This document shows, piece after piece, positions 1-64,000 of a stretch of 64,000 nucleotides of DNA. Position numbers and translations under genes: made by a program. The notes under the pieces were generated by a model. That model had not been told where the DNA came from and made no database searches. It saw nothing but the letters and a program-made list of their open reading frames with translations. Source of the DNA: Prochilodus magdalenae (lineage: Eukaryota > Chordata > Actinopteri > Characiformes > Prochilodontidae); assembly GCA_024036415.1 (NCBI GenBank), contig JAMWET010001656.1, positions 258,501-322,500 of the forward strand. Reading direction: 5' to 3'. Numbering within the stretch: position 1 is the first letter of the stretch; each line of letters begins with the position of its first letter.

Positions 1-377
1 TGAAGATTCTCTAGTGTTGGCTAGGCTGTAACAGTAAGGCAGTGATGAGACCAATCGTTATTAGATCTTATGAGGTATTTAATAAAGGTGGTGAAGTTAA
101 GGAAACCATTCATACATCCAAGGGAAATTAGACTTGATTTCACTGACCTTATGGAGAAAAAAAATTATCTTTATGCATGCTTGTAGCCATAGCAAGTCAG
201 CTCCTCAACATAACTGATAGTAGAAAGCTTGCTGTGTTGGATGGCTTGGGTAACAGTGGTCAGGATATTGATAAAGGCCACTGACTGAGAGCAAATAACT
301 AAACAACTGCTGACAACGAAAAGTGGAATCAGCTGCAGAATAATGTAAAAGTATTAAAAGAAGTTTAGTTTTTTATT

Positions 378-752
378 GTGTTAAAAAGTTATTGTGGAAT
401 TGACACCTTCAACAGTGATGCTATTGATGGTACAACTGATGGTCCACATTTTGGACCACTGCTCAACCTATTACAATCAGACCTTCAACAAGATCTGTTG
501 ACTACACTTTCAAAACACTTCGAGTGTAATTTAGAACCCTGCCATGTCCCACTATGTCTTCATGTACTCAGAGAGAAGAAGCCTAACTTGGGTTTTAGTC
601 ACAACATTTCTAACCCAAAGAAAGACAAGTTGTCTGAGTGTTACTACTGTCATAAATTTGATCACTGGGCAAGGAGCTGTCATAAAAAGCAAACAGATAA
701 GCACAAAAAGAGTTTGATGGGGAGCCCAGCAAGAAATCCCTTTGCAATTTAA
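378..752 (+). pseudogene. Endogenous retrovirus gag remnant with zinc knuckle
   Basis: A 124-codon open stretch ends in a basic segment that carries one CCHC zinc knuckle at 639-680 (Cys-X2-Cys-X4-His-X4-Cys, with a His right after the second Cys and a Trp after the His). This spacing is the hallmark of retroviral and LTR-retrotransposon nucleocapsid. Lysine-rich flanks fit an RNA-binding nucleocapsid tail. No intact matrix or capsid region or LTR was recognised, and the likely integrase fragment lies only about 0.5 kb downstream, so most of pol is deleted. A broken, old copy; not expected to be functional. Confidence 0.6.
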
Positions 753-1194
753 CAGGTGAAACCAGCAGGAAACCTTTGTCAGGGAATTTCACATGAACAG
801 TTATCTTTGATATTCAGGAGCATTGAGGGACTCACAGAACAGTTGTCTTTGGTAATAAACGCCATAGAAGGACTCCTGCTTTTACCTAAGATGTGCTGGT
901 GCTGTGGTTTATCTTTGTGTTTATTTGAGCAAAGCCTAGTCTTTTTGTTGTTGTTTATGTGAGATACATTAGCTCTTTTTGTTTTAATTTGTAAGCAATG
1001 GATATGAGGGCATCTGTTGCATCCGAATGGTTCTGTTGTTGTGCTTTTGTTGTGAGATTTTTAGACTTATGTTACTCATGTGGGCCTTAAAATGCTTAAA
1101 GGTAATCAAGCTATAGTCTGACCGGCAACAGGGCTTCTCTAAATTTCGATGCAACAGTTACTTCCGATTTTTTTTGGACCAATGGGCGCACAAC

Positions 1195-1330
1195 ATAATT
1201 CCAGGTCAATGGGTCATGGTAAGGAAACACGATAAACCATCCCTAAATCCTAGGTTGTTTTGATTTACTAACTTAGCAGTGAAAAGTGAAGGGAAGAAAA
1301 CATGGATTCGCTGTAAGGTTGGGTCTCCTC
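1195..1330 (+). pseudogene. Endogenous retrovirus integrase C-terminal fragment
   Basis: One frame reads like the C-terminal SH3-like domain of a gammaretrovirus-type integrase: a Pro-Gly-Gln-Trp-Val start, a basic stretch ending in Pro-Arg, then, after an in-frame stop near 1258, an Ala-Val-Lys...Glu-Gly-Lys-Lys-Thr-Trp-Ile block. The order and spacing fit the family, and the strand matches the gag fragment. The stop and the missing catalytic core show that this is dead. I cannot place it in a named ERV family by eye. Confidence 0.5.
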
Positions 1331-4300
1331 CTCGGAATTATGTTTCAGGGTCAGTAAGAGAGAAGTCAGGCAATGTACAGAGCCTCAAGGAAGAATTATG
1401 ATATTTTGTATATCACATTGACGTTTAAAGATGGAGCCACAACACTGAAGATCTGAGCATATGTTCTGGATGATTTAGTGAATCAGGGAGAACTGAGTGT
1501 CTTCAGGATCCTTAACACTGCGAGATCCTAACAATGAGCTTTAGAGTAAATACATGGGCTTGTGCACGCATGTCCAAATCATCCTTAAGGTGATACAATC
1601 AGCCCCATAACCCCCTCCTTCTCACCTCGATCTTCCTTATCTGTATTTCTTCATCTACCCCTCTTTTTTGTTCCCACCTGACCCTTACCTCTTAAATCCA
1701 TGTCAGATTGAATCACACTGAGCCAGACTGTACAGGACTGACAACCTAAACCTGGTGCCTGTGTATGACTCTGCAAGCACGCGAAAAACACTGATCGACT
1801 GATCAAGCAAACTGTACTCATACATCTCTGACTGTGTAAATAAACACAACGCTGAATCTCATCGACAGTCTCCTGACTCCACATTCTTCCAGAACACCCA
1901 AATTTCTAACACACTAATCACTGCTGTGGGAAGATGTTCTCTAGAATTGAATTCCATATTACACCACTTTCAAACCAGTGCGCCATTCCACGTATTAATA
2001 ATTTCCCACTGGTGTAGCCCACTTTGCTCTGTGGATCAATCTAGTTCTGTAACTCTGAGGCGAGGTGTACCAAGTATTTCTTTGTGTGATGTTTTGTTCA
2101 GCCAGTGTCTGAACTGTCTTTTCTCCCACTTGTTTGGACCATCTATGGGGAGTTGTCCACCCACATGGGCCCCTGGCCTCTGCATTGCAGGAGTGTGTCC
2201 ATGCCTGTGGCAGTTTGATTAAGGCTGTTTGGTGTTAAAACGAGCTGGAACCACAGCATTATGGGTGGCGGATATGGCAAATATGTAACATCACAACATT
2301 TCAAAGAATTATGTGTCAACAATGGCAATGTTTTGTTTTTCTATCTATAATTGTTGTATTAGTAAAAAAGCATGGCATTTGTAAACAACAGACAACATAC
2401 TATTTTTTTCTTCCCCTTCTTTTGCACCCAACTCTCATTAGTAAAGTTTGAATGATTACCTCAAATACAAAACAAACTGAATAAATAAATAGAATGAATG
2501 CATTTTAAAAATTGCAAAGAGCAGTACAAAACAAGGTCACCTCTTGGATTTAACTAAGCAAATGAGTAAGAGCCTCGCATTTGGTAATTACTGCATGGGT
2601 GATTATGTTTTAGCTGGGAACAGGTTATTTAACCCTAACTGACGCAGTGAGTAGCTCCTCATTTGTTAAACTATGTTAAAAGACTCATTCTGTGGTCGCG
2701 AAAAAGATGTTAATCTGTTTCAGAAGGGTCAAATTAACACGGATCATGTAGCATGAAGGGTTTGTCTTATACACTTTTAAAAACCAACATAGAGGATAGA
2801 ATATATGTACAGTGTACCAACCATGCAATTAAACAGCTATTTTTGCATTCAAATAGCTCTTTGAGTATTAATGGTTCATATTCAACCAAACCATTCAGAG
2901 AAAGAGAGCTGATCTGTTTTTGAGATTTTGTTTTTTTTAGCTCAAGATTTTTTAAGCTGGATCAGACCCAAAACACCAACAGTGAAGCCTTTGAAACTCT
3001 ATCTGAAGCTTTTGCAATCATTTTACTTCAGTGCACACTGCACTGCAAAATATCCTATTATGTAAGAGAAAGAGGAATTACTATATTTTTGATATTCTTC
3101 ATCATCACCTCAATAATGAAAGCTAATACTGATCAGCTCTGAGAGCAGCTTTGTGTTGTCTCTTATGATAGTAATTATTTTATCTTGAGGGAAATTGGAA
3201 TATATCTCCTCATTCCTTTAATCTGGGGCAAGAGAAAATAGCTGGTAGTGAAAAGGATGCCTTCTTATTGATCAGGCTATGACTCGTTCATCAGCTCTGG
3301 GGAGGAAGGTATAGCTTTATGGACGTCTCTCCTGACACATAGCGAAGCATGTGTTTTAATTTGGAAACAAAAAGATCTATTAAAGATGAGATTTTATTGT
3401 TCTATGCTGGCAGCCAGTCAAGCTTTACAAGTTTTCTGCGCAAAAAACAATGAAAAGTTTTCCAGTATGGGACTCAGAAGTGTGCAGAAAACCTCTGAGA
3501 CAGCACTGCAGCATTACCACAAGCATGTTATCTTCTGCAGCAACATACACACCCTAAAGCATCAAGGCGTGACAGCTAATGCCGAGTACCTCTGAGCCTG
3601 TGGAAGACCTTTAAACTTGCAATTTTAGGCTGTTTTTAAGATCAGGATGAAAGACTGAACGATGTCAAAGAGCCCATTCAATCAGATAATGTTGGGGTTT
3701 TTTGATCAAAATATTTGAATCTCTCAAGAACTGAAGCAAAGATACAGCTGTAAACAGCATCGTTTCTCTCCTTACAAGCTCTCCGCTTCATCGCTTTCTT
3801 TCTACATCAGCCTTGAGGAGAGATGAGAGCAGACACTCTGTTTAGTGCGAGCACACAGGCTGATACTGTACAGCAGTAATAAAGGCAAAGGTTAAGGGGA
3901 CAGTCTGTGATGCATGTGCGCATTCTCCCAGGCCCCACCCCTCTCTCGCCTCTTCAACCCACCATTTTCCACCAACCCTTAAATAGCTGTTTGAAGCCAC
4001 ATTATTCAGTAAATCAAATTGACCATTTTTGTCCTACCACAAAATTTTTTTAACAGCCAAGGTAGACAAAAGCACAGAATTCAGAAGGCAAGGTGGCTGC
4101 GTAGGGTCGGGTGATTTGTTGAATGTATTGATGTAAAGCAACATTGTGAATATTGTAGGGATATTCCAGTCCTTAAATATTCAAATAGATAAAGAACTTG
4201 ATCAAATGGCATAGTAGATAAAACCCCGACGTGCACATGGGAAACCACCATTTTAAACATCTCTTTATTTTTTTTAACTCATTTGCATTTATTAAGGTTG

Positions 4301-6118
4301 CCAAGTTTATATTATAGTTCTTGGCTGTGATGGCTGTGATTTCTGTTTTTAACTATGTGATGCACTTTTTTCCATTTTCCAGTATTGATAAAAGTATATC
4401 ATACAGTGTCAAAAAACAATGTTTGACCTTGTGTAAGGTCTGGAAAGTGTTATTTAGGCAATCTGTTTGCTCCATTTTAATTCTTTAAGAATAAACGTTC
4501 TTACATGTTAGTTATAACAAGGCAATATTGGGACCTAACATTGCCTGATTTCGCTACATGAGGAATAGGGGGAAAATAGCGTACATTAAAAATGAGCTGA
4601 TATACTCTTTTAACAGGTGGAGCCATGCATGGTCATCCTACCTTCTCAAAAGTTACCTTGACAATTTTAGTTCAGAGTGAACATTCTTAAGCAGGCCAGC
4701 AGCAAATTTGTTTCTGCACCTAAAGCATACATGCAAATTACATGTTACTCTCAAAAAACACCCATGTGCACAAATTGCATTTGCCTTATTAGAGGCGATA
4801 CAAGTGAAATTAGATATTAGTTCGGGGGAGAGTATGCCATGGCAGAAATACTAGTTGCAATTAACTTCTTGTTTTTCACTGGGAAACTTTGTTCTTTGCA
4901 GCTTTTGCAAAGAATCCGTCTAAATTACACAGATTTCTGTGACCTCTGCTTACTTCCCTAGAGGCTCACTACAATGATACACTCGTCTCCTACAAAATCT
5001 CTGCTGTGAGGCTGCGGAAATGAAGCAGCACTAATGTGCTCTGCCTCCCCTGTGGAGGAGGGTGTGTATGCACACATGTGTGCGTGTGAGTGATTGTGTT
5101 CTTTACCACTGTGTTTTATGTGTGAGCAAATGTGTGTTATGTGTAAGAAGGTGAAACATAGAATAAGATAAACAGAGAGTTGTTACTGTATTTGTATTTT
5201 AGGGGTGCAACAGTGCATCATGGCACAACATATGACAGATTCTATTAGCTGTTCTATTATGTGTTTTATGCAATGTTGTTACACTGTTTGTATACCAAAA
5301 GGTTGGACTTTACCTCTTAAACTATGGGGGCTTATAAGCAGAATTCCTCGGAGCCACATAAGTAATGGTGTTTTTCCACTATGCTGTGTGGTACTTTAAA
5401 GTTACCAGTACGTGATGACACTTTTGTCTTTCCACTGCCAAGTAACCTGATTGCACATATTAATTTTAGTTACTGCTTTTGCTGGGGTTTGAGGCATGCT
5501 GGACCAGAACGTATGGATGGAGATAGAGACCAGTGCTTGTTGAAACATAACCATTACACAATTACCATTTCTAGATGGCCACCAGTTCTAACAACATCAC
5601 TATCCAAAATTGTTGTAAGTAAAAGTCAGTCTTAAAAATAAAGGTACCAAAAACGATTATTTGTGCAATGACCTCAAAGAATCCAATGTGGTTCCATCAA
5701 ATCATCTTTGCAAAGGAGATGGGTGAAATATGAAGAACCTTCTTTTAGTTTTATAATCTCTGTGTGATGGCCTTTTTAAACAACATGAAATATGTTGGTT
5801 TCATCTGTCAGCGTTTCTCTTGAATTGTCTTTGGGTCAGATGTGCACAAAGGGGTGACAGAAGACTGTAATGGACACACTGGTAGTGTCCTTGAAAACTG
5901 TCAGAAAGTGGGCTGCATTTCATACCTGTATTCGCAAGATTCTTCTGATTGCAACATGCAGAAATGCGATGCGGTCCAGAAATGCACCTCACCTACTCGG
6001 CACTGCAGGTTTTGGAACACTGCTCTATAATATTTAATTGGAAATCCAGGATAAAGAATCTAAACATGTTCATTCTGTATTGGTTATTTTGATGCTCTCA
6101 TCTTTTTATTTCTGTCAG

Positions 6119-6233
6119 GATCTGGGGAGCACTGGTGGGCCTCCACGAAACTGGAAGGGCATTGGCATTGCCATGGTTGTCATCCTGGTCGTCCTGTCAC
6201 TTGTCAGCCTTTCAATCGTTATCTTGACTCCTG
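6119..6233 (+). CDS. dpp10-like: dpp10-like membrane-anchor exon
   Basis: The exon follows a CTGTCAG acceptor and ends at CCTG|GTAAGA in phase 1. It encodes the family signature PPRNWKG, then a Leu/Val/Ile-rich helix of about 22 residues ending in Leu-Thr-Pro. In DPP6 and DPP10 this segment is the signal anchor and contacts the Kv4 voltage-sensor helices. The reading frame stays open for about 80 bases upstream, but there is no ATG and the acceptor is good, so the start must lie in an earlier exon. Confidence 0.93.
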
Positions 6234-9200
6234 GTAAGAGAAATATAAATGTTGGTAAGATTAAAGCGAAAACAAAAAAGAAAATAGGATTAGGAAGAGA
6301 AAACAGGATAAGGGTATGTGAGAATGTAATATTAGGGGGAAATAGGGCACGTAACCAAGGAAGGAAAAATAAGAGTCCGGAAACAGATGACTGTAAAAGG
6401 AACAGAGGAGGTGGATGTGGAAGAGGGATAACATTATGAAGGGGGTGGTTTGTGTAAGATATATAAGCAGAGAACAGTTGTGTAATCTATTCATTCACAC
6501 AAACAAATGCACAATGATACAGAAAATATGACAAGGACAAAAACAGGTCAGACAGCCGCACATTTGTCTTATTTAGCCAAACATCTAAAAGGCTTTTTTG
6601 CCCTGGAAATATTGTATGATGTTACAGTTATTTCCCTCTCTTTAGTGTGTTATATAGCTTTTTCTGACTTTCAGAATCAGACAGTGGTTCAACTAGAGCT
6701 GTTGTCATTGTAAGAATAGACAGTGATGCGGTGCAGTCTAATCAAAGCAGAGTGGGCAAGCTGATCAATTGGAGCAGAGTGGATTATGTCGGTTCAGACA
6801 TAGGATCAATACAGATGTACAGAAAAATATTGTGTCTTAGGTGAACTTAGCAAATAAATCTATTCTAGTGAACCCCAAAAATAAAATTATGAACATTGAA
6901 AACGTATAATAAGTTTCTTTTAAGATCAGCTGTATTCCTTTGTACAAATCCTGTAAATCATTTAGTATATAGAATATGCATTGTATATACAGTACACATT
7001 TGAACCAAACAGAAAAAGACACCACTTTTGTGCTGTTTTATAATGGATATTGTTTTACTGTGACTGCTGACTCTGTGTTCTCTTTCTTGTGTGGGAGATG
7101 AGTCTCACCTTCTTCTGCATTCCCGACTCACTGTTGAGGACTTGGAGAGTGAAGAGTTTAAAATTCATGACCCTCGTGCAGCCTGGCTCAATGGTAAAGG
7201 CTCAACAAAGTGTGCACACAGTGATTAACACCAGTCCTGCAGAGTGAATAATAGGAGATAATTTAGACCGGCTTGACTTCTTTAAATGGATTTACCTAGT
7301 ATTTTGCTGGGATGACCAAAAAAATTGTTTGTTTAAAAACTTAAAGAATTTCAGATACACATTGGCTATTAGAAGAGTTTTTCATTGCTTAATGAATGTT
7401 TTTTAAGCCTACCTTGTTTCTTTAAATAAATGGTTCATTGTTATTTAGTGTACATCCACAGGAGATGGAATTAAAGGTGAGAAACGGGCCCCGTTTAGTA
7501 AATAGCTGTTTTTCAGTGGTGCAGTTTCCAGGAGGAAATGGAATTGGCCCTACTGCAGCTAAAGGACTGCTTGTTGACCATTGTTGAATGTTGTGTCCTG
7601 CAGAGAATGAGTTGGTGCTGTGCACTCAGGAAGGTCATGTTCTTATCCACAACTTAAACACCAACCTGACCACCACCCTACTGGACAACAGCACCATGGT
7701 GAGTTACTCACGCATGTACACATTGGTACTATTGATCCAACACATTGATAAAACCTAGCCACCAGACTGACAAGCCTGGTCAAAATCAGGACACCACACA
7801 CATCAATAAATGTCTCAAATGGACATATCCTCTGCTGCTGTTGCTCAACCATTACTCCTGGACAACAGCACTCTAGTGAATTACACCCCCCTGGAGCAAG
7901 TGAAGGGACCCAGATGTACGACTGCATTGATTTGCCTATATTTCCAAGCAGTCACAGACAGACTGAACAGAGAAGTAGCCGGGTAGAAGCAGAAAACTGA
8001 ATTCAAAGACAATCACCCCCCCCCCCAAAAAAAGCAAGAAAAAAGTAGAGGGGGGGCATTTTAAAGCTCTGACAGTTTAATCTCTTATTCTTTCTCTCTT
8101 TGCTTCTGTCCTTGCGTTTGCTGTTTGCACCCCTAACACACAGCTTCAAAGAGACTGCTTTAGCAGGAGCATCACTTTGAACGCTACGGCTGGGTGACAC
8201 TGAGAGACTTATGTGGGTCGTTGCCTCTGAGCCCAGCACAAGCCGCTTCTCAAAACAGCAGAAATCTTTTCACTCAAACGCCGCAAAAATCTCACAATTT
8301 ACCACACGTGCCACACAGACTATTATTCCCTACAAACGGATTTTAATTTGGCTCCCTACCCGATTCTACAAAAATTACCCCATGCTCTGCAATGTTAGGA
8401 TGGTAAGGAGTAGGGCTGTACCCGGATTCGCCTTTTTTGCATAGCTAATTTTGAGTACTCAACCTCTCATTTTTTCTTCTTCAGGATCTGATGTCCATGA
8501 AGTTCCAGGTGTCAGCAGATAAAAGATTTATTCTGATGGCTTACAACATTCGTCCTGTAAGTAGTATACAGTATTTAACACAACATGTTGTATTTTGGCT
8601 TGTGTGCTATGACACTGTACTGCAGAACATCTCTGCACAAAGAATTAAATCGTATGATTGTTAAAAACAACAGTTTGTCTGCTGTAAGCTACAGTTACAA
8701 CACACTCCTAATCTGCTGTCATAATAGTAAAGGGGCTAAGGAGGAGCCAGCAGGAGATGCCTCTATACATGGAGTGCTGCAGTCTGTTCAGCATTAAAAC
8801 CTGCTGTTTGTAAATAGGAAGCGTGCAAGGAATTAAATATTCAGACTCAGCAATAGTGGAATAGAGGCAAGAAGGGGAGAGATGAGATGAGCAGAGAGTG
8901 AAATAGAAAAAAATAAAAAAAATACAGAGAAGAGAGAGAAAGAGAGAGAGAGAAGATTAATATTAAGAAAGAGAGGTAGGGCAAGAGAGAGGCAGACAGT
9001 GACTATTGAAAGTGGGCAGGAGAGAGGGAGAGAGTGTGGGGGCTGGGAGTGATGGTCTGAGGAGAATGGGGTGGTAAAGTTGGAGCGGTAATGAAATCAC
9101 TGTGGCAGTTCAGCTCTGAATCATAATGAGGAACGAGCCTGAGCCAAGGCTAGCAGGGGGCTTTAGTTAAAGGCGCATTAAACGAATCCAGAGACGACGA

Positions 9201-11666
9201 CGGAAATAAACAACGTGTAGAATATTTGTCTGTGCAGCCACAGCAGGATGTGAAGCTGATCATCTCCCAGCCGACCCAGTGCTTGTGTAAATAACTGTTT
9301 CTGTACTAAATTGTTTTCTCTCTTCCCAAAGGAGAGTGCTGGCACTGGATTGCTATTAATGCCAGTAATAAAATAAGATGGGGAGCAGAATTAGAGGACA
9401 AATAATCCCTCAGCTCATCGTATTGCCTTTAAAATCTATTTATAAATAGCGGTACAATGATGGATTCTTTGGAGAAGCCGGTGTTTATTCTCTGAAGAAC
9501 CTTTCAGTGAATGGTTCTTTAAAAAATATATTTGTAAATAACATGTGCAAATGCAAAGAACCTTTTTAAAGTTTAAAGAATCTCTATGTCATATAAAACT
9601 TCTGCTCCAGTGAAAGATATTTTTCCTCATATCACACATCCAAGCAAAGCTAACCCAACTAACACATCAATCGTCATATTATATTTTTTTTATTTTTACT
9701 TTGGATAAAGTGGGAAAAAAATATTACTTTTCAATAAATGGTTTGCCATTTATGGCCAAATGATGGCCAAATGCAGCATCAGCATTTGAAGGACCTGTCA
9801 GCGTGGGAATTAGTTCAGCCAGTCCAGTGTTAACTATCTAACGTAACGTATCTTAAATATTTTATTATATTCTTATTTTTGCTGCAGCATTATTTTTATT
9901 TTGTGGAATCAACTCTTAAACTCGCAATCCAATTGTGTTACATAAAATCAGAAGCATAGTTAAAATATCTGTTTTGTCAATTAACAGAGTCACACATTGG
10001 CTAACACTGTACTGGGTGATAATGCATTTGCCCCAAGAGTAGCGTTATGCTGTCCTGAACTTGCCATGTATGGCTGTGGCATTACCTGGAATCGAACTTG
10101 CAATTATAGAGCCACTACCTAAGCCAGCAGTATACTTCAAATGAAAACGTGTTTCTGAAGCAAAAGTCACACAGTGGTTTGAGTTCCTACGGAGCAGCAT
10201 GCACAAGTTGCTAAACTGAGCCTCCATTCACCATGTTGTTTGTTTTGAGACCTCACTCTTACTTTGATTGTTCTGTAGGTAACATTGTTGTCTATCTAAC
10301 AGTAAGTGGGTCTCTAGTGGTGCTGAGTGTCAGAAAGACATACAGTGTTGCTTGAAAGTTTATTTATTATTTTGATCAGTATATATTGTCTTATACAAAT
10401 GATCAGTATATAATTACATTGTTTTGTATTCAGCTATTGAAGTAAGTAATCAAACATTTCTTTGTTGGCAAAAGAAGCTCTGCTTTCCAGAACTGTTGAC
10501 CGGCCCTGCACATAGACATGAAGGAATGATTTTTTTTTAAAAAGGATCCACCTTCTGTTTAGGTTTAATTTATGAACTGATGTCACTGATTCTGATTCAC
10601 CTGTAGATTTTTTTTATACAATCCAGAAGCGGCATTAAGTTATGCCAAGCTGTCTGTGTCTAATAACAGTCTAATAACATAGCCTTTATGTTAAAGCCAT
10701 TTTCATTGGAAGAAGGCTTAAGGTAAAGGTAACTATGGTTCAGAATTTTGCCTGACAGTGAAGAGCGCAAGCTCATGAGAAATTATTTCAGAACCGCCTC
10801 CAGACATATTTTCTTTGGCTGATAATGTTTTGAAGTCTTGACTAAGATATGGCATACTCTGACACGTGTGGTAAACCATGCCTGGATGGTGAAGAACTTG
10901 GTTGATTTTTTTGAAGGTAGGATTGCACTCACACCTGATTGTCATCCAATCTATTGAATCTCATAGAAGTGATCACTCTAGAGATTCACCTACGTTTGCC
11001 AACAAAGATATTTACTATCTTCCATGAAGTGATGAAAGTTAGAGATCTGTTGTATCTTTTGAAGGTCTGATCATGGTGTATTTTAGGTCACATTTAAGTA
11101 GAAATTCACAAAATGATAAAGGGTTACAAACTTTAAAGTTGAATGTTCAGTGGTGGTTTAATACGGGTTAGTTAATGTGTTGTTTGAAGTATACTGCTAA
11201 CATTTGACAATTAAACCAGTCAGGAGTGGAACTTTTAGTCTTAACACCCCCATATTACAAACACGCACTACCAAATTATTGCATGTAGATAATCAACACT
11301 AGGTTATTGTAGTGGTATGTGTATGTTTCTGTGAATCACTGTTCCATATGTATGCATATTCATTTAAGACCAGCACATTTTCTGCCACTTATGAGTAGCT
11401 GCTTTAAGGATATTTTTTTTCACCTGTGTGTATGTGTGTTCCCTGTTTCTTGCTCTCTTACTTTTGCTCACTCTTTTTTTAATTCCGTATTTTTTCTTGT
11501 CCCACTCCTCTCTCCGTATGTGTTCTTCACTGTCTTTGTTCTCTCTTTCTCTCTCTCTCTGTCTTCATCGCCTTTTCTCAATTTTCCTCATCCCCAGAGC
11601 TTTACTGCTGACTGAAGCAGTTTGTTGCAAGCTCAGGCAGTAGCAGAGCCATAAAGAGAGAGACAC

Positions 11667-11739
<73 letters not shown>

Positions 11740-14700
11740 GAGGTAAAGAAAGAAATAGAAAGAGCATAAAATGGTGGTGGCTAAGAACGTGATACAATCT
11801 CCTGTCTCACTCAGATCACCCTGGCAATTGAAATCAATCGCAGGACGAGGATGTAAGGGGAAATGGAGGGGGTGGTGGTGCGTGCTTAGAAAACCCATTG
11901 ATGGGGGAGGGAGAGCAATGGAGTGAAAAGGAAAAGGGGTAGAAGGAGGATAAGAGTGTAAAATGGGGTGAAAGGAGATTTAAGGGCTTACATCAAAACC
12001 AAAAAGCAGAGGACTGTACAAGACACATAAACGGAAAGAGAGACAAGAGTGAGAGAGAAAGAGAGAGGGAAAGATGAAGAGGGCTGAGAGGAAGATGAGA
12101 GAGTGGTGTGTAAATCTGAAGCGATCTCTCTGAGGTGCTCCACACTGCTCAGTGCAGACAGCAGGTAAAGAGAAAAGGATGAAAATGCGGCCAGAGTATG
12201 ACAATTCCAGCAAAGCCCCCTTAAAGAAGTAGTTTCATCCTAATCTCTGTTTACTGCATATGATCAGTTATCAATTATAGATGTAAGGTTTTTTTACTAA
12301 ATACAGTAAAATATGTCAAAATGATTGTCTGTGGTAATGATGATGTTTCATTAGACTGAAAAACACAGGTGTATTCCATTAACCTCTTTTACAGCAAGAT
12401 TCAGTTTTTTGCTAGCTGAGCCACACCATACTAACCAAACAAAATGGAGAATGATGTAGTGAATCAATACCAACACCTTCACTGTTCCTGTTATAGAACA
12501 GAAAACCCTTCCCCTCTATTGACATGTGATGGAATATGGGAATAAATGAACATTTGTTGGACTGGAAAATGAAAAGCCGTTTGTTCCTGTGTGGTGTGGA
12601 TACACAGCCTGAGCCCAGTATTCTGTTTTATTATTTCATTAAGCATGTTAGCACAGGCGCTGTGGTACACTTTCACACTCGTGCAGAATGTCATGTTTCC
12701 TCTCTTGTTCTGTTTACATGAGAGATATTAGTATTGCAAAAGCTCACAAAAGGGAGGAAGCAAGCCGAGCTTCTTGGCAGCACAGAGAAAGAAAGATGCA
12801 TGACTCACATGCTAAAAGACCATTTTAAAATTGTCCTTTATTCGAGCAAAAGCACAGCTTGGGGAGCATTAAATAACATGCTCACCTAGAAGAGTGCAGT
12901 TTTTGAGTGCAGTCGTGGGCTGAAGGTTAGGGAACCAGCTTTTGACAAGAAAGTGGTTAGTTTGACAGGACACGATTGAAATGCCTTTGAGCAATGCACC
13001 TGACCTTCACTTGCACCCCAGGTGTTGTGAATAGGTCTGCATACTGGGCAGGGGTGCTTGCTGCCCCTTAGTGTGTTTCACTAGTTTGCTTGTATGTGTA
13101 TCACTGCTTGGATAAGTTCAATGAGGAGGACAAATTACAGAGTGCTTAGTTAATCAGCCAAGACATGTTTGGTATCCAAATTGTCTGTAGTGTCCTTATG
13201 CTGTCTTATTAGGCTGTCTAAAATTGCTCCCCTACGCACTGAAGTATCACTGAAGTCATATTTATATTTCACATTAAGGGATGTTCTGCACTAAATTGCA
13301 TCAGCAAGGCTGTGTGACCTAAATGGAGAAATAGAAGCAAAATTTGGACACCAAAGCGTGTCTTGGGTTACCGACTACATCTGGGGAAAGTGGTAAATTG
13401 TGTAAATTTGATATTTTGCCAAACCTTTACTTTAAAGGTTCCTTAATAAGTTTCAATCTTTCGTCTAATTTTTAATCTCATTTGTATAAACTTCATCTCT
13501 TTTCAGTATTTGTTCTGAAGCTCTTAAGCTTTTCCTAATGCAGGTTTTGAGTTTTTCCTGCCACTGTTGCTCATTAAGAGTCTGAACACAGATTTCCATA
13601 AGCTGCTTCGTGTTGACTGTAAAATGCATTGTATTCATTAATGTTTTTGTTCTGTATGCTTGTCCTATATAAAGTATCTAAGTGCAACAAAATGCTGGGA
13701 CTTTAAAACAAAATATTAATTGAGTAAGTTGATTGTTGCGGGGGAAATAAAATGAGAGTACTAAGACGACAACATAAAAGGCTCAGTCATGGTGAAATGA
13801 ACACTTAATAAACAGTAAGAACAATCTATATACTGACATAAATCCCGTATAGTTTTTTTTTAATTTCCAAAAGCCAAAAAGCTATCCAGTTCATTTGGTT
13901 CTCTAAACAAAAAACAAAAGTCAAATTTAAGAACTCAGGGATATCGTAACACACTGAGAGTTAATTACTTGATCCCAAGCGTTTAAATATATGATTTAAT
14001 TGGTAAATAATTTTTCAGACTGTTTGAGAATTCTGTGAATACAGTTTTCGTGCAATGGCTTCATCAGAGAATAAGACGTGGGAAAGGTAGTACTTTAGGT
14101 GAATGCTCTTTTATTAAACACAGTAGCAGAGGAGAGCTGTCAGCTCTGGGTGACATGGGCAGAAAGCAGGCAGATCACTTCTAATCACATATTTACAGAG
14201 GCCACTGTAGTGGGTTGCTACAGTGTACTGCTTCTTTGCACACTTAGTCATATAACAATTGTCTCTGCCAATTTCACAGCCTTTGTTGATTGTTATTGAT
14301 AAATCAGTAAGTGATGGTACAAGTTTGCCTGGTCTGTATTCTGCCCGTATCTTCATGCACACTGTTTCTTATAATGAAGAGATGAGTTATTAGGTAGAAG
14401 TCAAAGCTGTGTTAATAAATCTAGAGCAGCTCTTCAGTAATCAGGCTGCTGAAGGCTACAGGCCTGGAATGGCCAGCACTGTGACACCACTCATAACTCC
14501 TGCCCTGCGCTGCCTTGGTTACCTGAGTGTGTTTTTGAACACTACGCTTGTTCTACTGACTGTTCTTCACTGCCATAAAGCCTGAAATATTTCTTTGTTT
14601 ATTTGTTTGTTTGTTTCTAGACTTTTTTCCATCTAGATTCTAGAATGTCTTGTGACTAGCGATAGGCAGAGAAAGCGTTTTTTGTTCTGAACCAGTTAAA

Positions 14701-17700
14701 AAATTCCAAGAATTGGGCCCTCATATTAGCTATGAGATTTTCTTTTTTAGTTCATTTTGAATTCTTCATTTTTTGACAACACTCCCATGTAATAAAAATT
14801 CCCTGTGCTCAGAATAATAATTTGGCACCTTGTTAGCTCCACTGAAAATGTGATAAGTCATTGCTTACAAGTGATATACATTTAATTAGACTACCTGTTC
14901 ATAAATCTGTTCCACCTTCTATAAGTTATGTAGACGTGTGCATAATAATTGGTTCACACGCATTTACTGGGAGTGCTCAGTAAACGGCTGATACAGGATT
15001 CGACTTTTTACGGTAATTTTAATCAAAATATTACTCCAACCAGTGTAAAAAATCCAACCAGAAAATGTTTGACCCATACTGTCAGCCCCCCTTCTAAATG
15101 ATGAACACAGTCTGACTATTCATGACAGAGGGTGTCCCGTTCAAATCCAGTATAGAATAATATAAGATACACCGACTAGCCATAACATTAAACCCACATC
15201 AGTGTATCTGCACTCTTTATATTTTTTATATGCTCCACCTACCACATTGGACCGCATTGTAGTTCTAAACTTACAGACTAATCCATCAGTTTCTCTGCAT
15301 ACTTTATTCCCCATCACCTTTTTTCAATGGTCAGGACCACCGCAGAGCAGGTATTAGTGAAGAGTGAAGAGTCGAGCTGTACCTCGAGCCCTTCGTGCTT
15401 CAAGTACAGCTCGTCTCGAACCACCATCCCTGAGGACACATGGAAGACAAGTGTCCAGACTCTTCTCTGTCCTGGCTCCCAGATGGTGGAATGAACTCCC
15501 ACTGGGCGTCAGAACAGCAGAGTCTCTCCGCGGGTCGTTTTCAAACGCAGACTGAATACCCATCTCTTCGTAAAGCACTTAAGCGAGTGAGCTCTAGTAG
15601 AGGTGTAAATTGTGTGTATCGTGTGGCAATTTAATGATCGTTGTTGTATTACACTTATGGTCCCTTGTCAATGTTGTATTGTGTTGCACACCTTTCTCTA
15701 GGTACCAGCACTGGCCCCCTGTTCGGGCAGTGTCTGAGCTCGTGGTGAGTTTTAGGCTCTAAACTTCCTACTAACTGGAATATTATCCAACAGATCACTA
15801 AGCACGGTTGTAAGTCGCTCTGGATAAGAGCGTCTGCTAAATGCCTTAAATGTAAATGTAAATGTATTATGTGGATAATAGATCATTCTCAGCACTGCTG
15901 TAACATTTGTGGTATTTGTTGTTCTGGTGTGAGTGGGTCAGACACAGCAGTGCCGCTGGAGTTTTTAACACCTCACTGTCACTGGTGGACTGAGAATAGT
16001 CCACTATCTAGCCAAGAGTATCCTGTGGGCATCATCCTGTGACCACCGATGAAAGACTAGGGGATGACCCTGATCAACATTCCCCCATTAAGAAAACAAA
16101 CAAGATAATTGCCTGTCGTATAACAGAGGTACTAATAGAACGCTCCACTGAACAAGTGTTGTGAGCAGCAAGAGCCACTTGTTAACAGTTATTAATGGCA
16201 GGTGGCATTCATAAAGTAGCACATGACAATACATGCTATTTCTGGATGACCCCTCTCAAAGCGGGTAAACGGCAGGCATCAGATCTGTGCTTGAATACTG
16301 GAAACCTAAAACTCAAACTTCACATTAAGGGCACCCCTCTGCATTAGGTATGGTACTTCGTTCAAATAATTTAGCATCCCTTAGCGCCTTTCAAAGTAAC
16401 ATAGTACTTAGTACCAAATATTCTCTATATGCTTTCTCTGACCAACCCAAAACTATTAATAAAAGACATTTTGGACTTTTTGCAAGGAAATGGACTTGCT
16501 TTGTTAGTCAGTTCTTGTTTTCCTTCTTCTTCTCTATAAATGTGTTGGTGATTACATGTACAATAATCTACCTCTTAACAAGACATGGCCTTCCTTTCTT
16601 GCATGATTTTATCAATGTCTTTCTTTCTTTCTTTCTTTCTTTCTTCCTTTTTTTCTTTCTTGATTTATGAAATACCTTTATGCTTATGTGTACAATAACT
16701 CATTCCTTACATAAAGAGGCAAAAACATTTCTTATGTTTGAGCTTGTGAGCTACTCTGTTTTAGTATGCGGCACAAAGCGTGACATTTCATTCCATTAGG
16801 TCCTGGGTTTTGGAAAACGAGCCTCATTCAATTCAAACCTGACCGTACTGCATTCCATATCTCCTACAGAGAAGAGACAGAGATTGATCTGGTTTATTGT
16901 GCACAAATCATTAACATCATCAATCCCTCGGCTAGAGCTCCTACAAAAACATACAGTAGTCATCCTGAACAATAGGCTGTAAGTACAAAGGTATTGATTT
17001 TCTGCATTTTATTTTGGACATGGTAAAAACCAAATTAAAAGAGCTTCAGAAGATGCTAATTTTAGGCATGTTGCCGTTTTTGATTCTGAGCATTTGGAAG
17101 AATATGTTATTTAATGATACTGTGCTTAACCCAGATTAATGTTCTCATTATCACACTCATTTGACCTTATTATTGTGAAATATCAGTCTGACATCAAATA
17201 AACCTACTGGCTGTTCTGTAGATCTGTGCAACAGTGCTCTTACTTAATAATCACAATCCTCTATAGGTAAATTACCTATTATGCACACACTCACAAAAGC
17301 CCTTTTGTAGCTGTTTTTGCAACATTTCAGTCCCAAACTAATACATGTACGTTAGAGTCTAGATTTACTACAAACTACAGAAGTTCCTCTGTAAAATGCT
17401 TTGCTACAGACCTGTACTTTGAAACTGGTTGGAAAGGACAGGAATTTTGCCACCATGTTTTGTTAACCCAAAGATGATGATTACACTCATCTATCAGTAT
17501 CAGTCTATCAGTACCTTCAACATTCATACAAAACAAACACCATTTGATAATAATGGCATAATGTAAAGATGTAAGCTCTTTTGAGTAGGTGGGATTTTTG
17601 TCTATGTTTTCCAAAACTTGTCCAGCCTTACATTAAAAAGAACATATTTGTGTTGGTGGTGAATCATTAAATAGGGTCATTTTACTGCTGAATGTTGCGT

Positions 17701-17753
17701 GGTACAGAAATTGGCCATTTGCAATAATGGGCAAAGAACTATGTGTGAGAATT

Positions 17754-17820
<67 letters not shown>

Positions 17821-20800
17821 GTGTGTAGGTGTGTGAAACTCAGGGATCCACAATGTACTTTGCCCCTTTTCAGGTATTCTCACAGTCCTTCACTGCCTCC
17901 TATGCTCTCTACACTGTGGCAACCGGGTATGTAGAGGCAGTGCACTGCATGCGCCGCACCGGGCATGTGCATTACTTAAAAGGCCTAAGAGTCAAGCTGG
18001 TCCTTCTCTGCCCGTGCTCATATTCAACTGTCAGGCATCCCTCTATAGAGTATAGACAGTGAATATTGTCCCACCTGGCAACTTTCCAGGTTAAAAAAAT
18101 ATTGGTCTTATCTCAAAATATTATGATGAATTATTATTAAACCTCCCTTGAGGATTCTTGTTGTTTTTTTATTTGTTTGTTTGTTTGTTTGTTTGAATGA
18201 AGGCCCTTCTTCCTGTACTTGTAAAGAGCGATTAAACATTAGAGAATGTTTTGAAGCTTGTTTGCTTGTCCTTTAGCAATTGACAAATCACTAAACATCA
18301 AATGAGGCTCCATCGCATGATATGACCCCTTAACTTGTATGGTTGGTATTTTTTTATTTTGTTTGGTATGGTCTTTGTATTTGCATCTTGCTATTTTGTA
18401 TGAGTTCTCCCAATCACTTTCTAAAATGACTTATGTTTTAAAGACTGCTTTTACTTATGTTTGGTTTTATGAGTCTCAAACACTGATGTGTTATGAATGA
18501 GGTTTGCTCAGTGTGTTCTGGTGTGTTGTAGGGAGGTGATGGACCTCACCCCAACAGGTGTAGATGGGTCTGTTCTGCAGTATGCGGCATGGGGCCCTCA
18601 GGGGAACCAGCTGGTGAGTCTGCTCTGAACTCCACAGACATTGTAGGTCAATTTCCTGCATTTCATGTTGATTTGTGGATTGTTTTTGGCATCCAGGGTG
18701 TTGAGTAGTTCAGTAATGAGAGCCATCTGTTAGCATTAGGGTTATTTACTGTCTCTCCGCTGTGCCAGGTGTATGTGTTTGAAAACGACATCTACTACCA
18801 GGCTGAAGTGTCCAGCCCAGCAATGCGCATCACGACTACGGAAAAAGAAGAACTGGTGGTGAATGGATTGACTGACTGGATCTATGAGGGTCAGAATTTG
18901 CTATTATACGGACATAGATATGGTGGGAATCCAACATGGTCTACCATTTGCAAAAAGCCAGTAAAATTCCATGTAAAAACTCAAAATCTAGTTTATTACA
19001 TATATTAATTTGCTATTTTATTAAAACAAACAGAACCTGCTTTTAGTTGTACAGTTTTCCCCAATAAACTTTTCTTTTCACCCTAACATTGTAACTACTT
19101 ACATCCACTGCCTGGCCAAAAAGATCACATACTCTAAAATTTCGTTGGACCACCTTAAGCTTTGATCACAGAACGCATTAAACTTTTCTTTTCACCCACT
19201 GTGCCTGGCCAAAAAGATCACATACTCTAAAATTCGTTGGACCATTTCTTTGATCACAGAACGCATTCTGTGCATCATGTCACAATATGTATTTCTGCGC
19301 AAAGTCTTCTCTCGCACATCCCAAATATTCTCAATGGAGTTCATGTCTGGACTCTGTGATGGCAAATCCATGAGTGAAAATCATGTCTCATGATCCCTGA
19401 ACAATTGAGCCTGATGAATCCTGGCATTGTCATCTTTTAATATCCTGTGCCTTCCGAGAAGAAACAATCCATTAATGAAATAACCAGGTTGTTCACTATG
19501 TTCAGGTAGTCAGCTGACCTCATTCTTTGGGGACATAACTTTGCTGAACCTAGACCTGACTAACTGCAGCAACACCAGATCATAACACTGCCCCAACACG
19601 CTTTTACGGTAGGCACTAGGCATGATGGGTGCATCACTTCAACCACCTCTCTTCTTATACCGATGCACCCATCACTCTGGAACAGGGTAAATCTGAACTT
19701 GTCTGAGCACATGATCTTCTTCCATTGCTTCAAAGTCCAATCTTTATGCTCCTTACCAAATTGAAGCCGTTGTTGCCGGTTAGCCTCACTGACAAGTGGT
19801 TTTCTTAAGGCTACAGCTATTTAGTCCCAATCCCTTGAGTTTCCTTTACATTGTGCGTGTGGGAATGCTCTTACCTTCACTATTAACCATACCCCTGAGT
19901 TCTGCTGTAGTTTTTCTATGATTTAATTTCACCAAATGTTTAAGTGATCGCTGATCACAATGGTTCAAGATTTTCTGACCACATTCCTTCCTCGAAGATG
20001 ATGTTTCCTCACTGTCCTTCCCCTTTTTAATAATGCGTTGGACAGTTCTTAACCCGATTTTAGTAGTTTCAGGAATCTCCTTAAATGTTTTCTTTGCTTG
20101 ATGCCTGCCAATAACTTGACCCTTCTGAAACAGATTAACATCTTTTCGGCAATCACATTTTACAACTGCATGTGTCTTTCAACATGGCTTGTGAACAAAT
20201 GAAAAGCTACTCACCGTATCAGTTAGGGTTAAATAAATTGTTGCCAGCTGAAACATAATCACTCATGTAGTAATTATCCAATGGGAGGCTCTTACATATT
20301 TGCTTAGTTAAATCCAGGTGGTGACATTCTTTGGCCAGGCAGTGTATATCATCATTACATTCACACATACAATATTTCATTACGTTCCAACAACGCCTTC
20401 TTGGTGTGTACATTTTATTTGACAATTTGTATAATTTATCTGAACTATACTCTGACCTGCCATTTGTGGTGGGATTTTTGAGTGCTATATAAGAGATAAT
20501 ACATAATAATAATAACACAGAGCATTTTTTTTTTACAATTTTCACTTCTTATTCTTCTTTAATTTTTATCACTCACAGTCAGCAAGCTGTGTGTATATCA
20601 TTTGAGGTAGGGCTTCCTGGTTTAACCCCACAATTATCACAAATGTGCACTTGGAATTAACATAAAACTTGCGTTTATAGATTTATACAGAACCACAGAT
20701 TTTTCCGGAATCTCCAGCTAATTATGTTGCTAAGTTATTGGGGTTGTAATTTATAATGTTGTTTGTCTCACTTCCATCTATTCTGCTATCACAGAGGAGA

Positions 20801-23800
20801 TTCTACAAAAGTATCCAGCCCACTGGTGGTCCAAAGACGGGGCACGCCTGGCATACCTTAAAATCAACAACTCTGCTACACCTGTAATGGAGATACCACA
20901 TTTCCTGGATGGAATCTATCCCTCAAATGTGCTTTATCCATATCCTAAGGTATGAGAAGAATTTTCACTGCATCCGTCTGTTCTGGACAGAAAAACATTA
21001 CAAATGATTATTTTATTGTTTTGCTATCCAAATACATTTTTTCTTTACAAATACATTTTAATTTAATTATTCCTGAATTACCTAATATACAGTGATTTCT
21101 TTCTTTTTTTTTTTGCATGTTTGTCACTCTTACATGTTTTAGATCATCAAACAAATTTAAACGTTAAAGACAACGTCAAAGACAACACAAGTAAACACAA
21201 AATGCAGTTTTTCAATATATATTTTTAAATTATTTTTAAGAGAGAAAGAAAACCCAAACCTACATGGCCCTAAATCCATGAATCATAACTTAACTGTGGT
21301 TTAACACACCACAAGTGTGTTCAATTTCTGTAGCCACACCCAGGCCTGATTAGTGGCACATCTGTTCTCAATCAAGAAATCACTTAAATAGGACCTGCCT
21401 GACAAAGCGAATTAGACCAAAAGATCCTCAAAAGCTAGACATCATGCCAAGATCCAAGGTAATTCAGTAACAAATGAGAAAAAAGTCATTAAGATCTATC
21501 AGTCTGGAAAAGGTTATAAAGCCATTTCTTAAGTTTTGGTACTCTAACAAACCATAGTGAGAGCCATTATCCACAAATGGTTAAAACGTGGTTAACCTTT
21601 CAAGGAGTGGCCGGCCGGCCAAAATTACCCTTAGAGCGCAGCGACAACTCATCCAAGAGGTCACAAAAGACCCCACAACAACATTCAAAGAACTGTAGGC
21701 CTCACTTGCCTCAGTTAAGGTAAGCGTTCATGACTCCACCATAAGAAAGAGACTGGGCAAAAATGGCCTGCATGGCAGAGTGCCAAGAGGAAAAACCAGT
21801 GCTGAGCAAAAAGAACATTAAGGCTCGTCTCAATTTTGCCAGAAAACATCTGGATGAACCCCAAGACCTTTGGGAAAATATTCTGTGGACTGACGAGTGA
21901 AAATGTTCTATTACATCTGCTGTAAAAGTAACACCGCATTTCAGAAAAAGAACATCACACCTACAGTAAAATATGGTGGTGGTAGTGTGATAGTCTGTGG
22001 CTGTTTTGCTGACTCAGGACCTGGAAGACTTGCTGTGATAAATGGAACCATGAATTCCACTGTCTTCCAAAAGATCCTGAAGGAGAATGTCCGTCCATCT
22101 GTTCATGACCTCAAGCTGAACCTGAATCCTGTTGAGATGCTGTGGCATAAACTTAAAACGATGGTTCATGCTTGAAAACCCTCCAGTGTGGCTGAATTAT
22201 AACAATTCTGCAAAGATGAGTGGGCCAAAATTCCTCCTCAGTGCTGTAAAAGACTAATTTTTTGCTGCTAAGTGTGACTCAACCAGTTATTAGGTTTAGG
22301 GGGCAAACACTTTTTCACACCACTGTAAGTTCAATCACGTGAAATCTTGAATCCCATTCCTAAACTAAATCAATGCATGCAACTCACTTACAAATGTGTG
22401 TGTTGTTTTGACAGTCTGGATCTAGTATCCCGTTGGTGAGCCTGTTTGTTGTTAATCTGTACGGACCAGCCCACACTTTGGAAATGATACCACCTGACTC
22501 ACAGAGCAGCAGGTATAGTCAGAGCCAGTGTTCATCATTAACGCCATTAGAGATGGGCATTACAGCCCATTATCAGCCATAACATTAAACCTAACACCTT
22601 GTATCTACGCTCATTGTCGTTTTATCATCTCCATTTACCATATACAGTAGGTGCACTTTACAGACCACATGTTGTATACTGTATTACCCTGTGTTTAGGG
22701 ACCACCACAGGACCACCACTAATCATAATTATTTGGGTGGTGGATAAAACCACAAATTGCACCTATATGGTAAGTGGAGTTGATAAAATAGACAACAAGG
22801 AGAACAAGGGGTGATGGCTGATGGGTGTATATCACAATATTTAAAAAAAAATCATAGTATGCATATTGTGAATATACATGTCATATTGTGAATATACATG
22901 TCTTTGTAAATGAAAAATGCATTTCTTTACTGTTGTGGAAGTACTGATGATATCATCATATGTATGCTCAGAAAAGCGTATTATAGCGCAATTTATTGTG
23001 ATAACAATTATGAATTCATATTCCCTAAAAACTATTTGCTGTATCTCCAGGACTGTTTAAAAAGTATAAGCAAACAAATTGTTGGACTGTTGCTGAATTA
23101 TTCATTCTAAACTTTTGTTATCTGTTATGCTTTCCTTTGTTTTTCTAGCTATCAGTCTCGTTTCATGTACTTCCGTCATTTTCAGTAATGTATTTCCATT
23201 GCTCTTTTGATTCTTTTGCACTTAATATATTCCATATGCCTTAACTGTCCCTTCTGTCTTGTTCTCTCTTGCTATCTCACCATGAAGAGAGAGCTACATT
23301 TCTATGGTAAGCTGGATCAGTAGCACTCGTCTGGCTGTGCGTTGGTTAAACCGTGTCCAGAATCAGTCAGTGCTGTGTGTGTGTGAAGCTACAACAGGAG
23401 CCTGCTCAGAGGTGAGGAGGTCAACAGTTTGCTCCACTGCAGATCACTGTGTATCTTTATCTGTGAAGTGTCCATCGATTTCAGCCTTATTCTGCATGCT
23501 GTAGGGCGTGCTTTGGGGGCAGGGAGGTGGCCATGGAGGGTTTATAGTGGATGCTCTAATGCCAGCTCAGCCAAATTTCACACTCGATAATTTTCTTTCT
23601 TCATGAAAGGTTTAGAGGAAAGCGCTCAGTCTTACTTCTAATATGCTTACTTTACTGTGTTGCCTGCTTCATCACTTGTTTTCCCAAGCTAAATATCCAT
23701 TGCCGTCATGAATTTAATAAGGTGTATGAGTAAGGTATACCCCACAGCACTGTAGTTTAACATCATTCAACTTAGAGTTTATTGCTCTCTGGAAGAAAAC

Positions 23801-26800
23801 ATGATGCAAGTACAAATACAGTGTCATGAAAATGTATTTCGCCTTCCTGATTTTCTCTATTACATTCTCTATTAGGCTTTCATATGTTTAAACAAAACAA
23901 TTCAGAACATTTCAAACACTGGATTTTAATTTTAATGTAAATTTTTAAATTATTATTATTGTAGAATTTGCCTTGTGACAAAGTAATCTGTCCTATCGTA
24001 TTCATTGTCATGGAGATCTCCACTGAATTCAGTACTAAATGGTTTGTGGTGCAGTATTGCATTTAGCTAATCAAGCACGAGTAGACTGGTCTTCGGTGTC
24101 GTTTTCTTACACACCAGATTACAGACGATTTAAGGGAAAATTTGTTTGTTATGTTTACATTGCTTGAGCAGAAATGCAAAATCTTACCTATAAGAATAAA
24201 AGTTTAATAAAAGCTTGTGGATGACTTGGGTGGTACTGGAAAAGTACTGCCTTGGGAACCGGACTTGCTACTATTGAAGAATGTATGTAGTCTGTACTGT
24301 AATAAAGACGCCGTAAGAAAAGAGTCTTTCAGTAGGTTGCAGTAGGTTGCAGGTTTTATAGCAAGGCAATGATTTAAAACAGAAAAAATCATTGAGAGAA
24401 AGGCTGATAAGAAACAAAATCAGTGTTTTGGATTTGTCTTGACCTAGTCTTAGTCAAAGTCTTGAATCTAAAATAGATCCTGTGGGAAGTCCATAAATGA
24501 GCTTTTCATACTGAGCAATAAATCTGAATTAAAGCTGTTCATTAAATAAGAATGCACTCAAATTCATCACAATAATGTGCTATGAGGCACATACTGTCTT
24601 ACATTACTGTTAATAGTAATGGATCCTAAAAGGATCTCCCTGACGACGAGATATGTTGCTATACTCTACAGAATGTTTCTCTGTTATATAATCTAAACCT
24701 TTGGCTCCTAAAACAGAAACATTTTTTATTTATAAGCTATAACAATGTTTTCTCTCTCAAACCCTCAGAAGCACAAAATGGCTGTGGACTTTTTGCAGAA
24801 TCAGCAGCAGGTAGTTTAAATTTCCCTCTATATCTCTTCTTCTCCCCATCTCCTTTTTTCCTCGCTTTTTCAGTGATTGGATGTACAGCATAATCATTTT
24901 TCAACCTCTATTGTATTATTTATGAATGCAGTGTGCGCCTGTGACAGTAATGAATAAAATCAAAGCTGTGTGCGATCTTATTGATTGGTTGCTGGAGTGT
25001 CTATTGACTGTCTGACAGGAGGAGCCGTTGTTCTCGGCAGATGGCTCTCACTTTTACCTCACACTGCCTGCCAAGCAAGGAGCCCGTGGAGAGTTCCGCC
25101 ACATTGCCAGCCTTCCTGCTCAGGTCTGTGGGACCAGTCATTTCATGCTGTTCACCTGAGCACAATTACTCACAGATACTTTAGTAGTTATGGAATTAAA
25201 TTTGGCACCTCCACTGGGCTGCGTACAATGTGATACACATGGATATTTGTGGGTACATTGTGCCAGAATTTAGTACAGGTAAAGCACACACTGCTGACAC
25301 CTATAAAAAGCATGGTAGTCATGTACTGTTACAGGGGAAGTTTTTAAACAGTGTGTCCACTTACTCTCCATCTCTTAGATACACTGACTTTGACTCACCT
25401 TGTAGATGTAAAGCTGTTCTTAGTCCAGCAGTGATACTAAGTTGTGTAAAACACTTAAAAGATGCTGTGCAGCACACACACACACACACTTACAAATCCT
25501 TACCATGATGGTGTCCCTACTGTCCTGAGAATGATCCTTAGTGCAAACAATACCTGCTTTTGGGGGATGAACAGGGTAAAAGGGTTTATAGTAAACTGTC
25601 CAGAGAAACACGTGAATTACAATCTGTAATTGAACACATGTGGTAAGCGGATCTAATAAAATGGGTATGATGATAGATGATAGAGGGTAGATGTTGCTAA
25701 TAAAGCCAGTAAGTGTGTGTAGTGTATGTAAAACAAAATTATTAATTAATTGGCCCCTGAGTAGGCCATTCTGGAAGGCCCATTTTAAATAGCCTGTAGC
25801 CTATATAGAGTTCACCAGGGCTTTACTTAAAATGTAAAGCATTTTCGTGCACAAATCAAACACTCCTGTTGAGATACTCTAAAACCTTCAAATTCTGTAC
25901 ATCTCCTTATTTTAAAGAATGACACACATTTATATATTACAGTAAACTGTATAGCATAGTTGATTGAAAGAGTACTTTTTCATTACTAGCTGTTTGCCAC
26001 ACAAATAGACCAGACTCTTTTTCAGTGTTGGTCACCTTTCTAAAACAAAGCTTTTCACTGGGGGATCCATGGTATGTAATATCATGTGAGGAGAACTCTG
26101 TTTTGCTGTACCACTACGCAGTAGGGTATTTTATTTATCTGTTGTGTCCATCTTTATCTCTGTGTAGCCATTTTGAAGTTCCGCCTGCTTTTAATGTGCT
26201 TGTTTTCACTCCCCATATCCTTTCTTTGTCCTGCAAACTGTGCTCATACTCTCTCTCTGTCTCTCCATCTCTCTCTGTTTCCTTTTCTTTCCTTTCCCCT
26301 AGCCTGCTTTTCCCTCTGCTTCTCCTCGCTTTCTTACTTCAGGGAACTGGGATGTAACTGCACTTTGTGCTCTGGATGAGAAGAATGGTAAAATGTACGC
26401 AAGGGGTGTCTTACTTACATGTGTAATATCGGGCTTACCATTCTGAACACTGAGGCACTGCAGATGACATTTAATTAAAGCTCAGCTGAAGATTTCAATT
26501 GTGTATGGACTGTAATGAATTCGTTGCTTCTTTTCCCTTGTTCTGTATTAACAGTCATGTAAAGTAATGCATAACAGCTGTTTCCGACATTAGCATATTA
26601 AATGGCCACTTATTAGGATTTCACAGTTTGCAACAAGAAGCAGTTTATATGTAGATCCAGCAGTTTATATGTAAATCTATTTACTTTTAACCAAGAAATC
26701 TCACTTTAGAGAGTATTGTGGCACCACTGCCGAGTAAGACGAGTAAGGTCTGGCTTTTTTATGCTTCAGACTAGTGGAGATTCAGTGGACCAGTATTCGA

Positions 26801-29096
26801 GATTTGCGGATCCAGTTTTTTAATTTGTTCAGATATTTTGATGCTGGAGTCAAAACAATAGAAACCGTCACTGTCTAGTTATTTACAGACTGTACTGTAT
26901 ATAACATATACACATTCTGTCAACATACTGCAATGTTTAAATATATAAGGCTAAGCAATTTGAATACTAAGGTAGAAAACATTCTCAGTACTTTTCCTCA
27001 ATGGAACTGATTTTATCACTAAAAACCTTATCATGAAAGGCTTCGAGATCTATGTGTATCTTTTTCTCTGCAGTTATTTTCTCAGCACAGAGGAATCAAG
27101 ACATAGCAGACACTTATACAGGTAAGTGTCTGATTCAGGTTCAGATTTTCTAATGACCGTAATTAAACACTTAATCATTCTTATTCACTGCCTGGGTTTT
27201 CTAAGACTGGCCCCTAACACAGCATTATTTGCGTCTAAATTCCACAGAGCATACACCTATCAATTTTATGATCTTGTAAATTTTGATAGTCACTTTCCAC
27301 CTTTAAGGTAGTTAATGTTTATTTACACACCCACTAGAACAGCCCCCACTCTTACTATGTGTCATCAATACCTTGACTTACAATTAGTCAAGTGCCCGGT
27401 GTGAGTAGGGATGTAGAATGGCAGTTTAGGGCGGCGTTCGTTAGCAGCAGATGAAGTTTTCACTCTGCTAAGCTCCAGGCAAGCTAAACTAATACATTTA
27501 GAAGTGATGGGAGAGATTAAGGGAGACTGGTGGAAGCTTGTAAAGGAGCAGTGTGACTGGGATGTAAAGAGCGTTCACTTACCTATGATTAATTCCATAA
27601 GCCTCTCAGTCCCTTAGCCCAAAACATAAGTTTGCATTGATTTTTTTTATTGCAACACTCACAGGTAAGGAACATTGGTGTCCACTTTTAGTAAAGGTAA
27701 GGTGTTACCAGATCAATGCAAATGTATTACACACCTGAGGACCCAATAAAAAACTTTATTAAAATACTTGTTTTAGCCACAGATTTACATTGATCACACA
27801 TAACCAGGAGTTGGGAAGGTTGGAATACATTCACATTTATCAAAATGACTAAATAGGTGGAGCAATACATATCAATCATTCAAAGATTAACAGAATGTGG
27901 TTGCTTTTTTGTATCCTGATTATGTAACACTGTTACATGTGTTCTATTACTACCAAACCATGGGCATTACTAAGCTCATGAAGGTCAGAAAGAGTTTATT
28001 ATCATGAATATCTAATGAGCAAAAATTTACAGGATGCCAGCACTAAGAAACCTTTTATATTAGGGCTTGCAATACTCATTGTCATTGTAACAGACAGGTG
28101 TCATTACATCACGTTTTAGAAAGAGAGCAAACAGAAAGTAAGAGTTAATAAACTAGAGTCAGTAAGTCCAGTATTGGCTGCAGGTGTGTGTGATAATAAC
28201 TGATCGGACCCAAGGTGAGACTTGCACTGGTGCGAGACAGTATAAAATGGTAGTGCCTTGACTCCAGGCCTCTGTATTGCATTTCTAGAGAACTACAGCA
28301 TTGAAAACTGTTCCATTAGGAAGGGTATGAAGAAGTATGGCATTTATTGTACTTTTGTACATAATTATGTCCATTCCAGTATCTTATTAATACACTTTCT
28401 GAAGACTGCACCAAAGTGATATTGCTAAATAAAAAACAGTGGCATACTTACATGCTGTTTCAATCATACTGGGGAAGAATATTAATATTGCAACACCAGC
28501 AGCTGCCTGTTCCACAAAGACATGACCCATATTCTCACATGCACACGTCTTAACTAGCGCATGTGTAGGTTTGATTAATTAAAGACTAATTCGTTAGTAT
28601 GCTCTTAAGCAAAGCCACAGATCTAGGTGTGAGACAGATCATAAATCCCTGCCTTTTTTATGGATGCTACCAGAGTATCCTTTATGTCACGTTGTATGTT
28701 TAAGGTTGTAGTAACAACCAGGTTCAGGCTCCTACAGCCAGTTCTGCACAAGGATGATCTGACTAGAGGTTCGGAAGTAGCTGAAATGGCAGGTGTATGG
28801 AAGGGTATGGTCATACAGGTCTACCAGCAGGACAGTTTTAGCTTACAGGGTGGGTAATATTAAGGTAAACACAAAGTGATGTTTGCCTTCCATGTTACTT
28901 CCTTTTAAAAAAAAAAGCAGTCCTAGACAGCATGTAACACAAAAAAACCTTCACTGGACTTCACTGGTGTGTACCTGTGTGGACCACATAACTTTTGTCT
29001 TTTGAAAGCCAACATTTGTGGAAAATTATACCACAGCTTTTTGCAACCCTGAGATGTGATTGGCTAAAAGATGTTCTGTAAGTATGAGTACAAGTG

Positions 29097-29195
<99 letters not shown>

Positions 29196-32100
29196 GTAAT
29201 ACACTCAAGGCTATAGCATGAGATATTAACAGTGGTGTAATACACTATATCAAAGAAACTCCAAAGGCTATTTCCACTACAAGTTTTTATGATAGACAAT
29301 TGTTACATAACGAACAGTGGTTAGTGGAATAAAACAGGTATGGTGAAAATATAAAACAAATAGCGTAGAATGTTTTTAACCAGTTACACTGGCTAGTCAG
29401 AACTAACTGTGTGTAATTATTTCATGTGTGACTATCTTGCAGTGCTGAACTTGGAGGAGTGTTTCATCGTCACTGTCTAACGTGCAAGCTGTTTGAGCGC
29501 TGTAGCTTCTTCAAAGCTGACTTCAGTCCCAACCAGACACACTTCACACTCTACTGTTTAGGTAGGGAATCACAAACGCACCTATACCCACCTATATATA
29601 CCACTTATGGTGGGCAATGTTGTAGTCAGTGTTTACACAGGCAGACAGAAAGTGCTAAGAATGAGCAAACCTTCAAATAATACCTGACCCTTGGTCACCC
29701 TTTGGTGGTCTCTTTCCATCACGGGGTTCAACCACTGTGAATAAAGTTTACTGATTACTTATTAAAGGTTATGATGACAACACGGTATGAGGCATGAAGG
29801 CCGAAGGACAAAATAGTAATGAAGAGTCTTAGTTCGTTAGCAGAAATAAGGCTGGGTTCCTGACATTACTAAACCTAACAAATGCAACCCTTAGTTATAC
29901 CATCCAAATCACTGAACACAGGTGTTCCAGTCACTTCCATGGCCACAAGTGTATGAAACAAACCACCTGCATGTGGCCTTCAAATTATCTTAAGAACAGT
30001 AGAGAACATAGAGAACTTCATGGAATGGGTTTTCATGTCTGAGCAGTTGCATCCAAGCATCACCAAGCGCAGAGCAAAGTGTCGAATGCAGCGGTGTAAA
30101 GCCTGCTGTCACTGGACTCTAGAGCAGTGGACACACGTTCACTGGAGTGATGAATCACACTTCTCCGTCTGGCAAACCAATTGACAGGTCTGGGTTTGGC
30201 GGTTGCCAGGAGAAAGGTACTTGTCTGAAATTCATATGTGTGAAGACAGACAAGCGAATACTACAGAAAATCTGCAGCTGTTCTGTGTTCTAGTATTAAG
30301 ACCCATGATACTCTATAAATGTATCGTGGTAATTAGCAATAGCAATAACAATTTGCGTTACTTTCTACTCCTAGAGACAAAACAGCTCACTTTCTACTTT
30401 GCAGGCCCAGGGGTTCCAAAGGTGACTATTCACAGTACCGCTGACCCTTCTCGTGAGTAAGGTTTGCCTTCTTCCTGAGTTTATATATTTGACCGTTAAT
30501 TGTGCCGCCAGTGGGCATATCTGCACAAAAAACACAGAAAAAAATGGAAAAAGTGATGCAAGATTTACAGATTAAACAGAAGCTGGTGTAAAATTATTGC
30601 AGGAGAAACTGGAAAATTGGTAACAGAATGGCTCATTGAAACCCATTAATTAAATTTCCAGAAAAGGCAAGGCACAAAGACATTATCAGGAGACTTGACA
30701 GTGGGCAGTTCTACAGTTTGGATAGACTCAGACTGGTATTTTCAAAGAATATGAAACTTTCAACACTATTGCTCACCACAAGCTATAAAGTAAATGAAAA
30801 GTTTTCATTAAGCTAAATGCCTCTACTCAGAGAAATGTGTGTTTGTTCATTAAATACTTTTGACACATTGATTTAGTGTCAATGGGGTTCACATGTCAAA
30901 TCAACAGGACACACTGTGGTTGAAGACAACAGTCTCCTTGCATCATCCCTTGGGGTCAAGCGTCTTCCTGAGATGCTCTTCAGGACACTGTCCTCTGACA
31001 ACTATGGTACAGTGGTAATCCAGTAGATTTTTGTCTGCAAAACTGTTTAAAAAATACAATTCTGTTAACTGACTCCTCACAGCAGCCAGACTGCTCCATT
31101 TGTTCAGCATCAGCTATTTAACAGGTTCCATAGCAGGGTGTGTGCGTTTGTCTGTGTATGTGCTAACAGTGCTTTGCTACACATACATGTGCACACATTT
31201 TGTAACTGCTCTATTATAATTAAACACGCTGTGTGTATGTTAGTGAAAAAAAGATGGAAAGAAACCCCACCAATCTACCTGCTAGTAGTTTGTATATTGA
31301 TTGAGCTTGTGTACAGACTACAGACACTTCTGCAGTACTTTATAGGCAGAGCAGTGCTAAGCTCTGTTTAAACTGATTTTTGTACATAATTCTAGACTTG
31401 GATCTGAAGCTCTCCCTGCCTCCAGGGTATGAGGGAAACCTGCATCCCCTCCTCATCATGGTGTACGTCTGCACTGTACCTTATCAAGCATAAATCACTG
31501 TTATTACAGCTGTTCTACACATCACTGCATAACCTCCCATGATTTTCAATGAATGATAATTACTTAAGTATTGGCTTAGATAAATAAAAATTATTAAGGG
31601 TAATCAGGAAATTGTGACCCCATTTGAAATATGCTAATCATTATATTAGTTTAATACTATTTATAATTTTCTCTTCTTTTTTTCCTAATTCCATATGTAC
31701 AGACATCCTAATTTTTCTCCCTTTCTGTCTCTCTCATAGTGATGGCTGCCCAGGCAGTCAGACAGTGACAGAGGAGTTTGCCCTGGGTTGGCCTCAGGTT
31801 CTCTCCAGTCTGCATGGAGTAGCTCTTGCCTGGGTGGATGGCAGGATTAGAGCCTCGCGAAGCCAGAAGACCAGCACAGTGGACCCCCGCAAACTGGGGT
31901 CACTTCGTATCAAAGACCTGATGGGGGTAGTAGAGTGAGTATTCTCAGTTATTGTTCAGTTCAGAGTACTGTTTATTTATAATGACGTAATAGAAAACAG
32001 TAGCAATCAGTTATTTTAGTAATTGAGTATTCTATATAAAATATATATAAATATATACTGCCTTCTTGAATGGCTTTGTGGAATTTGCAGGAGACAAAAA

Positions 32101-35100
32101 TCATATTCCTATTCCGATCCTATTGATCTAATGATTTACATTAAATACTAATGAACCCTGATGTTGTGCTACTGTGAAAGATTAGTTCAGTTTTACAAGA
32201 GACAGCCTTTTTTTCCCAGTTTGAAATTTTCCCAAACTTTGGATAGTATCTGTTGTTTTCTCTTGTGTGCCACTTCTGTTTGGCCCTCTCTAATGTCTCT
32301 CTCTTTTTCATTTTGCAAACCACACTGTCAACTCATGTTTTCTTCATATTACAAGCTCACAATATAACTGGATTGTGCGACAGTAATAATTAGCGTGGTG
32401 GAAAACAGCAAGCTGTATGTAGTTATTTAGATTACACAAACCTTTGATGCAATGAATGTACATTAGTTGTTTTGTTGAGTTACAGATAAATCAAGGAACA
32501 TCTACAGATAACACATTTTAATAATAAACAAATAAGGTGTTATTCTTAATGTAGCCTTGATATTTCTTCCATGTGTAAATCCCACTCACAGCATGTACAT
32601 TGACATACCAAAAGTCATGGGATAGCACTATAGAATTTATTATGAATTGGCGTTATCTCTGGGGTTGTTTGTGAGGTTTTATTTTGTATTAGCTCTTTCA
32701 GGAGGACCTCCGATATAGGGACTTACGTCCTGACCTGAAAAGGTTTCTTAAGAGGTTCAGCTGATTTGCTTAATGATTAAACTTGTTATTTAGTCATTGC
32801 TTACTGTAGTGCTCCATGTTTTTTTAATTATGTGATGGCTTTCTTTACTGTAACTGACACCTCTATTCAATGTTTTAAGGCACTTAAGATATTTTAGATG
32901 TTATTAATACTATCAGTTTGGAACTTTTCAGGTGGCTGACCCAATTGCCTTATATTGATGGTCGAAGAATTGCTCTTTATGGAAAGGTACTTCATGTTTT
33001 TCATTTGGAATTCTGTTTTGTTCACCTATAAAGACCATGCAAAAACACACAAGATACTGATCTAGAAAAACCTTCTCCTTTATCATTGTATTCTGAAGCA
33101 GTCTTAGACTGATCTCATATAATTGCTGATCTGGTTTTATAACTGTCTGCATGTTTAACACAGGCTTCCACTGTGTTACTGTTTTGTGCTCTGATGATTG
33201 TGTCCTCACAGGGTTTTGGAGGATATTTAATTTTGAAGATTCTTACAGCAACTGAGCAGATGTTCAGATGTTCAGCCATCATGGCCCCTATAACTGAATT
33301 CAAACTCTACAGTAAGTTTCTAATCCACAACTACACTGTGACCATACTATAGATTCAAATCTAATCAACACCTTTATGCAGATGCTGCCTTCTCGGAGAG
33401 ATACCTGGGACTCCCTGGAAAGGAAGAGCATGCCTACATGGTTAGAACTTTTATAAATTGAACATTTGTACAACAAATTTCCAGTAAAGTTGGAACATTT
33501 TTGTAAAATATAATTACAACACAAATCTGCTATTTTTTCATCTTTATGAACCATTAACTGACAAAAGTACAAAAACTTTTCCACTGTTTTCTTTGGATGT
33601 CACAGTTCGGATCTTATTCAGAAAACGTATTGAAAATGTATTGGAGGTGGCTGAATCAGTCACTTACACTACCTATTTTGCACTGCCTGTGCATCAGGGA
33701 CATTTGTATGTTGAATAGCACCCACACACCACATAGGGGCACCTTGTAGTTGTACAATTACAGACTGTCCATCTGTTTCTCTGCTTACTTTATCCCCCAT
33801 CACCTTTTTTTCAATGGTCAGTACTCTCACAGAGAAATTATTATATAGGTGGTGGATCATTCTCAGCACTGCAGTAACAGTGACATGGTGGTGGTGTGGT
33901 ACTGTGTGTTGTGTTGGAGTGGAACAGAGACCAGCACGCCAGTAGTGGACAGTGAGGGGACACAGTGTTTAGGAACTCTGCTGTGTTTGATCCACTCACA
34001 CCAGCACAACACACGCTAACACATCACAGTGTGTCAGTGTCAGGCAATGGCTGCAAGAAAATACACACTCGCCTACTCCAAGTTTAAAACAACTGGAACA
34101 GTGGCAAACAAGCCTGGACGAGGACTCAAGTTTATTTAGCCTCCACACACAATGAGGAGGATGGTAAGAGAAGCAAAAGGTTCTCCAAAGCTCACTGTTA
34201 GAGAATTGCATCAAAGAGTAGCATCTTGGGGTCACAAAGTCTTCATAACAACCACCAGGCGCTATCTACATGCCATTAAGCATGAACGTAAACGTCTGGA
34301 GTTCACTAAGCGGTACTAGGACTGGGGCTCTAAGTGGGTCTGGCGTAACACAAAAGTTAGTATGCGGAAATGTACCTCATGCCCACTGTAATGTATGGGG
34401 GAGGATCTGTGATGCTCTTCCAAAGCCCCAGAAATCTTGTTAGGGTGCATGGCATTATGATATCTTTGTAATACCAGGACATTTTAAATCTGGTGGCCTG
34501 TGCCCAAAAGCTGAAGATAATGACCCTAAACATGTGGCCAAATCTACACAAAATTAGTTTACCAGACAATAATGCTGTGGAGTGAGCTGAAGATGAGAGT
34601 GCATAGGAAAGGACCCAGGACGATTTAGAGAGATTGTGCGAAGAGGAATGGTCAAATATCCCTCTCGCTGTATTCTCCGATTCTGCCAATAATTGTGGTG
34701 AAATTTCATGTAAAATAATTTTTTCTTAATGTGGGATTTTTTCACACTGAATAAGGTTTGGATTTTGTGCATTGTTGTCCTATATTATTTAAAAAAAATA
34801 GTATTTATTAGAAGCATAAGAACACATCATAACAAGGGGTGCCAATAATTGTGGAGGGCGCTATATGTATGAAAGTACAGGACAAGTTGTAATGATTTAG
34901 TAGTGGACACTGTATTTTATTTCTCAATGAGTGACAAATCTGTGGCAATGGCAGTAAAAGTGTAAACTGGAAATATTTAACTGAGGGACATTTGCTTGTT
35001 ATAACAGCCTGTATCTTGTAAAATAAAATGACTGTTAGCTTAAAGATGTATAGGTTTGTTATTCATGCATTCCTGTGCAGGCTATGGGCCTTTAAGTCAC

Positions 35101-36413
35101 GTAGTAGTGCAGTGCTTTTGTCTAAAATCAGCTTGAAACATGTTGCTGTTTGTAACCTGTCATTCAGTAGAGCTGAACAATCCAGCTCAGGGAGGCTTAG
35201 GAGTGGAGCCTGACTGGAGGATGGTAAAAGGCAGCAGTGAGGATGTTTGGACAATGTGTGGTGAGAACATCTGGATGGTGAAAGGCTGTGATAACTCTCT
35301 TGTGGAGCAGCTTGGTGGCCTGGCGCTATTGACTGCTTCCCTCCGGCAATGCTTCGAGCAAGGTTTTTCTTTGCTCTAGCGTCTCAGGGAAGAATACCTG
35401 GGCAAATGCAGTGAGACGTGATGGTGGTACTTCTGAGGTCAGAGAAAGTGAAAACCTCTTCAGCATTGGAGTACCAGATTGAGCAGTGGAACGGTTGGTA
35501 AGCTGGTGTTACGAAGAGAGGAAACACTGCACTGGGAGGCACTGCAAGCCTAGGTCAGCAGGTAAATAGATGCCAGTCTAAGATGTTTGGTTAAGTTGGT
35601 GATCCATGGATTGAGTGCAGCATGGACTAGAAGAACCCAGCACTGAGGAGCTAGTACCCCACTTAATTTATGGGAACTGTGTATGAGAATTAGCTTGAGT
35701 TGGTATGTCACCAGGAATGGTTTACCTTTGTGTGGGGCTGTGTAGTGACCCCATACTGGCTGGAGACGCTTGTGCTAGTTTATACGTAAACGTATGTTTT
35801 ATGTGTATTACTGTGTTGCCATCAGTGAGTCCTGTATGGTTGTTGAGAACCTTACCTTCTATTTTTTTCTGTATTTTTCTGTGGCTTTTAGAATTATAAA
35901 TAGAAACATTTTTGGCCAAGTTTGTTTTGTTGTTTGGTGATATGTAATGTATATGTGAACTGGCCTCCAGTCTCGAACACAGACAAGCTCATATATTATA
36001 CTAAATTTATTCTATGTGTTGTTGTTATTTTTTTACAGACAGCCTCTTTACTAGAAGATGTCCACAAGTTAAAGGATGAAAACTTTCTCCTGTTGCATGG
36101 CACTGCAGATGGTACATTTTTGTAAGTAAAAAAGAATATAAAGCAGTTCTACACTTCTAGATGATTAATGATCGTGTACGTCTGTGTGTTTGCAGCCCGT
36201 GTACATTTCCAACACACTGCCGAGCTGCTTAGTCGGCTGGTGAAGGTGGAGGCCAACTACACCCTGCAGCTGTACCCAGATGAGGGCCACACTCTAAAAG
36301 AACAACGCAGCATCCAACACCTTCACCGCACTCTCCTTCACTACCTTCAAAACTGCCTCAAACACGATCCCATGTTGGTTGCAGAAGAGCAGGAGGAGGA
36401 GGAAGAGGACTGA
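6119..36413 (+). CDS. dpp10-like: Inactive dipeptidyl-peptidase-like protein of the DPP6/DPP10 group (5' exon missing)
   Basis: Type II membrane protein of the S9B fold; family members bind Kv4 channels and speed A-type currents without peptidase activity. Exons: 6119-6233, 7098-7193, 7604-7698, 8485-8556, 17874-17926, 18532-18613, 18769-18889, 20795-20949, 22415-22512, 23288-23411, 24769-24810, 25019-25123, 26303-26394, 27074-27121, 29443-29561, 30405-30452, 30908-31006, 31396-31462, 31740-31934, 32932-32986, 33212-33311, 33382-33440, 36039-36111, 36196-36413. All phases join, giving 776 residues to the stop. Order: short cytoplasmic end, membrane helix (about 15-36), beta-propeller, alpha/beta-hydrolase domain. 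Position 628 has Gly where active enzymes have Ser (GKGFGGY); Asp704 (HGTAD) and His736 (PDEGH) remain. NLT, NST, NNS, NQS and NYT are glycosylation sequons. Most segments look nearer DPP10 than DPP6, including the Gly (DPP6 has Asp). The protein ends in an acidic tail. Exon 1 with the ATG was not found. Confidence 0.92.
7848..7886 (+). repeat. Decayed partial copy of the tail and donor site of dpp exon 3 (7604-7698)
   Basis: About 150 bases after the exon end at 7698, the intron repeats its last part: CTGGACAACAGCAC is identical in both, and flanking bases are similar on both sides, including the donor region (GTGAGTTAC in the exon; AGTGAATTAC in the copy). The copy has lost the GT donor. 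It looks like a short local duplication that is now decaying. Confidence 0.55.
8866..9050. repeat. Purine-rich GA/GGGA low-complexity stretch
   Basis: Imperfect GAGA and GGGAGA runs on the plus strand, for example GAGAGAGAAAGAGAGAG. This is simple sequence in an intron, without coding support. Confidence 0.6.
9470..9620. repeat. Short GGTTCTTT/AAGAACC-type interspersed repeat
   Basis: Contains GAAGAACCTTTCAGTGAATG and later AAAGAACCTTTTTAAAG, a pattern I know from a common teleost non-autonomous repeat with inverted GGTTCTTT ends. A weaker relative (GTGGTTCCATCAAAT, then GAAGAACCTTC) lies at about 5660-5750. Boundaries are approximate. Confidence 0.4.
10341..11145 (-). mobile_element. Tc1/mariner-like element, internally deleted
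   Basis: Starts TACAGTGTTGCTTGAAAG and ends with a degraded inverted match (GGGTTACAAACTTTAAAG). These are the terminal repeats of a familiar vertebrate Tc1 family whose ends read as GTGTTGCTTGAAAGTTTG. Internal fragments (GATCCACCTTCTGTTTAGG, ACACCTGATTGTCATCC) agree with that family read on the minus strand. It is about 0.8 kb, roughly half of full length, with no open transposase frame. Confidence 0.65.
11670..11735. repeat. (GA)n microsatellite
   Basis: About 33 perfect GA units on the plus strand. The long open frames across it on the minus strand encode only Ser-Leu repeats and are artefacts of the tract. Confidence 0.95.
12900..13140 (+). mobile_element. tRNA-derived SINE-like repeat
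   Basis: Contains a degraded version of a widespread teleost SINE body: GCCTTTGAGCAATGCACCTG, then a CACCCCAGGTG block, GCTGCCCCTTAGTGTG and TCACTGCTTGGATAAG. The order and spacing match the family I know (GAGCAAGGCACTTAACCCC ... TGTGTTCACTGC ... GGGTTAAATGC). Ends are uncertain and the promoter boxes are decayed. Confidence 0.5.
15165..16225. mobile_element. Fold-back DNA repeat (CCATAACATTAAA family) split by a LINE
   Basis: The left arm, 15165-15356, starts near GACTAGCCATAACATTAAAC and runs through TTACAGACTAATCCATCAG and CCCCATCACC. The right part, 15865 to about 16225, continues with GATCATTCTCAGCACTGC, GTGAGTGGGTCAGACACAGC and TGGACTGAGAATAGTCCAC. A copy at 33690-34042 has the two parts contiguous, which shows that the 0.5 kb between them is an insertion. 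The full family is a long inverted-repeat element; this copy is partial. Confidence 0.65.
15357..15864 (+). mobile_element. L2-type LINE 3' end, truncated, nested insertion
   Basis: Encodes the C-terminal tail of a LINE reverse transcriptase (frame 15364-15555: SRLFSVLAPRWWNELPLGVR, then a Ser-rich segment). It ends with the L2-type 3' UTR GTAAGTCGCTCTGGATAAGA, GCGTCTGCTAAATG and a TGTAAA microsatellite tail. It is 5'-truncated, as is usual. TATTA flanks it on both sides (15352-15356 and 15865-15869), a likely short target-site duplication. Confidence 0.8.
16617..16660. repeat. (CTTT)n microsatellite
   Basis: About seven TTCT/CTTT units followed by imperfect T-rich sequence. Confidence 0.85.
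17757..17826. repeat. (TG)n microsatellite just before a dpp exon
   Basis: About 33 TG units with two single-base interruptions (a GC in place of GT near 17815, then AGG). It ends 48 bases upstream of the exon that starts at 17874. TG/CA tracts near splice acceptors can affect splicing in other genes; here that is only a possibility. Confidence 0.95.
19068..19290. repeat. Tandem duplication across a Tc1 terminal repeat
   Basis: AAACTTTTCTTTTCACCC occurs at 19068 and again at 19180. Each is followed by CTGGCCAAAAAGATCACA, ACTCTAAAAT, CGTTGGACCA and TTTGATCACAGAACGCATT. The repeat unit is about 112 bases and includes flanking DNA plus the transposon end, so the duplication happened after the transposon inserted. 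The second copy has small deletions. Confidence 0.75.
19106..20346 (-). mobile_element. Tc1/mariner element, transposase on the minus strand, inactive
   Basis: The left end CACTGCCTGGCCAAAAAG pairs with the right end CTTTGGCCAGGCAGTG (to 20344), each followed by TA. Reading the minus strand, a region around 19330-19370 encodes PSQSPDMNSIENIW, the DDE-domain signature of Tc1 transposases. Frames are broken by many stops. It lies in the dpp intron 18890-20794. Confidence 0.8.
21088..22327 (+). mobile_element. Tc1/mariner element with broken transposase
   Basis: Bounded by TACAGTG at 21088 and CACTGTA at 22321-22327. A transposase-like reading begins at ATG 21444 (MPRSK) and runs with frameshifts to about 22175. 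Recognisable parts are IYQSGKGYKAIS, RARLNFARKHLDDPQD-like sequence, VKYGGGS, GRLAVINGTMNS, NVRPSV and LNPVEMLWHKLK. The piece that should hold the second catalytic Asp (QDNDPKH region) is missing between NVRPSV and LNPVEMLW, so the element is both frameshifted and internally deleted. It fills most of the dpp intron 20950-22414. Confidence 0.88.
22570..22830. mobile_element. Fold-back DNA repeat (CCATAACATTAAA family), partial
   Basis: Begins TCAGCCATAACATTAAACC, continues with a CTTTACAGACCACATG block and GACCACCACAGGACCACCAC, and ends with TATGGTAAGTGGAGTTGAT, AAAATAGACA. These are the two arms of the same family seen at 15165 and 33690, with most of the centre deleted. Confidence 0.6.
22862..22901. 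repeat. 20-base direct tandem repeat
   Basis: CATATTGTGAATATACATGT occurs twice in a row without mismatch. Confidence 0.85.
25500..25725. mobile_element. Fold-back DNA repeat arm, partial
   Basis: CTGAGAATGATCCTTAGTGC, ATACCTGCTTTTGGGGGATG, AACAGGGTAAAAGG, CAGAGAAACACG and TGTGGTAAGCGGATCTAATA follow the right arm of the same inverted-repeat family in order. Confidence 0.5.
29097..29196. repeat. Compound (AT)n(AC)n microsatellite
   Basis: About 37 AT units followed directly by about 11 AC units, in the dpp intron 27122-29442. Open frames on the minus strand across it encode Tyr-Ile repeats and are not genes. Confidence 0.95.
29880..30235 (+). mobile_element. Tc1-like transposase fragment
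   Basis: A frame near 30080-30230 reads RMQRCKACRHWTLEQW, then HWSDESHFSVW, a stop, and VWVWRLPGERYLSE. This is the catalytic-core block of a Tc1 transposase, with SDES holding an Asp of the DDE triad. No terminal repeats were found, the reading is interrupted by a stop, and upstream sequence is diverged. It differs from the Tc1 copies at 21088 and 34043, so it belongs to another subfamily. Confidence 0.75.
31740..31934 (+). CDS. dpp10-like: dpp10-like exon with diverged GRGSG loop
   Basis: This 195-base exon opens the alpha/beta-hydrolase domain (DGCPGSQ, like the DGTPGSQ of DPP6) and ends at GA|GTGAGT. Where DPP4, DPP6 and DPP10 share DGRGSG followed by Phe or Tyr and Gln, this protein has DGR then I-R-A-S-R-S (residues 580-585), with no length change relative to DPP10. 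The distal part (RKLGS, KDL) again follows the family. The exon frame is intact, so this is divergence rather than a frameshift, unless the assembly carries local errors. Confidence 0.85.
33212..33311 (+). CDS. dpp10-like: dpp10-like exon with Ser-to-Gly nucleophile site
   Basis: The previous exon (32932-32986) ends ...ALYGK in phase 0 and this one starts GFGGY. Together they form GKGFGGY, the nucleophile elbow, which in active DPP4 carries the catalytic Ser. Gly at this place is what DPP10 has; DPP6 has Asp. The exon continues with MAPITEFKLY, a standard family segment, and ends TAC A|GTAAGT in phase 1. Loss of peptidase activity is inferred with high confidence from the missing nucleophile. 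Confidence 0.93.
33690..34042. mobile_element. Fold-back DNA repeat, left arm and part of the centre
   Basis: CTGTTTCTCTGCTTACTTTA, CCCCCATCACC, TTTTCAATGGTCAGTACTC and GGATCATTCTCAGCACTGC run without the LINE interruption seen at 15357. The next block contains the inverted partner, ending GATCCACTCACACCAGCAC. The copy stops abruptly at a junction with a Tc1 fragment. Confidence 0.65.
34043..34866 (+). mobile_element. Tc1-like element, 5'-truncated and broken
   Basis: Contains AAGCCTGGACGAGGACTCAA, CACAATGAGGAGGATGGTAA and ATAATGACCCTAAACATGTG (the Asp-Pro-Lys-His block of Tc1 transposases). The right terminal repeat reads GGGGTGCCAATAATTGTGGA, GGGCGCTATATG. No matching left end is present; it abuts the fold-back repeat directly. 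It is in the dpp intron 33441-36038. Confidence 0.75.
34867..36038. other. Remainder of dpp intron 33441-36038
   Basis: The part after the Tc1 fragment has a short open frame at 35140-35379 with no family resemblance and no splice support. I see nothing else specific. Confidence 0.5.
36196..36413 (+). CDS. dpp10-like: dpp10-like terminal coding exon
   Basis: The exon follows TTTGCAG and carries VHFQHTAELL, an NYT sequon, YPDEGH (the catalytic-His position) and a C-terminal Glu-rich tail ending in Asp, then TGA at 36411-36413. The acidic tail and the HFQH block are shared by DPP6 and DPP10. A first AATAAA lies at 36605-36610, about 190 bases past the stop; others follow at about 37625 and at 38304-38309, so the 3' UTR may have several ends. 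Confidence 0.93.
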
Positions 36414-38647
36414 ACAGTGTTATTGTCCAGAGACATCTTAAGAACTAGTGTCTCTCTTTTCATTAGCACTCCAAGAACCAGTGGCCAAAGGAAAGAGGAA
36501 TTGTGTAGGGATGAATCAAACCAGCGCGGCCAGTCACTTTCAGCAGTTAAAGCTGCTGGGAGAATTCAGCATCTGTCTTTTTTCTTGTATGTTGGAGGCA
36601 TGTTAATAAATGCACCAGTGTTGACTAATACAGTATTCTATGTTAGTACATGTATGTTAAGCCGTGTGGCTTGTTCAGTTAAACTTACTTTCAGTTCACA
36701 GTTTGTGTGGCACTGAAAATTTCTTAAATTCTTAGAGCGACACCCTCTGACCAAGTGATGCAACTGCAGTGGAGTTCATGGATTGTGATTTTTAAGAATC
36801 ACGCTGTATTCTACATTGTGTTTTCTATTCTAGACTTAATTGAACTGGAAGTTAGAACATTTGGCTCTAGCCCTTGCATGACACAAGGACTGCATGCTGA
36901 AATATATTCTGACTTTCATAATGGTAGTAAGCAATTACTACATCAGTGCATCTACACTGACTGAACATAAATGTTAGCACATAGCTTAAAGAATGTGTGA
37001 CAGACAAATGAGGCACTTTTAAAGCATAGCAATGCCTGCAAATACTTCTTTATCAAAGACCAGTCTCACAGTCTGGCCATCGTCCTGCATGTTATGCATT
37101 ACTTCTCAAATGCCTCAATGTTGACTTTCTCTCAAAATGTTAGTACACTTGTATTATCCCAAGGTGTCCATATGTTGTATGAATTCAAGGACAGGATTTT
37201 CAGTATATTGTTTATTTATTGTCATGCTTTTGTATGTTGCCAAACAAAATGCAAGGAATGCAACCGAGGTTGGAAAAACTTCGAAAAGAGTGAAGTTGTG
37301 TGGCGGTTTATAAACAGGAAGTACAGCTGAATCCAATCAGTGTTCTGGCGACCTAGAGTGGAAGTGATTGGTAGACTGCGGACATGTGGGTGTGGCGTCA
37401 ATGGGTAGTGCACTCCGGGAAATGGAGTCCGGGAAATCAGCGGTGTCAGGAAGACCCGCAGACGTGACACTGTACAATGTTTTGTACTTTGTACAAGCTG
37501 TAGTAGAAGACTTTTAATGTTGTTTTTAATTTATAAATCCAATCAGGTAACTAAATATTATTAAAATATTACATGAAAGTTGTAAATTAAGTAGTATGTA
37601 TCTTTATGAGATAATATCCCCCAAATAAACTTATAAAATATTCACTTTGACAAAGGACTTCTGAACTACGGCAGTGTTCTGACAATTAAAAGATTGACTG
37701 TACTAAATCTTGGCATATGCAATCTTTTGTTGTTTTATATCCTATCCTCATAAACTTCCCATTAAGCCAAGACCTGCTGTGATAAATGTGATTCCGAAAT
37801 ATTACAATATACAAATTATCACAGACAGTGTGGTGACCTTTTAGGTTCACTGCTGTGTTTTATATACTTAGCATAGAGCTTCACACTGAAGTGAGACTTA
37901 TTCAACATTACTTGATCTAAATATAAGTGTTTTATTGTGTTTTTCTTCTAACATAAGAAAATACTTGATTTGTTAAATGTACAGCTCTTTCTTTTAGTGA
38001 TTGTCTGTATTTCTGATATGTATTTGAATCTTTAAGAATGAATATCTGTGCTAACATTGTGATGCACTCAAGAAAAATAAGATATTTCAGAATGCTCTGT
38101 CATATAATTGACAGAGAAAAATCTTATTTAAAAAAAAAAAAATTAAAGACCCATGCAAAATGGTAGACTGCATGTCTGTTTTGAATGAGTGTCCTTGAAC
38201 CATCATGTGTTTAAGGACTGTTTTCCACTAAAGATTTGAAATATTTGTGTAAATTGAGTTAAACACTGTTTTCGCTCCCCGGTAGCAACACACTGCATCC
38301 AGTAATAAACAGTATTTTGTTTATTGTTTGTGTTTTTTCCACTGACTAAACACTGCCCACTTTTAGTTTTATATACAGTATGTGCAGATATTACATGTTA
38401 ATAATTAAACAAGCAAATATACATCGATCAATTCAGTTAAAAAGGAAATTGACTGGTGTATTTGTCCCTACATAAAATATTTACTTTAATTAATCTCCAT
38501 AATAGTCATTTGCCTACAGCACAGCTACACAATGTGGTGGATCAAAAACCAATAGTATTGATATTCAATTATTTAAATTTCGATAGTGCCTTCTGAGAAA
38601 AATGAAGAATAATCTGAATTGATTTTATATATGTATATATATAATCA

Positions 38648-38677
38648 ACAAACACCATATATGTATATGGTGTTTGT
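38648..38677. repeat. Perfect 14-base inverted repeat with 2-base loop
   Basis: ACAAACACCATATA is followed by TG and then its exact reverse complement, TATATGGTGTTTGT, which leads into a TG-rich tract. It could form a cruciform or hairpin. There is no sign of a miRNA-length stem. Confidence 0.85.
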
Positions 38678-40609
38678 GTGTGTGGGTGTGTGTGTAACAT
38701 CATTAGACATGCAAATGATTCAAGTTTCATCCTTGGCCGTGCATGTGACATTAGCAAGGATGGGCCTTATCACTGTACCTGACTGACTACATAAAGTTAT
38801 TCTGTTCTGTGTGATCAGAGAAGAGTTTGAAAGTAATTTAAGCAGTTGGCAGACTGTTACGAGGACTGCATGCACCACATCCACCTCTCAAAAGACTGCA
38901 ATAGTATTGTGCCAGATTGTCAAGGACTAACTGAGAATGGCAGCATTTCACCTTTAGTGACAAGTCCCACTTTTGTCCTTGTGGAGACGATCAACGTGTG
39001 TGGAGGCACTGTGGTCATCGGCAAGATGAACAGTTTGTTGTTATGTGTCACATGTCCAGAAGGCCTGATGTTATTACACCTCCACCCCTACTGCAAAATC
39101 TGTGCTCTATGTGTAGCTTAATAAATATTACCCATATCAGTTTACATTTTCATCATTCATTGTTCATAGTAAACTTTATCTTCCTGCCAAATTGCATTGC
39201 AGTCTGACACTTCCCTCTGGGTGCAACTATTCTTATATATAATATATTACGTATTTATTAAGAATGGTTTTACCTCATGAGACCTCTGAAGTTGTGCCAT
39301 CATTTTGCATTTGGCATCATATAAGTAAACAAGAACGTTCTCAACCCACATATTTATTGACATTCTTCCTCCATGTCACTCTTTTAAACTGTGAGATCAA
39401 AAACACAAAAAGTCAAAACATAAATGTTGCTATATGCAAGCCACACTGATATCATTAGATTGCAAGATCATCAACACCCTGCACACAAACCATAAAACAA
39501 TACAAATCCTCACTTTGTACTATTTTCAGTTAAACATATGCTTGCAATGATTTGCACATAATTGCATCCTGTTTTTTATTTACATAGTGACCAAAATACG
39601 TTTTTTTTTTCCTTTTTCCATTGTCTGTTTCCAAACATACAGTGGTAAACAGTAACAAACTAAATGTAATTTGTTATTGTACAGTAGTTTTTGTTGTATC
39701 TTTATTGAAGTATTTCCATTTTGGATGTCTTTGGATACTTTATCTCCACTATATTTCCAAGACCCATATCCTACTTTTTTTGCTTGTTTTGACCTGTTAA
39801 AAGCTGGGATGTACCCATTGGAAACTGTTGCTGTGTTCTGTATTTATGGTCATTTTAATATCCAAAACTATGACTAGTTGAAGACATTAAGACTAATTAA
39901 TGACATTTTATTAAAAGATCAGTGTACAAGGTGTGACACTATAGTCTTTTCGACCAAAAAAAGGTAATTAGGTAATAGTCTTATTACAAAAGTGACAAGA
40001 CATAACAAATCATGGTACGTTTACTTCATTAGAACACTTTAGTACAGTCTTTTAGTATTGTATGTGCAGGAGGAGCACATTAATAGTTTTTTTACACAGT
40101 ACTTTAGAGTGTAAAATTGTTAGGGGAATAAGAACAGAAATAAAAAAGCTTGACAAAAACTACCCCAGCATTGGTGTTGGACACGGGGGATGTCATGATC
40201 CCACTGTAAGAAACGTATCTTTTGTTAACATCAGCAGACAGGCACACATAAAACAGTAAACACACAGAGGAGAGGTCGCAACCTTCTACAGGCTTCATGT
40301 TATCAGTGACCTCCCAACGCAGAATGACACAGTAAACACAAACCACATACCTTTAACCAAGAAACAGCAACATAAACAACAGAAATAGGACCTTATACTT
40401 AATCTAATGTTTAATTTTGTCCAATAAACTTCACTGATTGCATCTAAAAATGTGCGATGTGTTTAATGCATTCTTATAAATAAATTATCTTGTGTAATTT
40501 GTGTCTATTCTGCATCGGAAAACTAATTGCCGATCCCTAATTTACAAACCCCTTGTTTTTCCTCAGGCATTTTCCTGAACTCCTATTATGAAGGTACGGT
40601 TTTGCTATC

Positions 40610-40880
40610 TAGGAGTTATCCAATCACATTAAAGGGCAAGGAAGATGACTACCAATCAAATCCCTCCGTACACCAGCGTGACGAATAGCATCGCGCTTCG
40701 CTGTTTCCTCATTACCAGGCCCCAACTGGTTCACACCGAGGCTACATTTGGGCCCGAGTCCCTTCTTCAACCTTCACTGCAGCCACCGTATCAAAGGGGC
40801 ACCTTCAGCCAGCTCCGCGGCGTAACGGCAGCGGATTCACCACCACCGAACACTTATATTTATATATACTTATACTCATA
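40610..40880 (+). promoter_or_regulatory. Probable cs promoter and 5' UTR
   Basis: Two CCAAT-type boxes on the plus strand (TCCAATCAC near 40619 and ACCAATCAAA at 40651-40660) precede a GC-richer stretch with several CpGs up to the ATG at 40881. There is no clear TATA box at a fitting distance; the TATATATA just before the ATG is too close to act as one. This layout is typical of a housekeeping gene. The transcription start is not resolved. Confidence 0.5.
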
Positions 40881-43800
40881 ATGTCCTTTCTCAGTATCAG
40901 CAGGCTAGCCCCGAGGCTGCTTAGCTCAAAGGTAAGACTCTTCACCTTAGCCGATGGCCCCGAAAAGGCCAGCAAACTGTAGACTTCAGTGTCGATCGAG
41001 CTGGTTAGCCGCTAAGCTTTTCCTGTCGTTTTCTCTCCGGCACCTTAAAGTCCCAACAACAGCAACCTCTGCTGTTTTTGTGTCACCGAAAGGTTGCCAT
41101 ACATCTAACAGAAAACACCCCGGGTGAGAGGATAACCGTGCTGTTCCAAATAGTATTGTGTCAGCTGGGTAGTGATTAGCTGCTACTGCTTAAGGGAGGG
41201 TGACTGTGTCGGTTACAGTGTTAGCCACTTAGCTCACCTATTTGTCGTTACACTATTTGCCCAACACCAGCCTTTAACTAACCCCTAACTAAATAACCAA
41301 CGGTTGTTCAGGTTTCGTTTTTCTTGCCGTTAGAGTGATGTGTTTTTTTTACGCTTTATACCTTTTTTTATGAGCCTTGCTGCTGGATAGCTAGAACAAA
41401 AGTTAGCTACTTACCTAGCTAGCTGTTTTACCGGCATTAATCTATAGTGTCCTTCTCTTTTAATTTTAGACTCGAAAGCGAAGCGAATAATTACTAATTT
41501 CGAATAAGGCGGCGGATCAAGCGATTCAGAGACAAGACATTAGCTGATCATGCCTATAACCCAAATCTTTGGGGCCTGACTGGATTCTGAGTGGATCTGG
41601 GTCTGCATCTTTGTCACTTTTAACATTTGCTTAGCTGTTCCACGTTAGGCATGTCCCTCATGGCTGCTGAATCTGACATTCAGTATTCTTTTTTTTTTCA
41701 GAGTTTGCTTTGGTTTTCATTGTTTGTCCGAGGGTTTTAACTTGCAGTAGGCTACAGATGAATCCACTGGTTTGGGTTATTTGTCCTTCTGTAATTATAC
41801 AGAATGGGAACAATACATTGCATGCAGAGCTGCTCCTCCCATGCTTTAAGTCAGGTTCCAGTGGACAGTTTGTGCTGTACATTTTTGTAATGTTTGACTG
41901 TCAGGATAGTGATAAGCACAAAGGCATGGTATGTAACATATGGTCCTGACATTGGTTTCAGAATGCCATTTACTAAATTAGCTACTACTACTAGATTGAA
42001 GGGTTCTTTACCTTACTGGGGGGCTAAGCTGTTTGGTAATGTCGTCCAGTTAAGTATTTTAACAGTCTTTAAAAAAGGAAGGCAAGTTCAGTAACAGTGC
42101 TTACTGTATCTATGTGAAAATGATCTTTGAGTCATGTGAGCATTGCTCATGCAGTCTTTTGTAGAAAGTTAATGAACACTAAATAGATTGCCCATATACA
42201 GTATGGTTGGGCTGTAAACGACAGTACAGAAATCTTTTTAAATAATTCCTTTATTGGTCACCTCTGAGCTAAGGAGGTCATATCTGATTTAGCCTGCTTC
42301 TTGGGCAGAGTTTAGTTAGATAAACAGCTGTTTCTCTGTCTGAATGACAGAACCTTAAGTGACTGTGTCCTTATTTTCTCCTTTCTTAATTGAACTTTGC
42401 ACAAGGTTAACCCTGCCTTTATGTTGGTATGGTGTCAATCCTGTGTTTTATTACTTCGGTTATGTAAGTGTTGTCAAAGTTTACCTGAAATCCTGTGTTT
42501 GCTTTTTAGGCATGCTGCTCTTAAAGCCATCCATTGTACCTCTTGACTTTTCTTTTCTTTGTTTTTGGTGGGAAAGAGCCCAACATTTTATTCCTTTGAA
42601 CATTTTAAAATGAGTATTGAACTCAAAGTTTGTTTCACCGGGATGCTTGAAACCAAATGCTGACCATGACAACACTGACACCCTAACAAACCTGGCTATA
42701 TGAAATTACTGCTTGGAACAGCTGCAGTGATATTCATTTTGACTTTGTAATGAGTGATGAAACCTATAGAATTGCTGCTTTTCACTGTTCTGTAATAAGA
42801 AAATATGCTGAGTGTCTCCTGCAAAACCTCATTCTAAGGCTTAGCTGACCTGTATAACATGTATCCTGTTTTCTGGTGATATTCATTTGGATTCTTATTT
42901 TTCATTTTACCTGCAAAACTCTTCTTACGAACGGCAGTTTTTGTGATTCATTCTTAACCTGCCAACACCACAACCATCTTTCCTGCTTATAGCTCCATGG
43001 CAGCATATTGACCTCTGTAAGGGTCACAACACAATCTCTCTTTGAATAGAGCAAGGCTGTAGCCGGAAATGAGTCAAAGGTCATTGAGACAAAGGTGACA
43101 CCTGCCAACTGACCATTAGCTCCTTAAATGTACAAATGTGTGTGTGTTTTATTTATTTATATATATATACATACATACATACATACATACATACATACAA
43201 TTTGTCTATGTGTTTAAGATCTTGACGACTGGAAACAATGTTTTGTGATAACTTGGGTTGCTGTAATTAGTTTGCAGTCTGGCTTGCCTGTTGATAAAGA
43301 AGGTTGTGTATTAGGTGTTTTACTTTACATGCAGTCATGAAACTCTGGTAGGGTTTGAGCTAGTTATTTAGGTTATAACAGGTTAACAGAATCTCCCAGG
43401 CCTAGCCTATTACATAATCTGCTGCTCCTCCAGGTCAGTTTTAACATCAGTTGACTGTGAAGTGTGTTATGGCTCTGACAGGCTTCTTTTTATTTTCGGG
43501 TCTGTTCGTGTTCAGCCCCCCTGACTTAAATGGTGAGTGCTGGGTAACAGGTGTAGGGTTTCAGAACACTACACTGTCACAGCCTCCACAGAAGTATTAG
43601 TGGCCTGTACTCAAGAACGTGGTAACCTGGTTGTCTTCAAGCCCCTTATTCAGCACATTGTGCTGCATTTTTCTAGGTTGAGGTGAATGGTAAACTTTTG
43701 TTCTGGCAGGTTCTCCATGCCTGCACTTTGTCATTCTGAGTCAATTTATATTATCAGATAGCAGATCACAAGATAACTACCAGTGGTTTATGGGAAGACG

Positions 43801-46800
43801 TTGGAAACAACCTGCCTGCTTTGTCTCCAATTCAGCTTTCACTATGCTGTGGGACATTTGATTAAATGTAAACAAGTTTTAGCCTGGATGGTTTAAGTTA
43901 ATGATTTTAGCTGTGGTTTTAACTAAATGGTTAAGAATCAATGCATAGATTCTGTAAATGTTGTGTTGCACCCCTATGAGGTGCAGATACAGTTTCTTTC
44001 ATGATTATGCTGCATCAATACGTATTGCTTTTTGTTTTGCAGAATGCAGCATGTGTGGTCGTGGCTGCCAGAAATGCCAGTGTGTCCACAGTAAGTATCT
44101 TGGTGTCTTGAAATGAGCTAGTTACACTATGCTGTTTAGTTTTCTGAGCCATATCTAATTATGTCTTCTAGATGTGTGGAACTGTGGTGTGTTTAGGGAT
44201 TATACAGTGGAGAAAATAAGCATGATATTCTGCTGATTTTGCAAGTTTTTCAACCTACAAAGAATTAAGATGTCTGTAATTGTTATTGTAGGTACACATC
44301 AACTGTGAGAATCTAAAAACAAATCCAGAAAATCACTTTGTATGAACAACCTCCTTCCTTCAGTAAGAGCACTGAAGATGGGTTGTGACTGGGTCTTCCA
44401 GCATGACAATGGCCCGAAAAACACAGCAAAGGCAACTAAAGGAGTGGGTCTGTAAGAAGCATTTCGAGGTCCTCGAGTGGCCTAGCCAGTCTCCCGAGCT
44501 GAACTCACTAGACAATCTTTGGAGGGAGCTGAAACTCAATGTTGCCCCGAAACCTGAAAGATCTGGAGAAGATCTGTATGGAGGAGTAGGCCAAAATCGC
44601 TGCTGCAGTGTGTGCATACTTGGTCAAGAACTATAGGAAACGTCTGTAACTACAGGAATGACCTCTGTAATTGCAAACAAAGCTTTCTGTACCAAATATT
44701 AAGTTCTGTTTTTCTATTGTATCAAACACTTATTGCTAATCAATTATTTAAAAATCGTACAATGTGATCTTCTGGATTTTTTTTTTATAGATTCTGTCTC
44801 TCACCGTTGAGGTGTACCTACGATTTAAAAATTACATACCTCTCTGGAAATTGGCAGCGTATCAAAGACTTATTTTCCCCACCGTATTTGTCTTTTTTTT
44901 TTTTTTGCTACCTAATCTGGTTTCCACTTAACCTTTGTCTTTCCTCTCGTCACATGACTTTACCAGCAGTCTGTGTGAGTGAAAGGTCCTACCCCTATTG
45001 ACACTTTTAATCACTCTCAAACTCACTTCCACACTCTCCCTCTCATGGTTGTCAAATCAGTTGTACTCATTGAAGCTTTCCTAACTCTGAGCTTCTCAAC
45101 ACGTTTTTCTTTCACACGTTCACAATTGTGATGTGACCTTTTTTTTTTTTTCTTTTTTTTTTAGAATTTAAAAGATGTGCTGGCAGATCTGATTCCCAAA
45201 GAACAGACCAGGATCAAGAACTTCAAGCAGCAATATGGCAAAACCAACATTGGCCAAATCACTGTGGATATGGTGAGAGAATCTTTGTTTTTTGATGAGA
45301 GGCCTATTTCTGATTAAGGTCTTAGCTAAACATACAGGCTCCAAGTCCTAAGTACCTTTTGTAGGTGACTGGTTGTAGATCCAAATGGTAGGTGAGGTAA
45401 GCCCAAGACTGATATGGTGTACCTGATTCTGCTCCTGGGCATTTGTGTCAGTTCATTATGAGCTGAAGTTCTATAGTCGTCTTGAGCCTAATCAGAAACA
45501 ATTTTTTTCTCCCATTGCTTGCCATGCATGCTGTCTATTTACACTGTGTAGTAATGTTACTAAGGGCTTGAGTAGGGGTAATGATTCTCCAGATCCACAG
45601 TTTAGTTCAGACCCTGGGTTTCAGAGCCATGGCAGGTTCATACCTCAGTGTGGGTAAATTTATTATTAATGTCTCTAGCACGTAGTGCAAGCCCAGAGCA
45701 GCTAAGGCCCAGACTTAGACAAGTGAGTCTATAGGGACAGCTGGACGCATTGGAATTTGTGGTCGCCATCAGCCAATAACCATTCAGCAGGCCTTTTGAC
45801 AGACTTAACATTGACCAATCATCATGAAACTTGAAATGTGTCTATATGTAGCCACTTTCTATCAACCAGTTAAGTTTCAAAAGATTTGGCCACTAGGGGG
45901 TGGAATTCATAAAACAATGAACCTGTCACATGTCATTAATACATTGTACTTGATTTGCTATAATCAGGCATTGTTCAGATTTTGTCAAAACTGTTGTACA
46001 GAGCAGAATTTTAACTCAGTGTGTTTCTTTATCCCCTTTTTTGAACACTTCCTTTTTTGACTACTAGATGGAACCAAACACGAATGACAAGATGCCAAAT
46101 AACATTAATAAAAGCTGCCTGAGGCTTTCATATGAAACACAGCTAGTACTTAAATGTACATTATCTTGACTGACCTAGAAATAATATATGGTGTCTGAAA
46201 TTTAAATATTTCATAATGTTAAATATTATAACATGTCAGATATTGGACTGCCTGTCTGGTATTTTGGCTTATATTGGCATGTTCAGGAGGAGACCCCGAC
46301 CTCTTAGGCTTAGTTGGCTCAAGTAGCTTGAAGCATCGTTGGCCTGATGCGTGCTTGAACCCACTTATTGCCGCTTGCGGCTATATTTATTTTTATTTAT
46401 TTATTTTAATGATAATACTAATATTAATAGTAACTTGTTCTTTCTGGAATTACCCTTTGTTTCTTAAGATTAGTTATCTTTTTTTATTTTTTTTATTTAT
46501 GTAGTTATTAATAATATAAATTCATAATTAATTTATTTCTATTGTTTGCTTGAATGTGTTTGCTTGTACTTTGTGGCCATCAGCAGGCTTTTCCTTCAGG
46601 ACATAGGGCAAAAAATGTTTTTTTTATTTATTTTTATTTATTTTTTTTTTTTAAATCCCTGCTCTGGTTTTCTGATTGGCTAGCTTGTTTTTTCAGGGTT
46701 GCCAAGGTCATGGTGTGAGTCATGTTGGTTTTGTCATCTTTTTTTTTTTTTCCAGCTCATATCAGTGGAATCTAATTATAGACACACATGTTTGTATGTG

Positions 46801-49800
46801 TGTGTGTGTATATATATGTTATTACCTTTAGTAACCCTATTGCTGAGTTTACATTCACATGTTGATCCACTATTGTTAGAGGTATCCTATTAGCCTCAAC
46901 ATGTCAGTGCTGTTCATATGAAGTGGTACAAGTTTTATAGTAGGTGTGTGTAATTTTAATGTTTATGCTGAACAGGTCTATGGTGGAATGAGGGGCATGA
47001 AAGGCCTAGTATATGAGACCTCTGTACTAGACCCTGATGAGGTAAGTCGTTGTTTGTTTAACCTTTAATGAAACATGGGATATATTTGTAAGCCAATTTG
47101 GATCGATGAACCACCTCAGCTAAAACTGATTTAAATTGATTACCTTGCTGAGATGTTGCACAAGAGCTACCTACTACACACTGTACTTGTGCATTTGTTT
47201 CTTATGGACTCTAGGGCATCCGTTTTCGTGGCTACAGCATTCCTGAATGTCAGAAGCTGTTGCCGAAAGCCTCAGGAGGTGAAGAACCGCTGCCTGAGGG
47301 ACTCTTTTGGCTGCTGGTCACAGGCCAGGTGCCCACTGAAGAACAGGTGAGGAGCATACATGGCATATTATGCAAAATGTAGATTCAGTAATACAGGTTT
47401 ATTATCCTCCAGAATGGCACTATTATTAACTGTTCTTTTTATTGCTTTTGTAGTAGTGGGGTAGTGGGACAATTTGTCTATTTTGCCCACATTGATACAA
47501 TTTGGAAATATTGTCTCAACTTGAATAATAAACCTGCCTATTTCAGTAGGAACTGTTAGTTGTTGTTCATAAATGTTTGTAAAAGGGCTTGTTTTTGGTG
47601 TTAAGAGGTTAATCATTTACATCCCTATTTCTGTTTATAATAAACTAAACCAAAGTCAGCTTGTTGATAAACAATTGGTAAATTCTGTTGACATGACAGG
47701 TAAAATGACTTGGGGGTTTTTACTGTTTTTATTATGATTTAATGAATATGGTTTACAGAGTTTGCATGTTTTACTCGCCATGCTCACACACTTGCATTAA
47801 TGATTCAGTTGCTCCCATTTTTGCAAAGTTGAAAAAGATTTTAGTCTCAAGTCTTGACTGTCCAAAAACCTGTTTGATGGCATATTTGCTTCATTCGAGG
47901 TCATGGTGGCTGTTTGTAAGCCCGTTCTGTGAAGCTTTATCTCTCCTTTCGTTAGATGATTGAGATTAGCTATGACTCTGCTGGGCTGGGCTGGGCTGCA
48001 TTGCCTCACGGAGTGAAAACACTGGAATTTAAATTATGTATGCCTTATGTTGGGGGGGCTTTCTGTAAAACTAGAGGATGGCTGGAGTCAGATTACTGTT
48101 TATGCTTGCATCAGCTATCATTGATCCAGCAGTCCCACCTAGGACCCTTCATAGCCAGTTCAGGACAGGTGTTGGTTCTGCATTTTCATAAGATGTAGAA
48201 CCATTGATGCCTCTAACTCTGCATCATTGTATTATCTCCATAGGTAAACTGGTTGTCTAAAGAATGGGCAAAGCGGGCAGCTCTCCCCTCTCATGTGGTC
48301 ACCATGCTGGACAACTTTCCCACTAACCTTCACCCCATGTCCCAGTTCAGTGCTGCCATTACTGCCCTAAACAGTGAAAGCTGCTTTGCCCGAGCCTATT
48401 CTGAGGGAGTCCATAAGAGCAAGTACTGGGAGGTAAGGCTTTTTTTTATTTCAGGTAATACAGTAACATGCAAAACCTAATTTATAAAGAAAGAGATTCA
48501 GTTCCTCAATTTTTTTTTCGGGTTTAGTTTGTATATGAAGACTCCATGGACTTGATTGCCAAGCTTCCCTGTGTGGCTGCTAAGATCTACCGCAACTTGT
48601 ACCGTGAGGGCAGCAGCATTGGAGCGATTGACTCCAACCTGGATTGGTCCCACAATTTTACCAACATGTTAGGCTACAATGATCCCCAGTTCACTGAGCT
48701 TATGAGGCTCTACCTTACCATCCACAGGTGACAACTTCTCAAGAGTTTTCCGTTAAACACTTGTTTTTATTGCTTGAAATTATTTATCAAGGACATTTAT
48801 CAAGGTTTCCTTTGTAACTGTTTCTTAATATAGTGATGAGTAGTTTGTGACAGCTGTCTTCAGCTAAATCAGTTTAGTAGAAACATCATAATCATGGTGT
48901 ACTGGCAGAGATAAATGCAAGCCCTTGCCTCTAAACACACATTGCCAAATAAATTGCCATGGCCAGTACAATAGTTCTGATAGTAACATGCTGTGAGACA
49001 CTAAATGGAAGCCTTAGAAAAGTGACCCTTATGATGTATAGATGTATAGAGTATACCTAAAGTTACTGGCATACTTGTTTCCTTTTGTACATCTTTTCTT
49101 CCAACACTTTTCATGGTATAAAAGCAATTGTATTGAATCACAGAGTAGAAGAAGAGACCCTTAACTGCTAAGAATGCAGCAAGATTGCACAGCTCATTCA
49201 CGTTTCCTTCTTAATGGGATAATAGCAATTAGTTATAATGAAACCTTCCACCCATTACTTGGTCATTAGTCATTTTATCTGAGGTAGCTCTTGATTTATT
49301 TTCTTTAATATTTAATTAACATTTGACCATAAACCATTACCACTCTCTTGTAAGTGGTCTGTGAGCCCTATTTAATTCATTCAATTGTATTTTGAATGAA
49401 TAGTTAATGGTTTACAGGGGGTGGAAATGGTAAAGCAAGATAGAAAGTAATGCATGATTGTGTGTGTTTTTATTATTGTTTCAGTGACCATGAGGGTGGC
49501 AATGTCAGTGCTCACACCAGCCATCTGGTGGGCAGTGCACTCTCTGACCCTTACCTCTCCTTCAGTGCAGCTATGAATGGCCTAGCTGGACCCTTGCATG
49601 GACTGGCTAACCAGGTAAAAACCTAAATATGTTGGTTTTTAAAAAAATTTTTTTTATTGTCTTTAGCTTGTGGCTTCTTGGGCCACATCAACATTTGAGA
49701 ATTCTAAATGGGTTTTCACTATTTGTATCCCACAGGAAGTGCTGGTATGGCTGACAGCCTTACAGAAGGAGTTGGGTGGTGAAGTGTCCGATGAAAAGAT

Positions 49801-50618
49801 GAGGGATTACATCTGGAACACACTGAAATCTGGCAGGGTAAGAACAGAGAGGCCACAGTGTCATGCACAGGGCACCTTGCCTGAAGAACTGTATTGTATT
49901 TAAACTGTCTTGTTGTGTTCCTTTTGTGGCACAGGTAGTGCCTGGCTATGGACATGCTGTCCTGAGGAAGACTGACCCCCGCTATACATGCCAGCGTGAA
50001 TTTGCCCTTAAGCATCTTCCAAATGACCCAATGTTCAAGCTGGTGGCTCAGCTCTACAAGATTGTGCCCAATGTACTGCTGGAGCAGGGCAAGGCCAAGA
50101 ACCCCTGGCCCAATGTTGACGCTCACAGCGGGGTGCTGCTGCAGGTGAGACACTGCCTACAAGCCATATTGACCTCAAGCTTAGTTCAGGTGGAGAATTG
50201 ATAGATCTGTTTCTATACTCAGTTAATTTTGAGTGTTGTCGTTGGTGGTGGTATTATTATTATTATTATTATTAGCTAGTATTATTGCTAGTATCAGTAT
50301 TACTATAAGAATTTATTCTTAGGTACGTCTTATTTTTTTACCAGGGCAGAAAACATGTTTAAAATGATCATCTACTCTTTTGAATTACATGTTTGGTACT
50401 AGGATACACATTTGATAATGCTTTTTTTTGTCGTATCTTTTGTGCAGTACTATGGCATGACTGAAATGAACTACTACACGGTGCTGTTTGGTGTGTCCCG
50501 GGCCCTGGGTGTCCTGGCTCAGTTGGTGTGGAGCAGAGCGCTGGGCTTCCCTCTGGAACGCCCCAAGTCCATGAGCACAGACGGACTTATGGGCCTAGTG
50601 GGAGCCAAATCAGGCTAG
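40881..50618 (+). CDS. cs: Citrate synthase, mitochondrial
   Basis: Condenses acetyl-CoA with oxaloacetate to citrate, the first TCA-cycle step, in the mitochondrial matrix. Eleven exons: 40881-40931, 44043-44090, 45165-45272, 46976-47041, 47215-47346, 48244-48432, 48528-48727, 49485-49614, 49736-49837, 49935-50144, 50448-50618. They join without frame error to 468 residues (human 466). The first two exons encode an Arg/Ser/Ala-rich targeting peptide ([14 protein letters not shown]...), and the mature protein probably begins near residue 29. Catalytic residues are all present: His303 (GPLHGLANQ), His349 (PGYGHAV) and Asp404 (VDAHSG). [17 protein letters not shown] and [14 protein letters not shown] blocks are nearly identical to mammals. 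AATAAA signals lie at 50668, 51064 and 52029. It follows the dpp gene on the same strand and converges on coq10a. Confidence 0.98.
43169..43199. repeat. (CATA)n microsatellite
   Basis: About eight ATAC units after an AT run, in cs intron 1. Confidence 0.9.
44203..44886 (+). mobile_element. Tc1/mariner element, internally deleted, in cs intron 2
   Basis: The left end TACAGTGGAGAAAATAAG and the right end CTTATTTTCCCCACCGTA are inverted terminal repeats. Between them a frame reads [18 protein letters not shown] and then [18 protein letters not shown], the last part of a Tc1 transposase with its Asp and DDE-region signature. The N-terminal half, including the DNA-binding domain, is deleted, leaving about 0.68 kb. 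Confidence 0.85.
50251..50276. repeat. (ATT)n microsatellite
   Basis: About eight TAT/ATT units in the last cs intron. Confidence 0.85.
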
Positions 50619-52416
50619 AGTAACCAGGCTTCTGGATCAGAGAAGATGCTAAAATATCTATAATAGAAATAAACCCCTGGGCCAAGGCATTCAAAGAGAC
50701 AGTACACTTTTAAATTGTCACTTAAAAGAAAAAAGGCCCTTCATTATTCAGAACCATTTATTGTTTGATTTTCATCTTGAATAACCTAAACGCATTCTGG
50801 TCTGCAGTCCCTAAACCTACAGAGGAGAGAGAAAGGTTAAACTGAACATACATTTAGACATTTTCCAGATTAAAGTAACTGTTTGTCATGGATTTCCTCT
50901 TAAGTATCCCATATTAAAATTGTTTAATTACATTTTTTTTTTGTTAAATATGCAGTTTCAATAGAGACACTGGGGTTTGAAGATGAACACACTCATAGTA
51001 GCATTAGTTATTTACTGTTTGGAGCTCCTTTTGGTTTGTGTATAAAAACAAAGTCTTTATTGCAATAAACAGACAGACACCATGTTTTTCACAAACTTAG
51101 TAGCAGTCAGTTTAGTTTAGTTATTTTCCCTTTTCAACAGCTGTTATTAGGCCTTGTGTATGAAAATGAAAGAAAATTGACATATTTCTCCTTGAAACCG
51201 ACCAGATGTTTCTTAGCTGGCAACCCTTCTTGAATAACACTATTACCATGTTTCTCCCTCTAAGAACACTCCAGATCACACAGGTCCTTCTTAAACACAA
51301 GTCATTCATTTATTAATGAACAGCATGCAGATCTGTTAAAAGGGTACTGGCCCTTTCAATTATTGTACTGCTTTCTGACTTCAATCAACTATGTCTTTTT
51401 AGATAATCCTCTGGTGTTCCTCTTTTATATTAGAAATAACCTGGATTTAAAGTCAGTCTCTTTCCCTGTTTTTACCATTAGAAGTTCTAGGGTAGTTTAA
51501 TGAGTGTGATGGTACTTAAGTTTGACTGTGGTTGTACTGGTGAGCTTTGGTTTGCACCATTTTTTTTTTTTTTATATTAGTGTCCGTGCCGGTAGCAAGC
51601 TGAAACCTTGGTCTGAGCAGCCACTGCTTTCAGTATTAGAGGCCCATTTTTTCTTAATTTTTGAATATGCCTGATAATACAAAAGCGCTTCAGTGATCTG
51701 CTACTCCAAAATAAGCACTTGCTAGTTTGGAATCCTCTATTTTTAGTTCTAGAAATCCCCCCCAATTTGATTTTAGTGTCCTCATATGTAGAGTTTTAAG
51801 TATTTGTACAGTTCGTGTACAAAGAAATCGCTGATTTTGTGAGTACATAATTTGTGATTTTTATTTATGGTGTGTAAATATTTAGCATGAATGTATTCAC
51901 TAGATCAAGGTGTGGGTGTCTTAAATGTTCTCCTGTTCACCTTTTGAGCATGCTGTAACCACTCTTAATCTTTTTATACGCCTGCACCCTTTAATATCAT
52001 TTAAACACACATACTCGAGATTCTTGTAAATAAAACCGTGTGTGGGGTGCCGCTTGTCCTCTGGTTCGTCACTGGCCGGTCATGTTTCATGCTTGCTCTC
52101 AGGTGGTTTAAATTCGTAGCAGCTCATGGTCACTATCCACAAACACTCCATGTACTGAACACAGCAAGGTGACATGCCATCTCAATTTCTGTTTCATTAT
52201 GGGTATTTGTAATACGAGGTATTCTCAATCATCAGTATTCAGTTGTGTTTGCCCATGTTTTATTTGCTCCAGTGTATCTTGTCAGGTTATTTCTAATACT
52301 GAGGAACAATAATGATTAGAGAGAACATAAATTGCTTGAAGTCAGGATGACTGCAAAAGGTAGAGGAACTAGTAAATTGGGTTGAATGGAAAAGAGATGC
52401 TGCGTTGAACAACATT

Positions 52417-52446
52417 TGGGGGGTGGGGTGGGGTGGGGTGGGGGAG
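52417..52446 (+). other. Potential G-quadruplex
   Basis: Six guanines are followed by three GGGG or longer runs spaced by single Ts, ending GGTGGGGGAGG. At least four runs of four Gs with one-base loops is a strong G4-forming pattern on the plus strand, between the convergent cs and coq10a 3' ends. Confidence 0.7.
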
Positions 52447-52689
52447 GAAAAACAAATAAATGTTTTTAACAATGTTTTGGAACCTCTGTTTTCTGCAGGT
52501 CCTACAGTGCACTATAGTGTGAGCTGCATGTATACAGAAGAACTTAGGATACTTAACAAAGGTCTGGCAGATTGTGGAAAGTGGTGTTTTAATTTGTATG
52601 TATTTATATTTTATACATATATAAAAAAAAAAAACAAAAAAAAAGTTGGGGTTAAAACTGAGGATTGCCCAATATTTTATTTTTATTAT

Positions 52690-52805
52690 TATTTTTTTTT
52701 TGTGTGTGTGTGCATGCAGTGGACTGGCAACCTCTCCAGGGTCTTTCTTTCCTTCTACCTGGTGAGCACTGGAATAGGCTTCAGCTGCCCCTCTGGTCCA
52801 TATAT
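52690..52805 (+). repeat. Teleost interspersed repeat fragment (GACTGGCGACCT type)
   Basis: GTGGACTGGCAACCTCTCCA, GGGT, CTTCTACCTGGTGAGCACTG and GGAATAGGCTTCAGC correspond to a very common fish repeat I know as GGACTGGCGACCTGTCCAGG ... GGGATAGGCTCCAGC. Class unknown to me. A second piece of the same family lies at 63555-63735. Confidence 0.5.
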
Positions 52806-53352
52806 AAATTAATGCACAAGAACGAGCAGTTCTCTGGTTAAAAAGAAAAATATGACCGTTTTGTTATTGCTCCATAACAATGTGAAAGACTGACATCCAG
52901 TTATAGGAAATGTTTGGATGCAGTTGTTGCTGCTCAAGGTGGCATAGCCAATTATAATATTTTTTCAGCCAACTGAAACTGTTATTGAAAATCAGTGATT
53001 CATATTTATCTTATCTGATTTAGTGCACTAAACATGCAAACACTACACACCACATAGCACAGTTATAGCATGAAGCAGCCACACAGTCTTAGTTTGGAAA
53101 TATTTTATAGCAACATAAATCAGTAACTTATAGTAATAGAACAACTAGGACATTAAAGCAGTTCCATTTGACATAGTAGGTGTGATTTTTTTTTACACAT
53201 GTAAGTTTTTGTAGTGTTCTTAATATATTTAGCCCCCCTTGACTGTAGCTGTTGTGGATATGGCTGAACATGCCACAGCAAATATGTCTCCAATTAAACC
53301 TTTATATATGTACTTACGTAAAGGATAAAAGTACACAGTAAGTTTGAGAGAG

Positions 53353-53374
53353 AGAGATATAGATAGATAGATAG
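53353..53374. repeat. (GATA)n microsatellite
   Basis: Five to six ATAG units after a GA run. Confidence 0.8.
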
Positions 53375-54439
53375 TTTCATTTGGATGTTAAGTCAAAGCA
53401 TTAGTTATTCAGTAGCTCAGCTTTAAAGTGGATAATCATAAATTGCACATGTGAAAACACTGAATGACATGGTAAAAACACTGATTTTTAAACACACAAA
53501 AAAGGAAGATTTTATCCAGTGGGCCAAATACAAGGTTTGATAACACTGCACACTGTTTTAACTGCATCTAAGAAAACTGAGCGTGGTAAATGTTAATTAT
53601 TGGTATGCCTAAATGTAATACACAGAAACAGTATTTAACAAATGTATGCAGTCTGTCACTTCAGTGCAATTAGTTGCAATCAAAATTGGGCAAATTCATA
53701 AATGCTAATCTTGGTTCCTTGTAGAGCCCCATGTTGCAGTTATGCATATATTTTGGAAAAGGAGAAATCATGCTAAAACTAAATAAGGCTAAGTACAGAC
53801 ATGTTACTGATTATATGAACAACATATTAAACAGTAATAGACCATGTTTTCATTATGATCATCCTATTGCAGGGTGATCAAAGCTAAGATAGACAGATAG
53901 ATAGGTGAACTTATTTTAAATTGGCCATTTAATCACAGTTGTCTATTAAGATATCATCACTTTGGGATGAAACATGAAACATAAAAACATTTCTTTAAAA
54001 AAAAAGAACTACACATGAAACCACTTCGTGTGAAATACAAAGCAACAAAAGATCACAAATAACCTAAGACAGAAACTCAAGTTAACCCAAGACTCAACAA
54101 AGACTGCAACACTTCTCATTCATTGGGAATGCAGGAGTGCAATAGCTGCATACAGTCTTCCAAATACTTACATTCAGAGTTATCACATCCACCACAAGTT
54201 GCCTTTCAGCACATTTTGTCCTTCTATGTAGAGTTGTAAGTGTGTGAAGAACTGGAGAATGTACTCTTAACTCTTGTGCTTTAAGAAAACAGAGTGGAAG
54301 CACTCTGTGAGGTAGACGAACATGCTGTGTCATCATAGTGCAGTGAATACAGTTACCATTTTTTTAGGTACCCTAAACAGAATGTTTGTGATGAATGTCT
54401 GGAAATTCCAGATACAGTGCCTCAAGGCATGCCAGTGTT

Positions 54440-57400
54440 TTACATCTGATTGACCTCATGAAACATGAGTTCACGCGGGATACGCGTCTCAGGTCCATAC
54501 AGTTTGTTTGCTCTGTGCTCAAATGCAGCAACCATCTGCTTTACTACCTCATCGAAAAACACTGCTGCCAGCTGGGAATGGAGCAGCGAGCGGAACTCAA
54601 ATGATATCTGCAAGTTGACCATTGTCAGCCGGAATAGTAGAAAGCAAGAGGAGACAAAGATAAGAGATTACAAAAGTGAACAATTTTCAGCAAAGATTAA
54701 GATACGAAACATAATACTCACAGAGAAATCTACTGTGCAAGTACGGGGGTAACCAGGAATACCAGGACTGAAACGCCATATTGTTTCCAGGTGATTAAAG
54801 AGTTTGCCATCAGTACAAATTGCCTAATGAGGAGGGGGAAAACAGGTTAAAGTATACATTTAATTCAAAGTGATTAATAGAATTATTCACAGAATAATCA
54901 CATTAAAAAATATTTGATTCTAATGGACCTGGTTTGTAACTCATTTGTAACTCCACAAGGGGAAGTTATTAGCACTCTAAAGGGTTGTAGTACTTCATGT
55001 GGTGCTGTTTATAAATGCCACCCATTCAGTAGTGCTGTCCCAAATACCATGTTTGTGCTTGAGCTTTGGACTGTAATTAAAAATAGGAGACCATGACTCT
55101 GAAAGGACATTTCTCTGTTCTTTGCCCTTGGCTGAGATTGACTGGTTTTATTATTCTACTGTTGTATGTTGTTAGAAGTTTTTTTTCCTTCAAATACACT
55201 TTTCAGCTTTGGTGCATTTACAGAGAATCCAAGGGGCTGTCAAACAAGTGTATTAGTGTGTAGCCTAACACAGGGCTTTAAACAGCAGATAGAAGCAATT
55301 TCATCACAGTGACAGGATGGCATATGTTAGCTAAGCCAAGTTTGCTAGTTACTAATGGTCTTGTTTCTCAACACCTTCAAACTTTAGTCAGCTACTGAGA
55401 GCATTCATGTGCTTTTTTTACCTGGTGTGGCATATTAGTCATCCAAACTGAGATTGTATACATTTCCACATTTTACAATTTTTAAAATAAAATTTAATTT
55501 AAAATGTGATTTCTGCTTTGTACTAAAATTAGCATCAGAAAGGCAAATAAAAACAGTCTCAAAGCCAGCAGAGCACTCCCAAAACAGAACTCACAATAAT
55601 CACTTCAACACAAATTGAAACTAGCAAACGAAAGACATTTACAGTCCTTTTTAGGTTAGTGCGCTGCCTGAGCTTCACAGAGGCAGTTCAAACCAGTATT
55701 TTGCTAATTTTCCTAACAAATCCCAAAATTAAAAACATAATATCTGCCTTGTTAACAAATTTTTGAATAAGTGAACATCTGGGTGCAGCCCTAATATTCA
55801 GTGTGTCCGGGCTTAAAAGAACCTCTACATACTGTAAAGGTTTTTGCTTAATTCAAGGTCTCTCTTAGAACTGTGCATTCAAGCTAGGAACCAGATTAAA
55901 AACTTCATAAAGTGAAGTTATTATTGTTAATAATGTAGTTACAGTTCAAAATACGGCTGTCTCATCGAATGAAAATGGCACTTACTTTGACAAGGTGTGG
56001 ACGGACATGGCTGATCATAGAAGTGTATCGCTCAATTACAGGGGGGAAGCCCACCTCAAGCTCAGCTTTGGCATGACCAGGCCTTTTTAAGACGGTTTGG
56101 GACTTTTTGCACCAAGGCACAAAGTATTTGTAGTCATCCACATTGGCTACGACATCATACATCTCTTGCATTGAATACCTGAAACATGAGTTCAAATGAT
56201 AAATAATTTGAAGTTAGTGAAGTTATTGAAGAAAAGCACTGAGTAGCAGTAATGCACGACAAAGTTGATTAACTATTAAATGCCAAGCAAGTTGTTATAG
56301 CTGTCTTTACAGAATTATAGCTGTCTACCACAACATGTTGGCAGTTGAAATACATAATGAATGAAGTGCAAACTTAGTATTAATTTTATTGGGTGAATGG
56401 TGTAGAATAACATAGGCCACCTCTCTTGGTTTGCTTTTGCAATATGCTTTAGGTCATTGTTCTGTGAAGTGCCTTCCAGAGAGTTTGAAAGCATTTGGCT
56501 GAACCTGAGCAGATGACAGCTATTGCCTTATACAATTCCAAATGCATCATCAGTAAATACAAGGGAATCAGTTCTGCTGCCATACACGCTTATACTGTAA
56601 TGATACATTTAGCCCACAATTTATTTCATTTTACAATACTGGATAAAATATTCAGTATTCTTATGATTTTTTTTTTGTTAAAATTTGGAATGAAGGAAAC
56701 GTATGACTTCCATGTTGTTGCACGTTCTATTGACACTAGAACTGAAAAGCAAAAAGAGTGCACAAGCAAGGTGTTGATTAGTGCTAACTGCTCTGCTTTG
56801 GGTTTACCCAGTGCTGCTGCATTACAGGGTATAGACAGTTCAATGTCCATTCTCCACTATGAACTGTCACATCTCAAAATCTTTTTTTTTTTTTTTTAAA
56901 CTAATTTTATCTTTTCTCTTCATTATGGAATTGTAGGTCTCCTAGTTCATTATAGAACTGGGCTAAACTTCAAGGTCTGATGAAAATACCTTGGGTTCAG
57001 GCCAACACAAAGAACATACTTTTCAGTTTCAGGGTATTATCTTAAAGGCATTACTGTCTTACCCCATTATCCTCCTTTCTGAATATTCTTTTCTCTTATT
57101 ACTGAGACTAATTAAGCTCCTCCTGTGATGAGTGGGAGTCAGCTCCACTTCTGGGAAACACAGCATTCTCGGAGTCCTAGTCATTAAGATTCCACATGAA
57201 GACAAGTGCCTGTAAGAAAAGAGCAAACTGTGTGCATTGTGCGCTCCGGCGTACAAGACATTCATGTGTCAACATTATCTATGTAGCTGAAGTATAAATC
57301 TGTGCAAATTGCTACAATGGTTTAATAAGTCGCCACTGAAAACGCCCCTCTGACACAAACAGGTTGTCCCCAGCCAAGGAATGTTTGATCTTTTCGTACC

Positions 57401-57536
57401 TGATGGGGCACCTTCTCCGGTCTGTACACCTATCTGTGCCACCAGTGAGGACAGGACGTAAACTGGCAATTTCAAAGAACTCGCTCAGTGTCCGTACACC
57501 CATCGGCATACACCGGGTACTGCCGGCAAATGCCAT
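54440..57536 (-). CDS. coq10a: Coenzyme Q-binding protein COQ10 homolog A, mitochondrial
   Basis: A START/polyketide-cyclase-fold protein on the inner mitochondrial membrane that binds coenzyme Q and is needed for its proper use in respiration. Five minus-strand exons: 57536-57400, 57209-57063, 56178-55986, 54823-54722, 54607-54440. They give 248 residues (human COQ10A about 247). The start MAFAGSTR resembles the human MAWAGSRR, and an Arg-rich presequence follows. Family blocks in order are [84 protein letters not shown] and [17 protein letters not shown] and TVDFS favour COQ10A over COQ10B. It is tail-to-tail with cs and head-to-head with the zinc-finger gene. Confidence 0.96.
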
Positions 57537-59220
57537 TAAATAGCAACGGCTAAAGTGGTCTTTAGACGATTCCGGACAATCTCCTATTCATAAAATTACG
57601 TTCACCGGCTGTGGAAAAGCTACAGTGGCAGTTCAAATGAATGCTTCGCTATATTCTCGTATGAGTACACGGATATAAAGAGACTGCTGTAATTGGTGAA
57701 TCGGTATGACTGACCCTATCTATCCTTCTCGTCAGCCGGTCGAAAAAACGTCTATCCCTGGCAATGTAAATTTGCAGTGGAGCTCGAATCTGGCTTCTCC
57801 GTTTAAGTGTCATCAGAGTCAAGGCTGCCACCAAGTGAACTGGAGGTCGATGGGTGTCACCAGACAAAATTATTTTTAATATTTTTTTATGTTTTATAGA
57901 ACAGCAGGTGCAGTAAATGTTATTTATTGTGTGTGTGTGAAAAGGGCGACATACGAATAATTATACTTATCATATCATTGATGGTTTATGAAGACTGCTC
58001 TTTCAGACCACCTCCCTAGTGGGCGATGTTTGACAACCATAGGCTCTCACTATTCAAAATAAAAGCTCCCGTCCGCCAGCATTATAATTAATAACTCGTA
58101 AATAGAAATGTTAAAGTTCAGTATTTACCTAGTCAGTAAATAAATTAATGGTGTTTGACATTGATGCCTACATATACCTGGCTCTATTTTATTATGTGGG
58201 TGGCTTTCCGGGCAACGTAAGGTGAAACTGTGGTCCTTGGTTGACCGACGGAATTAAGGGATTTGTAGTTTGTAGCTTAAATAAGTTTCTTATCGAAATG
58301 CCTGGGCTACCCGCTGGAGTCCAAACGAAAGTAAAAGTTACAGCAGTGCTTTATGTTCGGTTTTATTAACGTATCTACATCGGGGTGCAGGATTTGTATG
58401 CAGCTTAATTTAAAGCTCAAAGAATTTTGTTTTGTTGACGCCCATCGTCGTGTCTCTCCGCATATACTCTTCGAAACTGGTGAGTGTCTTCTATCAGTGC
58501 GGTCGGTACCTGGTGGCTAGGTGGGTAGTTAGCTGCCCAGCTAGCTGCCAAAACACTTCGAGGCATGACTGAAAATAGTTGTTAGATTCGCCGCATCAAG
58601 TAGACTTATTGTTGTTAATTAATTAAATAATTATTCTGTTTTTTATTTTATAAGCGAATTAATTCAGATATATTCAGGGAATAAAAAGTACTTACCTTGC
58701 AAAACGTCACTAGAGGACAACGAGTAAACCTTATCAGAGATTCGCAAAGATCTTTACGACAACTTTATATAATATTTATATTGTACTTTGTGTTATGCAT
58801 GTATTGTTTAAAGGCTGTCGTTCAAATAACGTAGTTTAATACTGCAACTAATGTGCCTTGTGTCAAATTATCCCATTAAAAATTAACATTTGGTGTCAGT
58901 TTCTCTGACGGGTATTTGTCTCTACACAGCATTCTGACTTCCTGTAGAGTTTTATGCAGTTTGGCCTACTATTCTAAACCTACCTAGCAAGTATGTCAGC
59001 CATACAATCATTTATCACAATTATTTAAAAGACAATTAATTGGCAGCTAAAATTTCATGATCATGACAACCTTAGTTTATATTGAGCTGAATAATGCAAT
59101 TTTTAAAATAATTTTTTATAGAGGCTTTAGGATGGATGCTATTGGAATGGAGCAAATGGGGAACAGTCCTGTCCAAAACCCAGACGCATAGCAGACACAT
59201 TATCAAGACTGGCTGAACTG
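57537..59220. promoter_or_regulatory. Probable bidirectional promoter, coq10a / zinc-finger gene
   Basis: The two genes start 1.7 kb apart on opposite strands. The region is richer in CpG than its neighbours at about 57580-57800 and 58200-58560. It includes TTCCGG (ETS-type core) near 58208 and CGTCGTGTCTCTCCGC near 58446. A good splice donor, AAACTG|GTGAGT, at 58479/58480 suggests a non-coding first exon of the zinc-finger gene ending there. On the minus strand the coq10a start lies at 57536. Transcription starts are inferred, not seen. Confidence 0.5.
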
Positions 59221-60636
59221 ATGGCTCGTGTGGCGCATAAACAAGGATGTTCTCCAAAGTCCCAGCAGTCCATTCCTTTTATCTGTAAAAAATGCTGTCA
59301 AGAATTTTCAGATCTGAACAGCTTGACCTGCCACCAACAGTCTGACCATGCTCTGCATAAGCCTCACCACTGTCATCACTGTGGCCAGAAGTTTGTCCTT
59401 GCATCTACCCTGCAGCTGCACAGATGCCTCACCAACCACTCCGTGTGCAAACTGTGTAAAGGAAGGACACAGCAGTGTGCCTCATGCCCCTCATGTCTTG
59501 CTGAGGCCTCGGGCCCCCATTGCCCAGAGGAACAGTCCCACCATTTTAACCACAGACTTCACCATGACAGCAGCCCCTATGCCTGTGCTCCATGTGGAAG
59601 GGCCTTTAGCAATAAACAGGAACTTCTGTGCCACCAGCAGGTTGGAGAATGCCTGCCAGCTCCACTGAGCCCCAAGGCATTTATGTCTCCTTCAGTGGTG
59701 CTTTCTCTTTCACCTGATGATGCACACATGTCATCCAATGCTTCCCTTCCACCCTCCCCATTAGAGACCAATGACTTATCATTTGTTTGTAGTAACTGCC
59801 ATAGGATGTTCCGTACTGTGCAAGGTCTAGCTACCCATCAGCGTCTTGTTCATACAAGTAGTAGGACGAAGGTAAATGAGGCGACTAAGCCTGACCAAAA
59901 GTGGGAGGGCACATTGTTCCCCTGCCGATCATGTGACAAGGTTTTCTCTCAGACCTCTACGCTATACCTTCACAGAAAAGAACACAGACGGGACACTTTG
60001 AGGATGAGACAGCAGAAGAGTTGTGCAAAGAGCACACGGCACAGGCAGAAAGGCGAGACATACCCATGCATGCACTGCGGAAAGGTATTCTTGCACCATC
60101 TCACTCGCTGGGCACATTTCAGGAGCTATAGCTCCCACTATCAGACCCACCTTGCAAAGAGTGGGAAATCGGGCCAAATTAATAAAGCTGCCAAAAAACT
60201 TAAAACAGGCAAAAGCCTTAAAATAAAACCTACCTCAAAACCTTCTAAGGAGTCTAAGCTTATTAAGACTAACAAAAGTGAAGAGGAAGTGAAGAAGCAA
60301 AACCAACTTTTGGTTGAAGACAAGGATGATACAGAGACACAAGATGAAAATTTAGAATACCCTTGCACATCATGTGAGGAGGTTTTCAGTACCCAGTCTT
60401 CCTTGCGAAAACATGAAGAGGTTCACCAGTCTGCACACATCCCAAACCATTGCAGTGTGTGTACTGGTGGGATTGATCTGCCTGTGGTTACAGAATCCTC
60501 TGTGAATAGAGTCTATCACTGTGTGCCGTGTAAAGAAGCATTTGTGGACCTGGATCCTTTCTTGCAACACTGTACAACACACTTTCATAATGGCGGTGAC
60601 AATGAAAAGAATAATGACGAACTTGGTGGAGATTGA
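59221..60636 (+). CDS. C2H2 zinc-finger protein, unnamed
   Basis: A single open exon of 471 residues from the ATG at 59221 to TGA at 60634. Eight C2H2-type fingers are visible at about residues 20-43, 50-73, 120-144, 188-211, 233-255, 281-306, 370-392 and 422-446. The third ends in Cys rather than His (C2HC), and the sixth and eighth have long or doubled His spacing. Linkers are not the TGEKP type. A Cys-rich piece (residues 76-92), a Ser/Pro-rich region (145-185) and a Lys-rich linker (310-350) then acidic stretch separate the fingers. It is probably a nuclear DNA-binding regulator, but I do not recognise the ortholog. The reading frame is open upstream to a TAG near 59128 without an ATG, so an earlier coding exon is possible. 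Confidence 0.85.
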   Translation: MARVAHKQGCSPKSQQSIPFICKKCCQEFSDLNSLTCHQQSDHALHKPHHCHHCGQKFVLASTLQLHRCLTNHSVCKLCKGRTQQCASCPSCLAEASGPHCPEEQSHHFNHRLHHDSSPYACAPCGRAFSNKQELLCHQQVGECLPAPLSPKAFMSPSVVLSLSPDDAHMSSNASLPPSPLETNDLSFVCSNCHRMFRTVQGLATHQRLVHTSSRTKVNEATKPDQKWEGTLFPCRSCDKVFSQTSTLYLHRKEHRRDTLRMRQQKSCAKSTRHRQKGETYPCMHCGKVFLHHLTRWAHFRSYSSHYQTHLAKSGKSGQINKAAKKLKTGKSLKIKPTSKPSKESKLIKTNKSEEEVKKQNQLLVEDKDDTETQDENLEYPCTSCEEVFSTQSSLRKHEEVHQSAHIPNHCSVCTGGIDLPVVTESSVNRVYHCVPCKEAFVDLDPFLQHCTTHFHNGGDNEKNNDELGGD

Positions 60637-60967
60637 AAGGATTCAAAGATTAACATCCTAACAGGGAAACATCAGGAATTGTATGTTGCATGCCTTCTTT
60701 TTTGTCTTTACAAGAATTATAGCAGCTTTTATTTGTGAGCTTTGAGCTGCACCTTGAAGTGGTAAATACTGTGTCCAGTTCAGTTGCCATTGATGTCTTA
60801 CAAATGTAAGTGAAATAATGCCAAGCAGAAAGATGAATGTATGAAAAATAAGAAAGGAGTGTTGATGGTTATTTGCTGTTATTGTCCATAACCAGTCATG
60901 TTCACTGAAAACCCAGTTTAAATGTTTTGTCTTGACAATGTGAAGTTCAGCAGAAGTCACACATACA

Positions 60968-61537
60968 TAGAGTGGAGGAAATAAGTATTTGATCCCCCAC
61001 TGACTTTAAAAGTTTTAATACAAAAAAAATAAATTAAACGTCTCAATTTTATGCCAGCTTTATTTTAACGATGATACATAGAATATCAAAAGAAAAACTG
61101 AGAAAATGAGAAATAAAAATTCATTTGAATTAATTTGAAGTATTTGACCCCCTAGTAAAACATAATTTAATACTTGGTAGCAAAACCCTTGTTGGCAGGC
61201 ACAGCACGTTTCTTGTAGTTTTTTATAAGGTTTGCACACACTTCAGGAGTAATTTTGGCCCACTCCTCTGCAGATCATCTCCAAATCTGGGTGTGTCAGT
61301 GGTCTGTGGGAGCCAACATTATTCATGGGTTTTAGGGGATCAAATACTTATTTCCCTCAATGAAATGCAAATAATTTTTTATTTGAATAATATTTAATTT
61401 TCTAGATTTTCTTTTTGAAATTTCATCTCTCACTGTTAAAATGAAGGTACCATAAAAATCATAGACTGTTTAATTATTTGTCGGAGTACAAACTTTTAAA
61501 ATCAGTGGGGGATCAAATACTTATTTCCTTCACTGTA
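60968..61537. mobile_element. Tc1-derived non-autonomous (MITE-like) element
   Basis: The left end AGTGGAGGAAATAAGTATTT, GATCCCCCACTG and the right end CAGTGGGGGATCAAATACTT, ATTTCCTTCACTGTA are near-perfect inverted repeats. Inside are pieces such as CTTGTAGTTTTTTATAAGG and CCACTCCTCTGCAGATC from a minus-strand transposase gene. A second GATCAAATACTTATTTCC near 61339 suggests an internal rearrangement. The length is about 0.57 kb. Confidence 0.8.
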
Positions 61538-62604
61538 CATATGGCTGGAGACTTGAAAAATATATATATATAGTTTTTCATTTACAGACTACCTCTTCAA
61601 ATCTACTGCTTTGTCTCGAGATGCATGTAAATATTGGGTCAAGTCTGCTTTTGTTTTTAGGTGTTTTCTGTACATGGGTTTCTATTGCTTTATGTTTGAG
61701 GTTGTTTCCATAGTATGATTTAATCACTTGTTTGTTTTGTACAGAGATAAATTGCTTTAATGTTTAAAAAAATGTCTTTGTGTGTTATTATACTACTTGA
61801 TAATGATTAGTGCTGGAACTAAACCTGAATACATAAATGATCTGTGGGATCTTTATCTGACTCCTTACTCTTACCTTTCAGTTTAACTGTTCTCGTTCCA
61901 TCAAAAAAATCGAATGAACCGGCTATTATGAGATCATCATAGTGTTGGGCATCCACATCTCCTAGCAAGAGTAACTCCGCTTTATTGGAGTAGAGGGAAG
62001 CTGATAACGCCAGGCACAGAAAGAGCCACCTTGCCCAATAGAGAGAGCTGTGTGAAGATGACTTCAGCCCAACTCAACTAATCTTGCAGCATAATATGAT
62101 GAACATCTGTTGTTTTTGCAATTGTAAAACTTTTATGCATTATAAAAATTCTCCCACAAGACCTTCAGGAACTATATGAGCCAGGTGTGATGGTCCAAGA
62201 TTCTTCAAGGGGGTAGATCTCCAGAACCTGGATTGAGCACCTCTGCTGTAGCAAGTAATCTACTTTTAGATTTTCCTTTCTTTTAGGCTTTTATTTGCTC
62301 CTGTCCTTTTAGAATAAAATAAGGTTATCAAAATAATAATAATCATTAATAATATGGAATTATCTTGTCATTAAAAGTATTGTAAATGATATTATACTTA
62401 TATTATTATACTGGATTCTTACAAGTACCCTGTTTTTACATTAATTTCTTTGCATATGCTTACCTATAATTTAATACAGTAGAATGCAGTTTAATCAGTG
62501 CATGGCTCAAAACTCAGTACTACCAAAATAAATAACATGTTAAAAAGTACACTACTACTCATTAATAAAGATTAATACTTGTAGTTTAAACATAATATAT
62601 ATAT

Positions 62605-62850
62605 TCAGATTCAAGAGTTTTATTGTCATGTGCACAGCATAACAAGCAGTTATATTGTACAATGAAATTCGTACTTTGCAGTTCCTCCATTCCCGACAGT
62701 CTTCAAAAATAAATATCAATATAAAAGGAGAGAGAAAAATAAGAAGTATAATATATATGTAAGTACACTAAGTAAAGAAAGGGAGAGTACAGTACTGTAT
62801 GGATGCAAGTAAATGCATGTGTAAAGTGCGATGTGCAAGTACAAAAGTAA
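62605..62850 (-). mobile_element. Retroposon 3' end, reverse orientation
   Basis: Read on the minus strand it ends GAATTTCATTGTACAATATA ... CATGACAATAAAACTCTTGA. This TTCATTGTACA...TGACAATAAA ending is a common fish LINE/SINE 3' terminus carrying its own AATAAA. The 5' limit is unclear. Confidence 0.55.
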
Positions 62851-62939
62851 ACAGTACAGGTACACTGAATATTAGAATAACGATAGTAGTGTGTGGGTTT
62901 GAATGCATCCAGTGAATTTCAACCTCCAGTACTGAAGGT

Positions 62940-63068
62940 GGTGATATAACCCGCTCCCGGAGGGCGCGAAAACGTAATTTCCGGTTGCGCACGCATGCGT
63001 CTCATTCTTCGTGTCGCGTTTTGTACGATTTTTGTTGTCTGTGTGTCCGCTGTTAGCGCTGAACAAAC
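62940..63068 (+). promoter_or_regulatory. snrpg promoter with ETS and NRF-1 type sites
   Basis: A CpG-dense patch just upstream of the snrpg ATG. ATTTCCGGT (about 62977-62985) is an ETS-type element, directly followed by TTGCGCACGCATGCGTC (about 62985-63001), which matches the palindromic NRF-1 consensus. There is no TATA box. This fits a TATA-less housekeeping promoter, with a 5' UTR of perhaps 50 bases. Confidence 0.6.
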
Positions 63069-63457
63069 ATGAGCAAAGCACACCCGCCAGAGTTGAAGAA
63101 GTAAGTATTTGTCAAGTTATCTTTTGTATAATTAGGTATTCTGGATATTTGTAAGGCACTTTGCTCAAAAATGAGCTCGCGCTAATTTAGCTCGGTAGCC
63201 GGTAGCACTACATGGATAAGATGTAGTCGAGTTGCATCGGTCATGCTTTTGTCGTTCGAAAATGATCCGAAACCAAACAAAAACTTGTTTAAAGCCAACT
63301 TAATGTTTTATTTTGAAAATGTGATTTCTTCTACACGTTGCTGAAGTTAGCTACTCGTGTAATCGGCAATAAGATCAAAGCACGAACAAAGATAACTAAA
63401 CGTGTAATTCATTTGTTTCATTTTCTTTTTTAGGTTTATGGACAAGAAACTGTCATG
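63069..63457 (+). CDS. snrpg: Small nuclear ribonucleoprotein G (Sm protein G), first two exons
   Basis: Core Sm-ring protein of spliceosomal snRNPs, nuclear and cytoplasmic. Exon 1, 63069-63100, encodes MSKAHPPELK and two bases of a Lys codon before GTAAGT. Exon 2, 63435-63457, completes it with KFMDKKLS and one base before GTGAGT. The joined peptide is the exact N-terminus of vertebrate SNRPG and leads into the Sm1 motif. The remaining exons (about 57 residues) are not found before the window ends and must lie to the right. Confidence 0.93.
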
Positions 63458-63554
63458 TGAGTGCCCTTTCAGTCAAATGTTAACGGATAAACGACATTGT
63501 TTTAATCAAGTTGTGAATGATACAGGGAGCTTAAGTCATATTGGTTAAGTCATC

Positions 63555-63735
63555 TGTGTGGGTTTCCTCCCACCGTTTGAAGACATGCAGACTGACTAGT
63601 TGGAGATATTTTAGGTGAAAATGTTTGTGTGCATCCTGTTTCCTGCCTTCTGCCAACTGAGCGCTGGGATGGGCTCCAGCACTCTCTGGGGCTCAGGGGG
63701 GTAAGCTGTATGTATGTATGTATGTATGTAAAGAT
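63555..63735 (+). repeat. Teleost interspersed repeat with (TATG)n tail
   Basis: GTGTGGGTTTCCTCCCACCG, AAGACATGCAG, CTGCCTTCTGCCAACTGAGC and GCTGGGATGGGCTCCAGCAC are the diagnostic blocks of a very common fish repeat, followed by a TGTATGTATG tract. It lies within snrpg intron 2. Confidence 0.65.
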
Positions 63736-64000
63736 GCTGAAGTCACAAGGCACAGTAACCCCCTTTTAATTTCAGTGTTAAAATAATAAGACTGGATGCA
63801 TGGAGTCATTTTTCACAAATTCTGTAGTCAAACTGAAAAGTTATTGTTCTATTATTAATGTAACTTCTTAAACTCATCTTTTTGTAATGCCTAGGTTATT
63901 ATTCCTCTTACACCAAGCTTTTCATTTGGCACATGTTAGCTTGGCAGTTCTTTGTTGTTTCCTGAGCTGCAGCTTTGCAGCTATACTCTAGATCCCGATA

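Follow-up and report, generated by a model that had tools for sequence, protein, structure and literature searches.

A third DPP6/DPP10-type pseudo-peptidase gene beside citrate synthase in Prochilodus magdalenae, probably an early vertebrate paralog lost in amniotes

The window, the whole stretch of DNA analysed here, comprises 64,000 nucleotides of one Prochilodus magdalenae contig (C1644). Between its positions 6119 and 36413, on the plus strand, 24 exons join into 2331 nt, or 776 codons and a stop, with zero internal stops, as judged from splice sites and reading frame. For these 24 core exons, AG is present at all 24 acceptors and GT at all 23 internal donors, and the phases are consistent. 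A pseudogene reading was rejected, as neither a stop nor a frameshift was encountered across the 24 exons. The features of the window are as follows.

6119..6233, plus strand: core exon 1 of 24 (gene exon 2), transmembrane helix, RNWKGIGIAMVVILVVLSLVSLSIVILTP; AG acceptor and GT donor
7098..8556, plus strand: core exons 2-4 (7098-7193, 7604-7698, 8485-8556), stalk and start of the propeller
17874..25123, plus strand: core exons 5-12, bulk of the beta-propeller; dimer loop in exon 20795-20949; sequons NNS and NQS
26303..31462, plus strand: core exons 13-18, end of the propeller and start of the hydrolase domain
31740..31934, plus strand: core exon 19, where DGRIRASRS replaces the DGRGSG(F/Y)QG loop of DPP4, DPP6 and DPP10
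32932..33311, plus strand: core exons 20-21 (32932-32986, 33212-33311), with the intron splitting GK / GFGG (DPP4: GW / SYGG); nucleophile changed to Gly
33382..36111, plus strand: core exons 22-23 (33382-33440, 36039-36111), up to the conserved Asp (HGTAD)
36196..36413, plus strand: core exon 24, C-terminal dimer loop, NYT sequon, conserved His (PDEGH) and stop
40881..50618, plus strand: cs (citrate synthase), from exon translations; PF00285 in two exons
54440..57540, minus strand: COQ10-type gene (the coq10a of the preliminary description); PF03364 in exon 55983-56180

Possible traces of mobile elements were also noticed in the window. A CX2CX4HX4C zinc-knuckle motif lies at 639-680 in an apparent retroelement remnant, and the intronic stretches 19100-20300 and 21300-22300 resemble, as judged by eye, remnants of Tc1-type DNA transposons.

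The preliminary description had counted a full set of 24 in-frame exons; all 24 do join in frame, but the first coding exon lies outside the window. This exon (ATG...CTG/gtaaag, coding MIATTQQNMTTDL) is found at C1644:245556-245594, so that 12,945 bases separate it from the start of the window. A gap of 19 kb separates it from the next exon, and the whole gene spans 49 kb. The full protein has 789 aa, equal to that of Colossoma (P0002), and its N-terminus is conserved, 110 of the 131 proteins of the clade described below starting with MIAT or MIAS. When aligned with the protein deposited for Prochilodus magdalenae (P0001), the joined window protein gave 0 mismatches and 2 gaps. The first 15 residues of P0001 are read from window positions 5964-6008, which looks like a gene-model error since the conserved first exon sits 12.9 kb before the window.

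We compared the window protein with solved structures. Its best relatives were human DPP10 (829 bits), DPP6 (776 bits) and DPP4 with its orthologs (388-413 bits, FAP included), and its identity is 49% with human DPP10, 44% with human DPP6 and 30% with human DPP4. Both the propeller and the alpha/beta-hydrolase domains are present (PF00930 and PF00326 in P0001; PDB match 4wjl). In a structural model of P0002 (mean pLDDT 71.5, pTM 0.73), a single N-terminal transmembrane helix occupies residues 25-49, the short cytoplasmic segment coming from the upstream exon 1; the best PDB match of this model was human DPP10, with a TM score of 0.91 by target length and 0.83 by query length. The nucleophile motif of the window reads GKGFGG, and the catalytic serine is replaced in 132/132 clade rows, that is 131 proteins and the window (A 94, G 36, E 2). 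The catalytic Asp is kept in 132/132 of these rows and the His in 130/132, the other 2 being gaps. The loop around DPP4 Tyr547 is one residue shorter in the alignment, so that Tyr547 is without a counterpart to compare. By sequence and model, the predicted product crosses the membrane once and combines a propeller with a hydrolase domain that is dead.

The surroundings of the gene were then considered. The cs gene starts 4.47 kb past the stop codon, in agreement with the distance of about 4.5 kb given previously, and the COQ10-type gene is indeed on the same contig, its paralog letter being that of the preliminary description only. The linkage turned out to be wider than was seen at first, as the 100 kb before the window contain a CSRNP gene, a POU6-type gene, dazap2 and racgap1. 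The POU6-type gene matched POU6F1 with 202 bits and its next match with 75, and POU6F2 was not among the matches. For racgap1, 6/6 PDB matches were RACGAP1, and the call rests on a minus-strand RhoGAP exon (C1644:239345-239701) that lies 5.9 kb ahead of exon 1; an ORF taken for the start of racgap1 (C1644:242671-243045) was without Pfam match. In human, RACGAP1, DAZAP2, POU6F1, CSRNP2, CS and COQ10A lie at 12q13 with HOXC, while DPP10 lies on 2q, as do NR4A2 and GPD2. Taking these human positions as background, the neighbours on both sides fit 12q13, the HOXC block. Human DPP6 has been placed at 7q36.2 (PMC9409431), and in a BAC table from sole, a gene labelled 'dpp10' appears together with nr4a2 and gpd2 (PMC7915175). 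Two candidate markers were discarded: a BIN/amphiphysin-type exon, as a 12q13 marker, scored 37 bits with BIN1 against 31 with BIN2 over 34 residues and was without Pfam match, and INSIG matches were on C7584 and C4843, contigs without a dpp match to the clownfish DPP10 query. Beyond the COQ10-type gene, a C2H2 zinc-finger ORF (PF00096) occupies window positions 59221-60636, and two short exons at 63069-63460 (MSKAHPPELKK and FMDKKLS) resemble snrpg.

When the same genome was searched with clownfish DPP10, matches outside the window contig were a convergent gene pair on C6857 and further exons on C6258, C5342, C3883, C3730 and C3261. The plus-strand gene of C6857 is the true dpp10, grouping with clownfish and grouper DPP10 at an SH-aLRT of 100, and two partial proteins, of 202 residues (C6258) and 160 residues (C5342), join mammal DPP6 with a support of 100. 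A gene that is simply the fish dpp10, moved beside cs and fast-evolving, would account for the NCBI name of its relatives, inactive dipeptidyl peptidase 10, and for DPP10 being the best solved relative (829 vs 776 bits for DPP6). We give this explanation almost no credence, because a true dpp10 and dpp6-type exons are present on other contigs of this genome, and gar, Huso, clownfish and newt each have both genes. The idea, raised at the outset, that this genome might lack any other dpp10 is thus false. The two genes also differ in structure, the content of core exon 24 forming one exon in the third-paralog gene and two exons in dpp10 of the same genome. DPP6/DPP10-like (DPLP) genes have been described as consisting of a variable first exon and 25 common exons (PMC3973911), as against the 24 core exons and one first exon found here. 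In Erpetoichthys P0243, nine extra residues stand at the junction where the last intron is absent from the third-paralog gene, as if, judging from the protein, that intron were still present.

The minus strand of C6857 carries a second dpp10-like gene (G000:C6857:423731-457755, loci L034-L037), convergent with the true dpp10. Its exons are ordered over most of the protein, it is very divergent (end branch 0.88), and it is best matched by DPP10 (651/796 positions with a Polypterus query).

In order to place the gene, relatives were gathered with three queries (the window protein, human DPP10 and gar P0109), and the best 120 proteins were taken for each. In a tree of 42 rows, which left out the bear DPP10, the third-paralog clade obtained a support of 100/100, and in a FastTree tree of 256 rows, P0001-P0120 and P0241-P0251 (131/131) fell in one clade with the window at a support of 100. 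Within this clade, the 42-row tree grouped lungfish with salamanders (96/94) and the ray-fins together (100/100), the latter comprising sturgeon and paddlefish (100/100), gar and bowfin (85/49) and teleosts (100/100). Such branching of the ray-fins is as would be expected for a gene older than the bony vertebrates. The DPP10 of sharks, coelacanth, tetrapods and ray-fins grouped without the third paralog, with a support of 81 in the first tree, 74/84 in the 42-row tree, 98 without DPP4 rows, 89 with the C6857 gene and 93 with the dpp6 pieces of this genome. Two Oncorhynchus rows were left out of the last three trees, and the long minus-strand gene of C6857 was also left out of the tree with dpp6 pieces; the first 130 residues of P0239 were removed in the row-set trees, and a 40-residue piece from C3883 entered no tree. 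DPP10 was not one group in the 256-row tree, where seven rows (P0222, P0224, P0232, P0234, P0237, P0239 and P0240) lay outside the shark-human clade (support 30), none of them inside the third-paralog clade. The third-paralog protein was outside the DPP6 clade, represented by two mammals and two partial fish genes, and membership in the vertebrate DPP10 clade was not found across the trees and constrained tests. The protein thus belongs to neither the teleost dpp10 nor the teleost dpp6 clade, which had been the other doubt raised at the outset. These trees suggest that the split predates the parting of the shark and bony lines, with moderate support (74/84) in the 42-row tree. The gene may be closer to DPP10, closer to DPP6 or outside both, as the constrained alternatives lost no more than 0.44 and 0.73 log units (p 0.374 and 0.265, respectively); the earlier statement that the gene is nearer DPP10 was therefore not borne out.

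A younger origin can be considered, in which DPP10 was duplicated inside the bony vertebrates or the ray-fins, after the shark split, and the copy seems older through fast evolution. No shark copy was among the matches listed, and in 15/15 pairs of lineages the clade distance exceeds the DPP10 distance of the same pair, by a factor of 1.1-2.1 (the bowfin and bichir entries each pair two close species); a fast rate can push a clade rootward. Moreover, in a tree without outgroup the clade joins DPP10 between the ray-fins and the rest, the root position not being decided by such a tree. However, AU tests rejected topologies in which the clade was constrained to group with bony DPP10 (p 0.029) or with the DPP10 of ray-fins (p 0.033), DPP10 grouped without the third paralog at 98 when DPP4 was omitted, and the 12q13-type linkage is separate. 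A ray-finned duplicate in particular was rejected, both by the AU test on ray-fin DPP10 and by the presence of lungfish and salamander copies in the clade. We therefore regard a late duplication as quite improbable, and retain an early split. Apart from this question, P0244 and P0251 (Oncorhynchus gorbuscha and O. mykiss) share a long branch of 0.48, apart from Coregonus P0031, pointing to an extra fast copy.

The spread of the clade was examined with the gar P0109 query, for which 7987 candidates with a minimum length of about 753 aa were scored, the last row listed having 942 bits. Of the best 120 rows, 119 belong to the third-paralog clade and the remaining one is a marsupial DPP10 (944 bits). 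Among the matches listed, the clade members from outside the ray-fins were two salamander proteins, from Ambystoma (P0248) and Pleurodeles (P0250), and one from the lungfish Protopterus (P0249). These best 120 matches (at least 942 bits, about 753 aa or more) included no clade member from sharks, coelacanth, frogs, caecilians or amniotes (mammals among them), whereas DPP10s of such animals do occur in the same protein collection, as seen with the human DPP10 query. Both genes were among the matches listed for Lepisosteus oculatus, Huso huso, Amphiprion ocellaris and Pleurodeles waltl. Retention in fish, as first proposed, holds for the ray-fins and extends beyond that proposal to lungfish and two salamanders. 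With the window protein as query, most named rows among the best 120 carry the NCBI name inactive dipeptidyl peptidase 10, and so do both clownfish genes, which indicates that in fish the label 'dpp10' is shared by two genes. One clade member, P0112 of Amphilophus citrinellus, is named Dipeptidyl-peptidase 6b in UniRef, so that the symbol dpp6b is also in use for the third paralog.

Two motifs were followed across these proteins. The DGRGSGxQG loop replaced in core exon 19 is exact in 4/131 clade proteins (two salamanders, Huso and Polyodon), the lungfish being one change off, and in 93/120 DPP10 proteins, 22 of the 120 being gapped there. In the P0002 model, the stretch 591-610 had pLDDT values of 44 and 36 and was without helix, whereas the matching stretch of a gar DPP10 control model, made with the same 61 proteins, formed a helix at 608-616 and had values of 54 and 64. 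This contrast is a hint, since pLDDT is low in both models and 42/61 input proteins were from the third-paralog clade. The loop of the vestigial active site has probably eroded further in gars, bowfins and teleosts. The second motif, DG-PGSQ, had been taken for a DPP6-like mark, which is wrong: it occurs in 7/120 DPP10 proteins (coelacanth, Polypterus, gar, bowfin, and three sharks and rays) and in 71/131 clade proteins, and its presence in both makes it look ancestral.

We next asked what is conserved of the features by which DPP6 and DPP10 act on Kv4 channels. The transmembrane helix of DPP6 lies on S1-S2 of Kv4.2, and DPP6 speeds gating (PMC8566240). When N257 of DPP10 is changed, surface trafficking and dimers are lost; N342 is also important for dimer formation, and the dimer is anchored by Y282 and H768 (PMC4350108). 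The sequons N257, N342 and N748 of DPP10 are kept in 131/132, 129/132 and 131/132 clade rows, and the anchors Y282 and H768 in 130/132 and 129/132. By comparison of sequences, the Kv4-facing helix of the third paralog is diverged: over 28 residues, gar third paralog and gar DPP10 agree at 20/28, as against 25/28 for gar DPP10 and rabbit DPP6, and gar and zebrafish agree at 21/28 within the clade, as against 28/28 for gar and clownfish within DPP10. By analogy, the third paralog is likely a dimeric auxiliary subunit of Kv4. As described for DPP6 and DPP10, it would form glycosylated dimers, its helix and short cytoplasmic N-terminus would lie beside Kv4 S1-S2, and it would raise the surface expression of Kv4 and speed the A-type current. 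It might instead be a true third paralog that has left Kv4 and serves a different partner as a membrane pseudo-peptidase, as the diverged helix, the faster evolution, the clade's own conserved N-terminus and the eroded loop could suggest; yet dimer anchors, sequons and fold are kept. In addition, fly DPP10 modulates Kv4 while still being an active peptidase, DPP6 being found, by the same account, only in vertebrates (PMC4873792), so that the Kv4 role should predate the split of the paralogs. A change of partner therefore seems to us rather unlikely, and a Kv4 role is preferred.

Taken together, the trees, the separate dpp10 and the 12q13-type linkage support the earlier proposal of a separate paralog from the two rounds of vertebrate genome duplication (2R), kept in fish and lost in mammals. 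We consider with good confidence that the DPP6/DPP10 (DPLP) family has in this gene an ancient third member, which split off before the parting of sharks and bony vertebrates, probably as the 2R copy of the HOXC block, and which encodes a putative Kv4 subunit lost in the amniote line. As no shark copy was among the matches listed, the dating to 2R relies on linkage and on the shape of the trees. The gene would have arisen as the HOXC-block copy in the early vertebrate genome duplications; ray-finned fishes, lungfish and salamanders would have retained it, and the amniote line, at least, would have lost it. The third paralog is thus probably a 2R ohnolog lost in amniotes. More tentatively, and with somewhat less than even confidence, early jawed vertebrates may have had three Kv4-tuning pseudo-peptidases, the third of which, marked by a conserved N-terminus of its own, an altered helix and a hydrolase loop in erosion, would give neurons of fish, lungfish and salamanders a kind of A-type current control lost in amniotes. 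A review of 2014 counts two DPLP genes, derived from an early vertebrate duplication (PMC3973911), and no report of a third DPP6/DPP10 paralog was found in the literature searched, which included few subscription journals. The gene is of an ordinary kind, yet it is a third branch filed under DPP10 in databases. The two genes mixed under fish 'dpp10' labels would have parted before the diversification of jawed vertebrates. Studies of 'dpp10' in fish, zebrafish included, may therefore deal with the other of the two, and the loss of a probable Kv4 subunit toward amniotes becomes testable.

Compared with known members of the family, the third paralog shares with DPP10 (DPPY), a Kv4 auxiliary subunit, the same fold, the dimer anchors and the three sequons, and the window has a Gly nucleophile as in human DPP10; DPP10 differs in forming a separate clade, in having the last intron and a longer N-terminus, and in its transmembrane helix. 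DPP6 (DPPX), also a Kv4 auxiliary subunit, has in common with it the fold, the topology, the Asp, the His and the dimer anchors, whereas its nucleophile position is Asp, unlike the Gly of the window, and the DPP6 group is separate at a support of 100. With DPP4 and FAP, which are active peptidases, it shares the two-domain fold and the positions of the catalytic Asp and His, but the GWSYGG of DPP4 corresponds to GKGFGG in the window.
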